This document shows positions 1 to 64,000 of a stretch of 64,000 nt of DNA, one piece after another (the stretch's first letter is position 1; each line of letters begins with the position of its first letter). A model generated the notes under the pieces. It ran no database searches. It was not told where the DNA came from and saw only the letters and a list, made by a program, of their open reading frames with translations. The position numbers were made by a program, and so were the translations under genes. Origin of the DNA: Hydractinia symbiolongicarpus (Eukaryota > Cnidaria > Hydrozoa > Anthoathecata > Hydractiniidae); assembly GCF_029227915.1 (NCBI RefSeq), contig NC_079878.1, positions 22,223,501 through 22,287,500 on the forward strand. Reading direction: 5' to 3'.

Positions 1-1044
1 CAAACTTTGACCAAATGTAAGATCTGCTCTTGCACAGCAAGCGTCTGTTATCTGACTTCTCCATATACGTGAAAAAAAAACACCTTGCCTAAGCCTGCTT
101 TTCCACAGTTTCGGTTGTGTGTAAGTGGGCAGACTTACTCTCGGAGAGAGAGAGAGAAAGTTCACCCGTCTGGATAAACTAAATAAACTTATTTTAAGAT
201 TTTAGCTAGAAACGTATGCCGGGATCTTTACGACGGGACTTAGATATACAATTTACTTTGTCTTTGCTTGTGGCTCATTGCCACATAAGAAAGCTTGATC
301 TCTTGTCATTGTTTTAGCAAGTTTATTCCTTTTGGAGATGATAATAAGCCTCAAGTATGACGTACGGGGTATACTTTTTATTTTATTTTTTGTAAATCAC
401 ATTTAATTGGATCGTATAACATCTTGTGTTTTAAACTGATCTTTGATGTCATTTATTTTGAACACCGTGAGCAGATTTACTACGAGAGATATTTATAAAT
501 AAGGTATTTATAAATGTATTTCAAGGATATTTCCACTTTAAGTTCACTTGTTTCCATTTGTGGTGTTGATATGAAAAACGTATTTTCCCGTATGGTTTTT
601 TTTATCAACGTCACTTGTTTGGGTGTCGCCACAAGCAGTAGTAAACTTAACCGTACTGCCTTATCGCGCGCTCGGTTGTTCTATGCCAAAAATAATGTTT
701 TTTATATTTATCTAGACGGGTGGACGATCTTATTGGGTCATCTGCCCATTATAGTTAAAGGAAATGTGTTACTACTGGGTTTTTGTGTTAACAGAGTCGA
801 AAGTGTTCTAGGCTTTGTTTTCCCTATTTGTAACCCTTTATAGTGACTTTGTATGAGACACTAAATAATCTCAATGATTATATTATGATCTAGGTCAGTA
901 GCTTTACTATATATATTATTATTTTTTCCCCAGTATTACCAGATACCTATGCTGCTTTATTCCTTATCCAATAATAAAAAACGAGTGGTCTAGGTAACTG
1001 ACCTTTCTTTGAGATATCAAATTAATTTTTTCACCCACCTTAAC

Positions 1045-1276
1045 TAGATCGATTTCCTGGTGCTAAGTAGGAGTATTGCTCAGTCCTATGGAGTCCACAT
1101 AAAGTTGGAGAGATAGAGATGATAGAGGCATTGCATTGGTCCTATATACGAAAAATCTGAAACTTGACCAATCACAACTATTGGAAATCGTTGAAGGAAC
1201 TGAAACTGTATTCATTGAAGCGTAGAAGGGAAAGGTATCGAATAATTTATATTTGGAAAATCATGGAACAGTTGGT
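1045..1276 (+). pseudogene. LINE fragment cut by the tandem-duplication junction
   Basis: Carries the EYCSVLWSPHK to WKIMEQL part and stops at 1276, where the sequence passes into block S. Confidence 0.65.
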
Positions 1277-2601
1277 ACTCATTCGGTACTCACAAACTGT
1301 CCAATAAAATACAACAATTAACTGAGGCGTGAAGTGTTTCTCCTAACCAATCTATATTTAGCTATTACAGATGCAATTCACCTACCAATTATAAGTACCC
1401 AATAAACACGTGAACTGGTCTCATTCAGGAATGAAGAAGCACGTTTTGTCTCTTTCCTTCAAAGCTTCGCCAATCAAAGCACGTATTCTGTTAATTCCGT
1501 TTAACACGTCTCTTAAGAATGGCCAACAATTAAAAGCAGAAGAAATTATCGGGTGGTTAACTGGTCTGCGACTATGACCGCTGTCGCCTGATAAAGTAGC
1601 TTTGATTCTACCTGGATATATCTCAATATGGGAACAGAAATGGGTATAAGAGATAAGGCCAATGCATATGACGATGGCCTTAATTAAAATTATTTCTCTG
1701 CATAGGACACTTAGAATTTTTATCTACAAAGTAGACTCATCCAATCGAAAAAATATACCTCGTACCCAGGTCTTTACCGCACCCTGCTGTGTTGTGCTAA
1801 TGTAATATAGCAAGTTCGGTCTCAAAATATAGAGAAAAGAATTTTTTTATTTTGTATACCAAAAAACTTGTGGAAAACCATGGTCGCGGAAATAATGATA
1901 GACTCAAATTGCGACGATAACCCTCTCTACTATGCTTTTATTACTCCTAAGATTAACTTGTTATACTTTTTTTAACAGAAACAATTTTTGAAGAAGATAA
2001 ATTTGTAAAGAGTCGGTTGGTAAATATCATTTATTCGCTTATAATTACGGTGGGTAGACAACCCGAAAGGATCGTACACCCGACTAGATAAATATAAAAA
2101 ACATTATTTTTGGCATGGAGTAAGTCGACTTTTGCCAAGGCTCTACGGTGAGGTTTATTTCTGCTTGTGCCGGCGTTGCTGCAAATAAAAATTCAACATA
2201 TTTAAAATCATAAAAGAGTAGCTTATCTTATTTTTTAACCAAAAAACTGCAATGTAAAAACCACAAGCATAAGCAAATCATAGTGCATTTCTAATGCTGT
2301 CAGACGGGCGGACAAAATCTACATTCTGAGTGGGTGTTACACGTTCCCACAAAGAAATTTTTATACTAGTTTTACTTCTCCATAGCCTTATGACTATAAC
2401 TTCTCCAAATTCCTAAACGCTTGTGATAAAAAATTCCAACTGAATGTTACAAAACAAAGAGTCAGGATTTAAACCTTGTTTTACTTTATAATTATTTCTG
2501 TGAACTGTCAGAGTGTAACCGGAGAATTTACCTCCCTATGAAAAGGTTAGTCAAACTTCTTTTATTTTAACAATTTATGCCCGAGAAGTCAAAATTTGAT
2601 C
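1277..2601. repeat. S block, left copy
   Basis: Centre part of the foldback-like element, also at 24240-25550 and, truncated, at 18066-18671. It contains an inverted, diverged copy of part of the R arm (about 2035-2200) and hairpin modules at 2052-2081 and 2306-2340. No coding sequence is supported. Confidence 0.65.
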
Positions 2602-3582
2602 AAACTTTGACCAAATGTAAGATCTGCTCTTGCACAGCAAGCGTCTGTTATCTGACTTCTCCATATACGTGAAAAAAAAACACCTTGCCTAAGCCTGCTT
2701 TTCCACAGTTTCGGTTGTGTGTAAGTGGGCAGATTTACTCTCGGAGAGAGAGAGAGAAAGTTCACCCGTCTGGATAAACTAAATAAACTTATTTTAAGAT
2801 TTTAGCTAGAAACGTATGCCCGGATCTTTACGACGGGACTTAGATATACAATTTACTTTGTCTTTGCTTGTGGCTCATTGCCACATTAGAAAGCTTGATC
2901 TCTTGTCATTGTTTTGGCAAGTTTATTCCTTTTGGAGATGATAATAAGCCTCAAGTATGACGTACTGGGTATACTTTTTATTTTATTTTTTGTAAATCAC
3001 ATTTAATTGGATCGTATAACATCTTGTGTTTTAAACTAATCTTTGATGTCATTTATTTTGAACACCGTGAGCAGATTTACTACGAGAGATATTTATAAAT
3101 AAGGTATTTATAAATGTATTTCAAGGATATTTCCACTTTAACTTCACTTGTTTCCGTTTGTGGTGTTGATATGAAAGACGTATTTTCGCGTATGGTTTTT
3201 ATTTTATCAACGTCACTTGTTTGGGTGTCGCCACAAGCAGTAGTAAACTTAACTGTACTGCCTTATCGCGCGCTTGGTTGTTCTATGCCAAAAATAATGT
3301 TTTTTATATTTATCTAGACGGGTGGACGATCTTATTGGGTCATCTGCCCACTATAGTTAAAGGAAATGTGTTACTATTGGGTTTTGTGTTAACAGAGTCG
3401 AGAAGTGTTCTTGGCTTTGTTTTCCCTATTTGTAACCCTTTATAGTGACTTTGTATGAGACACTAAATAATCTCAATGATTATATTATGATCTAGGTCAG
3501 TAGCTTTACTATATATATTATTATTTTTTCCCCAGTATTACCAGATACCTATGCTGCTTTATTCCTTATCCAATAATAAAAA
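2602..3582 (+). mobile_element. R arm of a long inverted-repeat (foldback-like) element
   Basis: This about 1-kb block also occurs at 1-982 and 25551-26520 in the same orientation, and in inverted orientation at 22675-23640 and 16650-17090. In the right locus the inverted arm (22675-23640) and the direct arm (25551-26520) face each other around a 1.9-kb centre, which is the layout of an element with very long terminal inverted repeats. The arm holds two hairpin modules (about 2728-2774 and 3318-3348). Its apparent short open frames are partly conserved between copies but show no known domain; I treat them as chance. Confidence 0.65.
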
Positions 3583-3639
3583 TCTAGTGGTCTAGTTAAC
3601 CAACCTTTCTTTGAGATATCAAATTAATTTTTTCACCCA

Positions 3640-4275
3640 CCTTAACTATTTCGATTTCCTGGTGCTAAGTAGGAGTATTGCTCAGTCCTATGGAGTCCAC
3701 ATAAAGTTGGAGAGATAGAGATGATAGAGGCATTGCAATGGTCCTATATACAAAAAATCTGAAACTTGACCAATCACAACTATTGGAAATCGTTGAAGGA
3801 ACTGAAACTGTATTCATTGAAGCGTAGAAGGGAAAGGTATCGAATAATTTATATTTGGAAAATCATGGAACAGTTGGTACCAAATGTCAATCTGAAAATC
3901 CAAAGCTATCATCATCCTCGGCATGGGCGGAAAGCAAAACTTCCGTGTGGTCCATGCAGTAGGGTGGCAGAGTTCAGTTTACCTATCCATGGAATAAAGC
4001 TCTTTAACATCCTCCCCAAATCCATCCGTAATATGTCTGGTTGCACACTGGACCTTTTTAAAAACAGCCTTGATAAATATCTATTCCAGATACCAGATGA
4101 ACCACAACTGGGAGGAAAACATCACATTAAGACGGACTGATTCAAACTCTATTATACATATGCACACATTGGTGTAAACTGGATGTTCAATCCAATTGAG
4201 GACTGGCACACAACTGATAATCCTGAAGACTTTCTTCGAAAGCCTACAACAAGGTACAACAAGGTACAAGGTAGT
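3640..4275 (+). pseudogene. LINE reverse transcriptase 3' fragment, left copy
   Basis: The frame begins with EYCSVLWSPHKVGEIEM near 3670, has one in-frame TGA after YIRKI, and continues with YWKSLKELKLYSLKRRRERY, WKIMEQLVPN, GRKAKLPCGP, LFNILPKSIRN and FKNSLDKYLF. This is the C-terminal signature of non-LTR retrotransposon ORF2 proteins (connection and thumb region onward). Only this end is present, as expected from 5' truncation. The 3' end carries a short ACAAGGT repeat (about 4246-4272), probably the element's tail. In this copy the last residues are shifted by a small indel near 4111. Confidence 0.8.
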
Positions 4276-7200
4276 AATAGAAAATAATACATTCAAGATA
4301 TTTTTAATAGCTATCTATGTAAAGCCATACATATATAGCTAGCTAGATTTTAGGACAGAATAACACTTCAATTTACACAGGGTTGGCATACTGACGGGGG
4401 TTTCCAATTATTCTCCTCCAATTTTATAGAAGGTTAAACGAACTTAATCTTCTTATGTAGGTAGCTAGCTAGTATGGGTAATGCTATACAAATACTTTTC
4501 GTGCTTTTAGCTTTTTTGAACACTTTTTATCTCTCAATCTGATGTTATACAATGGTAAGGATCTTTTTAATTCACTGTTTATGTCTCAATTCTTTATATA
4601 TAATATATATATAACATTTTTTACACAGGCCTCGTACCACCTATACCTTTTACCTCAAGCGACAAGGAAGTTACTCTGTGAACTTTTTTCAAGCAGAAGC
4701 TATCCTGCAAGGAACACTTCTCCTGAACTTCTATCCCTACTTATTATATATAAGCTATAGAAGTTGTTAATTATCTCCAAAGTCACTATAGTACATCATT
4801 ACAGTTAGAGATACCTCGTTGTCTGTAATATCATATTTACAAACCTTACACACAAACAACATGCATATAAATTATATAAAAGTTTGTGTTATATCTGCTT
4901 TGATTATTAATGTTATTTCTGACTTAACTGATTATGGTAAAATGTGAAGGTTTATTTTGTATCACCATTTTGATAAGTCAACAAGCCACCAAGGTTTATT
5001 ATGTATTTTATGATATAGTACCAAAGCTTCTTTATGACTTCTTAAAAATTAATAATGAGCCTGTTTGAGCTTGTTTGTTTGTTTAGTTGAATTTTCTACA
5101 TATATTTATAGCAAACAAGTAATAAATCAGCTTAAAATTATAGTAAAGTTACAGTTGTCTTCTAAATCATGTAGGAAGTACAATACTAAGGCTGCGTATA
5201 ATCTCAAACTTTTTAAAAAGTCCTCTATTTCTTAACCCACTTAACGTTTTACTCCGAAAATGTGACATAAATGCTCCAAAAGAATTAGATTCTTTTATTT
5301 AATCCCCTTTAAGATAGGAAATTTTCTGACAAAGAACACTTTGTTTGCTACTAGTTTTTTAAGAGAAATGTTGCAGATAACAATTTGGAAGAGGCAACAA
5401 AGATAATTTCCAAAAGATATTTAAATTCCGAGTCTTTGGGTAGAAAAAGAAAAAAAGTCTCTAAGGAAAATCAGATCATATCCATGGATTTGAGTAAGTA
5501 TTTTTTAAATAAATGATATTGTGTAGAATTATTTTTTTAAGCCAAGCGTGTCAATTTGTTTCCTCAAATAATTATTTTTTAATTTTTATTTAGTTTCTAT
5601 TTAGAATCAATAAATATTTTTTCCAGGTAAATAAGTTATAGTTATTTATCTGGAAAATGATTTAGGATAACATGTAAAAAAATAATGGTATTGTTCAATT
5701 TCTTGATAACAGATTGTACAAATATTTTTTAAGCAGTTCGTGCATGGTATGCTAAAGTTCTCTCCTTTGTCATATGAAATTGTTCTAACTATGCAGCACA
5801 CTTTAGGAGGATTGATTTTCTTCCTCAATTATGTTGTCTATACTAAGAAGGTCTTACTTGAGTGGAAGTGAGTTGTAGATGTTGTTACTCATGTTGGCTA
5901 TTATAACTTTGACATTTGCCATCTTACTTACGGTGATTTCTTAGTCGGGATATGGTTTGTTTGTTGAATATTTTCAAATGTAATAAATTATGAAGTATTT
6001 TGACTTTTCTACAAATGTGTCAGCTTGCCTGGTTGAGTAGTGTCTAATATGCTTTTTTGTAACTCAGGATGAGGAGGCTGTTGTATTTTTATTTACTCTT
6101 CTTTCATTATATAGATTGATTAAAATCTTTCCTTTTTCCAAAAGTTCGCTTTATCTTACTTTCTTTTTTCTAAAAGTTCACTTTTTTACATCTGTCCTGA
6201 ACCATTCTAAACTTTTTTTAAATATGCACTTTCCGAAGTGCGGGTAACCATATTTCTGAAAGTTGATAGGAAATACTTTTGATACGAGTATTTCTATCTA
6301 TACTATTTATGGGTTTTTTACTTTTCTTGCTGTTGATGTTGTAAGCCTGCTAAGGCAAATGTCTTGTTGCTATGGTATATACATATTTTGCTCTCTTGTT
6401 TATTGTATAATTGATATAAATTTAAAGAATGTAACTTAAGTACCACCAAGTTTCCTCAAAAAATTATTTTTCTGATTTATTGCAAGATACAAATATACAA
6501 CAGCTGTTCAGCCTAGATGTAAGAGATTCTTTAAAAGAAAGAGCAGTCTAGTTGATGACATTTTTTGTGACATACCTTAATAGACGGTAAATATAACAGT
6601 ACCATAATCTTCTCCAAAATAAGAAATAATATATTGTTTAGCATCACAGAAAGTAATTTTAGCTTTTAATTTCAATTTCTGCATTTTATTCTGTGATGTT
6701 ATGAAAACATTCGTTTTGAATCAAGGAAAGGGTATTGTGAATTTTGGTTGTTTATTGGTAAATTCTCTGGTATGCATTTTACACAAACTTAAAGGTGTTT
6801 TGTGATACACTTTGAACCCACTCAGGGTCCTCTTTCCAGCCATATATATAGTATTTATGTTATTCAAAAAGAATTTTGTTGCTACCCTGGGATAACATAA
6901 TGGCATTTCCAATTAAAGAATAAATAGGTCCAGGTCACAAGATAGGCCCAGGGGTCACATTACCTGTTTTACTGAAGTGCCCAGTGAAATTAAATGCCAG
7001 CAGATAAGTAGCTTACCACTATATTATTTTGTCTCTAATTTTTATATTAAGGTTGGTTGTGCACTTTTGGAGTCACTAAATTTTTACATTAAATTGGGAT
7101 TATTCATGACTGTATGACAACTACAATTTAAATGACTTCTATTTTACCACAATTTAACTGATAGAATTGGTGTCTGTTTTGTATTATACTTTTCCCCATT

Positions 7201-7680
7201 GACCAATATTTGACAAATGGTATTTCATATAAAGTTGGCAGTGACCAAAAGGGTGAAAATACTGTTATCCTGTTGGTTACACCTTGTGTAAAACACTGGA
7301 TTCCAATTAGTTTTGCAAAATATTAACATGGATTAAATTTAACCTTTAAGGAATTTAATGATATATTATGATATATTAACCCTACTGGGTTCAGAGGGGG
7401 AAGAGAGTTGTTTTTGATAACTTCTTTTCCCTATGATGCAGGGCTGTAATACTTACTAAGTTTTCATATTTGCATGCTAGGTTTTTAGGTTCGATAGCTT
7501 GTAGAACCAGATTGCTTAAAATTATTACTATTTATCATTACTTGAATCTACTGCGTAAGTGTCTATGAAATCCTAATTGTCAGGAAAATATTTATTAATA
7601 CTTTTGTTAGAATTATCCTGAAAACTCAACTTTATTTCATCAAGACAAATCAAAGAACTAAACTAAGTTAATTTTAGGTG
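4276..7680. other. Non-coding repeated T region, left copy
   Basis: AT-rich DNA also present at 27222-30660, and up to about 5575 at 19063-20420. Apart from one exon-like frame (5364-5493) I see no supported gene, RNA or element ends. Short frames on either strand are not conserved in length or lack any recognisable feature. Confidence 0.5.
5364..5493 (+). other. Possible orphan exon with a nuclear-localisation-like motif
   Basis: An open segment reading NNLEEATKIISKRYLNSESL followed by GRKRKKVSKENQ lies between an acceptor-like ttttttaag and a consensus donor, TTTGA|gtaagt. The same segment is at about 20187-20318 and 28312-28442 with few changes. The family is not recognised. It may be a captured exon or a remnant of an element's ORF, or it may be chance. 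Confidence 0.3.
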
Positions 7681-7884
7681 GATAGCAATTTAGCAGTTAA
7701 AAGTAACCATATTTTTTTAAAGATTGTGTTTCCTATAAAACAAATTTGTGTGCATAGGTTATGGATCGGCTTTCTGTGGTGCAATCAAAAGTTGCAAACT
7801 CAACACCCTGTTTTGAGGCATATTTGCCTTACGTCAATCATGTGTGTTTTAATTTTGAGAATTATTATTATATATGTTATTATG

Positions 7885-8862
7885 CGTACTTACTAAAACA
7901 GGAAACGACCAAAAACGAGCTAAAACGACCAGGAAACAAGCAGAAACGAGCAATAAACGACCAGAAAACCATCAAAAAGCCCAAAATACAAAAAAATTAA
8001 AGAGAAAATGGCTATGTGACAGGCGAAAAAATAACCAAAATGCTTGTTTATGCCCCTAAGTTTCATTCATTTTTTGTTTTTTTCTATTAAGTTTTTTTGC
8101 TCAATGGAGTGTAAAAAGGTCCTGCTTATATGGGGTCTTTTCTTGAAGTATTTTTGTTTGGATTTAGTAAGGAGGTTTAATGGACCGAGGTAATTTACTC
8201 CCGTATTATTGAAAGTTCCAATTATCCAGGGTACCACTTAACTCGAGTATTAGAATTTTTCCAGCACAAAGGGGGCGCTATTTTTGTTTCACCCATGTCT
8301 GGAAATTTATAAACTTTTTCTTTTGGTTTTTCTATGGCTGGGTATGATACATCTTGTCTCCAGGGCTCTTCCACGCCAATGATATGGCAACACATAAGCG
8401 TACAAGAGCCCTGGAGACGAGCTTGTATGACAACAACTATTTCATATTAAACAAACACTAAACAAATTTAGAAGTTTTTTTTATAAATGATTTTTAAATG
8501 TCTAGACATGTTTTTCTTTCTTTTTTCTTTCACACGAAAATTTTTTCACAAAGTCACGAGAAAATTGTGCAGTTAGTTACATGAAAACGAAGCTTTCGGC
8601 CAAATTTAAAACGACCTGGGGGTTTGAAGATATTATCTGTGATAATAGATATTGCAGAGTAAAGCGCTAATGTACTCTGGTGACTCCTCTGGGGGTCACA
8701 GAGAGAGAGAGTAGAGGTTTTATTATTTGTTAACTTCTGGTTTCTGGTCGTTTCTGTTTGTTTCCTGCTCGTTTCTGTTCGTTTCCTGGTGGTTTTTGAT
8801 CGTTTCTGCTCAATTTTGGTCGTTTCTGCTCATTTTTGGTCGTTTCCTGTTTAGTAAGTACG
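7885..8862. mobile_element. Non-autonomous TIR element with 9-bp target duplication, left copy
   Basis: Ends are CGTACTTACTAAAACAGG and its reverse complement at the right. They carry subterminal repeats of a GGTCGTTTC-type motif, inverted between the two ends. The flanks are GTTATTATG (7876-7884) and TTTATTATG (8863-8871). A 9-bp duplication fits Mutator-like elements, but no transposase is present, so the class is inference. An internal 15-bp inverted repeat lies at 8356-8370 and 8404-8418. Confidence 0.65.
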
Positions 8863-9079
8863 TTTATTATGTACAAAACAGTGAGTAAAGAAAACTAATT
8901 CAGGAATGATGTATCACGAATTGTTAAAATAATAGATGATTGCAGTTTTTAAAAGTGCAAGATGTGTGAATTTTTATTTAATTTTAATGTGCTGTAAATT
9001 TGTGAGCATAATGTGCATTGTATCTTGTTCATATGCTCACTTACTGGTGAAACTGTGAAAAGTTTATATATGTATTTTT

Positions 9080-9147
9080 GCCCTGTTGGTCTAATAGCTA
9101 TGGCACTCATGTAAATGAGAGATCTGGGTTCGAGTCCTGGACAGGGA
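9080..9147 (+). repeat. tRNA-like sequence (SINE head or tRNA pseudogene), left copy
   Basis: A 68-nt stretch with A-box (TGGTCTAATAGC) and B-box (GGTTCGAGTCC) promoters. The acceptor arms are complementary in six of seven pairs, and there is a 3-bp D stem and a good T arm. The anticodon arm is 14 nt instead of 17, so it cannot form a normal 7-nt loop. No CCA and no intron. It is followed by AAAAA. Best read as a tRNA-derived SINE head or pseudogene. Confidence 0.5.
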
Positions 9148-10856
9148 AAAACTTAGGAACTAATCATGTGGAGAGTGTTTTCTTGGTTAGCTAGAATTGC
9201 ATCATTTTAAGTTACTGTTTATACAAATTGAGTGCAAAAATGTGATGAAAATCTAATTTCTGACTATATCTTTTGTGTTTAGATTTAAAAATTATACTGA
9301 ATCGACATTACTGTTTTTCTTCAATGGAGAAAAATTCTGTTTATTTGGATAAATAAATTACCAAGATCTTAATCATGCGCAGCTGAGGAGTCAATCAGCC
9401 GGTAAGCATTTGTACTCATATGTAATTAACTAGGTAATCTGACAATTTTTCTTGGTATATTAAAGTGCTAAAATGTAAGGGTTTTTCTAAGGGATTGACA
9501 GGTTTAATTAGGATGCTTGAGTCTTTAAAAAACCTTTTTTCAGAAAAAGATAAATAATTTGTTAATTAATAACGTGACATTAAGGCTAACAACAGGAAAC
9601 TCTGATCACAACTTGCCCCATGACAATTAAAAAATTATTCAGGGTTGTTATATCTTATTTACTCAAAACAAAATTTTCTTTGAGAGGCTTATCCATTCAA
9701 TCTAAAACTTGTTGCTTGAAAAAAAGCACATAGTTGTTACTCGAACTCTGAAAGACAGTCGCCACAAACTTTAACTTTAGTCAGACAAAATAATGTGAAA
9801 ATTTTGTGAGGTCAAAATGAATATTTTGGTTTTTATTTTCCAGAATCGACCTTATGGAGGAACGCATAAATAATATTTTCTGTAAACAAACAATTTCCAC
9901 AATCCTGCAAGATTAATTTCATGATTCTATGAGGAGAAAACAAAATATATCCATATAAACTTAGTCTATAAGAATATTGCGACGGCGATTTTGCCAAAAA
10001 TTAAGCACACTTACGGCGACAATTCAGATGTTTTTTCAAGAATAAGAAGTGTATAAGACAAGTTACGTTTTTTTTTAAAAAAGAAATTGAGTGAAAAAAG
10101 GTTTGTTCATAACTTATGCAGCGGGGACGTACATGCCGTTACAATCCTGGAAAAAAGTATTTGGAATGATGTGATAAAAAGACATTATTCACGATGTTAA
10201 TTTTTTTTTTTTTTTCAATTTAAATATGTTGCTTTGGTTGCGTTCTCGTTACGGCGAATTTTCATACCATAACTCAGCTGTAAGCAAAAGTTAAGTAGCT
10301 ATGTAGGCTAAAAGCAATAGGCCTGTTATTAAGGACAATAGAGAAATGAGAATAATGACAAACCTTGTTAGAATTTTGATATTCTTATAAAAAAGCCCGT
10401 AGTAAGTGCAAGTATCGACTGGTGAATTCCTGTAAAATTTTTCAACTGACTTACCACTAGCCTAATTATACTAACCGTCGCAACTGGTTAGGAACTAGTC
10501 GTAACGTGTCGACAAAACCCACGGGAATTCACCAGTCGACACTCGCAGCCACCATCTTTGATTCACAAACAGAAAGTTTAGTATAATAGACTATTTGGTA
10601 GCCCGTTCTTTATATATCGTATTTCGTATGTCTCTCTACTACGGTTACAGATGACGGCTTCGTTATCGAGATATGAGAGTATCTAATTTTTGCTCAAAGA
10701 ACTTAATTTGAAGTTAAAAAGTCAGCTGATTTGTGTTTATTTAATTAGCTTACCGAGAGAAATAATTATTTTTGTTTTATAAATTATATATATATAAAAT
10801 TTTTTAAAAAGCAATATGATACAATCGTCAAGTACATAAAATCTTTAAAAATCGTG
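9148..10856. other. Non-coding 3' flank of the left receptor copy
   Basis: Matches 34826-36536. No gene is supported. It contains a MITE-like inverted repeat at 10411-10543 and the candidate poly(A) signal at 10737-10742. Confidence 0.5.
10411..10543. mobile_element. Small inverted-repeat element (MITE-like), left copy
   Basis: CGACTGGTGAATTCC near 10416-10430 faces GGAATTCACCAGTCG at 10524-10538, within slightly longer imperfect arms. The matching copy is at 36088-36220. No target duplication was identified. Confidence 0.45.
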
Positions 10857-13800
10857 TCACCGAGAGCTTTTTGTCCCTACAATAGCCTTGTTTAATTTTA
10901 AGACGTTTAAGAATTCTTCTTTCGTATTTGGTCTGTTAGCTATTTGCTGTGGCGATGGTATAGATGGGTTTTTCAATTTGCTCTCACTACCCTCTCGACT
11001 GCCCATTTTTCGTTTAAACGTCACGCTTTTATAAATTTTAGGCTTTCTGGTGGTGCTTCTATAAGTCAGTTGGATATCATTTCGTCTTGATTGCTGACGC
11101 AGGGCTATGTAACTTCTCATATGGGCTGTTTGTGTACGAAAGTTGTGTCCGACGTTCGTTGTCGCTTTGACGTCCTTTTGTCGGATTGTTTGACTATTTG
11201 ACGTGGTTTTATTTGAACCTTCAAACGACAGCTCCTTCGAGGCACGGTTAATTTTATGCAATTGTTTTTCCATAGTCATATATTTATGGACCGTCGATTC
11301 GACAACGTTTTTGATTGGTTGCGTATAGTCAATATCTTTCCACAGTGACCAATCATTTCTAAACGTTGGAATTAATGCTGTTGTTGACGTTATAACTGTT
11401 AGTGTAGACGGTGGAGATATCGACGTCGTATGCAGTGTGGATTTCAAGGTTGAAATCGATTTTATTGTCGGTTTTACAAACGGCGTTAATAACACAGTCT
11501 GTTCTTTCTGAAGGTCTTTTCGCCTTGAATTATTTTGTTCAGTCAGCACAACCATTCGAGAAAATCGGACGTATTTACGTACAAGAAAGTTTTCCTTTAA
11601 TAGAATATATAATTTTGAAATAAAACAGTAGTGAATTCTTGAGAAAGTACTCAAGTCAACGCCAATAAACGTTTGTACGCTAGAAAATGTTATATGCTTT
11701 TCAGTTACATTCTCGTGCTCTAATGAAATGTCTTGGCAAGCGCTGTTTGGTAAAACATCCTTTGTTTTCACTAAATCAAATAATGTTGTCTTGCAACCAT
11801 CTTCGTATACATTTACTGCAATACTACCCATTTCACATGCCTCCAATTCTATGTTCTCTCCCTCTATCCTTAATTCTTCTACGTTTTCTGTTGTTATCTC
11901 TTTTTCTTCTTCTTCTTTTACCTTTTTTCTATTTTCCATGTATTCACCATTCTTTAGAGTATCCTCACTGCATGTCGATTCAGTTTCATCATTTAGACTT
12001 TTCGATTCGGTCAACGTTGCATTTGGTTCAAATGAGATTTGAAAATACTTGGTGACTTCGTGCAAGGTAAAAATACTCGTATACGGCATATCATCTATTG
12101 CAACACAAAAAGAGGTATCCAAGAGTTTACTGCCAACATTCAACGCTGGCTCCGTACTTTCATTCTTATTCATTGTTTCCTAAAAACAGTTATATGCACG
12201 TACAGCTTCTTAATATGACCGCAATGAAAGAGTAAAACGAAAGATGCTTATTTGAAACAATGAGCAGTGGTGGCAAGCGATAGAACAGAGAAGAAACACA
12301 ATGGTAGCAAATAATTTATCTAATATCTTTATATAAACTTGAACGGTCAGAACGGTCATAATTATAATTTCCAATATGTGAACTTATACTTTTTTTCGTA
12401 AATCCTTACTTTTGGCCTTCTCTTGTCTTTGCAATCATGACTCTCACAGTCAGTAAGAACATCCCAAGCATGCTCCCACTCGAGCTCAGAAGGGCTTGGA
12501 GTGCAATTCGCCGCATACAAATATCTGTTTGGCGAACCAGGATATTTTTCCGATATTGTTTGCGTGACAACCACTTCTTTATCAGGAAACGTTGGTCTTT
12601 TGTCCATTATTACTAAATTGAATTATACATATTCCTCAAAAGTTTGCAATAGCATGGACAGGTGAAAACAATTCTGTATACTTCAAAAGAAAGGAGTTTC
12701 GCGTACGACCAATATTTTTAAGTGGAAAGACGAATATTACATTGTGACATGTATGGCGTATGGCGTTTTTCTTTCTTAAAACAATCGTGCGCACAAGTAT
12801 TTCAAAAAAATTCTCTAAAACAGAGCATCAATTGCGCGTGGAAATTATCCGATGTGTAAAATAACGTTTTACGCACCTACATGTCTTCTTCGAGGATTTT
12901 TTGTCCTATGAACAACGAATATAAATATTAAAGTAATAGATACACTAATTTGGTTTTGAAGAAATCAACGAAGAGAAAAAGTTACGTTGAAATTTATATA
13001 TTTATTCGAAGAATTTTAAAGTTATTAACACTAACCAAGCGAAGCAGACATATAAAGATCCAAGTAGAAGAATGACAGCCACTGGTATACCAAGCCATGC
13101 TGCAACGACTACATTTTCCCTTTTCTGTTCCTTTTCAGATATCTATAAAATAGTTTACGTTGCGTTACACACTGAGAAAGGAGTACAGAGAAATCATAGA
13201 TCATAATAAACAAGACTGGAATTGTGCGTATATAGTTAACCAATCCTATCTCTTTTTCTAAGTGTTTACATGTGGAGACCTGATTCTAGACCCTGCCCTG
13301 GATAATAAAATAATGCTGGTATGTGGAAAAAATCTCGTATTATCGAAGGTTTTTATCTACCTTTTGATCGTTAATGTTACTAAGAACTGCAAAGTGTGTT
13401 AGATGTGAGCATTTGCATACTGTTGTCGTTTTGTTGGTGAAATCTACCCAACACCCTTCAGTAGACCAGCTTCCTCCGGTATTATCCCTAGGGACAAAAG
13501 AAAGAAGCAAGAAGTAAATTAAAGTGTGTTCAAATTTTAAGCAAAAAAACTGCTTTAAAAAATGCTTAATACAGGCTAAGGTCCTTTGCCTTGTACCTTA
13601 GGCTTTTTGACACAACCTATTAACTATTACCTGTCATTGACATCCCAAAAAACACACTTTGATTCAGCAGGATTTGATTCCTATATCAAAAAAGACATTC
13701 TGTCATGTTGATTTAAAATGTTTTTTGGCGATTAAAGGTATACTAGCTGCTTGGTCTATCAAAACATCCAAATTTAAGAATAAAAAAAGCTAAATGGTTA

Positions 13801-14864
13801 GTACTGGATATGAAAAAAATAAACTAAAGAAAAGAAAGAAATTGGAAAGTTTTTGTTTAACTGAAATAGACTGCAAAAAAATTTTCAGCACGTAAGATAA
13901 ATTGAGGCAGTTAATAAAATATGGCTTATAAATGACTAAAAAAGCAAAAAATCGATTATAAATTTGGATTATGCCATATTATTAGTATAACAGACTAGTC
14001 CATTTAACGATAACCTTTAAATGCTGTAAGACGATCGTAACAGTTGCATTGTGTTGGAAAGAAAGTTTTGGATGCACTGCACATGATATGACATTGCTGT
14101 TGACCACATAACCATCTGTGAAAATGACGTGTCTATAATGATAATTGTTAGGATCTGTTACAACATGACTCGATAGATTATACACGTTAAGAAAATGTCT
14201 TATACCTTTATCGTGAGCTATGAGTCACGGACAAAAAATGGCACAATAAATTTTTAAGCTAACAATCTTTGTACACCTTAAAAACACACGCACAACAATA
14301 ATTGTGTCTGACATGCCCAGGAAGGATGAATCAGGAGAATTTTAATGGAAAACATTTTGATAGATCAAATTAGATTAAAATCCGAATTTCTTAATTAAAA
14401 TTTAAAAATATTACTGCATGTTACCTTTTTCTATTCCATCTGTGAGGCAAAAAATGACCCAACGTTTTAAAAGACATTCTCGCGACCAGTGTAACTTCAC
14501 CTAAAAATTTTTAGTAATTTGAATTAAAGAAGTAACATCTCTTGTACAATGTGGACCATTTCGCACAATTAGAACCTAATCTGTAAATCGTCAAATGCTT
14601 GAACACCTCAAATAGGTTTAGTCAGGCTGCACATATACACTCCTTCATCTGCCACCTTAAATCCCTATTTTGAAATGGTAGATTATAAATTATTTTTATT
14701 ATATTCTTGTCTATGTGTTCTGTACTTACCGGGCTTAAAAACATTGCGAGGCAAAGTAATTGAATCTTTTCTTGCAGTCCATTCATTCATAAGAGGTACC
14801 GTATTGGTAGGAAAGGTATAGTTTCTTCCATTCAGTTCTGGTTTGATTTTTGAGACAGCGAGTA
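10857..14864 (-). pseudogene. Partial 3' duplicate of the receptor gene (exons 12-20)
   Basis: The exons are 14730-14864, 14425-14500, 14015-14132, 13631-13680, 13361-13487, 13036-13142, 12877-12905, 12410-12612 and 10857-12179. Each matches its partner in the full gene in length, phase and splice sites; the last exon is one codon longer. All frames are open, covering the end of GAIN, the GPS, the TM and the tail. Exons 1-11 are absent: upstream, past about 16620, the sequence turns into inverted repeat-element DNA. There is no signal peptide, so it is probably a truncated copy. It could still be transcribed from another promoter or act as a donor for gene conversion. 'Pseudogene' here means truncated, not disabled by stops. 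Confidence 0.8.
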
Positions 14865-15913
14865 CTAAAATGAAAACAAATGTATATGTGGCACAACATT
14901 TCTTAAATTTACTGTTTAAATTTACGATCAGATTTCATCAAATAAAATTTCCAATCCACTATAGCCTCAAGTTTTTTTTTCACGAGGCAAAACAATAGGT
15001 TGACAAAAATCACACAATCCCCTTAGCTATGTATGGATGCCTGGATACTGCTAGTCGAATGATAATATGGTTAAAGGCCTGAACATCAAACAGCGACCCA
15101 CGTATCATTGTAAACTGGTACCTCCATTAATTATACGAAACGAAAAAATAGCTTCCAACATAAGGATGCGTCGTGGTACTGAAACTGGCAATTTAGCAGC
15201 TATCCATTACAAATTAAAACTAGCTGTGATGATCCCTGCGATACAGTGGTTTACGGACCGTCTACTTCTAATCAGGTATCAACGCTCCTTTATGCTTGTG
15301 TAGCTTGTTATGTAAAAACCAAAAAAAATCCTCACAAATGCATCTCTGTTTAAACAGCGGTATTTATAGATTGAATGTTGGTGGAGGGAGCTTCCCGAAA
15401 GGCTGGAAAGTTTTTTGTAAAACTGGCTTAAATGCATTGAAATACTTTGATACATTACGACTCTACATGTGAAAAAAACAGGTAAAACATTTCCTTTCGC
15501 AAACACAAAAGATGTAGGTAGTCCTGTGAACAAAAATCTGCTATATTTTTCGTTTTTCTCCAGGGCTGCTTTTACATCTTGGCTGTAATAATCGCCATAT
15601 TCTATTTGTCTCTGCGCAAAATGGTACCTTAAGTAGCGAAACACACAAAATGCGGTTCCGCTCATAAAAAGAGAGTTAGATTTATTTCGAGCCACAGTAT
15701 GAAACAAACAACGAATAAGATATCAGACAGACACATTCCTACCATCTGGAGTTCCGGAATATATATACGAGTTTCCTGAAAATTTTGGTCTTACCCAATG
15801 TGGCAAGTGTCCTAAATGACCAGATTATATACATACCTGCTCGAATATTTTATTAAAATGGTGTGTTCTATTTTGGTAGGACACACACTTTAATTACTCA
15901 AATCGTAGTGGCG

Positions 15914-16419
15914 ATGACTCAATCAGGTCTTGATGTCGTTAAAGACGATTTTCTAAGCACCGAAGACAGAAGATCATTACAAATTCGTTTAAAAAACCCT
16001 CCCGAACTTGATGCTAAAGAATTCCTCGAAGCCTTATTACATGATATTAACAACACGTGTTTTGCAAGTACATGGATTTAGCACGATCTTAGCAAAATCG
16101 CAATTTTTTATGCATAAAATTAACGCGGTTTTTAGGGAAATCGTTTTCAAAGTTATAAAATTAACGGGTTCAGGGATAGGGAATAAAATGAAAATTATCT
16201 TCTTTTCAAGGCGGATTGGAAATCATTATAACAAAGAAGACAAAATGGCTAAACTCAAGAGTAATGAATGTACTCAAGCGACATGTAGAAAAAGTCTCGT
16301 TTCCAGAATATGGAGAGTATTCTGACGACTCTTTGGAAATCCTCAAAAAAATTATGGTCCGCCGGAAGATAGTGAAAATAAAGAGAGTGAGAGTTACAGT
16401 GAAGGAAATGAATAAAAGT
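15914..16419 (+). pseudogene. Small broken gene, left copy (intron 11 of the duplicated block)
   Basis: The first exon, 15914-16063, reads [20 protein letters not shown] and on to LEALLHDINNTCF, 50 codons. At its end the right copy has a canonical GTAAGT, whereas this copy has GCAAGT. A second exon after the acceptor cttttcaag at 16210 reads LEIIITKKTKWL, FPEYGEYSDD and SLEILKKIM, with the expected acidic C-terminus ([12 protein letters not shown]) thrown out of frame by a 4-nt deletion relative to the right copy. I do not recognise the family. The exon-intron link is tentative because the phases do not join cleanly here. Confidence 0.4.
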
Positions 16420-16649
16420 TAATAAGTTTTAAAGAAAAAGAAAACTTGTAATCTAAACCATTTACCACATGTCCCGTATTTTTTACCATTTTATGGCTTT
16501 TTTTCACAAAATGAACGGCCATGAACTTACTAGATGCAAAAAATCAGTATATCACTAAATTTGCGGGCCCCAAAAATGAACACGGCATAAAATTAACCCG
16601 AAAAAGGCCGAAATCCGTTAATCCGGATGCATGAGAACTTAAAGTAAAA

Positions 16650-17090
16650 AACATCCTCTAATAATACCTCCAGACGGTTGGACAACTCTCTCTCTATCTC
16701 TTCAAGTAAGTCTGCTCGCCGGTATTCGTAATAATGACATCAAAGATCACTTTAAAACACAAGATGTTATACGATCCAATTAAATGTGATTTACAAGATA
16801 GGAAACAAAAAGTATACCCAGTACGTCACATTTGAGGCTTATTATTAACTCCAAAAAGAATAAACTTTCTAAAAGGATGACAACACCTTTCTTATATGGC
16901 AATGAGCCACAAGCAAAGACAAACTAAAATGCTATATTAAGTCCTGTCGTAAAGTTTTCGACGTACGTTCGTAGCTAAAATCTTAAAATAAGTTTATTTA
17001 GTTTATCCAGACGGGCGGACCTTCTCCCTGTCTCTCTGGGAGAAGTCTACCCACTTACACATAACCGAAACCGTGAAAAAGTCAAGGTCT
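16650..17090 (-). mobile_element. Inverted R arm fragment next to the left duplication
   Basis: Reverse complement of about R 100-500, and near-identical to 23190-23630. It ends the left segmental duplicate and begins a Q-S-T series that parallels the right locus. Confidence 0.6.
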
Positions 17091-18065
17091 ACTTCAGGTG
17101 TTCGATGTTCTAAGAGTATACATATTTAGAAGTGAGATGACAGATGTTTCGTGCGCAAGAATGGCTTATTTTTGGTGAAAAATGGATCAAATATTGACTT
17201 CTCAGGTATAAAAAGTACAGGAGGTTTGACAAACTTATAGAGAAGGATAACTAAATTCAAAGAGAGTAAATGTCTTTTAAAGTTTTTGAGAGGTATCCAA
17301 AATTTCACAATCGACTTCTCAGAAATTTATCTTTTTCTAAATCGCGTCTCTGCTTATTTCCGCTTGCGGCACCCCTTAAAAATATAATACTTATAGAAAG
17401 CACCACACACCAGATAATCAACATTTTTCATCTCCACACCACGAGCAGAAGGAAATAAAATCATCTCGTCAAAGCTTAATTTAATTTCTTTTAAATATGT
17501 TTTAAACTTTCTCCAAACGGGCGGACAATCTATTTCTATGGGTAAGTCTGTCCACGGTGTTCTATATAGAGCAAATCACGGTTCAGTTTTTGACAAAGAG
17601 CGTACGAAGTACCTTCAGTTAGCCATATTTGATTATTGCCTTGTTTTTATTTTGTTCTTATTTTTTAGCGTTTATAATGCTATTTTAACTAAGTTCTACG
17701 TAACCTCTGCGCTTTTGCGTCATTTATTACGTAGTAGGCGTTCGCTCCTCCAACAAACACAGCAACCTATTGCCACAGGTCTTTCAGCTTGCACACTGTT
17801 TTCGATATAACTTTAAATTCTGCAAGATAGCCCTCAGTGGGTCTGTGTCTCTTGACTCCATATAAACTGGGAGGGAAAGGTGTCTCATTAACTTTACTTA
17901 ACCTTTTACCTTTCCTTAGCGCAGCCTTTATGGAGGTGGATACTTTTTATCAATGGTTTGCGCTATTTCTACACGCTATCCCTGTTTTTAAATTGATTTA
18001 GATTTTTTCCAGCCGAGCGTGTTTGACATCTTTAGCACAGTCCTTCCGCTTTAGTTGATATTCGG
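17091..18065. repeat. Q block: inter-arm repeat DNA
   Basis: Matches 23641-24240, except that 17592-17950 (about 360 bp) has no counterpart there. Hairpin module at 17519-17553. No coding sequence is supported. Confidence 0.55.
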
Positions 18066-18671
18066 TACTCACAAACTGTCCAATACAATACAACAATTAA
18101 CTGAGGCGTGAAGTGGTTCTCCTAACCAATCTATATTTAGCTATTACAGATGCAATTCACCTACCAATTATAAGTACCCAATAAACACGTGAACTGGTCT
18201 CATTCAGGAATGAAGAAGCACGTTTTGTCTCTTTCCTTCAAAGCTTCGCCAATCACAGCACGTATTCTGTTAATTCCGTTTAACACGTCTCTTAAGAATG
18301 GCCAACAATTAAAAGCAGAAGAAATTATAGGGTGGTTCCCTATTCGTCATTAACTGGCCTGCGACTATGACCGCTGTCGCCTGATAAAGTAGCTTTGATT
18401 CTACCTGGATATATCTCAATATGGGAACAGAAATGGGTATAAGAAATAAGGCCAATGCATATGACGATGACCTTAATTAAAGTTATTTCTCTGCATAGGA
18501 CACTTAGAATTTTTATCTACAAAGTAGACGCATCCAATCGAAAAAATATACCTCGTACCCAGGTCTTTACCGCACCCTGCTGTGTTGTGCTAATGTAATA
18601 TAGCAAGTTCGGTCTCAAAATAGAGAGAAAAGAATTTTTTTATTTTGTATACCAAAAAACTTGTGGAAAAC

Positions 18672-19063
18672 CAATGTCAATCTGAAAATCCAAAGCTATC
18701 ATCATCCTCGGCATGGGCGGAAAGCAAAACTTCCGTGTGGTCCATGCAGTAGGGTGGCAGAGTTCAGTTTACCTATCCATGGAATAAAGCTCTTTAACAT
18801 CCTCCCCAAATCCATCCGTAATATGTCTGGTTGCACACTGGACCTTTCTAAAAACAGCCTTGATAAATATCTATTCCATATCCCAGATGAACCACAACTG
18901 GTAGGATACATCACGTTAAGACGGACTGATTCAAACTCTATTATATATATGCACACATTGGTGTAAACTGGATGTTCAATCCAATTGAGGACTGGCACAC
19001 AACTGATAATCCTGAAGACTTTCTTCGAAAGCCTACAACAAGGTACAACAAGGTACAAGGTAA
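18672..19063 (+). pseudogene. LINE fragment, middle copy
   Basis: Starts abruptly at NVNLKIQSYHH, after the deletion that removed the R arm. It runs through the C-terminal LFNILPKSIRN motif to the ACAAGGT tail. Confidence 0.7.
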
Positions 19064-19384
19064 TAATAGAAAATAATACATTCAAGATATTTTTAATAGC
19101 TATCTATGTAAAGCCATACATATATAGCTAACTAGATTTTAGGACAGAATAACACTTCAATTTACACAGGGTTGGCATACTGACGGGGGTTTCCAATTAT
19201 TCTCCTCCAATTTTATAGAAGGTTAAACGAACTTAATCTTCTTATGTAGGTAGCTAGCTAGTATGGGTAATGCTATACAAATACTTTTCGTGCTTCGTAG
19301 CTTTTTTGAACACTTTTTATATCTCAATCTGATGTTATACAATGGTAAGGATCTTTTTAATTCACTGTTTATGTCTCAGTTCTT

Positions 19385-19522
<138 letters not shown>

Positions 19523-20744
19523 CATTTTTTACACAGGCCTCGTACCACCTATACCTTTTACCTCAAGCGACAAGGAAGTTACTCTGTGAACTTTTTTCAA
19601 GCAGAAGCTATCCTGCAAGGAACACTTCTCCTGAACTTCTATCCCTACTTATTATATATAAGCTATAGAAGTTGTTAATTATCTCCAAAGTCACTATAGT
19701 ACATCATTACAGTCAGAGATACCTCGTCGTCTGTAATCTCATATTTACAAACCTTACACACAAACAACATGCATATAAATTATATAAAAGTTTGTGTTAT
19801 ATCTGCTTTGATTATTAATGTTATTTCTGACTTTATGATATAGTACCAAAGCTTCTTTATGACTTCTTAAAAATTAATAATGAGCCTGTTTGAGCGTGTT
19901 TGTTTGTTTAGTTGAATTTTCTACATATATTTATAGCAAACAAGTAATAAATCAGCTTAAAATTATAGTAAAGTTACAGTTGTCTTCTAAATCATGTAGG
20001 AAGTACAATACTAAGGCTGCGTATAATCTCAAACTTTTTAAAAAGTCCTCTATTTCTTAACCTACTTAACGTTTTACTCCGAAAATGTGACATAAATGCT
20101 CCGAAAGAATTAGATTCTTTTATTTAATCCCCTTCAAGATAGGAAATTTTCTGACAAAGAACACTTTGTTTGCTACTAGTTTTTTAAGAGAAATGTTGCA
20201 GATAACAATTTGGAAGAGGCAACAAAGATAATTTCCAACAGATATTTAAATTCCGAGTCTTTGGGTAGAAAAAGAAAAAAAGTCTCTAAGGAAAATCAGA
20301 TCATATCCATGGATTTGAGTAAGTATTTTTTAAATAAATGATATTGTGTAGAATTATTTTTTTAAGCCAAGCGTGTCAATTTGTTTCCTCAAACAATTAT
20401 TTTTTAATTTTTATTTACAGTCTAGATACAGTCTAGATTAGATATTAATTAAAAAGTGATTAATATACCCTGTCTAGCATCACCGGTCAGAATAGTACGA
20501 TGGCCCCTATGGCTCACTTCTCTTTCAAATCAAAAACACTTCTCTTCTATATAACGAAACACTTCTCTTCTGTATTTTGACACTTCTCTTCAGTGTTTTG
20601 ACACTTCTCTTCTACACTTAACACTTCTCTGCATGTGGCTCTTTACAACTTGAATTCTAAAATCTGGTCTGCAATTTTACATCATTGGTCCGTAATTTTA
20701 ACCTTTTGTGAGGTATATTATACGGGACCAGTCCCCTCGCTATG

Positions 20745-21326
20745 TGACATATTTTTTCAACAAGAATAAGGTCTGATGATGGTACTGAAAACTGTATTTT
20801 GGAAGCTGTTGAGATTGCATTAAGATCTCAGCATAATGACGAATATGCTGGCACTGGCAGTTTTATTGTTGGTACACCAACAGCTAAACAAAGAGTTGAA
20901 TCTTTTTGGTCACAACTTTCAAAAGACAGACAAAGTTGGTGGAGGTTATTTTTAGGGAACTTGCACTTAGGATTTTTAGATGCTGGTGAAGCACTCATTG
21001 CTGAATGTGTACGCTACTGCTTTATGGATTTGATCAGAAAGAACCTTAATGAACTTGCGATCTATTGGAATCAACATCTGTTAGCACCAAGCAAAGGTGC
21101 TACTGCTCCCGTGGAAGGCCTGATAGATTGTACTTTGTTCCAGAATTATATTGTTGCGAGTCTTTTAAAAAAAACTTTAGATCTTAATGAGCTAGAAGAA
21201 TTTAGCGAACTATCTGTACCAGATCACGATAATGACCCCGAATTATGCAGAAACAGTTCTTCCAATGGAGGGTTTCTCCAAACTTTAAGGTTACCTCCCG
21301 TGAAAAATCAAGTTGAGCTCATATGA
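20745..21326 (+). pseudogene. Integrase-core-like transposase, C-terminal fragment
   Basis: The frame gives RIRSDDGTEN, then GTPTAKQRVESFWSQLSK and later MDLIRKNLNELAIYWNQH and PVEGLIDC. The SDxGTEN and QRVExFW segments resemble the second Asp and catalytic Glu regions of the RNase H-fold integrase-core transposases common in cnidarian and fish genomes. A stop lies just upstream at about 20742, and the part with the first catalytic Asp is not seen. It is therefore an internally deleted gene or the last exon of one. It lies inside the TIR element, which supports its role in that element. Confidence 0.55.
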
Positions 21327-22250
21327 AAGAGCTTGAAAGGTTGCCTAGGAATTTAAACATTTTTTTAAAAATTCTTGATTGGTTCTTTAGAATTTGGACT
21401 AAGAAGATTCAATAATTATGCATGATGTCTGCAAGGGAGTTAATTTAACATTTTTGAAAAGCCATATAGAGTTAAAAAGATTTTCTGGCCATTCACTTTG
21501 AAGGGTTTTGAACATTTTACATAATTTTTTTATTTAGTTACCATAGTTATGCTCAATGCATACTCATGATGTCATAATTTCGCATAATTAGTGCTACTTT
21601 TAAGACAAATATCTCGAGAACGGATAAAGATTTTTCAAAAAAATAAAAAGATTTATAGACAACTTTCAAAGATCTTTAATATGAGCTCAATTTGATTTTT
21701 AGCGGTAGGGAACCTTTAAGCCAGATACAGCTCATGAAGCTATTGATTATTATATTGCCTTGAGTTATGCAGTCAAAAGATATATGTAATACAACACCTG
21801 TAACAATGTAAAATACTTGGATTTTAGAAATATATATCTTGTTTTTTCAAAACCACGAGTTCTTTTCCCAACATTGCTGCAAAAAAAATATCTTGGTTTT
21901 TGTAAACCACGAGTTCTGTTCCTAACAGACATCACAATCAATGTTTATTCCCGGATAAAGTAGGGTCAATTGTAAGCCGCAAAACATTCTAGTTTCGCCG
22001 AACCGCAATTATAAAAGTTCAAAGTTAGTGGAAACTAGATAAAAATAAAGCAATCTCGTATTACGCTTCTGGGACCGTACAAGAATATAGCTTGAAATTT
22101 CGCAAAGTTTTTCCCGCGAAAAATCTAATTTTGCAGAAACGTTAATATGCCCCGTAAGAATTTATGCAAACTTTACTGGGTCCAAAATTTCCTATGCGCA
22201 GGGCCCGGGGTGTGCCATTTATTCATAAACAAGATCTGGATAAATTCATA
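21327..22250. other. Non-coding interior of the TIR element
   Basis: No coding sequence is supported. A short direct repeat around CACGAGTTCT occurs at about 21856 and 21908. Confidence 0.4.
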
Positions 22251-22549
22251 TATTAAGGACCAGATTCAGTCTGGGAAATTTTCGAGCTTATGGAAGAGAA
22301 GTGTTTCGCACTTGGAAGAGAAGTGTTTCGCACTTAGAAGAGAAGTGTTTCGAACGGAAGAGAACTTTGGGTATCAAAGTAGAGAAGTTTTTTATACAGA
22401 AGAGAAGAGTTTTTATACAGAAGAGAAGTGTTGTTATATAGAAGAGAAGTGTTTTGACTAAGAAGAGAAGTGTTTTGATTGAGAAGAGAAGTGAGCCATA
22501 GGGGCCATCGTAGAATAGCAACCCTGCGTAAATTGTTTATATGTTAGCT

Positions 22550-23640
22550 AAAGTGTTATTCCGTCCTAAAACTTGCTAGCCATGTATATTTATGTATGGC
22601 TCTACATCGCACAGGTAGCTATGAAAAATATATGTTAATTTCTATTACTTACTTTGTATAGAAGAAGTAAAACACTAAATTTTTATTGCGTAGTAAAGGA
22701 CAAAGCAGCGTAGTTATCTCGTAAAACTGAGAAAATAAATAATAATATAGCAAAGTTACTGACCTAGATCATAATAATCATTGAAATCCTTTCACGCCTC
22801 ATACGAAGTAATTCTAAAGAGTTAAAATTATGGAAAACAAGGCAAGAAACATTTCCTGCCTTTATTAACACAAAAACTAAGATAAGGTTGTAAAAAGTTT
22901 CAGGCGTGCCGGTTGACGCAACAACAATGGAAAAACAAAAACACAGTTTCTAAGAGCAAACGCATTTCCTTTAAATATTGTAGGCACATGACCCAATAAG
23001 ATCGTCCACCCGTTTCCTTAAATTTATGAAAAACTTTATTTTTGGCAATGAACAATTGAGCGCGCGATAAGGCAGTACGGTAAGGTTCACTTCTGCTCGT
23101 GGCGACGCTCAAACCAATATTTTACGCTAATAAAAAAACCATACGCGAAAATAGGTGAAGAAGCAAAACGAACCGGATGCCTCTAATAATACCTCCAGAC
23201 GGTTGGACAACTCTCTCTATCTCTTCGAGTAAGTCTGCTCGCCGGTATTCGTAATAATGACATTAAAGATCACTTTAAAACACAAGATGTTATACGATCC
23301 AATTAAATGTGATTTACAAGATAGGAAACAAAAAGTATACGCAGTACGTCACATTTGAGGCTTATTGTTAACTCCAAAAAGAATAAACTTTCTAAAAGGA
23401 TGACGACGGCTTTCTTATATGGCAATGAGCCAGAAGCAAAGACAAACTAAAATGCCATATTAAGTCCTGTCGTAAAGTTTTCGACGTACGTTCGTAGCTA
23501 AAATCTTAAAATAAGTTTATTTAGTTTATCCAGACGGGCGGACCTTCTCCCTGTCTCTCTGGGAGAAGTCTACCCACTTACACATAACCGAAACCGTGAA
23601 AAAGTCAAGGTCTACTTCAGGTGTTCGATGTTCTAAAAGT
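22550..23640 (-). mobile_element. Inverted R arm, right locus
   Basis: Reverse complement of the R arm, more diverged than the direct copies. From left to right it shows the reverse complement of the DNA that follows the LINE in the T region (22550-22655), then directly the reverse complement of R 3582 back to about 2700. The LINE fragment seen between these two parts in the direct copies is missing here, which gives an empty insertion site near 22650-22690. Confidence 0.65.
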
Positions 23641-25550
23641 ATACATATTTAGAAGTGAGATGACAGACGTTTCGTGCGCAAGAATGGCTTATTTTTGGTG
23701 AAAATTGGATTAAATATTGACTTCTCAGGTATAAAATGTTAAAGTACAGGAGGTTTGACAAACTTATAGAGAAGGATAACTAAATTCAAAGAGAGTAAAT
23801 GTCTTTTAAAGTTTTTGAGAGGTATCCAAAATTTCACAATCGACTTCTCAGAAATTTATCTTTTTCTAAATCGCGTCTCTGCTTATTTCGGCTCGCGGTG
23901 CCCCATAAAAATATAATACTTATAGAAAACACCACACACCAGATAATCAACATTTTTCATCTCCACACCACAAGCAGAAGGAAATAAAATCATATGCGTC
24001 AAAGCTTAATTTAATTTCTTTTAGATGTGTTTTAAACTTTCTCCAAACGGGCGGACAATCTATTTCTAGGGGTAAGTCTGTCCACAGTGTTCTATAGAGA
24101 GCAAATCACGGTTCAGTTTGCGATGGTTTGCGATATTTCTACACGCTATAACTGTTTTTAGACTGATTTAGATTTTTTCTAGCCGAGCGTGTTTGACATC
24201 TTTAGCACAGTCCTTCCGCTTTAGTTGATCTTCGGTACTCACAAACTGTCCAATACAATACAACAATTAACTGAGGCGTGAAGTGGTTTTCCTTACCAAT
24301 CTATATTTAGCTATTACAGATGCAATTCACCTACCAATTATAAGTACCCAATAAACACGTGAATTGGTCTCATTCAGGAATGAAGAAGCACGTTTTGTCT
24401 CTTTCCTTCAAAGCTTCGCCAATCACAGCACGTATTCTGTTTATTCCGTTTAACACGTCTCTTAAGAATGGCCAACAATTAAAAGCAGAAGAAATTATAG
24501 GGTGATTCCCTATTCATCATTAACTGGCCTGCGACTATGACCGCTAGTAGCTTCGATTCTACCCGGATATATCTCAATATGGGAACAGAAATGAGTATAA
24601 GAAATAAGGCCAATGCATATGACGATGACCTTGAATAAAGTTTTTTCTCTGCATAGGACACTTAGAATTTTTATCTGCAAGGTAGACTCATCCAAACGAA
24701 AAAATATACCTCGCACCCAGGTCTTTAATGCACCCTGCTGTGTTGTGCTAATTTAATATAGCAAGTTCGGTCTCAAAATATAGAGAAAATAATTTTTTTA
24801 TTTTATATACCAAAAAACTTGTGGAAAACCATTGTCGCGGAAATAATGATATACTCGAATTACGACGATAACCCTCTCTACTATGCTTTTATTACTCCTA
24901 AGATTAACTTGTTATACTTTTTTTATCAGAAACAATTTTTGAAGAAGATAAATTTGTAAAGAGTCGGTTGGTAAATATCATTTATTCGCTTATAATTACG
25001 GTGGGTAGACAACCCGAAAGGATCGTACACCCGACTAGATAAATATAAAAAACATTATTTTTGGCATTGAGTAAGTCGACTTTTGCCAAGGCTCTACGGT
25101 GAGGTTTATTTCTGCTTGTGGCGGCGTTGCTGCAAATAAAAAGTCAACATATTTGAAATCATAAAAGAGTAGCCTATCTTATTTTTTAACCAAAAAACTG
25201 CTATGTAAAAACCAGAAGCATAAGCAAATCATAGTGCATTTCTAATACTGTCAGACGGGCGGACAAAGTCTACATTCTGAGTTAGTCTTACACGTTCCCA
25301 CAAAGAAATCTTTATACTAGTTTTACTTCTCCATAGCCTTATGACTATAACTTCTCCAAATTCCTAAACGCTTGTGATAAAAAATTCCAACTGAATGTTA
25401 CAAAACAAAGAGTCAGGATTTAAGCCTTGTTTTACTTTATAATTATTTCTGTGAACTGTCAGAGTGTAACCGGAGAATTTACCTCCCTATGAAAAGGTTT
25501 GTCAAACTTCTTTTATTTTAACAATTTATGCCCGAGAATCAAAATTTGAT

Positions 25551-26520
25551 CAAACTTTGACCAAATGTAAGATCTTCTCTTGCACAGCAAGCGTCTGTTA
25601 TCTCACTTCTCCATATACGTGAAAAAAAAAACCTTGCCTAAGCCTGCTTTTCCACAGTTTCGGTTGTGTGTAAGTGGGCAGACTTACTCTCAGAGAGAGA
25701 GAGAGAAAGTTCACCCGTCTGGATAAACTAAATAAACTTATTTTAAGATTTTAGCTAGAAACGTATGCCCGGACCTTTACGACGGGACTTAGATATACAA
25801 TTTACTTTGTCTTTGCTTGTGGCTCATTGCCACATAAGAAAGCTTGATCTCTTGTCATTGTTTTGGCAAGTTTATTCCTTTTGGAGATGATAATAAGCCT
25901 CAAGTTTAACGTACTGGGTATACTTTTTATTTTATTTTTTGTAAATCACATTTAATTGGATCGTAAACATCTTGTGTTTTAAACTGATCTTTGATGTCAT
26001 TTATTTTGAACACCGTGAGCAGATTTACTACGAGAGATATTTATAAATAAGGTATTTATAAATGTATTTCAAGGATATTTCCACTTTAAGTTCACTTGTT
26101 TCCGTTTGTGGTGTTGATATGAAAAACGTATTTTCCCGTATGGTTTTTTTTTATCAACGTCACTTGTTTGGGTGTCGCCACAAGCAGTAGTAAACTTAAC
26201 CGTACTGCCTTATTGCGCGCTCGGTTGTTCTATGCCAAAAATAATGTTTTTTATATTTATCTAGACGGGTGGACGATCTTATTGGGTCATCTGCCCACTA
26301 TAGTTAAAGGGAATGTGTTACTACTGGGTTTTTGTGTTAACAGAGTCGAGAAGTGTTCTGGCTTTGTTTTCCCTATTTGTAACCCTTTATAGTGACTTTG
26401 TATGAGACACTAAATAATATCAATGATTATATTATGATCTAGGTCAGTAGCTTTACTATATATATTATTATTTTTTTCCCCAGTATTACCAGATACCTAT
26501 GCTGCTTTATTCCTTATCCA
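25551..26520 (+). mobile_element. R arm, right locus (direct)
   Basis: Matches 2602-3582 closely. It pairs with the inverted arm at 22675-23640. Hairpin modules lie near 25677 and 26264. Confidence 0.65.
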
Positions 26521-26589
26521 ATAATAAAAATCTAGTGGTCTAGTTAACTAACCTTTCTTTCAGATATCAAATTAATTTTTTCTCCCACC

Positions 26590-27222
26590 TTAACTATTTC
26601 GATTTCCTGGTGCTAAGTAAGAGTATTGCTCAGTCCTATGGACTCTACATAAAGTTGGAGAGATAGAGATGATAGAGGCATTGCAATGGTCCTATATACG
26701 AAAAATCTGAAACTTGACCAATCACAACTATTGGAAATCGTTGAAGGAACTGAAACTGTATTCATTGAAGCGTAGAAGGGAAAGGTATCGAATAATTTAT
26801 ATTTGGAAAATCATGGAACAGTTGGTACCAAATGTCAATCTGAAAATCCAAAGCTATCATCATCCTCGGCATGGGCGGAAAGCAAAACTTCCTTGTGGTC
26901 CATGCAGTAGGGTGGCAGAGTTCAGTTTACCTATCCATGGAATAAAGCTCTTTAACATCCTCCCCAAATCCATCCGTAATATGTCTGGTTGCACACTGGA
27001 CCTTTTTAAAAACAGCCTTGATAAATATCTATTCCAGATACCAGATGAACCACAACATGTAGGATACATCACGTTAAGACGGACTGATTCAAACTCTATT
27101 ATACATATGCACACATTGGTGTAAACTGGATGTTCAATCCAATTGAGGACTGGCACACAACTGATAATCCTGAAGACTTTCTTCGAAAGCCTACAACAAG
27201 GTACAACAAGGTACGAGGTAGT
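26590..27222 (+). pseudogene. LINE reverse transcriptase 3' fragment, right copy
   Basis: Same fragment as in the left copy, with the frame open from after the TGA (about 26714) to 27124 and a full C-terminus (HVGYITLRRTDSNSIIHMHT). The ACAAGGT tail is at about 27193-27220. Confidence 0.8.
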
Positions 27223-30200
27223 AATAGAAAATAATACATTCAAGATATTTTTAATAGCTATCTATGTAAAGCCATACATATATAGCTAGCTAGATTTTAG
27301 GACAGAATAACACTTCAATTTACACAGGGTTGGCATACTGACGGGGTTTTTCCAATTATTCTCCTCCAATTTTATAGAAGGTTAAATGACCTTAATATTC
27401 TTGTGTAGGTAGCTAGCTAGTATGGGTAATGCTATACAAATTCTTTTCGTGCTTTTAGCTTTTTTGAACACTTTTTATCTCTCAATCTGATGTTATACAA
27501 TGGTAAGGATCTTTTTAATTCACTGTTTATGTCTCAATTCTTTATATATAATATATATATAACATTTTTTACACAGGCCTCGTACCACCTATACCTTTTA
27601 CCTCAAGCGACAAGGAAGTTACTCTGTGAACTTTTTTTCAAGCAGAAGCTATCCTGCAAGGAACACTTCTCCTGAACTTCTATCCCTACTTATTATATAT
27701 AAGCTATAGAAGTTGTTAATTATCTCCAAAGTCACTATAGTACATCATTACAGTCAGAGATACCTTGTTGTCTGTAATATCATATTTACAAACCTTACAC
27801 ACAAACAACATGCATATAAATTATATAAAAGTTTGTGTTATATCTGCTTTGATTATTAATGTTATTTCTGACTTAACTGATTATGGTAAAATGTGAAGGT
27901 TTATTTTGTATCACCATTTTGATAAGTCAACAAGCAACCAAGGTTTATTATGTATTTTATGATATAGTACCAAAGCTTCTTTATGACTTCTTAAAAATTA
28001 ATAATGAGCCTGTTTGAGCTTGTTTGTTTGTTTAGTTGAATTTTCTACATATATTTATAGCAAACAAGTAATAAATCAGCTTAAAATTATAGTAAAGTTA
28101 CAGTTGTCTTCTAAATCATGTAGGAAGTACAATACTAAGGCTGCGTATAATCTCAAACTTTTTAAAAAGTCCTCTATTTCTTAACCTACTTGACGTTTTA
28201 CTCTGTAAATGTGACACAAATGCTCCAAAAGAATTAGATTCTTTTATTTAATCCCTTTCAAGATAGGAAATTTTCTGACAAAGAACACTTTGTTTGCTAC
28301 TAGTTTTTTAAGAGAAATGTTGCAGATAACAATTTGGAAGAGGCAACAAAAATAATTTCTAAAAGATATTTAAATTCCGAGTCTTTGGGTAGAAAAAGAA
28401 AAAAAGTCTCTAAGGAAAATCAGATCATATCCATGGATTTGAGTAAGTATTTTTTAAATAAATGATATTGTGTAGAATTATTTTTTTAAGCCAAGCGTGT
28501 CAATTTGTTTCCTCTAATAATTATTTTTTAATTTTTATTTAGTTTCTATTTAGAATCAAAAAATATTTTTTCCAGGTAAATAAGTTATAGTTATTTATCT
28601 GGAAAATGATTTAGGATAACATGTAAAAAAATAATAATATTGTTCAATTTCTTGATAACAGATTGTACAAATATTTTTTAAGAAGTTCATGCATGGTATG
28701 CTAAAGTTCTCTCCTTTGTCATATGAAATTGTTCCAACTATGCAGCACACTTTAGGAGGATTGATTTTCTTCCTCAATTATGTTGTCTATACTGAGAAGG
28801 TCTTACTTGAGTGGAAGTGAGTTGTAGATGTTGTTACTCATGTTGGCTATTATAACTTTGACATTTGCCATCTTACTTACGATGATTTCTTAGTCGGGAT
28901 ATGGTTTGTTTGTTGAATATTGTTAAATGTAATAAATTATGAATGAAACTAAGTATTTTGACTTTTCTTCAAATGTGTCAGCTTGCCTGGTTGAGTAGTG
29001 TCTAATATGCTTTTTTGTAACTCAGGATGAGGAGGCTGTTGTATTTTTATTTACTCTTCTTTCATAATATAGATTGATTAAAATCTTTCCTTTTTCCAAA
29101 AGTTCGCTTTATCTTACTTTCTTTTTTCTAAAAGTTCACTTTTTTTACATCTGTCCTGAACCATTCTAAACTTTTTTTCTAAATATGCATTTTCCAAAGT
29201 GCGGGTAACCTTATTTCTGAAAGTTGATAGGAAATACTTTTGATACGAGTATTTCTATCTATACTATTTATGGGTTTTTTACTTTTCTTGCTGTTGATGT
29301 TGTAAGCCTGCTAAGGCAAATGTCTTGTTGCTATGATATATACATATTTTGCTCTCTTGTTTATTGTATAATTGATATAAATTTAAAGAATGTAACTTAA
29401 GTACCACCAAGTTTCCTCAAAAAATTATTTTTCTGATTTATTGCAAGATACAAATATACAATAGCTGTTCAGCCTAGATGTAAGAGATTCTTTAAAAGAA
29501 AGAGCAGTCTAGTTGATGACATTTTTTGTGACATACCTTAATACACGGTAAATATAACAGTACCATAATCTTCTCCAAAATAAGAAATAATATATTGTTT
29601 AGCATCACAGAAAGTAATTTTAGCTTTTAAATTCAATTTCTGCATTTTATTCTGTGATGTTATGAAAACATTCGTTTTGAATCAAGGAAAGGATATTGTG
29701 AATTTTGGTTGTTTGTTGGTAAATTCTCTGGTATGCATTTTACACAAACTTAAAGGTGTTTTGTGATACATTTTGAACCCACTCAGGGTCCTCTTTCCAG
29801 CCATATATATAGTATTTATGTTATTCAAAAAGAATTTCGTTGCTACCCTGGGATAACATAATGGCATTTCCAATTAAAGAATAAATAGGTCCAGGTCACA
29901 AGATAGGCCCAGGGGTCACATTACCTGTTTTACTGAAGTGCCCAGTGAAATGCCAGCAGATAAGTAGCTTACCACTATATTATTTTGTCTCTGTAATTTT
30001 AATATTAAGGCAGTACCCTGTCCACAGAGATTGGTTGTGCACTTTTGGATCACTAAATTTTTACATTAAATTGGGATTATTCCTGACTGTATGACAACTA
30101 CGATTTAAATGACTTCTATTTTACCACAATTTAACTGATAGAATTGGTGTCTGTTTTGTATTATACTTTTCCCCATTGACCAATATTTGACAAATGGTAT

Positions 30201-30811
30201 TTCATATAAAGTTGGCAGTGACCAAAAGGGTCAAAATACTGTTATCCTGTTGGTTACACCTTGTGTAAAACACTGGATTCCAATTAGTTTTGCAAAATAT
30301 TAACATGGATTAAATTTAACCTTTAAGGAATTTAATGATATATTATGATATATGACCCTATTGGGTCCAGAGGGGGAAGAGAGTTGTTTTTGATAACTTC
30401 TTTTCCCTATGATGCAGGGCTGTAATACTTACTAAGTTTTCATATTTGCATGCTAGGTTTTTAGGTTCGATAGCTTGCAGAACCAGATTGCTTAAAATTA
30501 TTACTATTTATCATTACTTGAATCTACTGCATAAGTGTCTATGAAATCCTAAAATATTTATTAATACTTTTGTTAGAATTATCCTGAAAACTCAACTTTA
30601 TTTCATCAAGACAAATCAAAGAACTAAACTAAGTTAATTTTAGGTGGATAGCAATTTAGCAGTTAAAAGTAACCATATTTTTTTAAAGATTGTGTTTCCT
30701 ATAAAACAAATTTGTGTGCATAGGTTATGGATTGGCTTTCTGTAGTGCAATCAAAAGTTGCAGACTCAACGCCCTTGTTTTAATTTTGAGAATTATTATT
30801 ATGTTATTATG

Positions 30812-31785
30812 CGTACTTACTAAAACAGGAAACGACCAAAAACGAGCAGAAACGACCAGGAAACAAGCAGAAATGAGTAGTAAACGACCAGAAAACCATC
30901 AAAAAGCCCAAAATACAAAAAGATTAAAGAGCAAATGGCTATGTGACAGGCGAAAAAAAAAACCTTGATTATGCCCCTAAGTTTCATTCATTTTTTGTTT
31001 TTTTCTAGGAAGTTTTTTCGCTCAATGGAGTGTAAAAAGGTCCTGCTTATACGGGGTCTTTTCTTGAAGTATTTTTGTTTGGATTTAGTAAGGAGGTTTA
31101 ATGGACCGAGGTAATTTACTCCCGTATTATTGAAAGTTCCAATTATCCAGGGTACCACTTAACTCGAGTATTAAAATTTTTCCCGCACGAAGGGGGCGCT
31201 ATTTTTGTTTCACCCATGTCTTGAAATTTATAAACTTTTTCTTTTGGTTTTTCTATGTCTGGGTATGATACATCTTGTCTCCAGGGCTCTTCAACGCCAA
31301 TGATATGCCAACACATAAGCGTACAAGAGCCCTGGAGACGAGCTTGTATGACAACAACTATTTTATATTGAACAAAAACTAAACAAATTTAGAAGTTTTT
31401 TTTATGAATGATTTTTAAATGTCTAGACATGTTTTTCTTTCTTTTTTCTTTCACACGAAAATTTTTTCACAAAGTCACGAGAAAATTGTGCAGTTAGTTA
31501 CATGAAAACGAAGCTTTCGGCCACATTTAAAACGACCTGGGGTTTTGAAGATATTATCTGTGATAATAGATATTGCAGAGTAAAGCGCTAATGTACTCTG
31601 GTGACTCCTCTGGAGGTCACAGAGAGAGAGAGAGAGAGTAGAGGTTTTATTATTAACTGCTGGTTTCTGGTTGTTTCTGTTTGTTTCCTGCTCGTTTCTG
31701 TTCGTTTCCTAGTGGTTTTTGATCGTTTCTGCTCAATTTTGGTCGTTTCTGCTCATTTTTGGTCGTTTCCTGTTTAGTAAGTACC
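30812..31785. mobile_element. Same TIR element, right copy, unit 1
   Basis: Flanked by perfect 9-bp duplications GTTATTATG at 30803-30811 and 31786-31794, which fixes the element ends. Confidence 0.7.
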
Positions 31786-32002
31786 GTTATTATGTACAAA
31801 ACAGTGAGTAAAGAAAACTAATTCAGGAATGATGTATCACGAATTGTTAAAATAATAAATGATTGCAGTTTTTAAAAGTGCAAGATGTGTGAATTTTTAT
31901 TTAATTTTAATGTGCTGTAAATTTGTGTGTATAATGTGCATTGTATCTTGTTCATATGCTTACTTACTGGTAAAGCTGTGAGAAGTTTATGTATGTATTT
32001 TT

Positions 32003-32070
32003 GCCCTGTTGGTCTAATAGCTATGGCACTCATGTAAATGAGAGATCTGGGTTCGAATCCTGGACAGGGA
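32003..32070 (+). repeat. tRNA-like sequence, right copy, unit 1
   Basis: Identical layout to 9080-9147, with the B box as the consensus GGTTCGAATCC. Confidence 0.5.
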
Positions 32071-33492
32071 AAAACTTAGGAACTAATCATGTGGAGAGTG
32101 TTTTCTTGGTTAGCTAGAATTGCATCATTTTCAGTTACTGTTTATACAAATTGAGTGCGAAAATGTGATAAAAATCTAATTTCTGACTATATCTTTTGTG
32201 TTTAGATTTAAAAATTATACTGAATCGACATTACTGTTTTTCTTCTATGGAGAAAAATTCTGTTTATATGGGAAAATAAATTACCAAGATCTTAATCATG
32301 CGCAGCTGAGGAGTCAATCAGCCGGTAAGCATTTGTACTCATATGTAATTAACTAAGTAATCTGACAATTTTTCTTGGTATATTAAAGTGCTAAAATATA
32401 AGGGTTTTTCTAAGGGATTGACAGGTTTAATTAGGATGGTTGAGTCTTTAAAAAACCTTTTTTCAGAAAAAGATAAATAATTTGTTAATTAATAACGTGA
32501 CATTAAGGCAACAGGAAACTCTGATCACAACTTGCCCCATGACAATTAAAAAATTATTCAGGGTTATATCTTTTTCACTCAAAACAAAATTTTCCTTGAG
32601 AGACTTATCCATTCAATCTAAAGCTTGTTGCTTGAAAAAAAAAGCACATAGTTGTTACTCGAACTCTGAAAGACAGTCGCCACAAACTTTAACTTTAGTC
32701 AGACAAAATAATGTGAAAATTTTGTGAGGTCAAAATGAATATTTTGGTTTTTATTTTCCAGAATCGACCTTATGGAGGAACGCATAAATAATATTTTCTG
32801 CAAACAAACAATTTCCACAATCCTGCAAGATTAATTTCATGATTTTATGAGTAGAAAACAAAATACATATAAACTTAGTCTATAAGAATATTGCGACGGC
32901 GATTTTGCCAAAAATTAATCACACTTACAGCGACAATTCAGATGTTTTTTCAAGAATAAGAAGTGTATGTTTTTTCAAGAATAAGTAGTGTATAAGACAA
33001 GTTACGTCTTACAGAGAGTTGTTTTTGATAACTTCTTTTCCCTATGATGCAGGGCTGTAATACTTACTAAGTTTTCATATTTTCATGCTAGGTTTTTAGG
33101 TTCGATAGCTTGCAGAACCAGATTGCTTAAAATTATTACTATTTATCATTACTTGAATCTACTGCGTGTCTATGAAATCCTAATTGTCAGGAAAATATTT
33201 ATTAATACTTTTGTTAGAATTATCCTGAAAACTCAACTTTATTTCATCAAGACAAATGAAAGAACTAAACTAAGTTAATTTTAGGTGCATAGCAAGTTAG
33301 CAGTTGAAAGTAACCATATTTTTTTTAAAGATTGTGTTTCCTATAAAACAAATTTGTGTGCGTAGGTTATGGATCGGCTTTCTGTGGTGCAATCAAAATT
33401 TGCAAACTCAACACCCTGTTTTGAGGCATATTTGCCTTACGTCAATCATGTTTGTTTTAATTTTGAGAATTATTATTATATATGTTATTATG

Positions 33493-34571
33493 CGTACTTA
33501 CTAAAACAGGAAACGACCAAAAACGAGCCAAAACGACCAGGAAACAAGCAGAAACGAGCAGTAAACGACCAGAAAACCATCAAAAAGCCCAAAATACAAA
33601 AAAATTAAAGAGAAAATGGCTATGTGACAGGCGAAAAAATAACCAAAATGCTTGATTATGCCCCTAAGTTTCATTCATTTTTTGTTTTTTTCTAGGAAGT
33701 TTTTTTGCTCAATGGAGTGTAAAAAAGGTCCTGCTTATACGGGGTCTTTTCTTGAAGTATTTTTGTTTGGATTTAGTAAGGAAGTTTAATGGACCGAGGT
33801 AATTTACTCCCGTATTAGTGAAAGTTCCAGTTATCCGGGGTACCACTTAACTCGAGTATTAGAATTTTTCCCGCACGAAGGGGGCGCTATTTTTGTTTCA
33901 CGCATGTCTGGAAATTTATAAACTTTTTCTTTTGGTTTTTCTATGTCTGGGTATGATACATCTTGTCTCCAGGGCTCTTCCACGCCTATGATATGGCGAC
34001 ACATAGCGTACGAGCGCCCTGGAGATGAGCTTGTATGACAACAACTATTTCATACTGAACAAAAACTAAACAAATTTTAAAGTTTTTTATGATTGATTTT
34101 TAAATGTCCAGACATGTTTTTCTTTCTTTTTTCTTCCACACGAAAATTTTTTCACAAAGTCACGAGAAAATTGTGCAGTTAGTTACATGAAAATGAAGCT
34201 TTCGGCCAAATTTATAACGAACTGAGGTTTTGAAGATATTATCTGTGATAATAAATATTGCAGAGGAAAGTGCTAATGTACCCTGGTGACTCCTCCAGGG
34301 GTCACAGAGAGAGAGTAGAGGTTTTATTATTTGTTAACTGCTGGTTTCTGGTCGTTTCTGTTTGTTTCCTGCTCGTTTCTGTTCGTTTCCTGTTTTAGTA
34401 AGTACGGAGTCCTCCAGGGGTCACAGAGAGAGAGAGAGAGTAGAGGCTTTATTATTTGTTAACTGCTGGTTTCTGGTCTTTTTTGTTTGTTTCCTGCTCG
34501 TTTCTGTTCGTTTCCTGGTGGTTTTTGATCGTTTCTGCTCAATTTTGGTCGTTCCTGTTTTAGTAAGTACG
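33493..34571. mobile_element. Same TIR element, right copy, unit 2, with doubled right end
   Basis: Target duplication GTTATTATG (33484-33492) and GTTGCTATG (34572-34580). An internal duplication of about 110 bp gives a second complete right terminus ending near 34406. Confidence 0.7.
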
Positions 34572-34777
34572 GTTGCTATGTACAAAACAGTGTGTAAGAA
34601 AACTAATTCAGGAATGATGATCACGAATTGTTAAAAAAATAATAGATGATTACAGTTTTTAAAAGTGCAAGATGTGTGAATTTTTTTAATTTTAATGTGC
34701 TGTAAATTTGTGAGCATAATGTGTATTGTATCTTGTTCATACTGGTAAAGCTGTGAAAAGTTTATATATGTATTTTT

Positions 34778-34825
34778 GCCCTGTTGGTCTAATAGCTATG
34801 GCACTCATGTAAATGAGGACAGGGA
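34778..34825 (+). repeat. tRNA-like sequence, truncated, right copy, unit 2
   Basis: Same sequence with 20 nt covering the T arm and B box deleted; clearly a dead copy. Confidence 0.5.
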
Positions 34826-36416
34826 AAAATTTAGGAACTAATCATGTGGAGAGTGTTTTATTAGTTAGCTAGAATTGCATCATTTTCAGTTACTGTTTAT
34901 ACAAATTGAGTGCGAAAATGTGATGAAAATCTAATTTCTGACTATATCTTTTGTGTTTAGATTTAAAAATTATACTGAATCGACATTACTGTTTTTCTTC
35001 TATGGAGAAAAATTCTGTTTATATGGGAAAATAAATTACCACGATCTTAATCATGCGCAGCTGAGGAGTCAATCAGCCGGTAAGCATTTGTTCTCAAATG
35101 TAATTAACTAGGTAAACTTTCTGACAATTTTTCTGGGTATTAAAGTGCTAAAATATAAGGGTTTTTCTAAGGGATTGACAGGTTTAATTAGGATGGTTGA
35201 GTCTTTAAAAAACCTTTTTTCAGAAAAAGATAAATAATTTGTTAATTAATAACGTGACATTAAGGCTAACAACAGGAAACTCTGATCACAACTTGCCCCA
35301 TGACAATTAAAAAATTATTCAGGGTTATATCTTATTTACTCAAAACAAAATTTTCCTTGAGAGGCTTATCCATTCAATCTAAAACTTGTTGCTTGAAAAA
35401 AAAGCACATAGTTGTTACTCGAACTCTGAAAGACAGTCGCCACAAACTTTAACTTTAGTCAGACAAAATAATGTGAAAATTTTGTGAGGTCAAAATGAAT
35501 ATTTTGGTTTTTATTTTCCAGAATCGACCTTATGGAGGAACGCATAAATAATATTTTCTGTAAACAAACAATTTCCACAATCCTGCAAGATTAATTTCAT
35601 GATTCTATGAGGAGAAAACAAAATATATCCATATAAACTTAGTCTATAAGAATATTGCGACGGCGATTTTGCCAAAAATTAAGCACACTTACGGCGACAA
35701 TTCAGATGTTTTTTCAAGAATAAGAAGTGTATAAGACAAGTTACGTTTTTTTTTAAAAAAGAAATTGAGTGAAAAAAGGTTGGTTCATAACTTATGCAGC
35801 GGGGACGTACATGCCGTTACAATCCTGGAAAAAAGTATTTGGAATGATGTGATAAAAAGACATTATTCACGATGTTAAATTTTTTTTTTTTTCAATTTAA
35901 ATATGTTGCTTTGGTTGCGTTCTCGTTACGGCGAATTTTCATACCATATCTCAGCTGTAAGCAAAAGTTAAGTAGCTATGTAGGCTAAAAGCAATAGGCC
36001 TGTTATTAAGGACAATAGAGAAATGAGAATAATGACAAACCTTGTTAGAATTTTGATATTCTTATAAAAAAGCCCGTAGTAAGTGCAAGTATCGACTGGT
36101 GAATTCCTGTAAAATTTTTCAACTGACTTACCACTAGCCTAATTATACTAACCGTCGCAACTGGTTAGGAACTAGTCGTAACATGTCGACAAAACCCACG
36201 GGAATTCACCAGTCGACACTCGCAGCCACCATCTTTGATTCACAAACAGAAAGTTGAGTATTATAATAGACTATTTGGTAGCCCGTTCTTTATATATCGT
36301 ATTTCGTATGTCTCTCTACTACGGTTACAGATGACGGCTTCGTTATCGAGATATGAGAGTATCTAATTTTGGCTCAAAGAGCTTAATTTGAAGTTAAAAA
36401 GTCAGCTGATTTGTGT

Positions 36417-36422
36417 TTATTT
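36417..36422 (-). terminator. Candidate polyadenylation signal of the receptor gene
   Basis: AATAAA on the minus strand, about 115 nt after the stop codon of exon 20. The same hexamer sits at 10737-10742 behind the left duplicate. Position and motif fit a poly(A) signal, but in such AT-rich DNA the hexamer is common. Confidence 0.4.
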
Positions 36423-36536
36423 AATAAGCTTACCGAGAGAAATAATTATTTTTGTTTTATAAATTATATATATATAAAATTTTTTAAAAAGCAATATGAT
36501 ACAATCGTCAAGTACATAAAATCTTTAAAAATCGTG

Positions 36537-38289
36537 TCACCGAGAGCTTTTTGTCCCTACAATAGCCTTGTTTAATTTTAAGACGTTTAAGAATTCTTCT
36601 TTCGTATTTGGCCTGTTAGCTATTTTCTGTGGCGATGGTATAGATGGGTTTTTCAATTTGCTCTCACTACCCTCTCGACTGCCCATTTTTCGTTTAAACG
36701 TCACGCTTTTATAAATTTTAGGCTTTCTGGTGGTGCTTCTATAAGTCAGTTGGATATCATTTCGTCTTGATTGCTGACGCAGGGCTATGTAACTTCTCAT
36801 ATGGGCTGTTTGTGTACGAAAGTTGTGTCCGACGTTCGTTGTCGCTTTGACGTCCTTTTGTCGGATTGTTTGACTATTTGACGTGGTTTTATTTAAACCT
36901 TCAAACGACAGCTCCTTCGAGGCACGGTTAATTTTATGCAATTGTTTTTCCATAGTCATATATTTATGGACCGTCGATTCGACAACGTTTTTGATTGGTT
37001 GCGTATAGTCAATATCTTTCCACAGTGACCAATCATTTCTAAACGTTGGAATTGGTGCTGTTGTTGACGTTATAACTGTTAGTGTAGACGGTGGAGATAT
37101 CGACGTCGTATGCAGTGTGGATTTCAAGGTTGTAATCGATTTTATTGTCGGTTTTACAAACGGCGTTAATAACACAGTCTGTTCTTTCTGAAGGTCTTTT
37201 CGCCTTGAATTATTTTGTTCAGTCAGCACAACCATTCGAGAAAATCGGACGTATTTACGTACAAGAAAGTTTTCCTTTAATAGAATATATAATTTTGAAA
37301 TAAAACAGTAGTGAATTCTTGAGAAAGTACTCAAGTCAACGCCAATAAACGTTTGTACGCTAGAAAATGTTATATGCTTTTCATTTACATTCTCGTGCTC
37401 TAATGAAATGTCTTGGCAAGCGCTGTTTGGTAAAACATCCTTTGTTTTCACTAAATCAAATAATGTTGTCTTGCAACCATCTTCGTATACATTTACTGCA
37501 ATACTACCCATTTCACATGCCTCCAATTCTATGTTCTCTCCCTCTCTCCTTAATTCTTCTACGTTTTCTGTTGTTATCTCTTCTTCTTCTTCTTTTACCT
37601 TTTTTTTATTTTCCATGTATTCACCATTCTTTAGAGTATCCTCACTGCATGTCGATTCAGTTTCATCATTTAGACTTTTCGATTCGGTCAACGTTGCATT
37701 TGGTTCAAATGAGATTTGAAAATACTTGGTGACTTCGTGCAAGGTAAAAATACTCGTATACGGCATATCATCTATTGCAACACAAAAAGAGGTATCCAAG
37801 AGTTTACTGCCAACATTCAACGCTGGCTCCGTACTTTCATTCTTATTCATTGTTTCCTAAAAACAGTTATATGCACGTACAGCTTCTTAATATGACCGCA
37901 ATGAAAGAGTAAAACGAAAGATGCTTATTTGAAACAATGAGCAGTGGTGGCAAGCGATAGAACAGAGAAGAAACACAATGGTAGCAAATAATTTATCTAA
38001 TATCTTTATATAAACTTGAACGGTCAGAACTGTCATAATTATAATTTCCAATATGTGAACTTATACTTTTTTTCGTAAATCCTTACTTTTGGCCTTCTCT
38101 TGTCTTTGCAATCATGACTCTCACAGTCAGTAAGAACATCCCAAGCATGCTCCCACTCGAGCTCAGAAGGGCTTGGAGTGCAATTCGCCGCATACAAGTA
38201 TCTGTTTGGCGAACCAGGATATTTTTCCGATATTGTTTGCGTGACAACCACTTCTTTATCAGGAAACGTTGGTCTTTTGTCCATTATTA
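36537..38289 (-). CDS. Receptor exons 19-20: long cytoplasmic tail
   Basis: Exon 19 is 38087-38289 (donor AAAA|gtaagg) and exon 20 is 36537-37856 (acceptor gtttttag), joined in phase 0. The tail is about 510 residues, polar, with an acidic Glu-rich patch ([18 protein letters not shown]), Ser/Thr-rich segments and a basic C-terminal third. I recognise no kinase, phosphatase, ITAM-like repeat or other signalling domain. No further strong transmembrane helix is evident; a segment near [14 protein letters not shown] is only mildly hydrophobic and carries charges. Confidence 0.8.
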
Positions 38290-41200
38290 CTAAATTGAAT
38301 TATACATATTCCTCAAAAGTTTGCAATAGCATGGACAGGTGAAAACAATTCTGTATACTTCAAAAGAAAGGAGTTTCGCGTACGACCAATATTTTTTAAG
38401 TGGAAAGACGAATATTACATTGTGATATGTATGGCGTATGGCGTTTTTTCTTTCTTAAAACAATCGTGCGCACAAGTATTTCAAAAAAATTCTTTAAAAC
38501 AGAGCATCAATTGCGCGTGGAAATCATCCGATGTGTAAAATAACGTTTTACGCACCTACATGTCTTCTTCGAGGATTTTTTGTCCTATGAACAACGAATA
38601 TAAATATTAAAGTAATAGATACACTAATTTGGTTTTGAAGAAATCAACGAAGAGAAAAAGTTACGTTGAAATTTATATATTTATTCGAAGAATTTTAAAG
38701 TTATTAACACTAACCAAGCGAAGCAGACATATAAAGATCCAAGTAGAAGAATGACAGCCACTGGTATACCAAGCCATGCTGCAACGACTACATTTTCCCT
38801 TTTCTGTTCCTTTTCAGATATCTATAAAATAGTTTACGTTGCGTTACACACTGAGAAAGGAGTACAGAGAAATCATAGATCATAATAAACAAGACTGGAA
38901 TTGTGCGTATATAGTTAACCAATCCTATCTCTTTTTCTAAGTGTTTACATGTGGTGACCTGATTCTAGACTGCCCTGGATAATAAAATGATGCTGGTATG
39001 TGAAAAAAATCTCGTATTAGCGAAGATTTTTATCTACCTTTTGATCGTTAATGTTACTAAGAACTGCAAAGTGAGTTAGATGTGAGCATTTGCACACTGT
39101 TGTCGTTTTGTTGGTGAAATCTACCCAACACCCTTCAGTAGACCAGCTTCCTCCGGTATTATCCCTAGTGACAAAAAGAAGTAAATTAAAGTGTGTTCAT
39201 ATTTTAAGCAAAAAAAACGCTTTAAAAAATGCTTAATGCAGGCTAAGGTCCTTTGCCTTGTACCTTAGGCTTTTTGACACAACCTATTAAATATTACCTG
39301 TCATTGACATCCCAAAAAACACACTTTGATTCAGCAGGATTTGATTCCTATATCAAAAAAGACATTCTGTCATGTTGATGTTTAAAATGTTTTTTGGCGA
39401 TTGAAGGTATACTAGTTGCTTGGTCTATCAAAACATCCAAATTTAAGAATAAAAAAAGCTAAATGGTTAGTACTGGATATGAAAAAAATAAACTAAAGAA
39501 AAGAAAGAAATTGGAAAGTTTTTGTTTAACTGAAATAGACTGCAAAAAAATTTTCAGCACGTAAGATAAATTGAGGCAGTTAATAAAATATGGCTTATAA
39601 ATGACTAAAAAAGCAAAAAATCTATTATAAATTTGGCTTATGCCATATTATTAGTATAACAGACTAGTCCATTTAACGATAACCTTTAAATGCTGTAAGA
39701 CGATCGTAACAGTTGCATTGTGTTGGAAAGAAAGTTTTGGATGCACTGCACATGATATGACATTGCTGTTGACCACATAACCATCTGTAAAAATGACGTG
39801 TCTATAATGATAATTGTTAGGATCTGTTACAACATGACTCGATAGATTATACACGTTAAGAAAATGTCTTATACCTTTATCGTGAGCTATGAGTCACGGA
39901 CAAAAAATGGCGCAATAAATTTTTAAGCTAACAATTTTTGTACACCTTAAAAACACACGCACAACAATAATTGTGTCTGACATGCCCAGGAAGGATGAAT
40001 CAGGAGAATTTTAATGGAAAACATTTTGATAGATCAAATTAGATTAAAATCCGAATTTCTTAATTAAAATTTAAAACTATTACTGCATGTTACCTTTTTC
40101 TATTCCATCTGTGAGGCAAAAAATGACCCAACGTTTTAAAAGACATACTCGCGACCAGTGTAACTTCACCTAAAAATTTTTAGTAATTTGAATTAAAGAA
40201 GATCTCTTGTACAATGTGGACCATTTCGCACAATTAGAACCTAATCTGTAAATCGTCAAATGCTTGAACACCTCAAAAAGGTTTAGTCAGGCTGCACATA
40301 TACACTCCTTCATCTGCCACCTTAAATCCCTATTTTGAAATGGTAGATTATAAATTATTTTTATTATATTCTTGTCTATGTGTTCTGTACCTACCGGGCT
40401 TAAAAACATTGCGAGGCAAAGTAATTGAATCTTTTCTTGCAGTCCATTCATTCATAAGAGGTACCATATTGGTAGGAAAGGTATAGTTTCTTCCATTCAG
40501 TTCTGGTTTGATTTTTGAGACAGCGAGTACTAAAATGAAAACAAATGTATATGTGGCACAACATTTCTTAAATTTACTGTTTAAATTTACGATCAGATTT
40601 CATCAAATAAAATTTCCAATCCATTATGGCCACAAGTTTTTTTATCACGAGGCAAAACAATAGGTTGACAAAAATCACACATTCCCCGTAGCTATGTATG
40701 GATGCCTGGATAGTGCTAGTTGAAAGATACTATGGTTAAAAGCCTGAACATCAAACAGCGACCCACGCATCATTGTAAACTGGTACCTCCATTAATTATA
40801 CGAAACGAGAAAATAGCTTCCAACATAAGGATGCGTCGTGGTACTGAAACTGGCAATTTAGCAGCTATCCATTACAAATTAAAACTAGCTGTGATGATCC
40901 CTGCGATACAGTGGCTTACGGACCGTCTACTTCTAATCAGGTATCAACGCTCCTTTATGCTTGTGTAGCTTGTTATGTAAAAACCAAAAAAAATCCTCAC
41001 AAATGCGTCTCTGTTTAAACAGCGGTATTTATAGATTGAATGTTGGTGGAGGGAGCTTCCCGATAGGCTGGAAAGTTTTTTGTAAAACTGGCTTAAATGC
41101 ATTGAAATACTTTGATACATTACGACTCTACATGTGAAAAAAACCGGTAAAACATTTCTTTTCGCGAACACAAAAGATGTAGGTAGTCCTGTGAACAAAA

Positions 41201-44200
41201 ATCTGCTATATTTTTCGTTTTTTTTCCAGGGCTGCTTTTACATCTTGGCTATAATAATCGCCATATTCTATTTGTCTCTGCGCAAAATGGTACCTCAAGT
41301 AGCGAAACACACGAAATGCGGTATATAAAGGACGCACGAACCACCGACTGGTATATTATGATTCCGCTCATAAAAAGAGAGTTAGATTTATTTCGAGCCA
41401 CAGTATGAAACACACAACGAATAAGACATCAGACAGACATATTCCTACCATCTGGAGTTCCGGAATATATATACGAGTTTCCTGAAAATTTTGGTCTTAC
41501 CCAATGTGGCAAGTGTCCTAAATGACCAGATTATATACTTACCTGCTCGAATATTTTATTAAAATGGTGTGTTCTATTTTGTAGGACACACACTTTAATT
41601 ACTCAAATCGTAGTGGCGATGACTCAATCAGGTCTTGATGTCGTTAAAGACGATTTTCTAAGCACCGAAGACAGAAGATCATTACAAATTTGTTCAAAAA
41701 ATCCTCCCGAACTTGATGCTAAAGAATTCCTCGAAGCCTACAAATACCTTTGTACATGATATTAACGGAGCAGTTTATTAACAACACGTGTTTTGTAAGT
41801 ACATGAATTTAGCACGATCTTAAAAAAATTATGGCCAATCCGCCGGAAGATAGTGAAAATAAAGAGAGTGAGAGTTACAGTGAAGGAAATGAATAAAAGT
41901 TAATAAGTTTTAAAGAAAAAGAAAACTTGTAATTTAAACCCTTTACCACATGTCCCGTATTTTTTACCATTTTAATCAGTGTATCACCAAATTTACGGGC
42001 CCTAAAAATGAACACGGCATAAAATTAACCCGAAAAAGGCCAAAATCCGTTAATTTCATGCTCTGTTAACTTCCTGTATTAAGGTATGTTATAAAAAATT
42101 TGGATGGCGAAATTCTTGTTATGTGTTATTTATTTTAAAATACACCTCCATACTTCCATGACTCTATTCTTTGATATAAACCTTTAAATATAAACCACAC
42201 CACTCTTAAAATAACTTCGAGGTGAGATAGGGGCCTTAGCGCGAGGTTGTAACAGTGTCTAACAATACATGTATTTATGACAATACAGAAACCAGGTATT
42301 CGAAATGCATTACGGTATACTGTGGTAGCTCTTCGTCATGCGAGATTTTGAATTTCATTTTTCAAATTCAATTTAAAATTATATTTAAAATAAAACCAAA
42401 ATAAAAAAGGCAAATTAAAAGTAAATTAAATTGAAAGTAAAAATAGAATTTGAAAATTACAAATCAATTAAAAACACAATTTTATAAAGCGTTTCTTATG
42501 TGTTAGTTCTTGGCCACCATACACAAGAATTTAGCCCAATTTTACGTTCTTGTTATAAGCCTAAAGGCGGTGATACACGATCCAATTAATCAATTCAATT
42601 CATCGAAATTATATTGAGCATTAATATAAATTGAACAGATTTTTGATAATTTACTTTCGATAAAATGTCTTTAGAGAGTGAAGACCGAGTTGAACTCGCT
42701 GTTGTTACAGTTATTATTACAATAACTAAAATATTAAGAAAACGTTAGAAACAGAGTGTGTTATTTGTTGCTAAACGAATTTCGGTTAGAGCAAGAAGAT
42801 TTTTTTAATTTTTTTCGATAAAAATCTCGTTAAATTCTTTTTTGTACATTTTTGAATTTTCCGCGCCCGAGGGCGTAGGAAATTCTTTAAAACCGTCGTT
42901 TTTTTCTTCCGGAGCATTTTTTGAGAAAAAAATCGACCCTGGGATTTCACGTTGGTCCGTCACAGATGTAAACTTCGTACCCAAGCTCCTTAACTACTGA
43001 GTCTAGTATTGACGCTTCAGGCCAAAATTGGTATTTTTTTTCGACAAAATTTGGCACAGTTAACAAACAAAGTATGCTGAACATAATGGTGACATAATAA
43101 TTTTGATTTTTGTCACCTAAATGTCATTTTAGGCCAAAATTGGTCCAAAAATTAGAACTACTTTATTTTCAACAAAATTTGGAACAGTTAACAAATAAAG
43201 TATGCTGAACATGATGGTGACATCAAAATTTTGATTTCTTCTTACCTAAATGTCATTTCAGGCCAAAATTGGTCCAAAAGTTAAAACTACTTTATTTTTA
43301 ACAAAATTTGGCACAGTAAACAAATAAAGTATGCTGAACATGATCGTGACATCAAAATTTTGATTTTTTTGTTACCTAAATGTCATTTTAGGCCAAAATT
43401 GGTCCAGAAATTAAAACTACTTTATTTTTGACAAATTTTGGCACAATTAACAAAAAAAGTATGCTGAACATAATGGTGACATCAAAATTTTGATTTTTGT
43501 CACCTAAATGCCATTTAAGGCCAAAATTGGTCCAAAAATTAAAACCACTTCATTTTCGGCTAAGTCTGGCACAGTTAACAAATAAAGTATGCTGAAAATG
43601 ATGATGGTACAAAAGTTTGATTTTTTGTCACCTAAATGAACATTTCAGGTCAAAATTTATCCAAAAATTAAAACTGCTTTATTTTCGACAAAAATTGACA
43701 CAGTTAATAAAAAAAGTATGCTGAAAATGATGGTCACATCAAAATTTTGATTTTTTGTCAACTAATGCCGTTTAAGACCATAAACGTTTCAATCGTAAGA
43801 CTTTCAACCATGAATGATAGGCTGTATTTTTTGTTAGCAATTTCTTTTAAAATGTGAGTTTACTATGACATGTTTCGTTTTGTTTGTGTTTGTTGTAAGA
43901 TATAATGTCACTGGTGTGCTTTATCTTCAGAGGTTCATGCACCAAACCCCTTCGAATGTTTGGCACAATAACACAACGAATTAGCAGGTTTTCATCAAAT
44001 ATTTTGGTAGCGCGCGGAAATTCTTAGAGCCCCCAGGGCTTCTTGTTTTGTTTTTAAACGTCCTCTAGTAATGTTTATTTTTGACATAGAAACTCACATT
44101 TTTCTGAGCGCACATTTGATGTACAGATTTTAAGCATTTTGGTTGGCTAAAAATCTTTGGATTAATCGAAAAAGTTGAACCGGTCCGAGTTTTTAAAAAT

Positions 44201-47200
44201 CGAATTTGACAAGTCTGAGCATGCCGAAAGCATACGATTTTTACATGATACACGATCCGATTAATCGAATTCGATTAATCGGATCGTGTATCACTGGCTT
44301 AAAGCTAACTAATTTTTGAAGCGAATTAAAGCGAATTATTAAAGCGAATTGCCTTTTTTGTATTTGTGTGAAAAAATTTAGTGTGATTTTTCACTTAAAT
44401 CCGCAGTGATATGTTCCGCACTTTCTGTGCCATCATTTGTCATTTAACAGACGAGGTAATTCGTGGCACACCACACTGTTGACGTAGGAAATTTCTACAA
44501 CTTACCATTGATAAGACCAAGCAATTAGCAATTAAACATGCCGTGCAAATACCTTTGACAAATATTTCTTAAGAAAAGAAGCTATTTTCTTTTTCTTAAT
44601 TTTTTTTGTCTGGTAAAAAACTTTATCTATTGACTAAGAAGCACCAAATTTAGACAAAAACTAAATTATCTAGAAATAAATTAAAAAATTGCAATGTTCC
44701 ATAATGCTGAAGAAAACTTTCGTCAGGGAAAAAGCAATACTAACACATTGGTGATGACAGAATCAAAGAATTTTTTTTTAAAAAAAATTCCTTTCTATTC
44801 CTACGTTAAAATCTCTGATTACTGCAGATATATGACAACAAGAATTATTTTGAGTTATAAATATAAATATATTTGGTCTTGTACGTTTCTCTGAATAAGT
44901 AAACTTCCCGTCGATTTTAAGTAGTTCTCCTTTGCCTGTTTTGCTACCGAAACCGACTTTTCTACATTGTAAATGTTGCTTCGCCCCCTTCTCCCCCTCA
45001 CTCCTTTCAAATACCCACCCCACCCATTTTATTCCACCTCTTTTCAACAATAATTTAGGCAACACGACATAGAGGGAAACACGATGTAAAACAAACATGT
45101 TAATACAAGACAATATATAATACAAAAATATACTTACAAATACTTCTCGTGATGACAGGTTTCATGTTCATTGGCCTGGGTAGCTGACCTGCAGCGCGCA
45201 AACCAATCGTGTCAAGAGAAATCATCAGCTTTGTTGGATCTATTGGGTTCTGAAAGAGGATTCTCAAGCTGTTATAATTTAGTTATCAGCTACAATAAGA
45301 TACTCATATCAAAAGTCTTTACAAACAAAAGTATTAGGTTTATTGGAAATGAATTATCTCTTGTCTATTCCAGAGTCGTAATATCTTTCAACTATACACT
45401 TTAAATAAAAATACATTTGGCCTATTTGTTTTAAGGCAAAGATTAAAGTTGTTTTTGCGAATTTTTAGGGTTTCAGATGTTAGCTCGGTAATAGGTTAGG
45501 TAATGTCGAAAATTAAGCCAAATCATTTTTAATTGCACAATATTGTAAACTTCATTGGGTTATTAACTTCTTAAAATTAAGAAAATCTCTTTTTTTTTAA
45601 AATTTATAAATCGTGGTATTAAATTGTTGAACGCTAAAAGCTACGAATATATGTTATTGTTCAAATTCAACATGAAGCAGGGATTAATTGCTATGTCATG
45701 TTATCAGTTAGATAGAATTTCTATTTTTTTTCAAGAAAAAAATGAAACTGGATTTATCAAGAAAAAACATTAGACATCTAAATGTATTTACCGCTTTTGA
45801 CGTGGCCCCCAGATTCTTCCATTCATCTTTATTTGTTTCGTCCAGAAGATTGCTTACAGACCGTGTGATACTCTAAAAAACAATAATAATCATAAGTTTT
45901 GAATTAGTATCCTTGAGAACGAATTAAAATCAGGCGTTAATGTTTGTACGTTGTATAAAAAACCATAAACCGTATATAAAAGTGTTTCAATACACAGTTA
46001 ACTCCCGGTAACTTCAACACCACATATCTCGAGCTTTCATTATCTCGAACCATTTTCTTGGGTCCCTTGAACTTTCCTTAATACTTTCTTATAAAAAACT
46101 CCGGTTAACTCAAACCTCAAAACACTAGAACATTCGTTAACCCGACCCATTTTTCGTCCCACCTGTGGCTAATTTCTGCGGATAACTCGAACTTTTCACT
46201 CGAGAAAAGGAAATGAAATTTTTGTTTAGCTATTAACTACTGATGTAATATAGATAGATATTGTTGTCTGTCATAAAAAAAAAATTAATTTACGTGGGAC
46301 TTGCATGCCTTTTCATCGACAAGATTGCAACTTTTCCCGGTAACTGTTGCCCCACCTCATTTTAAAAAAATCGCTTCAACTCGAACTATAATCTCGTTTA
46401 ACTCGAACATTCGTTAAGTCGAACTATTTCCCTTGATCCCATGGAGGTTCGAGTTATAGGGAGTTAACTGTACGTTATACACAAAATATAGGGTTGTAAC
46501 GAGAGGAACAGGTTAAAACAACAATGCAAATCAAGTAGGTTTTTAACTCTGCATCTAAATGTTTTTACTTCAGATTACTCAAAAAACAGGGTTTGGAGAA
46601 AATACTGCATGCTATGGAGAGGAGACGTACTCGCATGTCATCATGGTTTAACTTTTCGCTGGTTGTTTGATTGACGTATTTACTGATTGAATAAATAGCT
46701 TGCACAGCCTTTAATAAATCTCCACCAAATATCAACGAATTGTCAATGGTTTGAGTTGTGACGTCATCCAATTCCTGCAGCAGTGATCTTACGTTAATGC
46801 CACGGCCGAGCTGTTTTACCTAGAAAGAAAATTTGCGTTGTTTTTTGACGTGTAAGGTGTTTCAAATCTGTTCTAAGCAATTCCCATGAAGGGGAAAATG
46901 TTTAATCAAATATGTTCCTTACTTATCAGCATCACGTTGAAGAGAATCATGGAGAGTCTTGGTATTAGCATTTCTCACGAGCAGAAAGGTTGGTTAAAAT
47001 TAAAATCCATTTTTATTGACTTTGAATTGAAGCAAATATCACATTTGTATCCGCAAGGACATAGAGAGATTAGTGGTAAGATAAAAAAAAATGCGGAAAA
47101 ATATGGACAAGGGGTGAGAAGGGTAAAAATTTGACAAAATTGTGTGGACTTCTTTTATGGATAACCCCACACAAACATTGGATATTTTCAGTTTAATTTT

Positions 47201-50200
47201 TAGTTAAATTTATAATATAAAAAAGAGATTTTGTAATCATATTCTTTGTATATACCTCATATTTTAAAAGTTTGATAAGTGTTTATCAAATAAGTCAATG
47301 AGGTGACTCTTATTATTACTAACCTTTTAAAACAAACTTGAGATTTCCTTATTTTCTATTTTTTAGCGTTGAAAAAACTTTTGCATCCTGAAAAGTATCC
47401 ATGACTCGGTGTAAACACACCTTTGCGTTTTGCTGATTTATAATTTCTAAAGGCATAATCTTTTGCAAAAATGCCTAATGTAATAGATCATTTAGAGAGT
47501 AGAATAATATTATATATTCCGTGCTAGTGACTTTCCAAGGTATTAGTAACACAATAAAGTGTTATACCAGCGCCCCTTTAATAGCCATTCACCAGAAAGT
47601 CCATGCAGCCTTTGCGGTCGCTTTCATGTAGGCTCTTACTTTCATGCCCCAGCGATGATGACGGTTTAAAAAATAAACACGTCAGTAATGGGTGAAGTGA
47701 CAAGCCGTGAAGTTGAAGCAAAAAACGATATGACACAATTGACAGTCTAGTTACCTTGTCAAACATTCTCGAATAATCATGAGATATGCATCCACTGAAA
47801 TCAGGTTGTTCCCAGTCTCCTTGTTGGTTACAAAGTCTCTTTGCTTTACCTAAATTTAAAAGTAAATAATTTTGTAAAAGTTAATGCAGAGGGCAAAATT
47901 TTAATCTAACCAGGCGTGCACAACCAGGTTCAGATTGTTGATATACACTGTGGTGGAAAGTTAAACTTTACTTTGTCAAGTTGTCTTTATAATCTCTCAC
48001 CTAAAGCAGCCCGCGGACAATCTCTCAGAGCAACAGTACCAGCAAGTGTTTTCTGCCACGGAATGCCAGTGGCAAGTTGTTTCTTGCAATACAACTCTTG
48101 AGTGACATTAGATCTACCATATCTTGATTTAAAAAACATCAGTCTTGTACTCTTCTTACTGGCAACCAATGTTTCGCAAATTGTTTTGTTTTGACATTGC
48201 ACTAAATGGCAGACCTAAAAGAAATAAGGGGAAAACTTTAAAGCATCGATTTTACAGAAACATTTACAGAAAATTTGGTGTTGTTAAGATGTAATAATTA
48301 TTATGACTTCCTTCATACAACCTACGAGATATATTTTTGTCATCAACCAAAAAGGCATCTCAATTTATGTATTTTATAACACAGATCCAGCTCTGATTCT
48401 CTCAAAGATTTGACTGATTAGGTTAGTTAGGTTTGTTTCGTTGGATTATCTTTGCTTATGTGGACGCAATTCCGAAAATGTTTTACCTTTCTATATGCAT
48501 ACAGCATAAGTTTAAAATAAAATATCTATATTTTAATGCTCGCGTCTGTCTGCCTGCCCCGGACGATTTCCCGTGGATTCTTTTTTTAAAGCCAAAAACA
48601 ATGCCTGTTCCGGAAACAGGAAAAACCTTTAAATGACCAGCTGACATCATTTGACAATTGGAAGAAGAAAAAGTGGAATCATGCGCATATTTTATTTAAG
48701 ATTGTAGCTAGCCCATTCCTATGTAACTCTACCTCTAATCTTATCAATCTTTTTGCTTTGATAGAAGAGTTTTGGATAACTACTACAAACTTTCCTTTTG
48801 ACTAAGAAATCGTGAAGTTAATTTTTTAGCTATGCTAAAGGTGAATTCACATGGGCATAAAGGTGTAAATGCATATTCCTTTCCAAAATTGTATGAAAAG
48901 ACAAATGAATTAATATAAGAAGAAAATAAAAAAGGTAAGAAGCTTTAAATGTTTTTGTGCATAAAAAGATATAACAGTGCATATTGTCTTTCGAGACATT
49001 TTGACAGGCTGCTGTAGCACTAAAGAAGTCTGCTGACTAAAGCTAAACAGGTTTTCTTGATTCATTTCGAACAAGCCACTATATGCCTACACTTTTAAAT
49101 CTACCTAAATGTTCACTTTTCTCCTGACAGAAGACCTTGTACTTTCAAAATCGCCTTCAGCACATTGACAGACCCACATGACTAAAGCCTCTCCAGAATT
49201 TAATCGTTTTTATAGCTGGCCAGAACGGACTGATCAACGCTTGTATTTTTACATTATACTTACAGTAAAGTTTCTGGTGGGACTAATTATCGTTTTAATA
49301 TATTTGTTACACCATGTCATTAGTCAATAACACATACCCCATCCTCCAACGCAGCAACGGCGCAATTCTTGATATGACAACATTCCTTGGCACACTCGTG
49401 AAAGTCTACCTTGGGTATTTTAGAAAGCGTGTCGATTTTATCGTATTTGAAAATCTTGTTATGGACATCGGCTGTTAATACACAATCTGAAAAAAATAAA
49501 AAATAATATTCACTTTATTTAAACGAAATGGTTTTAGAAAGAAAATTGGTGAAGTGATAGGAAAAATATTATTCGCCCCTTTTCCAGTAAGATCAGTGTT
49601 AGCATATCGACACAGTCTAATTATTTTACAGTGTGATCATTTATACCAGTCCAGATATATAACAATCTGCGCTTTTGTTACCATAAAGACGATTGTGTTT
49701 GCGACACAAAAAAAATATTTTTTTAAAATCAATGAAACGTTTTTTCAAAAAGAAGAACAATTTTTTTTAAAAAACTCAAGTGTGTTTTGGATCTTGCGTT
49801 TCTCAAAAGTTTTTGAATTTCATTATTAATAGTCATTTTACCACAAATACCCCTGCTTTTTTACCGACCGAAATGCACGCGCATTTAAAAACCTGCAAAC
49901 TTTTGTAAACATTGGAAAGTCATCTATAAAAAAATATCAGCATTCTTTTTGTAAAATATGATTTAACACGTTTGACTCGCTTTCCCAAGATCTCTCTATT
50001 GCGAAGGTAAGTCAGTCTTGGCATGATCGCCTTGATTCTACCAGGAACTCGGTTAGACAAGATGTGTAGGGTATTAGCGTATGTTTTTACCTTTAGGTAA
50101 TTCAAGTGCACTTTGTTTTTCTTTATCTTCTTTTTCGTGTTTGTGAATCTCATGAGGGACGATTGTTTTAAGAGTTTTATTCTCAACTGAAAAATAATAA

Positions 50201-53200
50201 GATGATACTTGCGTCTGATCAGGAAATATAAAGCCTTACTGTTCCTACTAGGCTTTTTGGGCGCCTTTAACCAGGAAGGAAAGGGGGAGGTGCAGATTGT
50301 GTCCCCAGATTGTAGTTTCCGATCCAGATATGTGAAACTTTGCTTGTCTATAGTTCTTTTATATACCTACAATTTGACATACAGTAATCTCATTAAATAA
50401 TCACGGCTTAATTTTTGACCACAGTAAATGTCATTTCAGTAATCTCAATCTAGCCATGTATAATTAATACACATACTTTAATCCCACTACCACCTGTCAT
50501 GGGTTTAGTCCCAGGACCAAAAATAATCCCATATGAAAAACAAAAATTAGGAAAGGAAAAAAACAAATTGATTTAATTAATTAAAGGACTGAGGGTGACA
50601 CAATGCCCCCCACCTAGTACAACATCATACACAACATTAAGAAGCATAGCAAAAAATAAAGCTAAAACTTACCTGGTTCATCATTTATGTCAACATTGTC
50701 AAAGAATTTTTTTAAGTCGTCTTGTTCTCTTTTTGGAACAGGCGTTGTTGACTTCTGATGAAACTGTTCAATTGTGTTAGAAGAGCCAGCAGTGTTATTG
50801 TCATTTTCATGGAAGAAATCATCAAAAACTTTCTTGTGCAGTTTTGTAGGTTTTAGCCCATGTATTGGTTCTGTTTCTTTCGGCATTATTTTGTTAGGTT
50901 TTACGTTAATAGCTACTTTTGGAAGATTGTGACGTTGCGATGTATTTGTTCTGTTTATCGGTGGATTCATAGTGCTTTGTTTTTGAAGTTTCTTTGTATC
51001 CATGAAATTCTTTGTTTTTTCAATAGGTGCGATTTTCTTCATTGAATTGTCAAGATCGTCCAAAAGTTTGTTTGTGGTTTGTTTGATCCTCTGTGGTGTA
51101 GTTGGAAGGTTATTTTTAACTTCTCCAACGCGTTCGCCAATGTTGTTTTTAAGTTCATGTAGGTTGTTTTCTGGTTTGTTTATTGCTTTCTGTTGATGAA
51201 TCACAGGCTGTTCCTTTAGCAACGCGTCGCCAATATTTAATTTGTGAATATCGACATTCTGGACACCCTCAGGTACGCTTGTCAACCTCTCTATATTGTG
51301 TGCAACCATAGGGAGACGATTTGGGAGAATTCCACCTGTATTAATTTCATGTTGATTTTTTTTCTCGTTTAACAATTGATTTTCAAATTGAGCATGATTC
51401 TTCTTTTGTGCAACAGCATCAACATCTACTTTCCTTATGTTCGTTTTATCATTTATATTTTTTATATTTTTTATATTTGCAGGAGACACAGGAGTGTTGA
51501 TATTCAGTTGATGTGCAACTAATTTTGGATGAATATTTTGCTGCGCAATGTGATTCATTCTTGCACCAGGAATTATAATTGGGCTTAACGTATTTGTTGT
51601 TTTGACAGGAATCTGATTATGAATTGTGTGATTGCCATGCAAGAGTAAACTAGATCCAGTTAATGCATTCAAATGCTTGCTCAAGTCATGCGGTTCTTTT
51701 TTAATCAACATACTTGCCTGAGGTTTTTCATTTATTTTCAATACACCATTTTTATTTGCAGTTTCTGGTATTCTAATGATAGTATCTTTCTTTGGTTGAT
51801 GTATTTCTATTGGAGATAGATTCTCAATATTTGGTTTCGCTCCATTGTTTAAATCTTTTAAAGGTTTGTTGACTACTGTTTTTTTTTTCAAACTTTCTGA
51901 TGCAGTTTTATTCTGTGGTATCTTTGGCGGTACCTTTAGTATCACAACAGACTTTACTGAAGGTTTCTGCACATTTGCAGTTGGTTTTGCAATATTTACA
52001 TTAGGTTTTTGCATAACCTGTGTATTCTTTATCGCTTTCGCCGGTTTTTTCTGTGTTGGAGGAGCCAATGTAGTAGTCTTTTGTGGCAGAACTTTCTTCT
52101 TCCTTCCATTTGGTGTTGGCGTTATTTCATTTAACCTATTTTTACCTGTTGCTATCCCCATTGGTTTTTTGTTAACTGCCCGATTATTAATTTGTTGAAT
52201 GCTCGCCTGTTTTTTGGAATTTGAAATAACTTTTGCAGTAGGTTTGTGGACTGCAGCTATTTTATGTTTCTTATTATTAGCAGCAATGTTTGTATCTTCA
52301 TCACCAATTGCAATATTTAATGTGGGAATTTTCTTTTTATTGTCAACCTTGTTTTTGTTAATGTTGTTACTCTTGTTGTTGAGATTGTTGTTGGTGTTAC
52401 TGTTGCCATTGTTAATGTTCTTTTTGTTGTTGTTGTTGTTGTTTATCTTATTCTGCATTTTATTTGTTTTATTAACATGTTTGTTCACATTTAGCATATT
52501 TAAAGTTGCTTTATGATGAAGGTCATGAGAGGATATAGTAGAACTTGATTTCGACGTTGTTTTAGTAGACTTTGTCGATGGATGGTTCTGAACTTTATGA
52601 TTAGTAGGTTTATTGGTAGGTTTATGGTTGACAGAATGATTTAGTTTTTCTGGGTGTTTTTTCGTTAGCACAGTAGTATTAAGTACGTGTGATTTTATCT
52701 CAGATACGTTTGTTTTCAGTTTCTTATTATTAGTTCGTTTTGTATCAATTTCTATCTTTATTTGATTTCTTGTTGGCTCGATATACCTGGAGATATTTTT
52801 CACACTATGTCCTTTTGTATTAGAACGTTGCTGTACAATTGGAACAACTCTTTCCTTGTGAGCAGTTCTGTTCACATGTTTTAGTGTTGTGATGTTCTTG
52901 TTCTTGACGGATGCATTTACGCGAACTGTGTGTTTGTTTTTTGATTTCTCTTCAGTATATTTTGATTTTGTTTGATTTAAGTTATTGCTCATAGTAGAAT
53001 TTTTGTTTTGCAAAACAACATTCTGTTTTCCTTTTGTCGTTGTGTTAGATATACTTACCTTTTCAGAGGAAGCGTTACCTGCAGTATCTGGCAGTGCTGA
53101 ATTTGATTCAAAAAGCTTTTTAAATTTTTTGAATTCTTCCAGTAAGTTTTCCTCATTTCTATCCTTGTTAGAAAGTTTTGAATGTTCAAGATAATTTGTA

Positions 53201-56200
53201 GCAATGCTTGTAAAGTTTTTCTTGTCTAATGGAGTAGATGATGGAAGATGCTTTACAGGAAAACTATCATCCTCTTTATCAGGAATTATTTGATTCTTTT
53301 GAGTTCGTCCAATTTTCTTCATTTTAGATTTGGAATCTCGACTTGAATTACCATTAATTTGCTTTGTTATTTTATTCCGTTTTTCATTTTTCTGCAATCT
53401 TTTGTGGGATTTAGAAGTTTTTATCACTTTAACAGGTGTTTGGGGAACCTTTTTTATTTTTTCATACATTCCTTCGCCTGATTCGGTGTCATCTATATTT
53501 TCCGCACTTCCTGAACCAGAACTTTCAAACGTATTCGTTTTAGTTTTATTCAATTGAGTCTCAGTTTCAATGTACCCACTACCAGAACCAGAACTTTCAA
53601 ATTCCTCAACTTTTTTTCCAATCTTTCTCTTCTTTTTCTTTTTCTTCTTCTTCTTCTTCATCTCCTCTTTTTTATTCTTCTTTTTCCCTTTCTTCTTTAA
53701 TTTTTTTTTATTTTTATGATGAGATTTTTTGCCTTTTGATTGTCCAACTTTGGATTCTAATTTTTGTTCCAAGCTCTCAATTCGTTTCAGCAAAATGTCT
53801 TCCGTAGGCTTTTTTGTGGTTTTTGACGACGAATGAGCAGTTGTCGATGCGTTTGGCGAATGCTGATTAGTTGTCATGGCAACAGATGAGGTTGTTGTTG
53901 TTGTTGAAGAACTGGTCACCGTCGTAGTAGTAGTCGAAGTTGTTGTGGTGGTAGGAGCAACAGTGGAGGTAGACGTTGTTGTACTAGGCATAGTTGTAGA
54001 ACTAGAACTAGCTCTTGAGGTGGTGGTTGTAGTTGGCTGATAAGGAGATGTAACCATAGGTTTATCAAAACCTATTGCTTCAGGAGACAACTTTTCTTGT
54101 TCTTCCCGAGATGTATCTTCGCCTTCCGTATCAAGGTATACTTTTGTTCTTTTTGTAGCTTGATCCGAGAAGAGGGTCATACTCTCCTCATCCAGGTTGT
54201 TGCTGTCAAACTTGTGTTTATGCTTATGGTGCTTCCTTAAATGCTTACCTACAGGTGTATTATACGACATTACATTGGTCGGATGCAAGGGAACGGATTC
54301 CTTAACTTTTCCCATTTTTTCATCATCTAACTGAGAAATGCCAGAATTTATCTGATGCAGTAACTGATAATTTGGAAAAAATTCATGATTTTTGGGCTTT
54401 TTTAGTCTTTGCTCATTTTGCTTTTCCTCTTCTTTTTCGTCATCAGCATCATCATGATCATCATCATTATCACCATTTTCTTTTGTCTCATAATCGTGGG
54501 ATTGTTCGAGATTCTTGTGTTTTTGATGTTTTCTGTGCTTGGTTTTCTTGTGTAGGGACTCTAAAATAAAACAGAGTTGAAGAAAAAAGGGTATCTAATG
54601 GAAAGGAATCACCAGAAACGATAGATCCAAAAAACGACAGGAATAAAAGAGATTTGTTGCCTCGCTTAACCCTAACCCTTTAATAAAGTATTACACCACT
54701 AGAGGTTTCTTAGATGCGTCGTACGAAAATTAAATAAACCAAGTGTTGTTTTCTGAAAAAATTTTCATGGAATTTCTGTGCGAATCAAGTCTTCAGACAA
54801 CGAGCTTTCTCATCAGTTTTTCTCTTTCTTTCCTCTTGTTTGCGAGTAAACAAGCAAAGAAGAGAATAGAAACATCTGTCTTATCCACATCTAAAGGTTT
54901 TTGGTTTATAAGAGTTCATTGGAAATCAGCGTTGAGCCAGATAAACTTTGTGCACTTGCTTACTAACTTAAACAAAACAAACATTACCTTTCAACTTCAG
55001 TGCAACAGCAATACTTGAATGCGGTAGCTTATCTCGTACCGAATGACAATTTTCACCGAGCGAGCACATCACACCATAACATGAATTTTTAATCGTGAAT
55101 GCTAAAACACATTCATCAGTCCCACAGCATTGATCACTGCACGCCAGCAGGTTGCTTTTGTGAGGAAGTTTAATAAATTTAAAACCTTTTTTTCGACTGG
55201 GGATAAACGATTTTTTAAAATCAGCTGCACATGTAGGATTTTCTTCATCATCTTCAGAGGCATCGCTGTCATCTTCTTCTAGAGACCTTTTATTGTGCTG
55301 GGATAAAAGTGATGATGTGGTACTGCCTACACAGAGAAACATATTCACCATTTCCAATACTCGATGTTATTTTTAAGGCTTATCTTTGAATTGCTTTAAG
55401 AAAACCTTGATGTAAATATTACTTTGATTTAGTTCATAGCTATTTATTGCGTTACTAGGTCATTTGGAATAGAAGTTGCGCGACACTGTAGTTGTTTTAT
55501 TTTCGTAATTTAAAGTACTGGTCGATGGGCTCAATCCAAGCCGGGTTAACAGGGACGCTGTTTTAAACTTATGCTGAGTTCTTCCGGTGACAACAACAAA
55601 AATGGGCACTTAGCATTAGGATAGAATTGTTGTCTTAAAGAAGATCTCTAATGACCGCAATAGTTGCCAACGAAAGCTGTTTAGGGGTAAAAGAAATATC
55701 AATTGCAAACAAAATTGTAAGAAAGGCTACCTATAGGAATTGCATGTGAAAATGTCGATCTTCTGTCCACTCTATGTCCTTCGAAGTCACCCAGTTGTTT
55801 AGTGATGGTTGCACAAAGTTTGGGATGTTTACAATGTACACCAAAACATTGTTTCTTCGAGAAAATAGACACGTGACAGTTGCGTTTACCACAGCAAAGA
55901 CGATGACAATGATCCTTGTCGTGAGAATGCCCAAACATGATCAAACTGAAAGCACTTTTAGCTTGCTGTTCACACAATCCATCGAGATTTGCAGTTACTA
56001 AAATGAAATGCAATTACTAAAATGGAATGCAATTACTAAAATGGAATGCAATTACTAAAATGGAATGCAATTACTAAAATGGAATGCAATTACTAAAATG
56101 GAATGCAATTACTAAAATGGAATGCAATTACTTAAATGGATTGCAGTTACTGAAATAGATTGCAGATACTGAAATGGATTGCAGATACTGAAATGGATTG

Positions 56201-59200
56201 CAGATACTGAAATGGATTGCAGATACTGAAATGGATTGCAGTTACTGAAATGGAATGCAGTTATTGAAATGGAATGCAGATACTGAAATTAAGGATACAT
56301 GAAACACCTATTACCCATGTTGAGAATACTGCATACATTTAAGAAAATAAAAGTATATAAAAATACATATTTTTTAAAAGCCAGATAAACTTCCTATCGA
56401 ATAGTGTTTTCTTTGTCATAAAGTAATTAACTGGGAAGAGTTAAGATATTATAGAACACCTTTTTCGAGTTGCAGACTCTCGAGCCTAAAATGTATTTTT
56501 TTTACCTTTAAACCAACTTTTTAACGATATGAAAATAAAAAATATGACAAAAATACAGAAATTTGAAGCTGATGACATAAAATTCACACCATAAAATATA
56601 CACCACTTGAGTACAGTGTTTCTGTTTCGCTTTCAAATGTCCAGATTATTTTTTTTTTATGCTTCTTCGTTGTACTTTTTTACCTTTAAACCAACTTTTT
56701 AACGATATGGAAATCAACAATATGACAAAAATATTTTAAATATTCCCATTTCGTACTTATTTAAATGTAATGTTTATTTTTATATAATTATTTCTCGCTG
56801 CAAACAAACAAACAAACAAACAAACAAACAAACAAACAAACAAACAAACAAAGAATGACGGGTTTGGGTAACGACCCTTATTGTAGTTTTTGAGGGGGTT
56901 GATTTGGCCGTGGGTTATAAAAATTTGCAAAGTTTACGCCTCTACAATATTTTCTCAAGTAAGGTATATTGCAATCGCAAATACAATTCATTGAAAAGAT
57001 AAGGCCTAACTTCCTTAAAAAATTGACTAGGGACGATATGAACCTCGTCCTTAGGGCTTTTTGTCTCTAACCAGCGTTGTGCTTATATATACGGATATAC
57101 AAAATACAGCACAATAATGCTGAAAGAAACAGCTGATCCTGGGATCGAGGCTGGGGACATATTAAACGTAGTCAGGATGCTGAGAGGAACAAACTGAATC
57201 TTGTTCTAACATAACATGTTAAAGGGTCACCTAATAATGAAAGACTTAGTGTTCGACATTTTTAATTTGATTGTAGGTTTGTATTCAAGGATATTGAGGA
57301 AAATTACCGAAGATAAATTTTTGGTATATCTATTTAAATTTCAACAAAGAATATCTCCTTGAAAAGATCTAAAACCATATAATTATTAAAAACTGATTTT
57401 TTATCGTCCCTTAAATAGTTGGATTTCTTTTTTTTTTGAACTTCAATGGTGACATCAGCATAATATTTCAAATTATGTCATATGTGTAATCAACAAAATA
57501 ACTTGTTTCAATTTTAATCTTTCTATCCATTTCTTCGTGAAAAACAGCTACGAAGGAAATCCGAATATAAAATTCGTAATCATAGATATCAAGTTAAGGG
57601 ACCAGCCTAATGTTCGACCAATCATTATTAGATATCTACATCCAACTTCTGCCAATTCGAACTTTTAAACCAGTTAAAGAAATAGGCCAAGTTAACTAAC
57701 ATTTAGGTGTAGAGCCCTTTTTACGTCGAATTTCAACGAAAATGAGATGTCAGTACAAGTTAAAACGATTTCGCAGTGAAGCCTTGAACACAGTTGCGCA
57801 AGAGTGCTGGATAAAGGTACAATCTTGGTGATGGAGAGGATGTACAATGCCCTTTGGGGCTAAACGTAGCCAGAAGGGCATACTGAATAAAACAGGACCC
57901 AGGACCTTGATTCTTCTAGAGAGTCCTGGCTCCTTCTTTAGGATCCTGGGTTATGGGTCATCCTTTAAGGTCATGTGTCCATGAACCAGTATGCCATCCA
58001 GAAGGAGTAAATTTATAAATGCTTTCAGTAAGGAATTGGGCAAAATGAAAAAAAAAAATTGTTTGTTTATTAAGTTCTTTAATTCGCTTCTGTCTTTTGG
58101 GTTACTTGAAAAGATATTTTGTAAGGGACTAAACATTGACTTAAAATAACCATAGTCACAAGAAAAAAAGATAGTCTAGCAACAAACAATAGGCCATTGT
58201 TCTATGTTTTTACGGCTGAACTATAGTGGCTCCCAAACCTCCGATCCTGCACAGAAGTTCAAAATGGCGCATTTTTTGGGTGTTGTGTGTGCTTAGTTTG
58301 GTGTTTTTATTTCGACTTTGGGTGTTTTTCGTACAAGATTTTACTATGCCTGGTGAAAATTGTACTATATATGGATGCTCTGTATCGAGGAAAAATAAAG
58401 ACATCAGTATTTTCAAAGTTCCGTTGCCAAATAATGAAGTAAACAAAAAATGGGGAAAGGAGCTCATCAATATCATCACGAAATATAGGGAGGTAGATGA
58501 CGAGCTGAGACGTCGCATTTCCACGTCAAGTTCTCAGTGAAACTGTTGGCAAAGTTCTCAATCAGTTTGGTCCACCTGAAGCAGCTGGTACTGCACAATT
58601 TTGTCTAATGATGGATAGTTTTTTTGACTGCTTGAATGTGAAAAACACTGTCGAACATGAGTTGAAGAGAAAACCATTTCTAAAACCTTATCAGTCAGTT
58701 GATGATGAACGCTTTGCATGGTTGGACGGTTTTCTCTCCTATTTCACCTTATGGAAAGAGTCAATTGAAGAGCGTGGTGATAATTTTACAAAAAATGCCA
58801 AATCAAATATGTTTATTTCCTGGCAAACACATGAAGGGCTTAAGATTACAGTTAACTCTCTCAAAAAAGTAGTGAAATTCCTTTTACAACATGGTGTACC
58901 GTACATTCTTTCTGAACGGTTTTGTCAAGACGATCTGGAAAATTATTTTGGTAGGCAGCGTGCCATTGGATAGCGACGTGACAACCCATCGGTGAGAGAC
59001 GTTGGATATAATGACAATACCATAAAAGCACAATTTTCTGTAAGACCAATTGCTGGGAATGTACAAGGATGTGGTAGCAAATTCAACATGATAGATGACA
59101 CCCCATTACCAAAAAAAAAAAGTCTACACTTTGAATGAAGCACACAACAAAACGGCTATTTTTATAGCCACACATTTGAAAAAATGTTAATAATTGGCAA

Positions 59201-61731
59201 TTTTATCTAGTTCTCTTTATATTGTGGGACTGGAGATGCTTTGTTCTATCATTGGATCATTTTAGGAGATGGTTATTGGATGAGTATGTATGTTTATTTT
59301 TTCTATGTCCCATCTATCTATTATTTTGTGAAAGCTATTAGCTATGGAAAAATTGCAATGTTGTCACTTTTTCAAAACGCGTCAGAATTACTCACGCATA
59401 TATTTACAGGAAAATCAGAGGAATCCTGATATCTTAAATTGACCGTAAATGAAGTAACAGGATTTCTCACACGGCACCTCTAAATCGTACTGTGAGGGAT
59501 CCTGATTTTTGTCTGAAGTTCAACCAGAAGAAAAAAAAAAAAGGAATGAATTTTTATTGTGATTTTTAGCCATGTGTAATGTTTTTTTATCACATGTGTG
59601 GCTATAAAAATAGCCATTGTGGCAGATTTTATAGTTCATGCCTGGAACTAGATGAATCAGTGACCCATGTCTGCTGCTACTGGCTTTTTTAATTTCAGTT
59701 CTCAATGATCTTTTCTTTGCAAGTTTTTTAGCAGCCTTATGTTTTTCACGTATGTCTCTAGCATAGGAAAAGCTGCAAACTCTTGTAAACATAGTAAGCA
59801 TGTGTTCCAGAAGATTCATACTGACTTCTTTACTGACTTGTGGATCAATGGTTTAACAGACACTTTTGAAATTGGAAAGTACAGAACAGTTTTTGAGCAT
59901 ATTTTTAACAAGGTCTTGACAATTTAGTGTTGTGCTGAAATTTGAAGTTTTCAACCGAAACATTTTTTCACATTCTCGAAAAAGTTCTTGTATTTGTTTG
60001 TTCACTCTCCACAAGCCACCACGGTCGCGTATATTGATCAATGTCTGTGAATCATCACAGTCAACTTTGCATGCTTGTAGGATTGATACAGCCTGTTTGT
60101 TGAATTCACTTTGTTAAGACTTTTTCGAAAAACGGAATTTTGTATAAAGCTTGTGAACAATAAATCCAGCCACATATTGCAGGCTTTTTTGTTCATTCTC
60201 CGAGATAGGTGTTACAGCTTCAGTTACAGAATCGACAACTTTATCATTACCCGAAAGATGAATTAAAACATGATTTGCAAGTTCTGTTAGAATAATATTG
60301 CTCAAAGTAGTGTCCTCAAATTTTGATGGAAGCAAGTTATCTTTCAATAGACCATAAAAGTTTGCATAAAAATCTTCTGCATCACCGTTATACTTTCCAA
60401 TGATTGGCTTCAGTTTTTCCCAAAGTTTGACCGCATCATCATTAGAAACTTTGAAATCACGAAACACTTCCCTGGTTGATTTGGGTAAACATTGATCACC
60501 AAGGCATATCTCAGCACTCTTCGTGATAAGTACTTTCAACTTCAAAGGGTGTAGCTTTTTCAAAATTTGTTCTTCTTTAGTAAGTTTTGGTAATGAAGGA
60601 CCAGCATTCGTCGATATTTCAGGAGTAACTTCAGTAGTGTGTTTGACATTGCGATGTCTAGTCAGGCCACGTTGTGATTTACAAATTTTATCACAATCCT
60701 GACAAGGATACCCAACTTCTTCGTAAGCTTCCACTTCCGTTATCACAGCATCTAATTCCAAGTAAAATCCACATCTTCATCAAGAAAACCGCCTTCAAGT
60801 AACTCAAATAAATCATCAAGATCTTCGCCTGCAAGGTAGTCTCCTCCTGCATGCGCCGCCATTTTGAACTTCTGTGCAGGATGAGCGGGCCGTCCCAGGC
60901 TGATTGAGGATAGTTCGCGTAAACAATGCCGACGGTCCACGCAACTAGACTATCTTTTTTTCTTGTGACTATGAAATAACTGATACATAATCCAACAAAT
61001 CGAAGTTCAGGTTCTCGACTGAGTTTTATAATAAAGAAGTGCCAAAGTAAATAATTCGAGATAAGAAAAGTTCAAGTTCACTGTTTGTGTTGACTGAAAG
61101 TCAACCGTATATGCTTTTTATTAAGCACTGCGAGACCGAAATTTTTTTTAAAAAATGAAGCATTGAATAGAAAACCAAACAAAAAAATTGCAAAGCTGCA
61201 TCACGAAAATTGCCTGAAGGGAATAAAACTACAGGCACACATTAAAGGGTTTCTCAGGCTCTTCCTCCGCTATTTTAGTCAGAGAATTAAAATCTAGGGT
61301 AAACACTTTTTTCTCTGTATTGACGCAATGGTATTCTTTAAGTTATGCATTGAATAGTTTAGATAAGCAAGGCGTATGAAAACAGTTTCAGAAAAAAACC
61401 CAATAAAGAAGGCATGGGAAGTTGTTATGTTGCTTTTTAAAGGAGGTTTATTCCATGTATATTTAGATGCATCAAGAAGCATTTCAATCTTTGTACACAT
61501 GCATAGCCCACCTGAGTATACTGACACGGGGCACGCGTGCGACTTAACGTGCAGCTAAACGTGCAATTAGTTGGGAGAATCGGAAATCACGCGACATGGT
61601 GAAAAAAAACGTAACAACTAGGAGCGTTCAATAAATTGAATTTATAAACAACAACAATCAAACTTACCGTATAGAAAGTTCGCAACAGATAAAACAAACC
61701 ATGGTATTATAAATATTCTAATTCCAACCAT
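36537..61731 (-). CDS. Single-pass MANSC-HRM-GAIN/GPS receptor-like protein, 20 exons, 2552 aa
   Basis: Coding exons, 5' to 3': 61668-61731, 55731-55997, 54988-55326, 50673-54560, 50091-50186, 49338-49486, 48001-48214, 47755-47849, 46631-46819, 45792-45872, 45138-45249, 40395-40529, 40094-40169, 39684-39801, 39298-39347, 39038-39164, 38715-38821, 38556-38584, 38087-38289, 36537-37856. All introns are GT-AG, all phases match, and the total of 7659 nt is a multiple of 3 with one terminal stop. Approximate layout in residues: signal 1-21, MANSC1 25-85, MANSC2 130-205, stalk 224-1551, MANSC3 1551-1630, HRM 1645-1700, GAIN 1704-1945, GPS 1950-1992, TM 2010-2035, cytoplasmic tail to 2552. In known families GAIN/GPS undergoes self-cleavage at HL/T and usually precedes a 7TM domain; here only one helix follows. 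I infer a type I cell-surface adhesion or signalling receptor. No transcript evidence was available, so missed micro-exons or alternative splicing are possible. Confidence 0.85.
38556..38821 (-). CDS. Receptor exons 17-18: single transmembrane helix and stop-transfer
   Basis: Exon 17 (38715-38821) encodes a charged linker, then about 25 hydrophobic residues ([20 protein letters not shown] and onward to FAW). It ends at the donor TTG|gttagt. Exon 18 (38556-38584, 29 nt) is a micro-exon with acceptor gttcatag and donor TAG|gtgcgt. It adds TKNPRRRHV, a basic cluster suited to the cytoplasmic face. The micro-exon is the only join I found that carries frame from exon 17 into exon 19. Reading through intron 17 instead adds ten residues and a stop that overlaps AATAAA. 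Confidence 0.75.
38680..38685 (-). terminator. Candidate intronic poly(A) signal in receptor intron 17
   Basis: AATAAA overlaps the stop codon reached when exon 17 is read through its donor. Use of it would give a tail-less, membrane-anchored isoform. The motif is kept in the left copy at 13001-13006. No downstream element was verified. Confidence 0.25.
39038..39347 (-). CDS. Receptor exons 15-16: GPS autoproteolysis motif
   Basis: Exon 15 (39298-39347) gives [10 protein letters not shown]. Exon 16 (39038-39164) continues with [13 protein letters not shown] and [13 protein letters not shown]. All landmarks of a GPS are present: CVFWD, W, GCW, the C-x-C pair and the H-L/T cleavage tripeptide. 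Self-cleavage after Leu is therefore chemically possible, giving an N-terminal fragment of about 1985 residues held to a short tethered stalk. The short Ser/Thr-containing segment after the cut and before the membrane resembles a tethered agonist, but there is no 7TM domain for it to act on. Confidence 0.92.
39684..46819 (-). CDS. Receptor exons 9-14: GAIN domain
   Basis: The exons are 46631-46819, 45792-45872, 45138-45249, 40395-40529, 40094-40169 and 39684-39801. Subdomain A is helical with the familiar [14 protein letters not shown] and [14 protein letters not shown] segments. Subdomain B shows [42 protein letters not shown] and [12 protein letters not shown], each in its expected place. 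Intron 9 holds a pogo-like MITE. Intron 11 (40530-45137) holds a broken small gene and a TIR element. Only exons 12-14 have duplicates in the left copy. GAIN is the autoproteolytic fold of adhesion GPCRs and polycystin-1. Confidence 0.85.
41619..41895 (+). pseudogene. Small broken gene, right copy
   Basis: This is the counterpart of the left-copy gene, inside receptor intron 11 and on the opposite strand. The start [20 protein letters not shown] is intact, but an insertion after FLEA brings an early stop. The body of exon 2 is missing. The last exon end keeps the correct frame ([20 protein letters not shown] then a stop). The two copies are thus damaged differently, so the block held a working or less damaged gene when it was duplicated. 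Confidence 0.4.
43018..43775. repeat. 129-bp tandem repeat, about six units
   Basis: Units start at GGCCAAAATTGGTCC near 43023, 43132, 43261, 43391, 43519 and 43648. Each contains AAAGTATGCTGAAC and a run of TTTTGATTTTT. Units differ by point changes. Confidence 0.9.
44246..44293. repeat. 48-bp perfect palindrome
   Basis: Reads the same on both strands, centred on CGAATTCG, with arms TGATACACGATCCGATTAAT. It is the right end of the intron 11 TIR element. Confidence 0.9.
44304..45137. other. Intron 11, unannotated part
   Basis: No gene or element ends seen; short open frames have no recognisable domain. Confidence 0.4.
45995..46470. mobile_element. pogo/Tigger-like MITE in receptor intron 9
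   Basis: Ends CAGTTAACTCCC and GGGAGTTAACTG with internal repeats of a TAACTCGAAC type, as in pogo-family terminal repeats. 476 bp, no coding sequence. The right flank is TA; the left flank is altered. Confidence 0.6.
47755..47849 (-). CDS. Receptor exon 8: end of HRM domain
   Basis: A 95-nt exon, phase 1 in and 0 out. It continues the HRM with [20 protein letters not shown] followed by C, matching the family's G-x-x-x-R-x-C, G-x-W and final Cys. In adhesion GPCRs an HRM directly N-terminal to GAIN is common, which supports the exon order. Confidence 0.82.
48001..49486 (-). CDS. Receptor exons 6-7: third MANSC domain and start of HRM
   Basis: Exon 6 is 49338-49486 and exon 7 is 48001-48214, joined in phase 0. 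Together they give a third MANSC domain: DCVLTAD, then [19 protein letters not shown] and TICETL supply the cysteines. Exon 7 then begins a hormone-receptor motif: YCKK, the GIPWQKT turn and DCPRAALG, matching the W-x-x-T and CP positions of HRM modules seen in adhesion and secretin-class GPCRs. The donor is G|gtgaga. Confidence 0.82.
50091..50186 (-). CDS. Receptor exon 5: short Lys/Glu-rich linker
   Basis: A 96-nt phase 1-1 exon between the acceptor ttatttttcag and the donor AAAG|gtaaaa. It encodes a charged linker ([19 protein letters not shown] and onward) with no recognisable domain. It is called from its splice sites and because it keeps the frame between exon 4 and the third MANSC domain. 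Confidence 0.65.
50673..54560 (-). CDS. Receptor exon 4: 1295-codon mucin/proteoglycan-like stalk
   Basis: One uninterrupted 3888-bp exon, acceptor ttattttag and donor G|gtaagt. It opens with His/Lys-rich and Asp-rich runs, followed by a Thr/Ser tract at about residues 395-465 that looks mucin-like. A lysine-rich block (about 495-540) comes next, then acidic-flanked ESSGSGSG and ESSGSGSAE motifs typical of glycosaminoglycan attachment sites. The remainder is a long Asn/Lys-rich region with a polyasparagine stretch encoded by a trinucleotide run near 52370-52445. No globular domain or cysteine cluster is visible. I infer an extended, glycosylated, highly basic spacer that holds the N-terminal MANSC pair far from the membrane. 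Confidence 0.85.
54988..55326 (-). CDS. Receptor exon 3: acidic linker and second MANSC domain
   Basis: The exon starts after the acceptor tgtgtag. It encodes a Ser/Thr stretch, an acidic run ([14 protein letters not shown]), and then a second MANSC domain with TCAADF, CSDQCC, DEC, CYGVMC and ENCHSV as its cysteine positions. The donor is G|gtaatg, phase 1. The two N-terminal MANSC domains have similar Cys spacing and were probably duplicated within the gene. Confidence 0.85.
55731..55997 (-). CDS. Receptor exon 2: first MANSC domain
   Basis: This exon of 89 codons carries the MANSC cysteine pattern: an early Cys (LCEQ), then CHRLCC, a Cys five residues later, CFGVHC, and a last Cys before ATITK. 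MANSC domains are extracellular disulphide modules known from HAI-1, LRP11 and KIAA0319. The donor G|gtagcc gives a phase-1 junction to exon 3. The 3' splice site (ATTTTAG|TAAC) is continuous with a 19-bp minisatellite in the upstream intron whose units repeat that junction; see findings. Confidence 0.85.
55998..56290. repeat. 19-bp minisatellite abutting the exon 2 splice acceptor
   Basis: About 15 tandem units of AATGCAATTACTAAAATGG and close variants. On the minus strand every unit contains TTTTAG|TA or TTTCAG|TA followed by TTGCA or CTGCA, the same sequence as the exon 2 acceptor with which the array is continuous. Confidence 0.9.
56291..58143. other. Intron 1, unannotated part
   Basis: No exon found on the minus strand. 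Contains a direct repeat (CCAACTTTTTAACGATATG at about 56513 and 56691) and a (CAAA)n run. Confidence 0.4.
56800..56851. repeat. (CAAA)n microsatellite
   Basis: About 12-13 tandem CAAA units. Confidence 0.9.
58346..59130 (+). pseudogene. P-element (THAP) transposase, internally deleted
   Basis: The N-terminus is a THAP zinc-finger domain: [17 protein letters not shown], then [19 protein letters not shown]. Near 58525 the frame shifts directly into the transposase C-terminus ([52 protein letters not shown]). A TAG follows, and the last part ([17 protein letters not shown] and PIAGNVQG) continues in frame. The RNase H-like core with the catalytic residues is missing, so it cannot be active. 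THAP9 and Drosophila P transposases are the nearest known relatives. Confidence 0.85.
59154..59615. repeat. Inverted hairpin pair inside the P element
   Basis: GGCTATTTTTATAGCCACAC at 59154-59174 faces its reverse complement at 59595-59615, a 21-bp perfect match. Each arm is itself a hairpin. It may be a nested MITE between the two convergent genes. Confidence 0.45.
59630..60862 (-). pseudogene. P-element second ORF with C2H2 zinc finger, broken
   Basis: Starts [20 protein letters not shown], frameshifts near 60760, then reads [20 protein letters not shown] (a C2H2 finger) and [21 protein letters not shown] at 60114 and another at about 59853 interrupt one continuous frame that goes on with [38 protein letters not shown] and [13 protein letters not shown]. 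It is convergent to the transposase and inside the same terminal repeats. Its function is unknown to me. Confidence 0.7.
60981..61667. other. Intron 1, 5' part
   Basis: No supported exon or element between the P element and exon 1. Confidence 0.4.
61668..61731 (-). CDS. Receptor exon 1: start codon and signal peptide
   Basis: An ATG opens 21 codons that are almost wholly hydrophobic ([20 protein letters not shown] then Y). They end at a consensus donor, G|gtaagt. The one leftover base completes the first codon of exon 2 with no frame conflict. A short hydrophobic N-terminus with a basic residue near the start is what a secretory signal looks like. The 5.7-kb intron that follows holds a P element and a minisatellite. 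The link across that intron rests on phase and on the need for a signal peptide, so it is a little less certain than the other junctions. Confidence 0.7.
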
Positions 61732-64000
61732 AATAATAATTAAGCTGTTGAATAGTTCACATTTGATTTGATGTTGCCATAGAGTCAACCCTATCTATTT
61801 CCCTGTAGTAAGAATTGTAAATCGAGTATAAACATTATAGGGAGAGTCTCCATGAGTTTTTGTGCAGGCCTCTGCAGCTGCACGAGCTCAGATTCGGCAT
61901 AATATTTTCTGTGAAAATCAACCAAGCAGGACGAAACATTAGTTGCGCTTATAATGGCTTAGCAGGGCGTATGATTTTAACATGTTTAGCATGGCGCGCG
62001 AAAAATCAGAAAAATAATTATCGAAATTAAAACTTGATACTTTTTTCTGAACAGTATTGACTGTTTTTCTGCATATAATATTCCAAAAAAAATTTTCAGT
62101 TTATATCAGTCTAAAATGCTTAAATAACCGGCCTAAATATTCCTGGCCTAAATATTCCTGACCTAAAACCTTTTTTAAAACCTACATTCCAAAGTTTAAA
62201 TGTTATTTTCTAAATCAACCTCGTTTCCAGTGTTTATTTTGAATTGGCTGAAAGAGAAAGGAAGCCTCTTTGGCTTAAAAACAAACGAAACAAAACACAA
62301 ATATGATCGACGACCTACCTAAAGGAAAATAATTTTCGCGAGAAATTGTTTGAAAACAAAATTTAATTTTCGCGAGAAACAATTTTAACGAATTTTGTGA
62401 GAAAAGGATTTGTTGACATTTTGTTTCTCAATTTGTATCTTTTTCCAAGAGCGTTTATGTAGGTGAAATTCACATACAAATTATATTTAGTTCTACGCAA
62501 ATCAAAAAAAAAAAAATTGCTGTAAATGATAAAAACCCGCGAAAATTAATTCCTTTAAACTACTTAACTTATTATTCGTATTAATAATTTTTATTGGATC
62601 TGTGGATAGAAATACCACGGGGAGACACCATCCAATTATAAAACAAAAGTTCCTGGTTTAAAACCTATTGCTGAACACCTATTGTTAACCTATTGTTAAC
62701 AGAAAGCTGGATTCAGACCAAAGGATAGCCTTTTTCATGCAACCTGCTTCCATGGTCTAATGACTAAAATAAAAACAGACCTAAACGAAAAGAAAAATAT
62801 TGATCCAGAAAAATTATTTCTTGGAGATTTTCAACCATACTTACAGCTTTTATTTAAGTGGTATATTCCATTTCCAGAATTAGTGGCCGTCCAGCTTGTT
62901 GAAGTTTAAGGATTTATAGTACCCTGTAGCTGGAGTGTTAAAAAACGAGCTATTCGTTACCTTAAGAAAAAAGTAAAAAAGAACGGACTAAAGTGACTTT
63001 TTTATACCCTTAAGTTAAGGTTTCAAAATATATATCAACGTTTTTTTCTAAAGAGGAACTTTAAAGCTTCACTCATTTAGGAACGGACAGAACGACAAAT
63101 TAAAACAAACGTTCAACTTACCTTCGGGAAATTCTAATTTGATTTCGCGAATGTTTTTCACTTCCGCGATTTATTAACAAACTCGCTTTTCGCGAAAATT
63201 AATTATCGCAAAGATCTACACCAATTATCTTCTGATTTTTTCAGCACTTATATTATGGATACGTAAATTTTAACTATAGCAGTCTTATGTCACCCACAGA
63301 AAAAAACAAAAAAAAACACTGAAAAAGCAGTAAATTATGAAACCAATTCTTTTTTTCGCGAAATTTATTTCTCAGCGTGCCTGAATCTTTCTTTTAAAAC
63401 CAATTTCGCTTTCATGTTTATGCTAATTGTATCCAATTGTATTGTTCTTGCGCTTACATTAGCATGAAATTGGTAGCCATTTTTATTCTCACTGCGACAT
63501 TTTCCATAGCTGCAATTCTTGTTCTCTAAAGCCAATTCTTATTATGCGCTCATTTGACTACGCAGTCGTCCTCCATGGACGAGGCGACAATTATACAAAA
63601 TCGAAATGTGGCAGATCTGTGAATATTTTCTATCTAATACAAGTCTTCGCTTTCACCCAAGCTATAATTTATTGCTGCGTCGATGTGTCAAAATCAACTG
63701 CTGGTATCAAAAGCACGAAATATAAAGATGCACGAAATAGCGGCGCGGAAAATTTGTAAGACGGGAAAATTTCCGTATTTATTATCATAGGTTGATGGCT
63801 AGTTGACTATCCCCAACACTATTTCCCAGTTTTTTTGTTTTTACGCTTATGGGATAGTAAAGGGTCATGGGATAGTAAAGGGACGGTAGTGTTACTGTGG
63901 ATAAAGGAAGTAAAAAGTAAGAAAAAGAGAGAAAAAAAGCTAGAACAGGTTATTCATATATTCAGACAATATTTACATTAAATATTCCACAATTAATTGA
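61732..64000. other. Upstream region of the receptor gene
   Basis: Expected to hold the promoter and 5' UTR, but I cannot point to a TATA box or initiator with confidence. 62320-63360 has a cluster of TTCGCGAAA-type motifs in both orientations, probably repeat-derived. Short open frames near the right edge have no recognisable domain. Confidence 0.35.

Follow-up and report, generated by a model that had tools for sequence, protein, structure and literature searches.

A predicted self-cleaving single-pass receptor combining MANSC domains with an HRM-GAIN-GPS module in Hydractinia symbiolongicarpus

Gene organization at the locus

The window described here, i.e., the whole stretch of 64,000 nucleotides that was analysed, derives from the hydrozoan Hydractinia symbiolongicarpus (C4:22223501-22287500) and contains on its minus strand a gene of 20 exons at 36537-61731 (C4:22260037-22285231), hereafter referred to as gene A. 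Its spliced model possesses 19 introns, of which 19/19 are of the GT-AG type with consistent phases (introns 1-5 being of phase 1 throughout), and encodes 2,535 residues with a single stop at the end. The protein comprises a signal peptide, three MANSC domains and a stalk of 1,328 residues, which are followed by an HRM domain, a GAIN domain, a GPS with the site HL^T, one helix and a tail of about 515 residues (Table 1). A preliminary description of this DNA had likewise arrived at 20 phase-matched exons, a number that stands, and at a length of 2552 residues; the latter would fit an exon 11 that is 51 nt longer and ends at 45138 rather than at 45189. The alignment with P0005, a 7TM adhesion GPCR from a coral, was made with the shorter form of exon 11, which it fits with a gap of two residues. 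An additional GAIN exon, which the latrophilin sequence had led one to suspect between exons 10 and 12, was dropped as a candidate, since P0005 aligns through exon 11 with this small gap; the alignments with P0003 and P0006 revealed more gaps than that with P0005 around exons 10-12.

Table 1. Exons of gene A and its 3' copy (window positions, minus strand)
Feature	Position	Content	Basis
Exon 1	61668..61731 (-)	Start codon, signal peptide	Hydrophobic N-terminus, GT donor, phase 1; picked by hand
Exon 2	55731..55997 (-)	MANSC1 (KIAA0319_N)	E 5.3e-7, unspliced
Exon 3	54988..55326 (-)	MANSC2 (KIAA0319_N)	E 1.4e-7, unspliced
Exon 4	50673..54560 (-)	Stalk	3,888 nt open frame, Thr/Lys/Asn-rich, SGSG motifs; no Pfam family
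Exon 5	50091..50186 (-)	Stalk end	Gene model
Exon 6	49338..49486 (-)	First part of MANSC3	E 2.1e-7 joined with exon 7; alone no KIAA0319_N match
Exon 7	48001..48214 (-)	MANSC3 end, HRM start	Both matches on unspliced exon
Exon 8	47755..47849 (-)	HRM end	HRM E 1e-10 on joined exons
Exon 9	46631..46819 (-)	GAIN subdomain A	GAIN E 1.5e-9 on joined exons, spanning profile positions 2-74 of 210 only
Exon 10	45792..45872 (-)	GAIN subdomain A	Joined-exon Pfam match, P0005 alignment
Exon 11	45189..45249 (-)	GAIN helix	Aligns with P0005
Exon 12	40395..40529 (-)	GAIN subdomain B	Gene model, P0005 alignment, P0001 identity of copy
Exon 13	40094..40169 (-)	GAIN subdomain B	Gene model, P0001
Exon 14	39684..39801 (-)	GAIN subdomain B	Gene model, P0001
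Exon 15	39298..39347 (-)	GPS first part (CVFW), 50 nt	Gene model, P0001; equal length at second locus
Exon 16	39038..39164 (-)	GPS with CKCSHLT, predicted cut HL^T	E 5.2e-13, unspliced
Exon 17	38715..38821 (-)	Single membrane helix	Gene model, AlphaFold of P0001, hydropathy, P0001
Exon 18	38556..38584 (-)	Basic segment past helix	Gene model, P0001
Exon 19	38087..38289 (-)	Proximal tail, kept in P0002	Gene model, P0001
Exon 20	36537..37856 (-)	Remaining tail, stop	Gene model, P0001
Tandem 3' copy (NCBI LOC130641855)	10857..14864 (-)	Exons 12-20 only	Repeat comparison, P0001 identity

The join of exons 1-5 to exons 6-20 is a prediction, and in particular the links between exons 1 and 2 and between exons 5 and 6 were deduced from the splice phase and from the equal domain order at a second locus; exons 1-5 are without annotation support, and a search of public proteins with the N-terminal part yielded 0 matches. 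Automatic exon chaining is weak support for the model, as its codon table was trained on gene A's own exons: it placed the start of the gene within ORFs of transposons or at another ATG codon, took the modelled exon 2 at the lowest penalty only and never chose the modelled exons 13, 14 and 17, which were read by hand and with all three of which P0001 agrees. Intron 1 is 5.7 kb in length and contains transposon-like ORFs, namely a TNP-like GBD ORF (58509-58970, plus strand, E 3.2e-5) and a C2H2/P-element-like ORF (60117-60776, minus strand, matches below the cut-offs). Exons of the condensin gene Cnd3 (L017:5766-6738, minus strand; E 1e-11 and 0.0011), located upstream of gene A at a distance of about 8 kb from exon 1, set a bound for its 5' end.

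The tandem copy of the 3' part lies in a duplicated segment (8700-15656 repeats 34429-41322 at 97.2%). Its exons, when read from an internal Met, equal letter for letter P0001, the 697-residue NCBI protein of LOC130641855 from H. symbiolongicarpus, which means that the NCBI model uses the same nine exons. As compared to gene A, 2150/2165 exon bases and 1800/1824 aligned intron bases are identical, all splice sites are kept and a single in-frame 3-base indel within the exons results in one inserted codon; 14 codons differ, 9 of them non-synonymously and 5 synonymously, which says little on constraint. The copy may be a real duplicate or an assembly error, and P0001, which starts inside the GAIN domain and lacks a signal peptide, probably reflects either a duplicate that lacks the head or a gene model with a wrong start. 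As the annotated protein found covers this headless copy only, the receptor may have been overlooked. Further nested near-identical repeats were observed within 1-41322 (1282-7814 equals 24231-30781 at 96.7%; 7845-10054 equals 30776-32968 at 95.8%), and an integrase core domain (rva_4, E 7.7e-8) is found between the two copies at 20748-21323 on the plus strand.

A more distant relative, P0002, is encoded by a metagenomic contig of 2,936 bases and is identical to gene A at 106/157 positions (67%) over the GPS, the helix and the proximal tail. A distal tail motif of 13 residues is also present in P0002; it includes YIAL, which we take to fit a YxxPhi endocytosis signal.

Domain composition of gene A

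The preliminary description had proposed the order MANSC x3, proteoglycan stalk, HRM, GAIN, GPS and one TM for the protein and had called for profile searches, all of which (MANSC, HRM, GAIN/GPS) returned matches with Pfam; together with hydropathy and the recurrence at a second locus these bear out the architecture. KIAA0319_N, a family of the MANSC type, was found in exon 2 alone, in exon 3 alone and in exons 6 and 7 when joined, and joined exons gave matches to HRM, to GAIN and to GPS (E 7.4e-16). Exon 7 was identified to carry the fusion point of MANSC and HRM: when left unspliced (48002-48214), it matches HRM positions 2-30 with E 2.1e-4, a value below the family's cut-off, and, weakly on its own (E 0.29), KIAA0319_N positions 55-83. 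As this single exon encodes both the final third of MANSC and the N-terminal half of HRM, the fusion is independent of predicted splicing.

The stalk (exons 4-5) is free of cysteine (0 residues), consists of Lys and Arg to 18% and contains 24 N-x-S/T sites as well as SGSG beside acidic residues. The latter presumably resembles glycosaminoglycan attachment sites, so that the term proteoglycan holds at the level of motifs only. From HRM to GPS, gene A is 27% identical to P0005 (E 3.8e-34), and the closest solved structures to this part are those of BAI3 (E 2.1e-25) and latrophilin-3 (E 6.7e-21). The C, W, G and H-L positions of the GPS are invariant across 7 aligned proteins. Among the gene A sequences scanned, which included exon 4 while exon 5 and the whole protein lay outside the scan, no match to PKD repeats was obtained, and neither were Kunitz or LDL-receptor modules matched in the sequences scanned; REJ, PLAT and 11 helices were not found in gene A, for which a single helix is predicted instead.

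One predicted helix in place of a 7TM domain

Hydropathy analysis of gene A revealed two segments over the threshold, of which the first belongs to the signal peptide and the second to a helix near residues 1991-2022. Following the GPS, one hydrophobic peak each was counted in gene A, P0001 and P0002 as compared to 7, 4, 7, 6 and 7 peaks in five adhesion GPCR controls, whose values document that the rule can undercount. The helix lies 23-24 residues past the Thr of the cleavage site in gene A and P0002, and TM1 of the adhesion GPCR controls 22-34 residues past it. In the AlphaFold model of P0001, which was built with 7 sequences and is poor (mean pLDDT 40.7), the strands of the GPS can be seen together with one helix at 147-182, most of which has a pLDDT of 68-87, and the tail is mostly disordered.

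The Pfam scan of the joined exons of gene A, P0001 and P0002 yielded no match to 7tm_2. A 7TM exon set that is hidden downstream of gene A or joined to its GPS, a case that the preliminary description had itself raised against its model, was looked for on C4 and not found: 0 of the 91 listed 7tm_2 matches of the genome-wide profile search locate to this contig. Just downstream of the stop, both copies have a short hydrophobic ORF without Pfam family (35971-36138 and 10294-10461, minus strand).

A second locus and the genome-wide survey

The order of three MANSC domains, HRM, GPS and one helix recurs, in diverged form, on the minus strand at C4:21.46-21.47 Mb, 0.8 Mb from gene A, which supports the architecture of the latter. 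Here the three MANSC domains reside in one exon (E 5.2e-34) and are 21-35% identical to those of gene A; they are followed by an HRM domain (E 7.2e-6, just over the cut-off), a low-complexity exon of about 1,000 residues, a GPS (E 3.2e-11) containing CECTHLTTFGVL, a Thr-rich linker and a single hydrophobic helix, 134 residues past the Thr of the GPS. The peak count of 1 at this locus covers the sequence up to a point just past the helix. The GAIN part was recognised by eye and with the aid of weak tblastn matches (e.g., E 9.1), the pieces scanned with Pfam gave no GAIN match, and no convincing signal-peptide exon was found as first exon. The exon encoding the first half of the GPS has 50 bases and the same phases in both genes. 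Downstream of this locus, an exon of a Rho-like small GTPase was recognised by eye (L013:3561-4010, minus strand).

The genome-wide profile search (481 Mb) identified at least 40 GPS places and at least 55 KIAA0319_N places, and among those listed, the window and C4:21.46-21.47 Mb are the only two regions in which GPS and KIAA0319_N lie no more than 100 kb apart. For 28 of the 40 listed GPS places, 7tm_2 is found on the same strand up to 15 kb downstream, and the other 12 consist of the three single-pass places on C4 and nine elsewhere. Pfam scans of ten strings from seven of these nine loci detected 7tm_2 in L021, L022, L023 and L027 and no 7tm_2 in the strings scanned from L024, L026 and L028; L025 and L029, by eye near-identical to L024 and L028, lay outside the scan. 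The 40 listed places thus comprise 32 with 7TM support, three of the single-pass kind and five (L024, L025, L026, L028, L029) with several hydrophobic segments by eye. The corresponding HRM search returned one place, at neither MANSC-GAIN gene, because introns split their HRM domains.

Clusters of KIAA0319_N were observed at C6:25265522-25300979 (L011, L012), at 8.95, 20.72 and 23.80 Mb of C6 and at 27.24 Mb of C3, and as some of the clustered matches belong to open frames with lengths of 3,478 and 3,686 residues, they suggest giant MANSC-repeat proteins. Two pairs of GPS loci on C1 (8158525 and 10417035, 2.3 Mb apart; 12354524 and 15940365, 3.6 Mb apart) have equal scores and near-identical surroundings within each pair and may represent segmental duplication or unmerged haplotypes.

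Searches for public relatives, covering proteins of about 510-1,630, 850-2,690 and 1,390-4,440 residues with shared short words, yielded 4, 4 and 0 hits and thereby 7 distinct proteins, none of which is listed with a MANSC domain. In the literature on MANSC/KIAA0319 with GAIN/GPS and on LOC130641855, no such protein was recognised in the accessible parts of the reports (including PMC12716839, PMC6134521, PMC4302439 and PMC11014542), and likewise no MANSC-GAIN protein was recognised in the literature on single-pass GAIN proteins and on adhesion GPCRs in cnidarians and Hydractinia.

Interpretation and alternative explanations

The sequence itself shows the domains, a GPS that is intact, a single hydrophobic helix where 7TM relatives have TM1, a tail that is kept in a further species and a second locus with equal domain order. 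Gene A is best explained as encoding a single-pass receptor with three MANSC domains and a long stalk ahead of HRM-GAIN-GPS, predicted to cleave itself and thus to possess a releasable head, a reading to which a probability of roughly 55% is assigned. That it represents a hydrozoan family of dedicated single-pass, self-cleaving, MANSC-headed and long-stalked GAIN receptors, which would act as stand-alone force-releasable clasps, uncoupled from GPCR signalling and wired to the conserved tail, is judged an even bet. Both the MANSC combination and the existence of genes devoted solely to a single-pass form seem to be new, and a receptor kind comprising two genes in Hydractinia is apparently undescribed. 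The 3' duplication, the second locus and the published single-pass precedent of Cirl were not part of the preliminary description, whose overall interpretation stands as regards the architecture.

The main rival is the idea of a dedicated single-pass subunit, which would use its ectodomain to pair with a 7TM adhesion GPCR and tune the force response of that GPCR, as Cirl 1TM is reported to do. According to PMC13197933, Drosophila Cirl forms without the 7TM domain act together with the 7TM form, and the 7TM and 1TM forms appear to make heterodimers and to signal through G-alpha-o; the 28 listed GPS places followed by 7tm_2 would moreover offer many partners. However, the long conserved tail of gene A would be needless for a passive subunit, and such a role is considered rather unlikely, though to be taken seriously.

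Less probable still is that the model fuses two adjoining genes, i.e., one for a secreted protein of MANSC1-2 and stalk (exons 1-5) and one for a MANSC3-HRM-GAIN-GPS single-pass receptor (exons 6-20). The link between exons 5 and 6 is backed by phase and splice scores only and the N-terminus has no public protein match, both as expected for such a fusion, but exon 6 has by eye neither start nor signal peptide, introns 1-5 share one phase and the second locus likewise has three MANSC domains ahead of HRM. That gene A is a decaying adhesion GPCR gene, or that its 7TM exons escaped detection, would be in line with the duplication of the 3' half within a repeat-rich stretch and with the 9 non-synonymous and 5 synonymous codon differences, by which little constraint is visible between the copies. 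We regard this as very improbable, given 0 stops or frameshifts over 2,535 codons, the GPS, helix and tail kept in P0002, the NCBI protein of the 3' copy likewise ending after one helix and tail, and the lack of listed 7tm_2 matches on C4.

Proposed mechanism

For the single-pass receptor, self-cleavage at HL^T is predicted from the intact site, the invariant GPS residues and published single-helix constructs, and, as expected from these papers, it would occur during biogenesis. The head would then stay on the cell by non-covalent contacts only, resulting in a two-part protein, and the MANSC domains at the end of the long stalk may bind a partner. Pull or ligand would separate the halves and release the head, whereupon the tail may signal or become internalised; both shedding and a role in adhesion are assumed here. 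Lacking a 7TM domain, the Stachel-like strand would most simply serve the fold, and the cleavable clasp would serve adhesion or tail signalling rather than activate a 7TM domain of the same protein.

In most accounts, GAIN cleavage serves to expose a tethered agonist to the 7TM domain next to it. Genes that retain an intact GPS on a single helix would allow self-cleavage to be studied apart from this agonism, whether it acts as a clasp, as a shedding switch or within a subunit, and Hydractinia is amenable to laboratory study.

Comparison with known systems

The HRM-GAIN-7TM adhesion GPCRs (BAI/ADGRB, latrophilin/ADGRL, coral P0005) share with gene A the HRM, the GAIN, the GPS with HL^T and the distance to the first helix, whereas gene A lacks TM2-7 and possesses MANSC heads and a large separate tail; its likely origin would be such a receptor minus TM2-7 plus MANSC heads. 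Having a GAIN domain with GPS and no 7tm_2 after it, gene A is by the 7TM test not an adhesion GPCR (class B2) in the strict sense and may resemble one in the cleavage step. The KIAA0319 family has the N-terminal MANSC of the KIAA0319_N type and the single pass in common with gene A, but is defined by PKD repeats, which were not found in the gene A sequences scanned, where HRM-GAIN-GPS is present. The Polycystin-1 family documents GAIN/GPS outside adhesion GPCRs, as in gene A, but has PLAT and 11 membrane helices after the GPS; these and REJ were not found in gene A, which has HRM. MANSC proteins of the HAI-1/LRP11 type have Kunitz or LDL-receptor modules beside MANSC, and such modules were not found in the sequences scanned from gene A.

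By prediction, gene A has GAIN/GPS followed by one helix, as single-pass GAIN proteins of the Cirl 1TM kind do. The Drosophila Cirl 1TM isoform is a GAIN receptor with one membrane pass like gene A, but is a splice form of a 7TM gene, whereas gene A bears MANSC heads in addition and its contig yielded no 7TM part. The constructs EMR2-1TM and EMR2-calnexin-TM (PMC12488864) likewise have GAIN on a single helix and are described as cleaved, but are engineered. There, EMR2 truncated after TM1 was reported to give the N-terminal fragment and to reach the surface, its cleavage not being quantifiable, and the calnexin helix was found to support cleavage while the soluble form was cleaved much less; closeness to the membrane was reported to matter. 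Gene A may be seen as resembling a natural form of EMR2-1TM, to which the second locus, where 134 residues separate the helix from the Thr, is a poorer fit.
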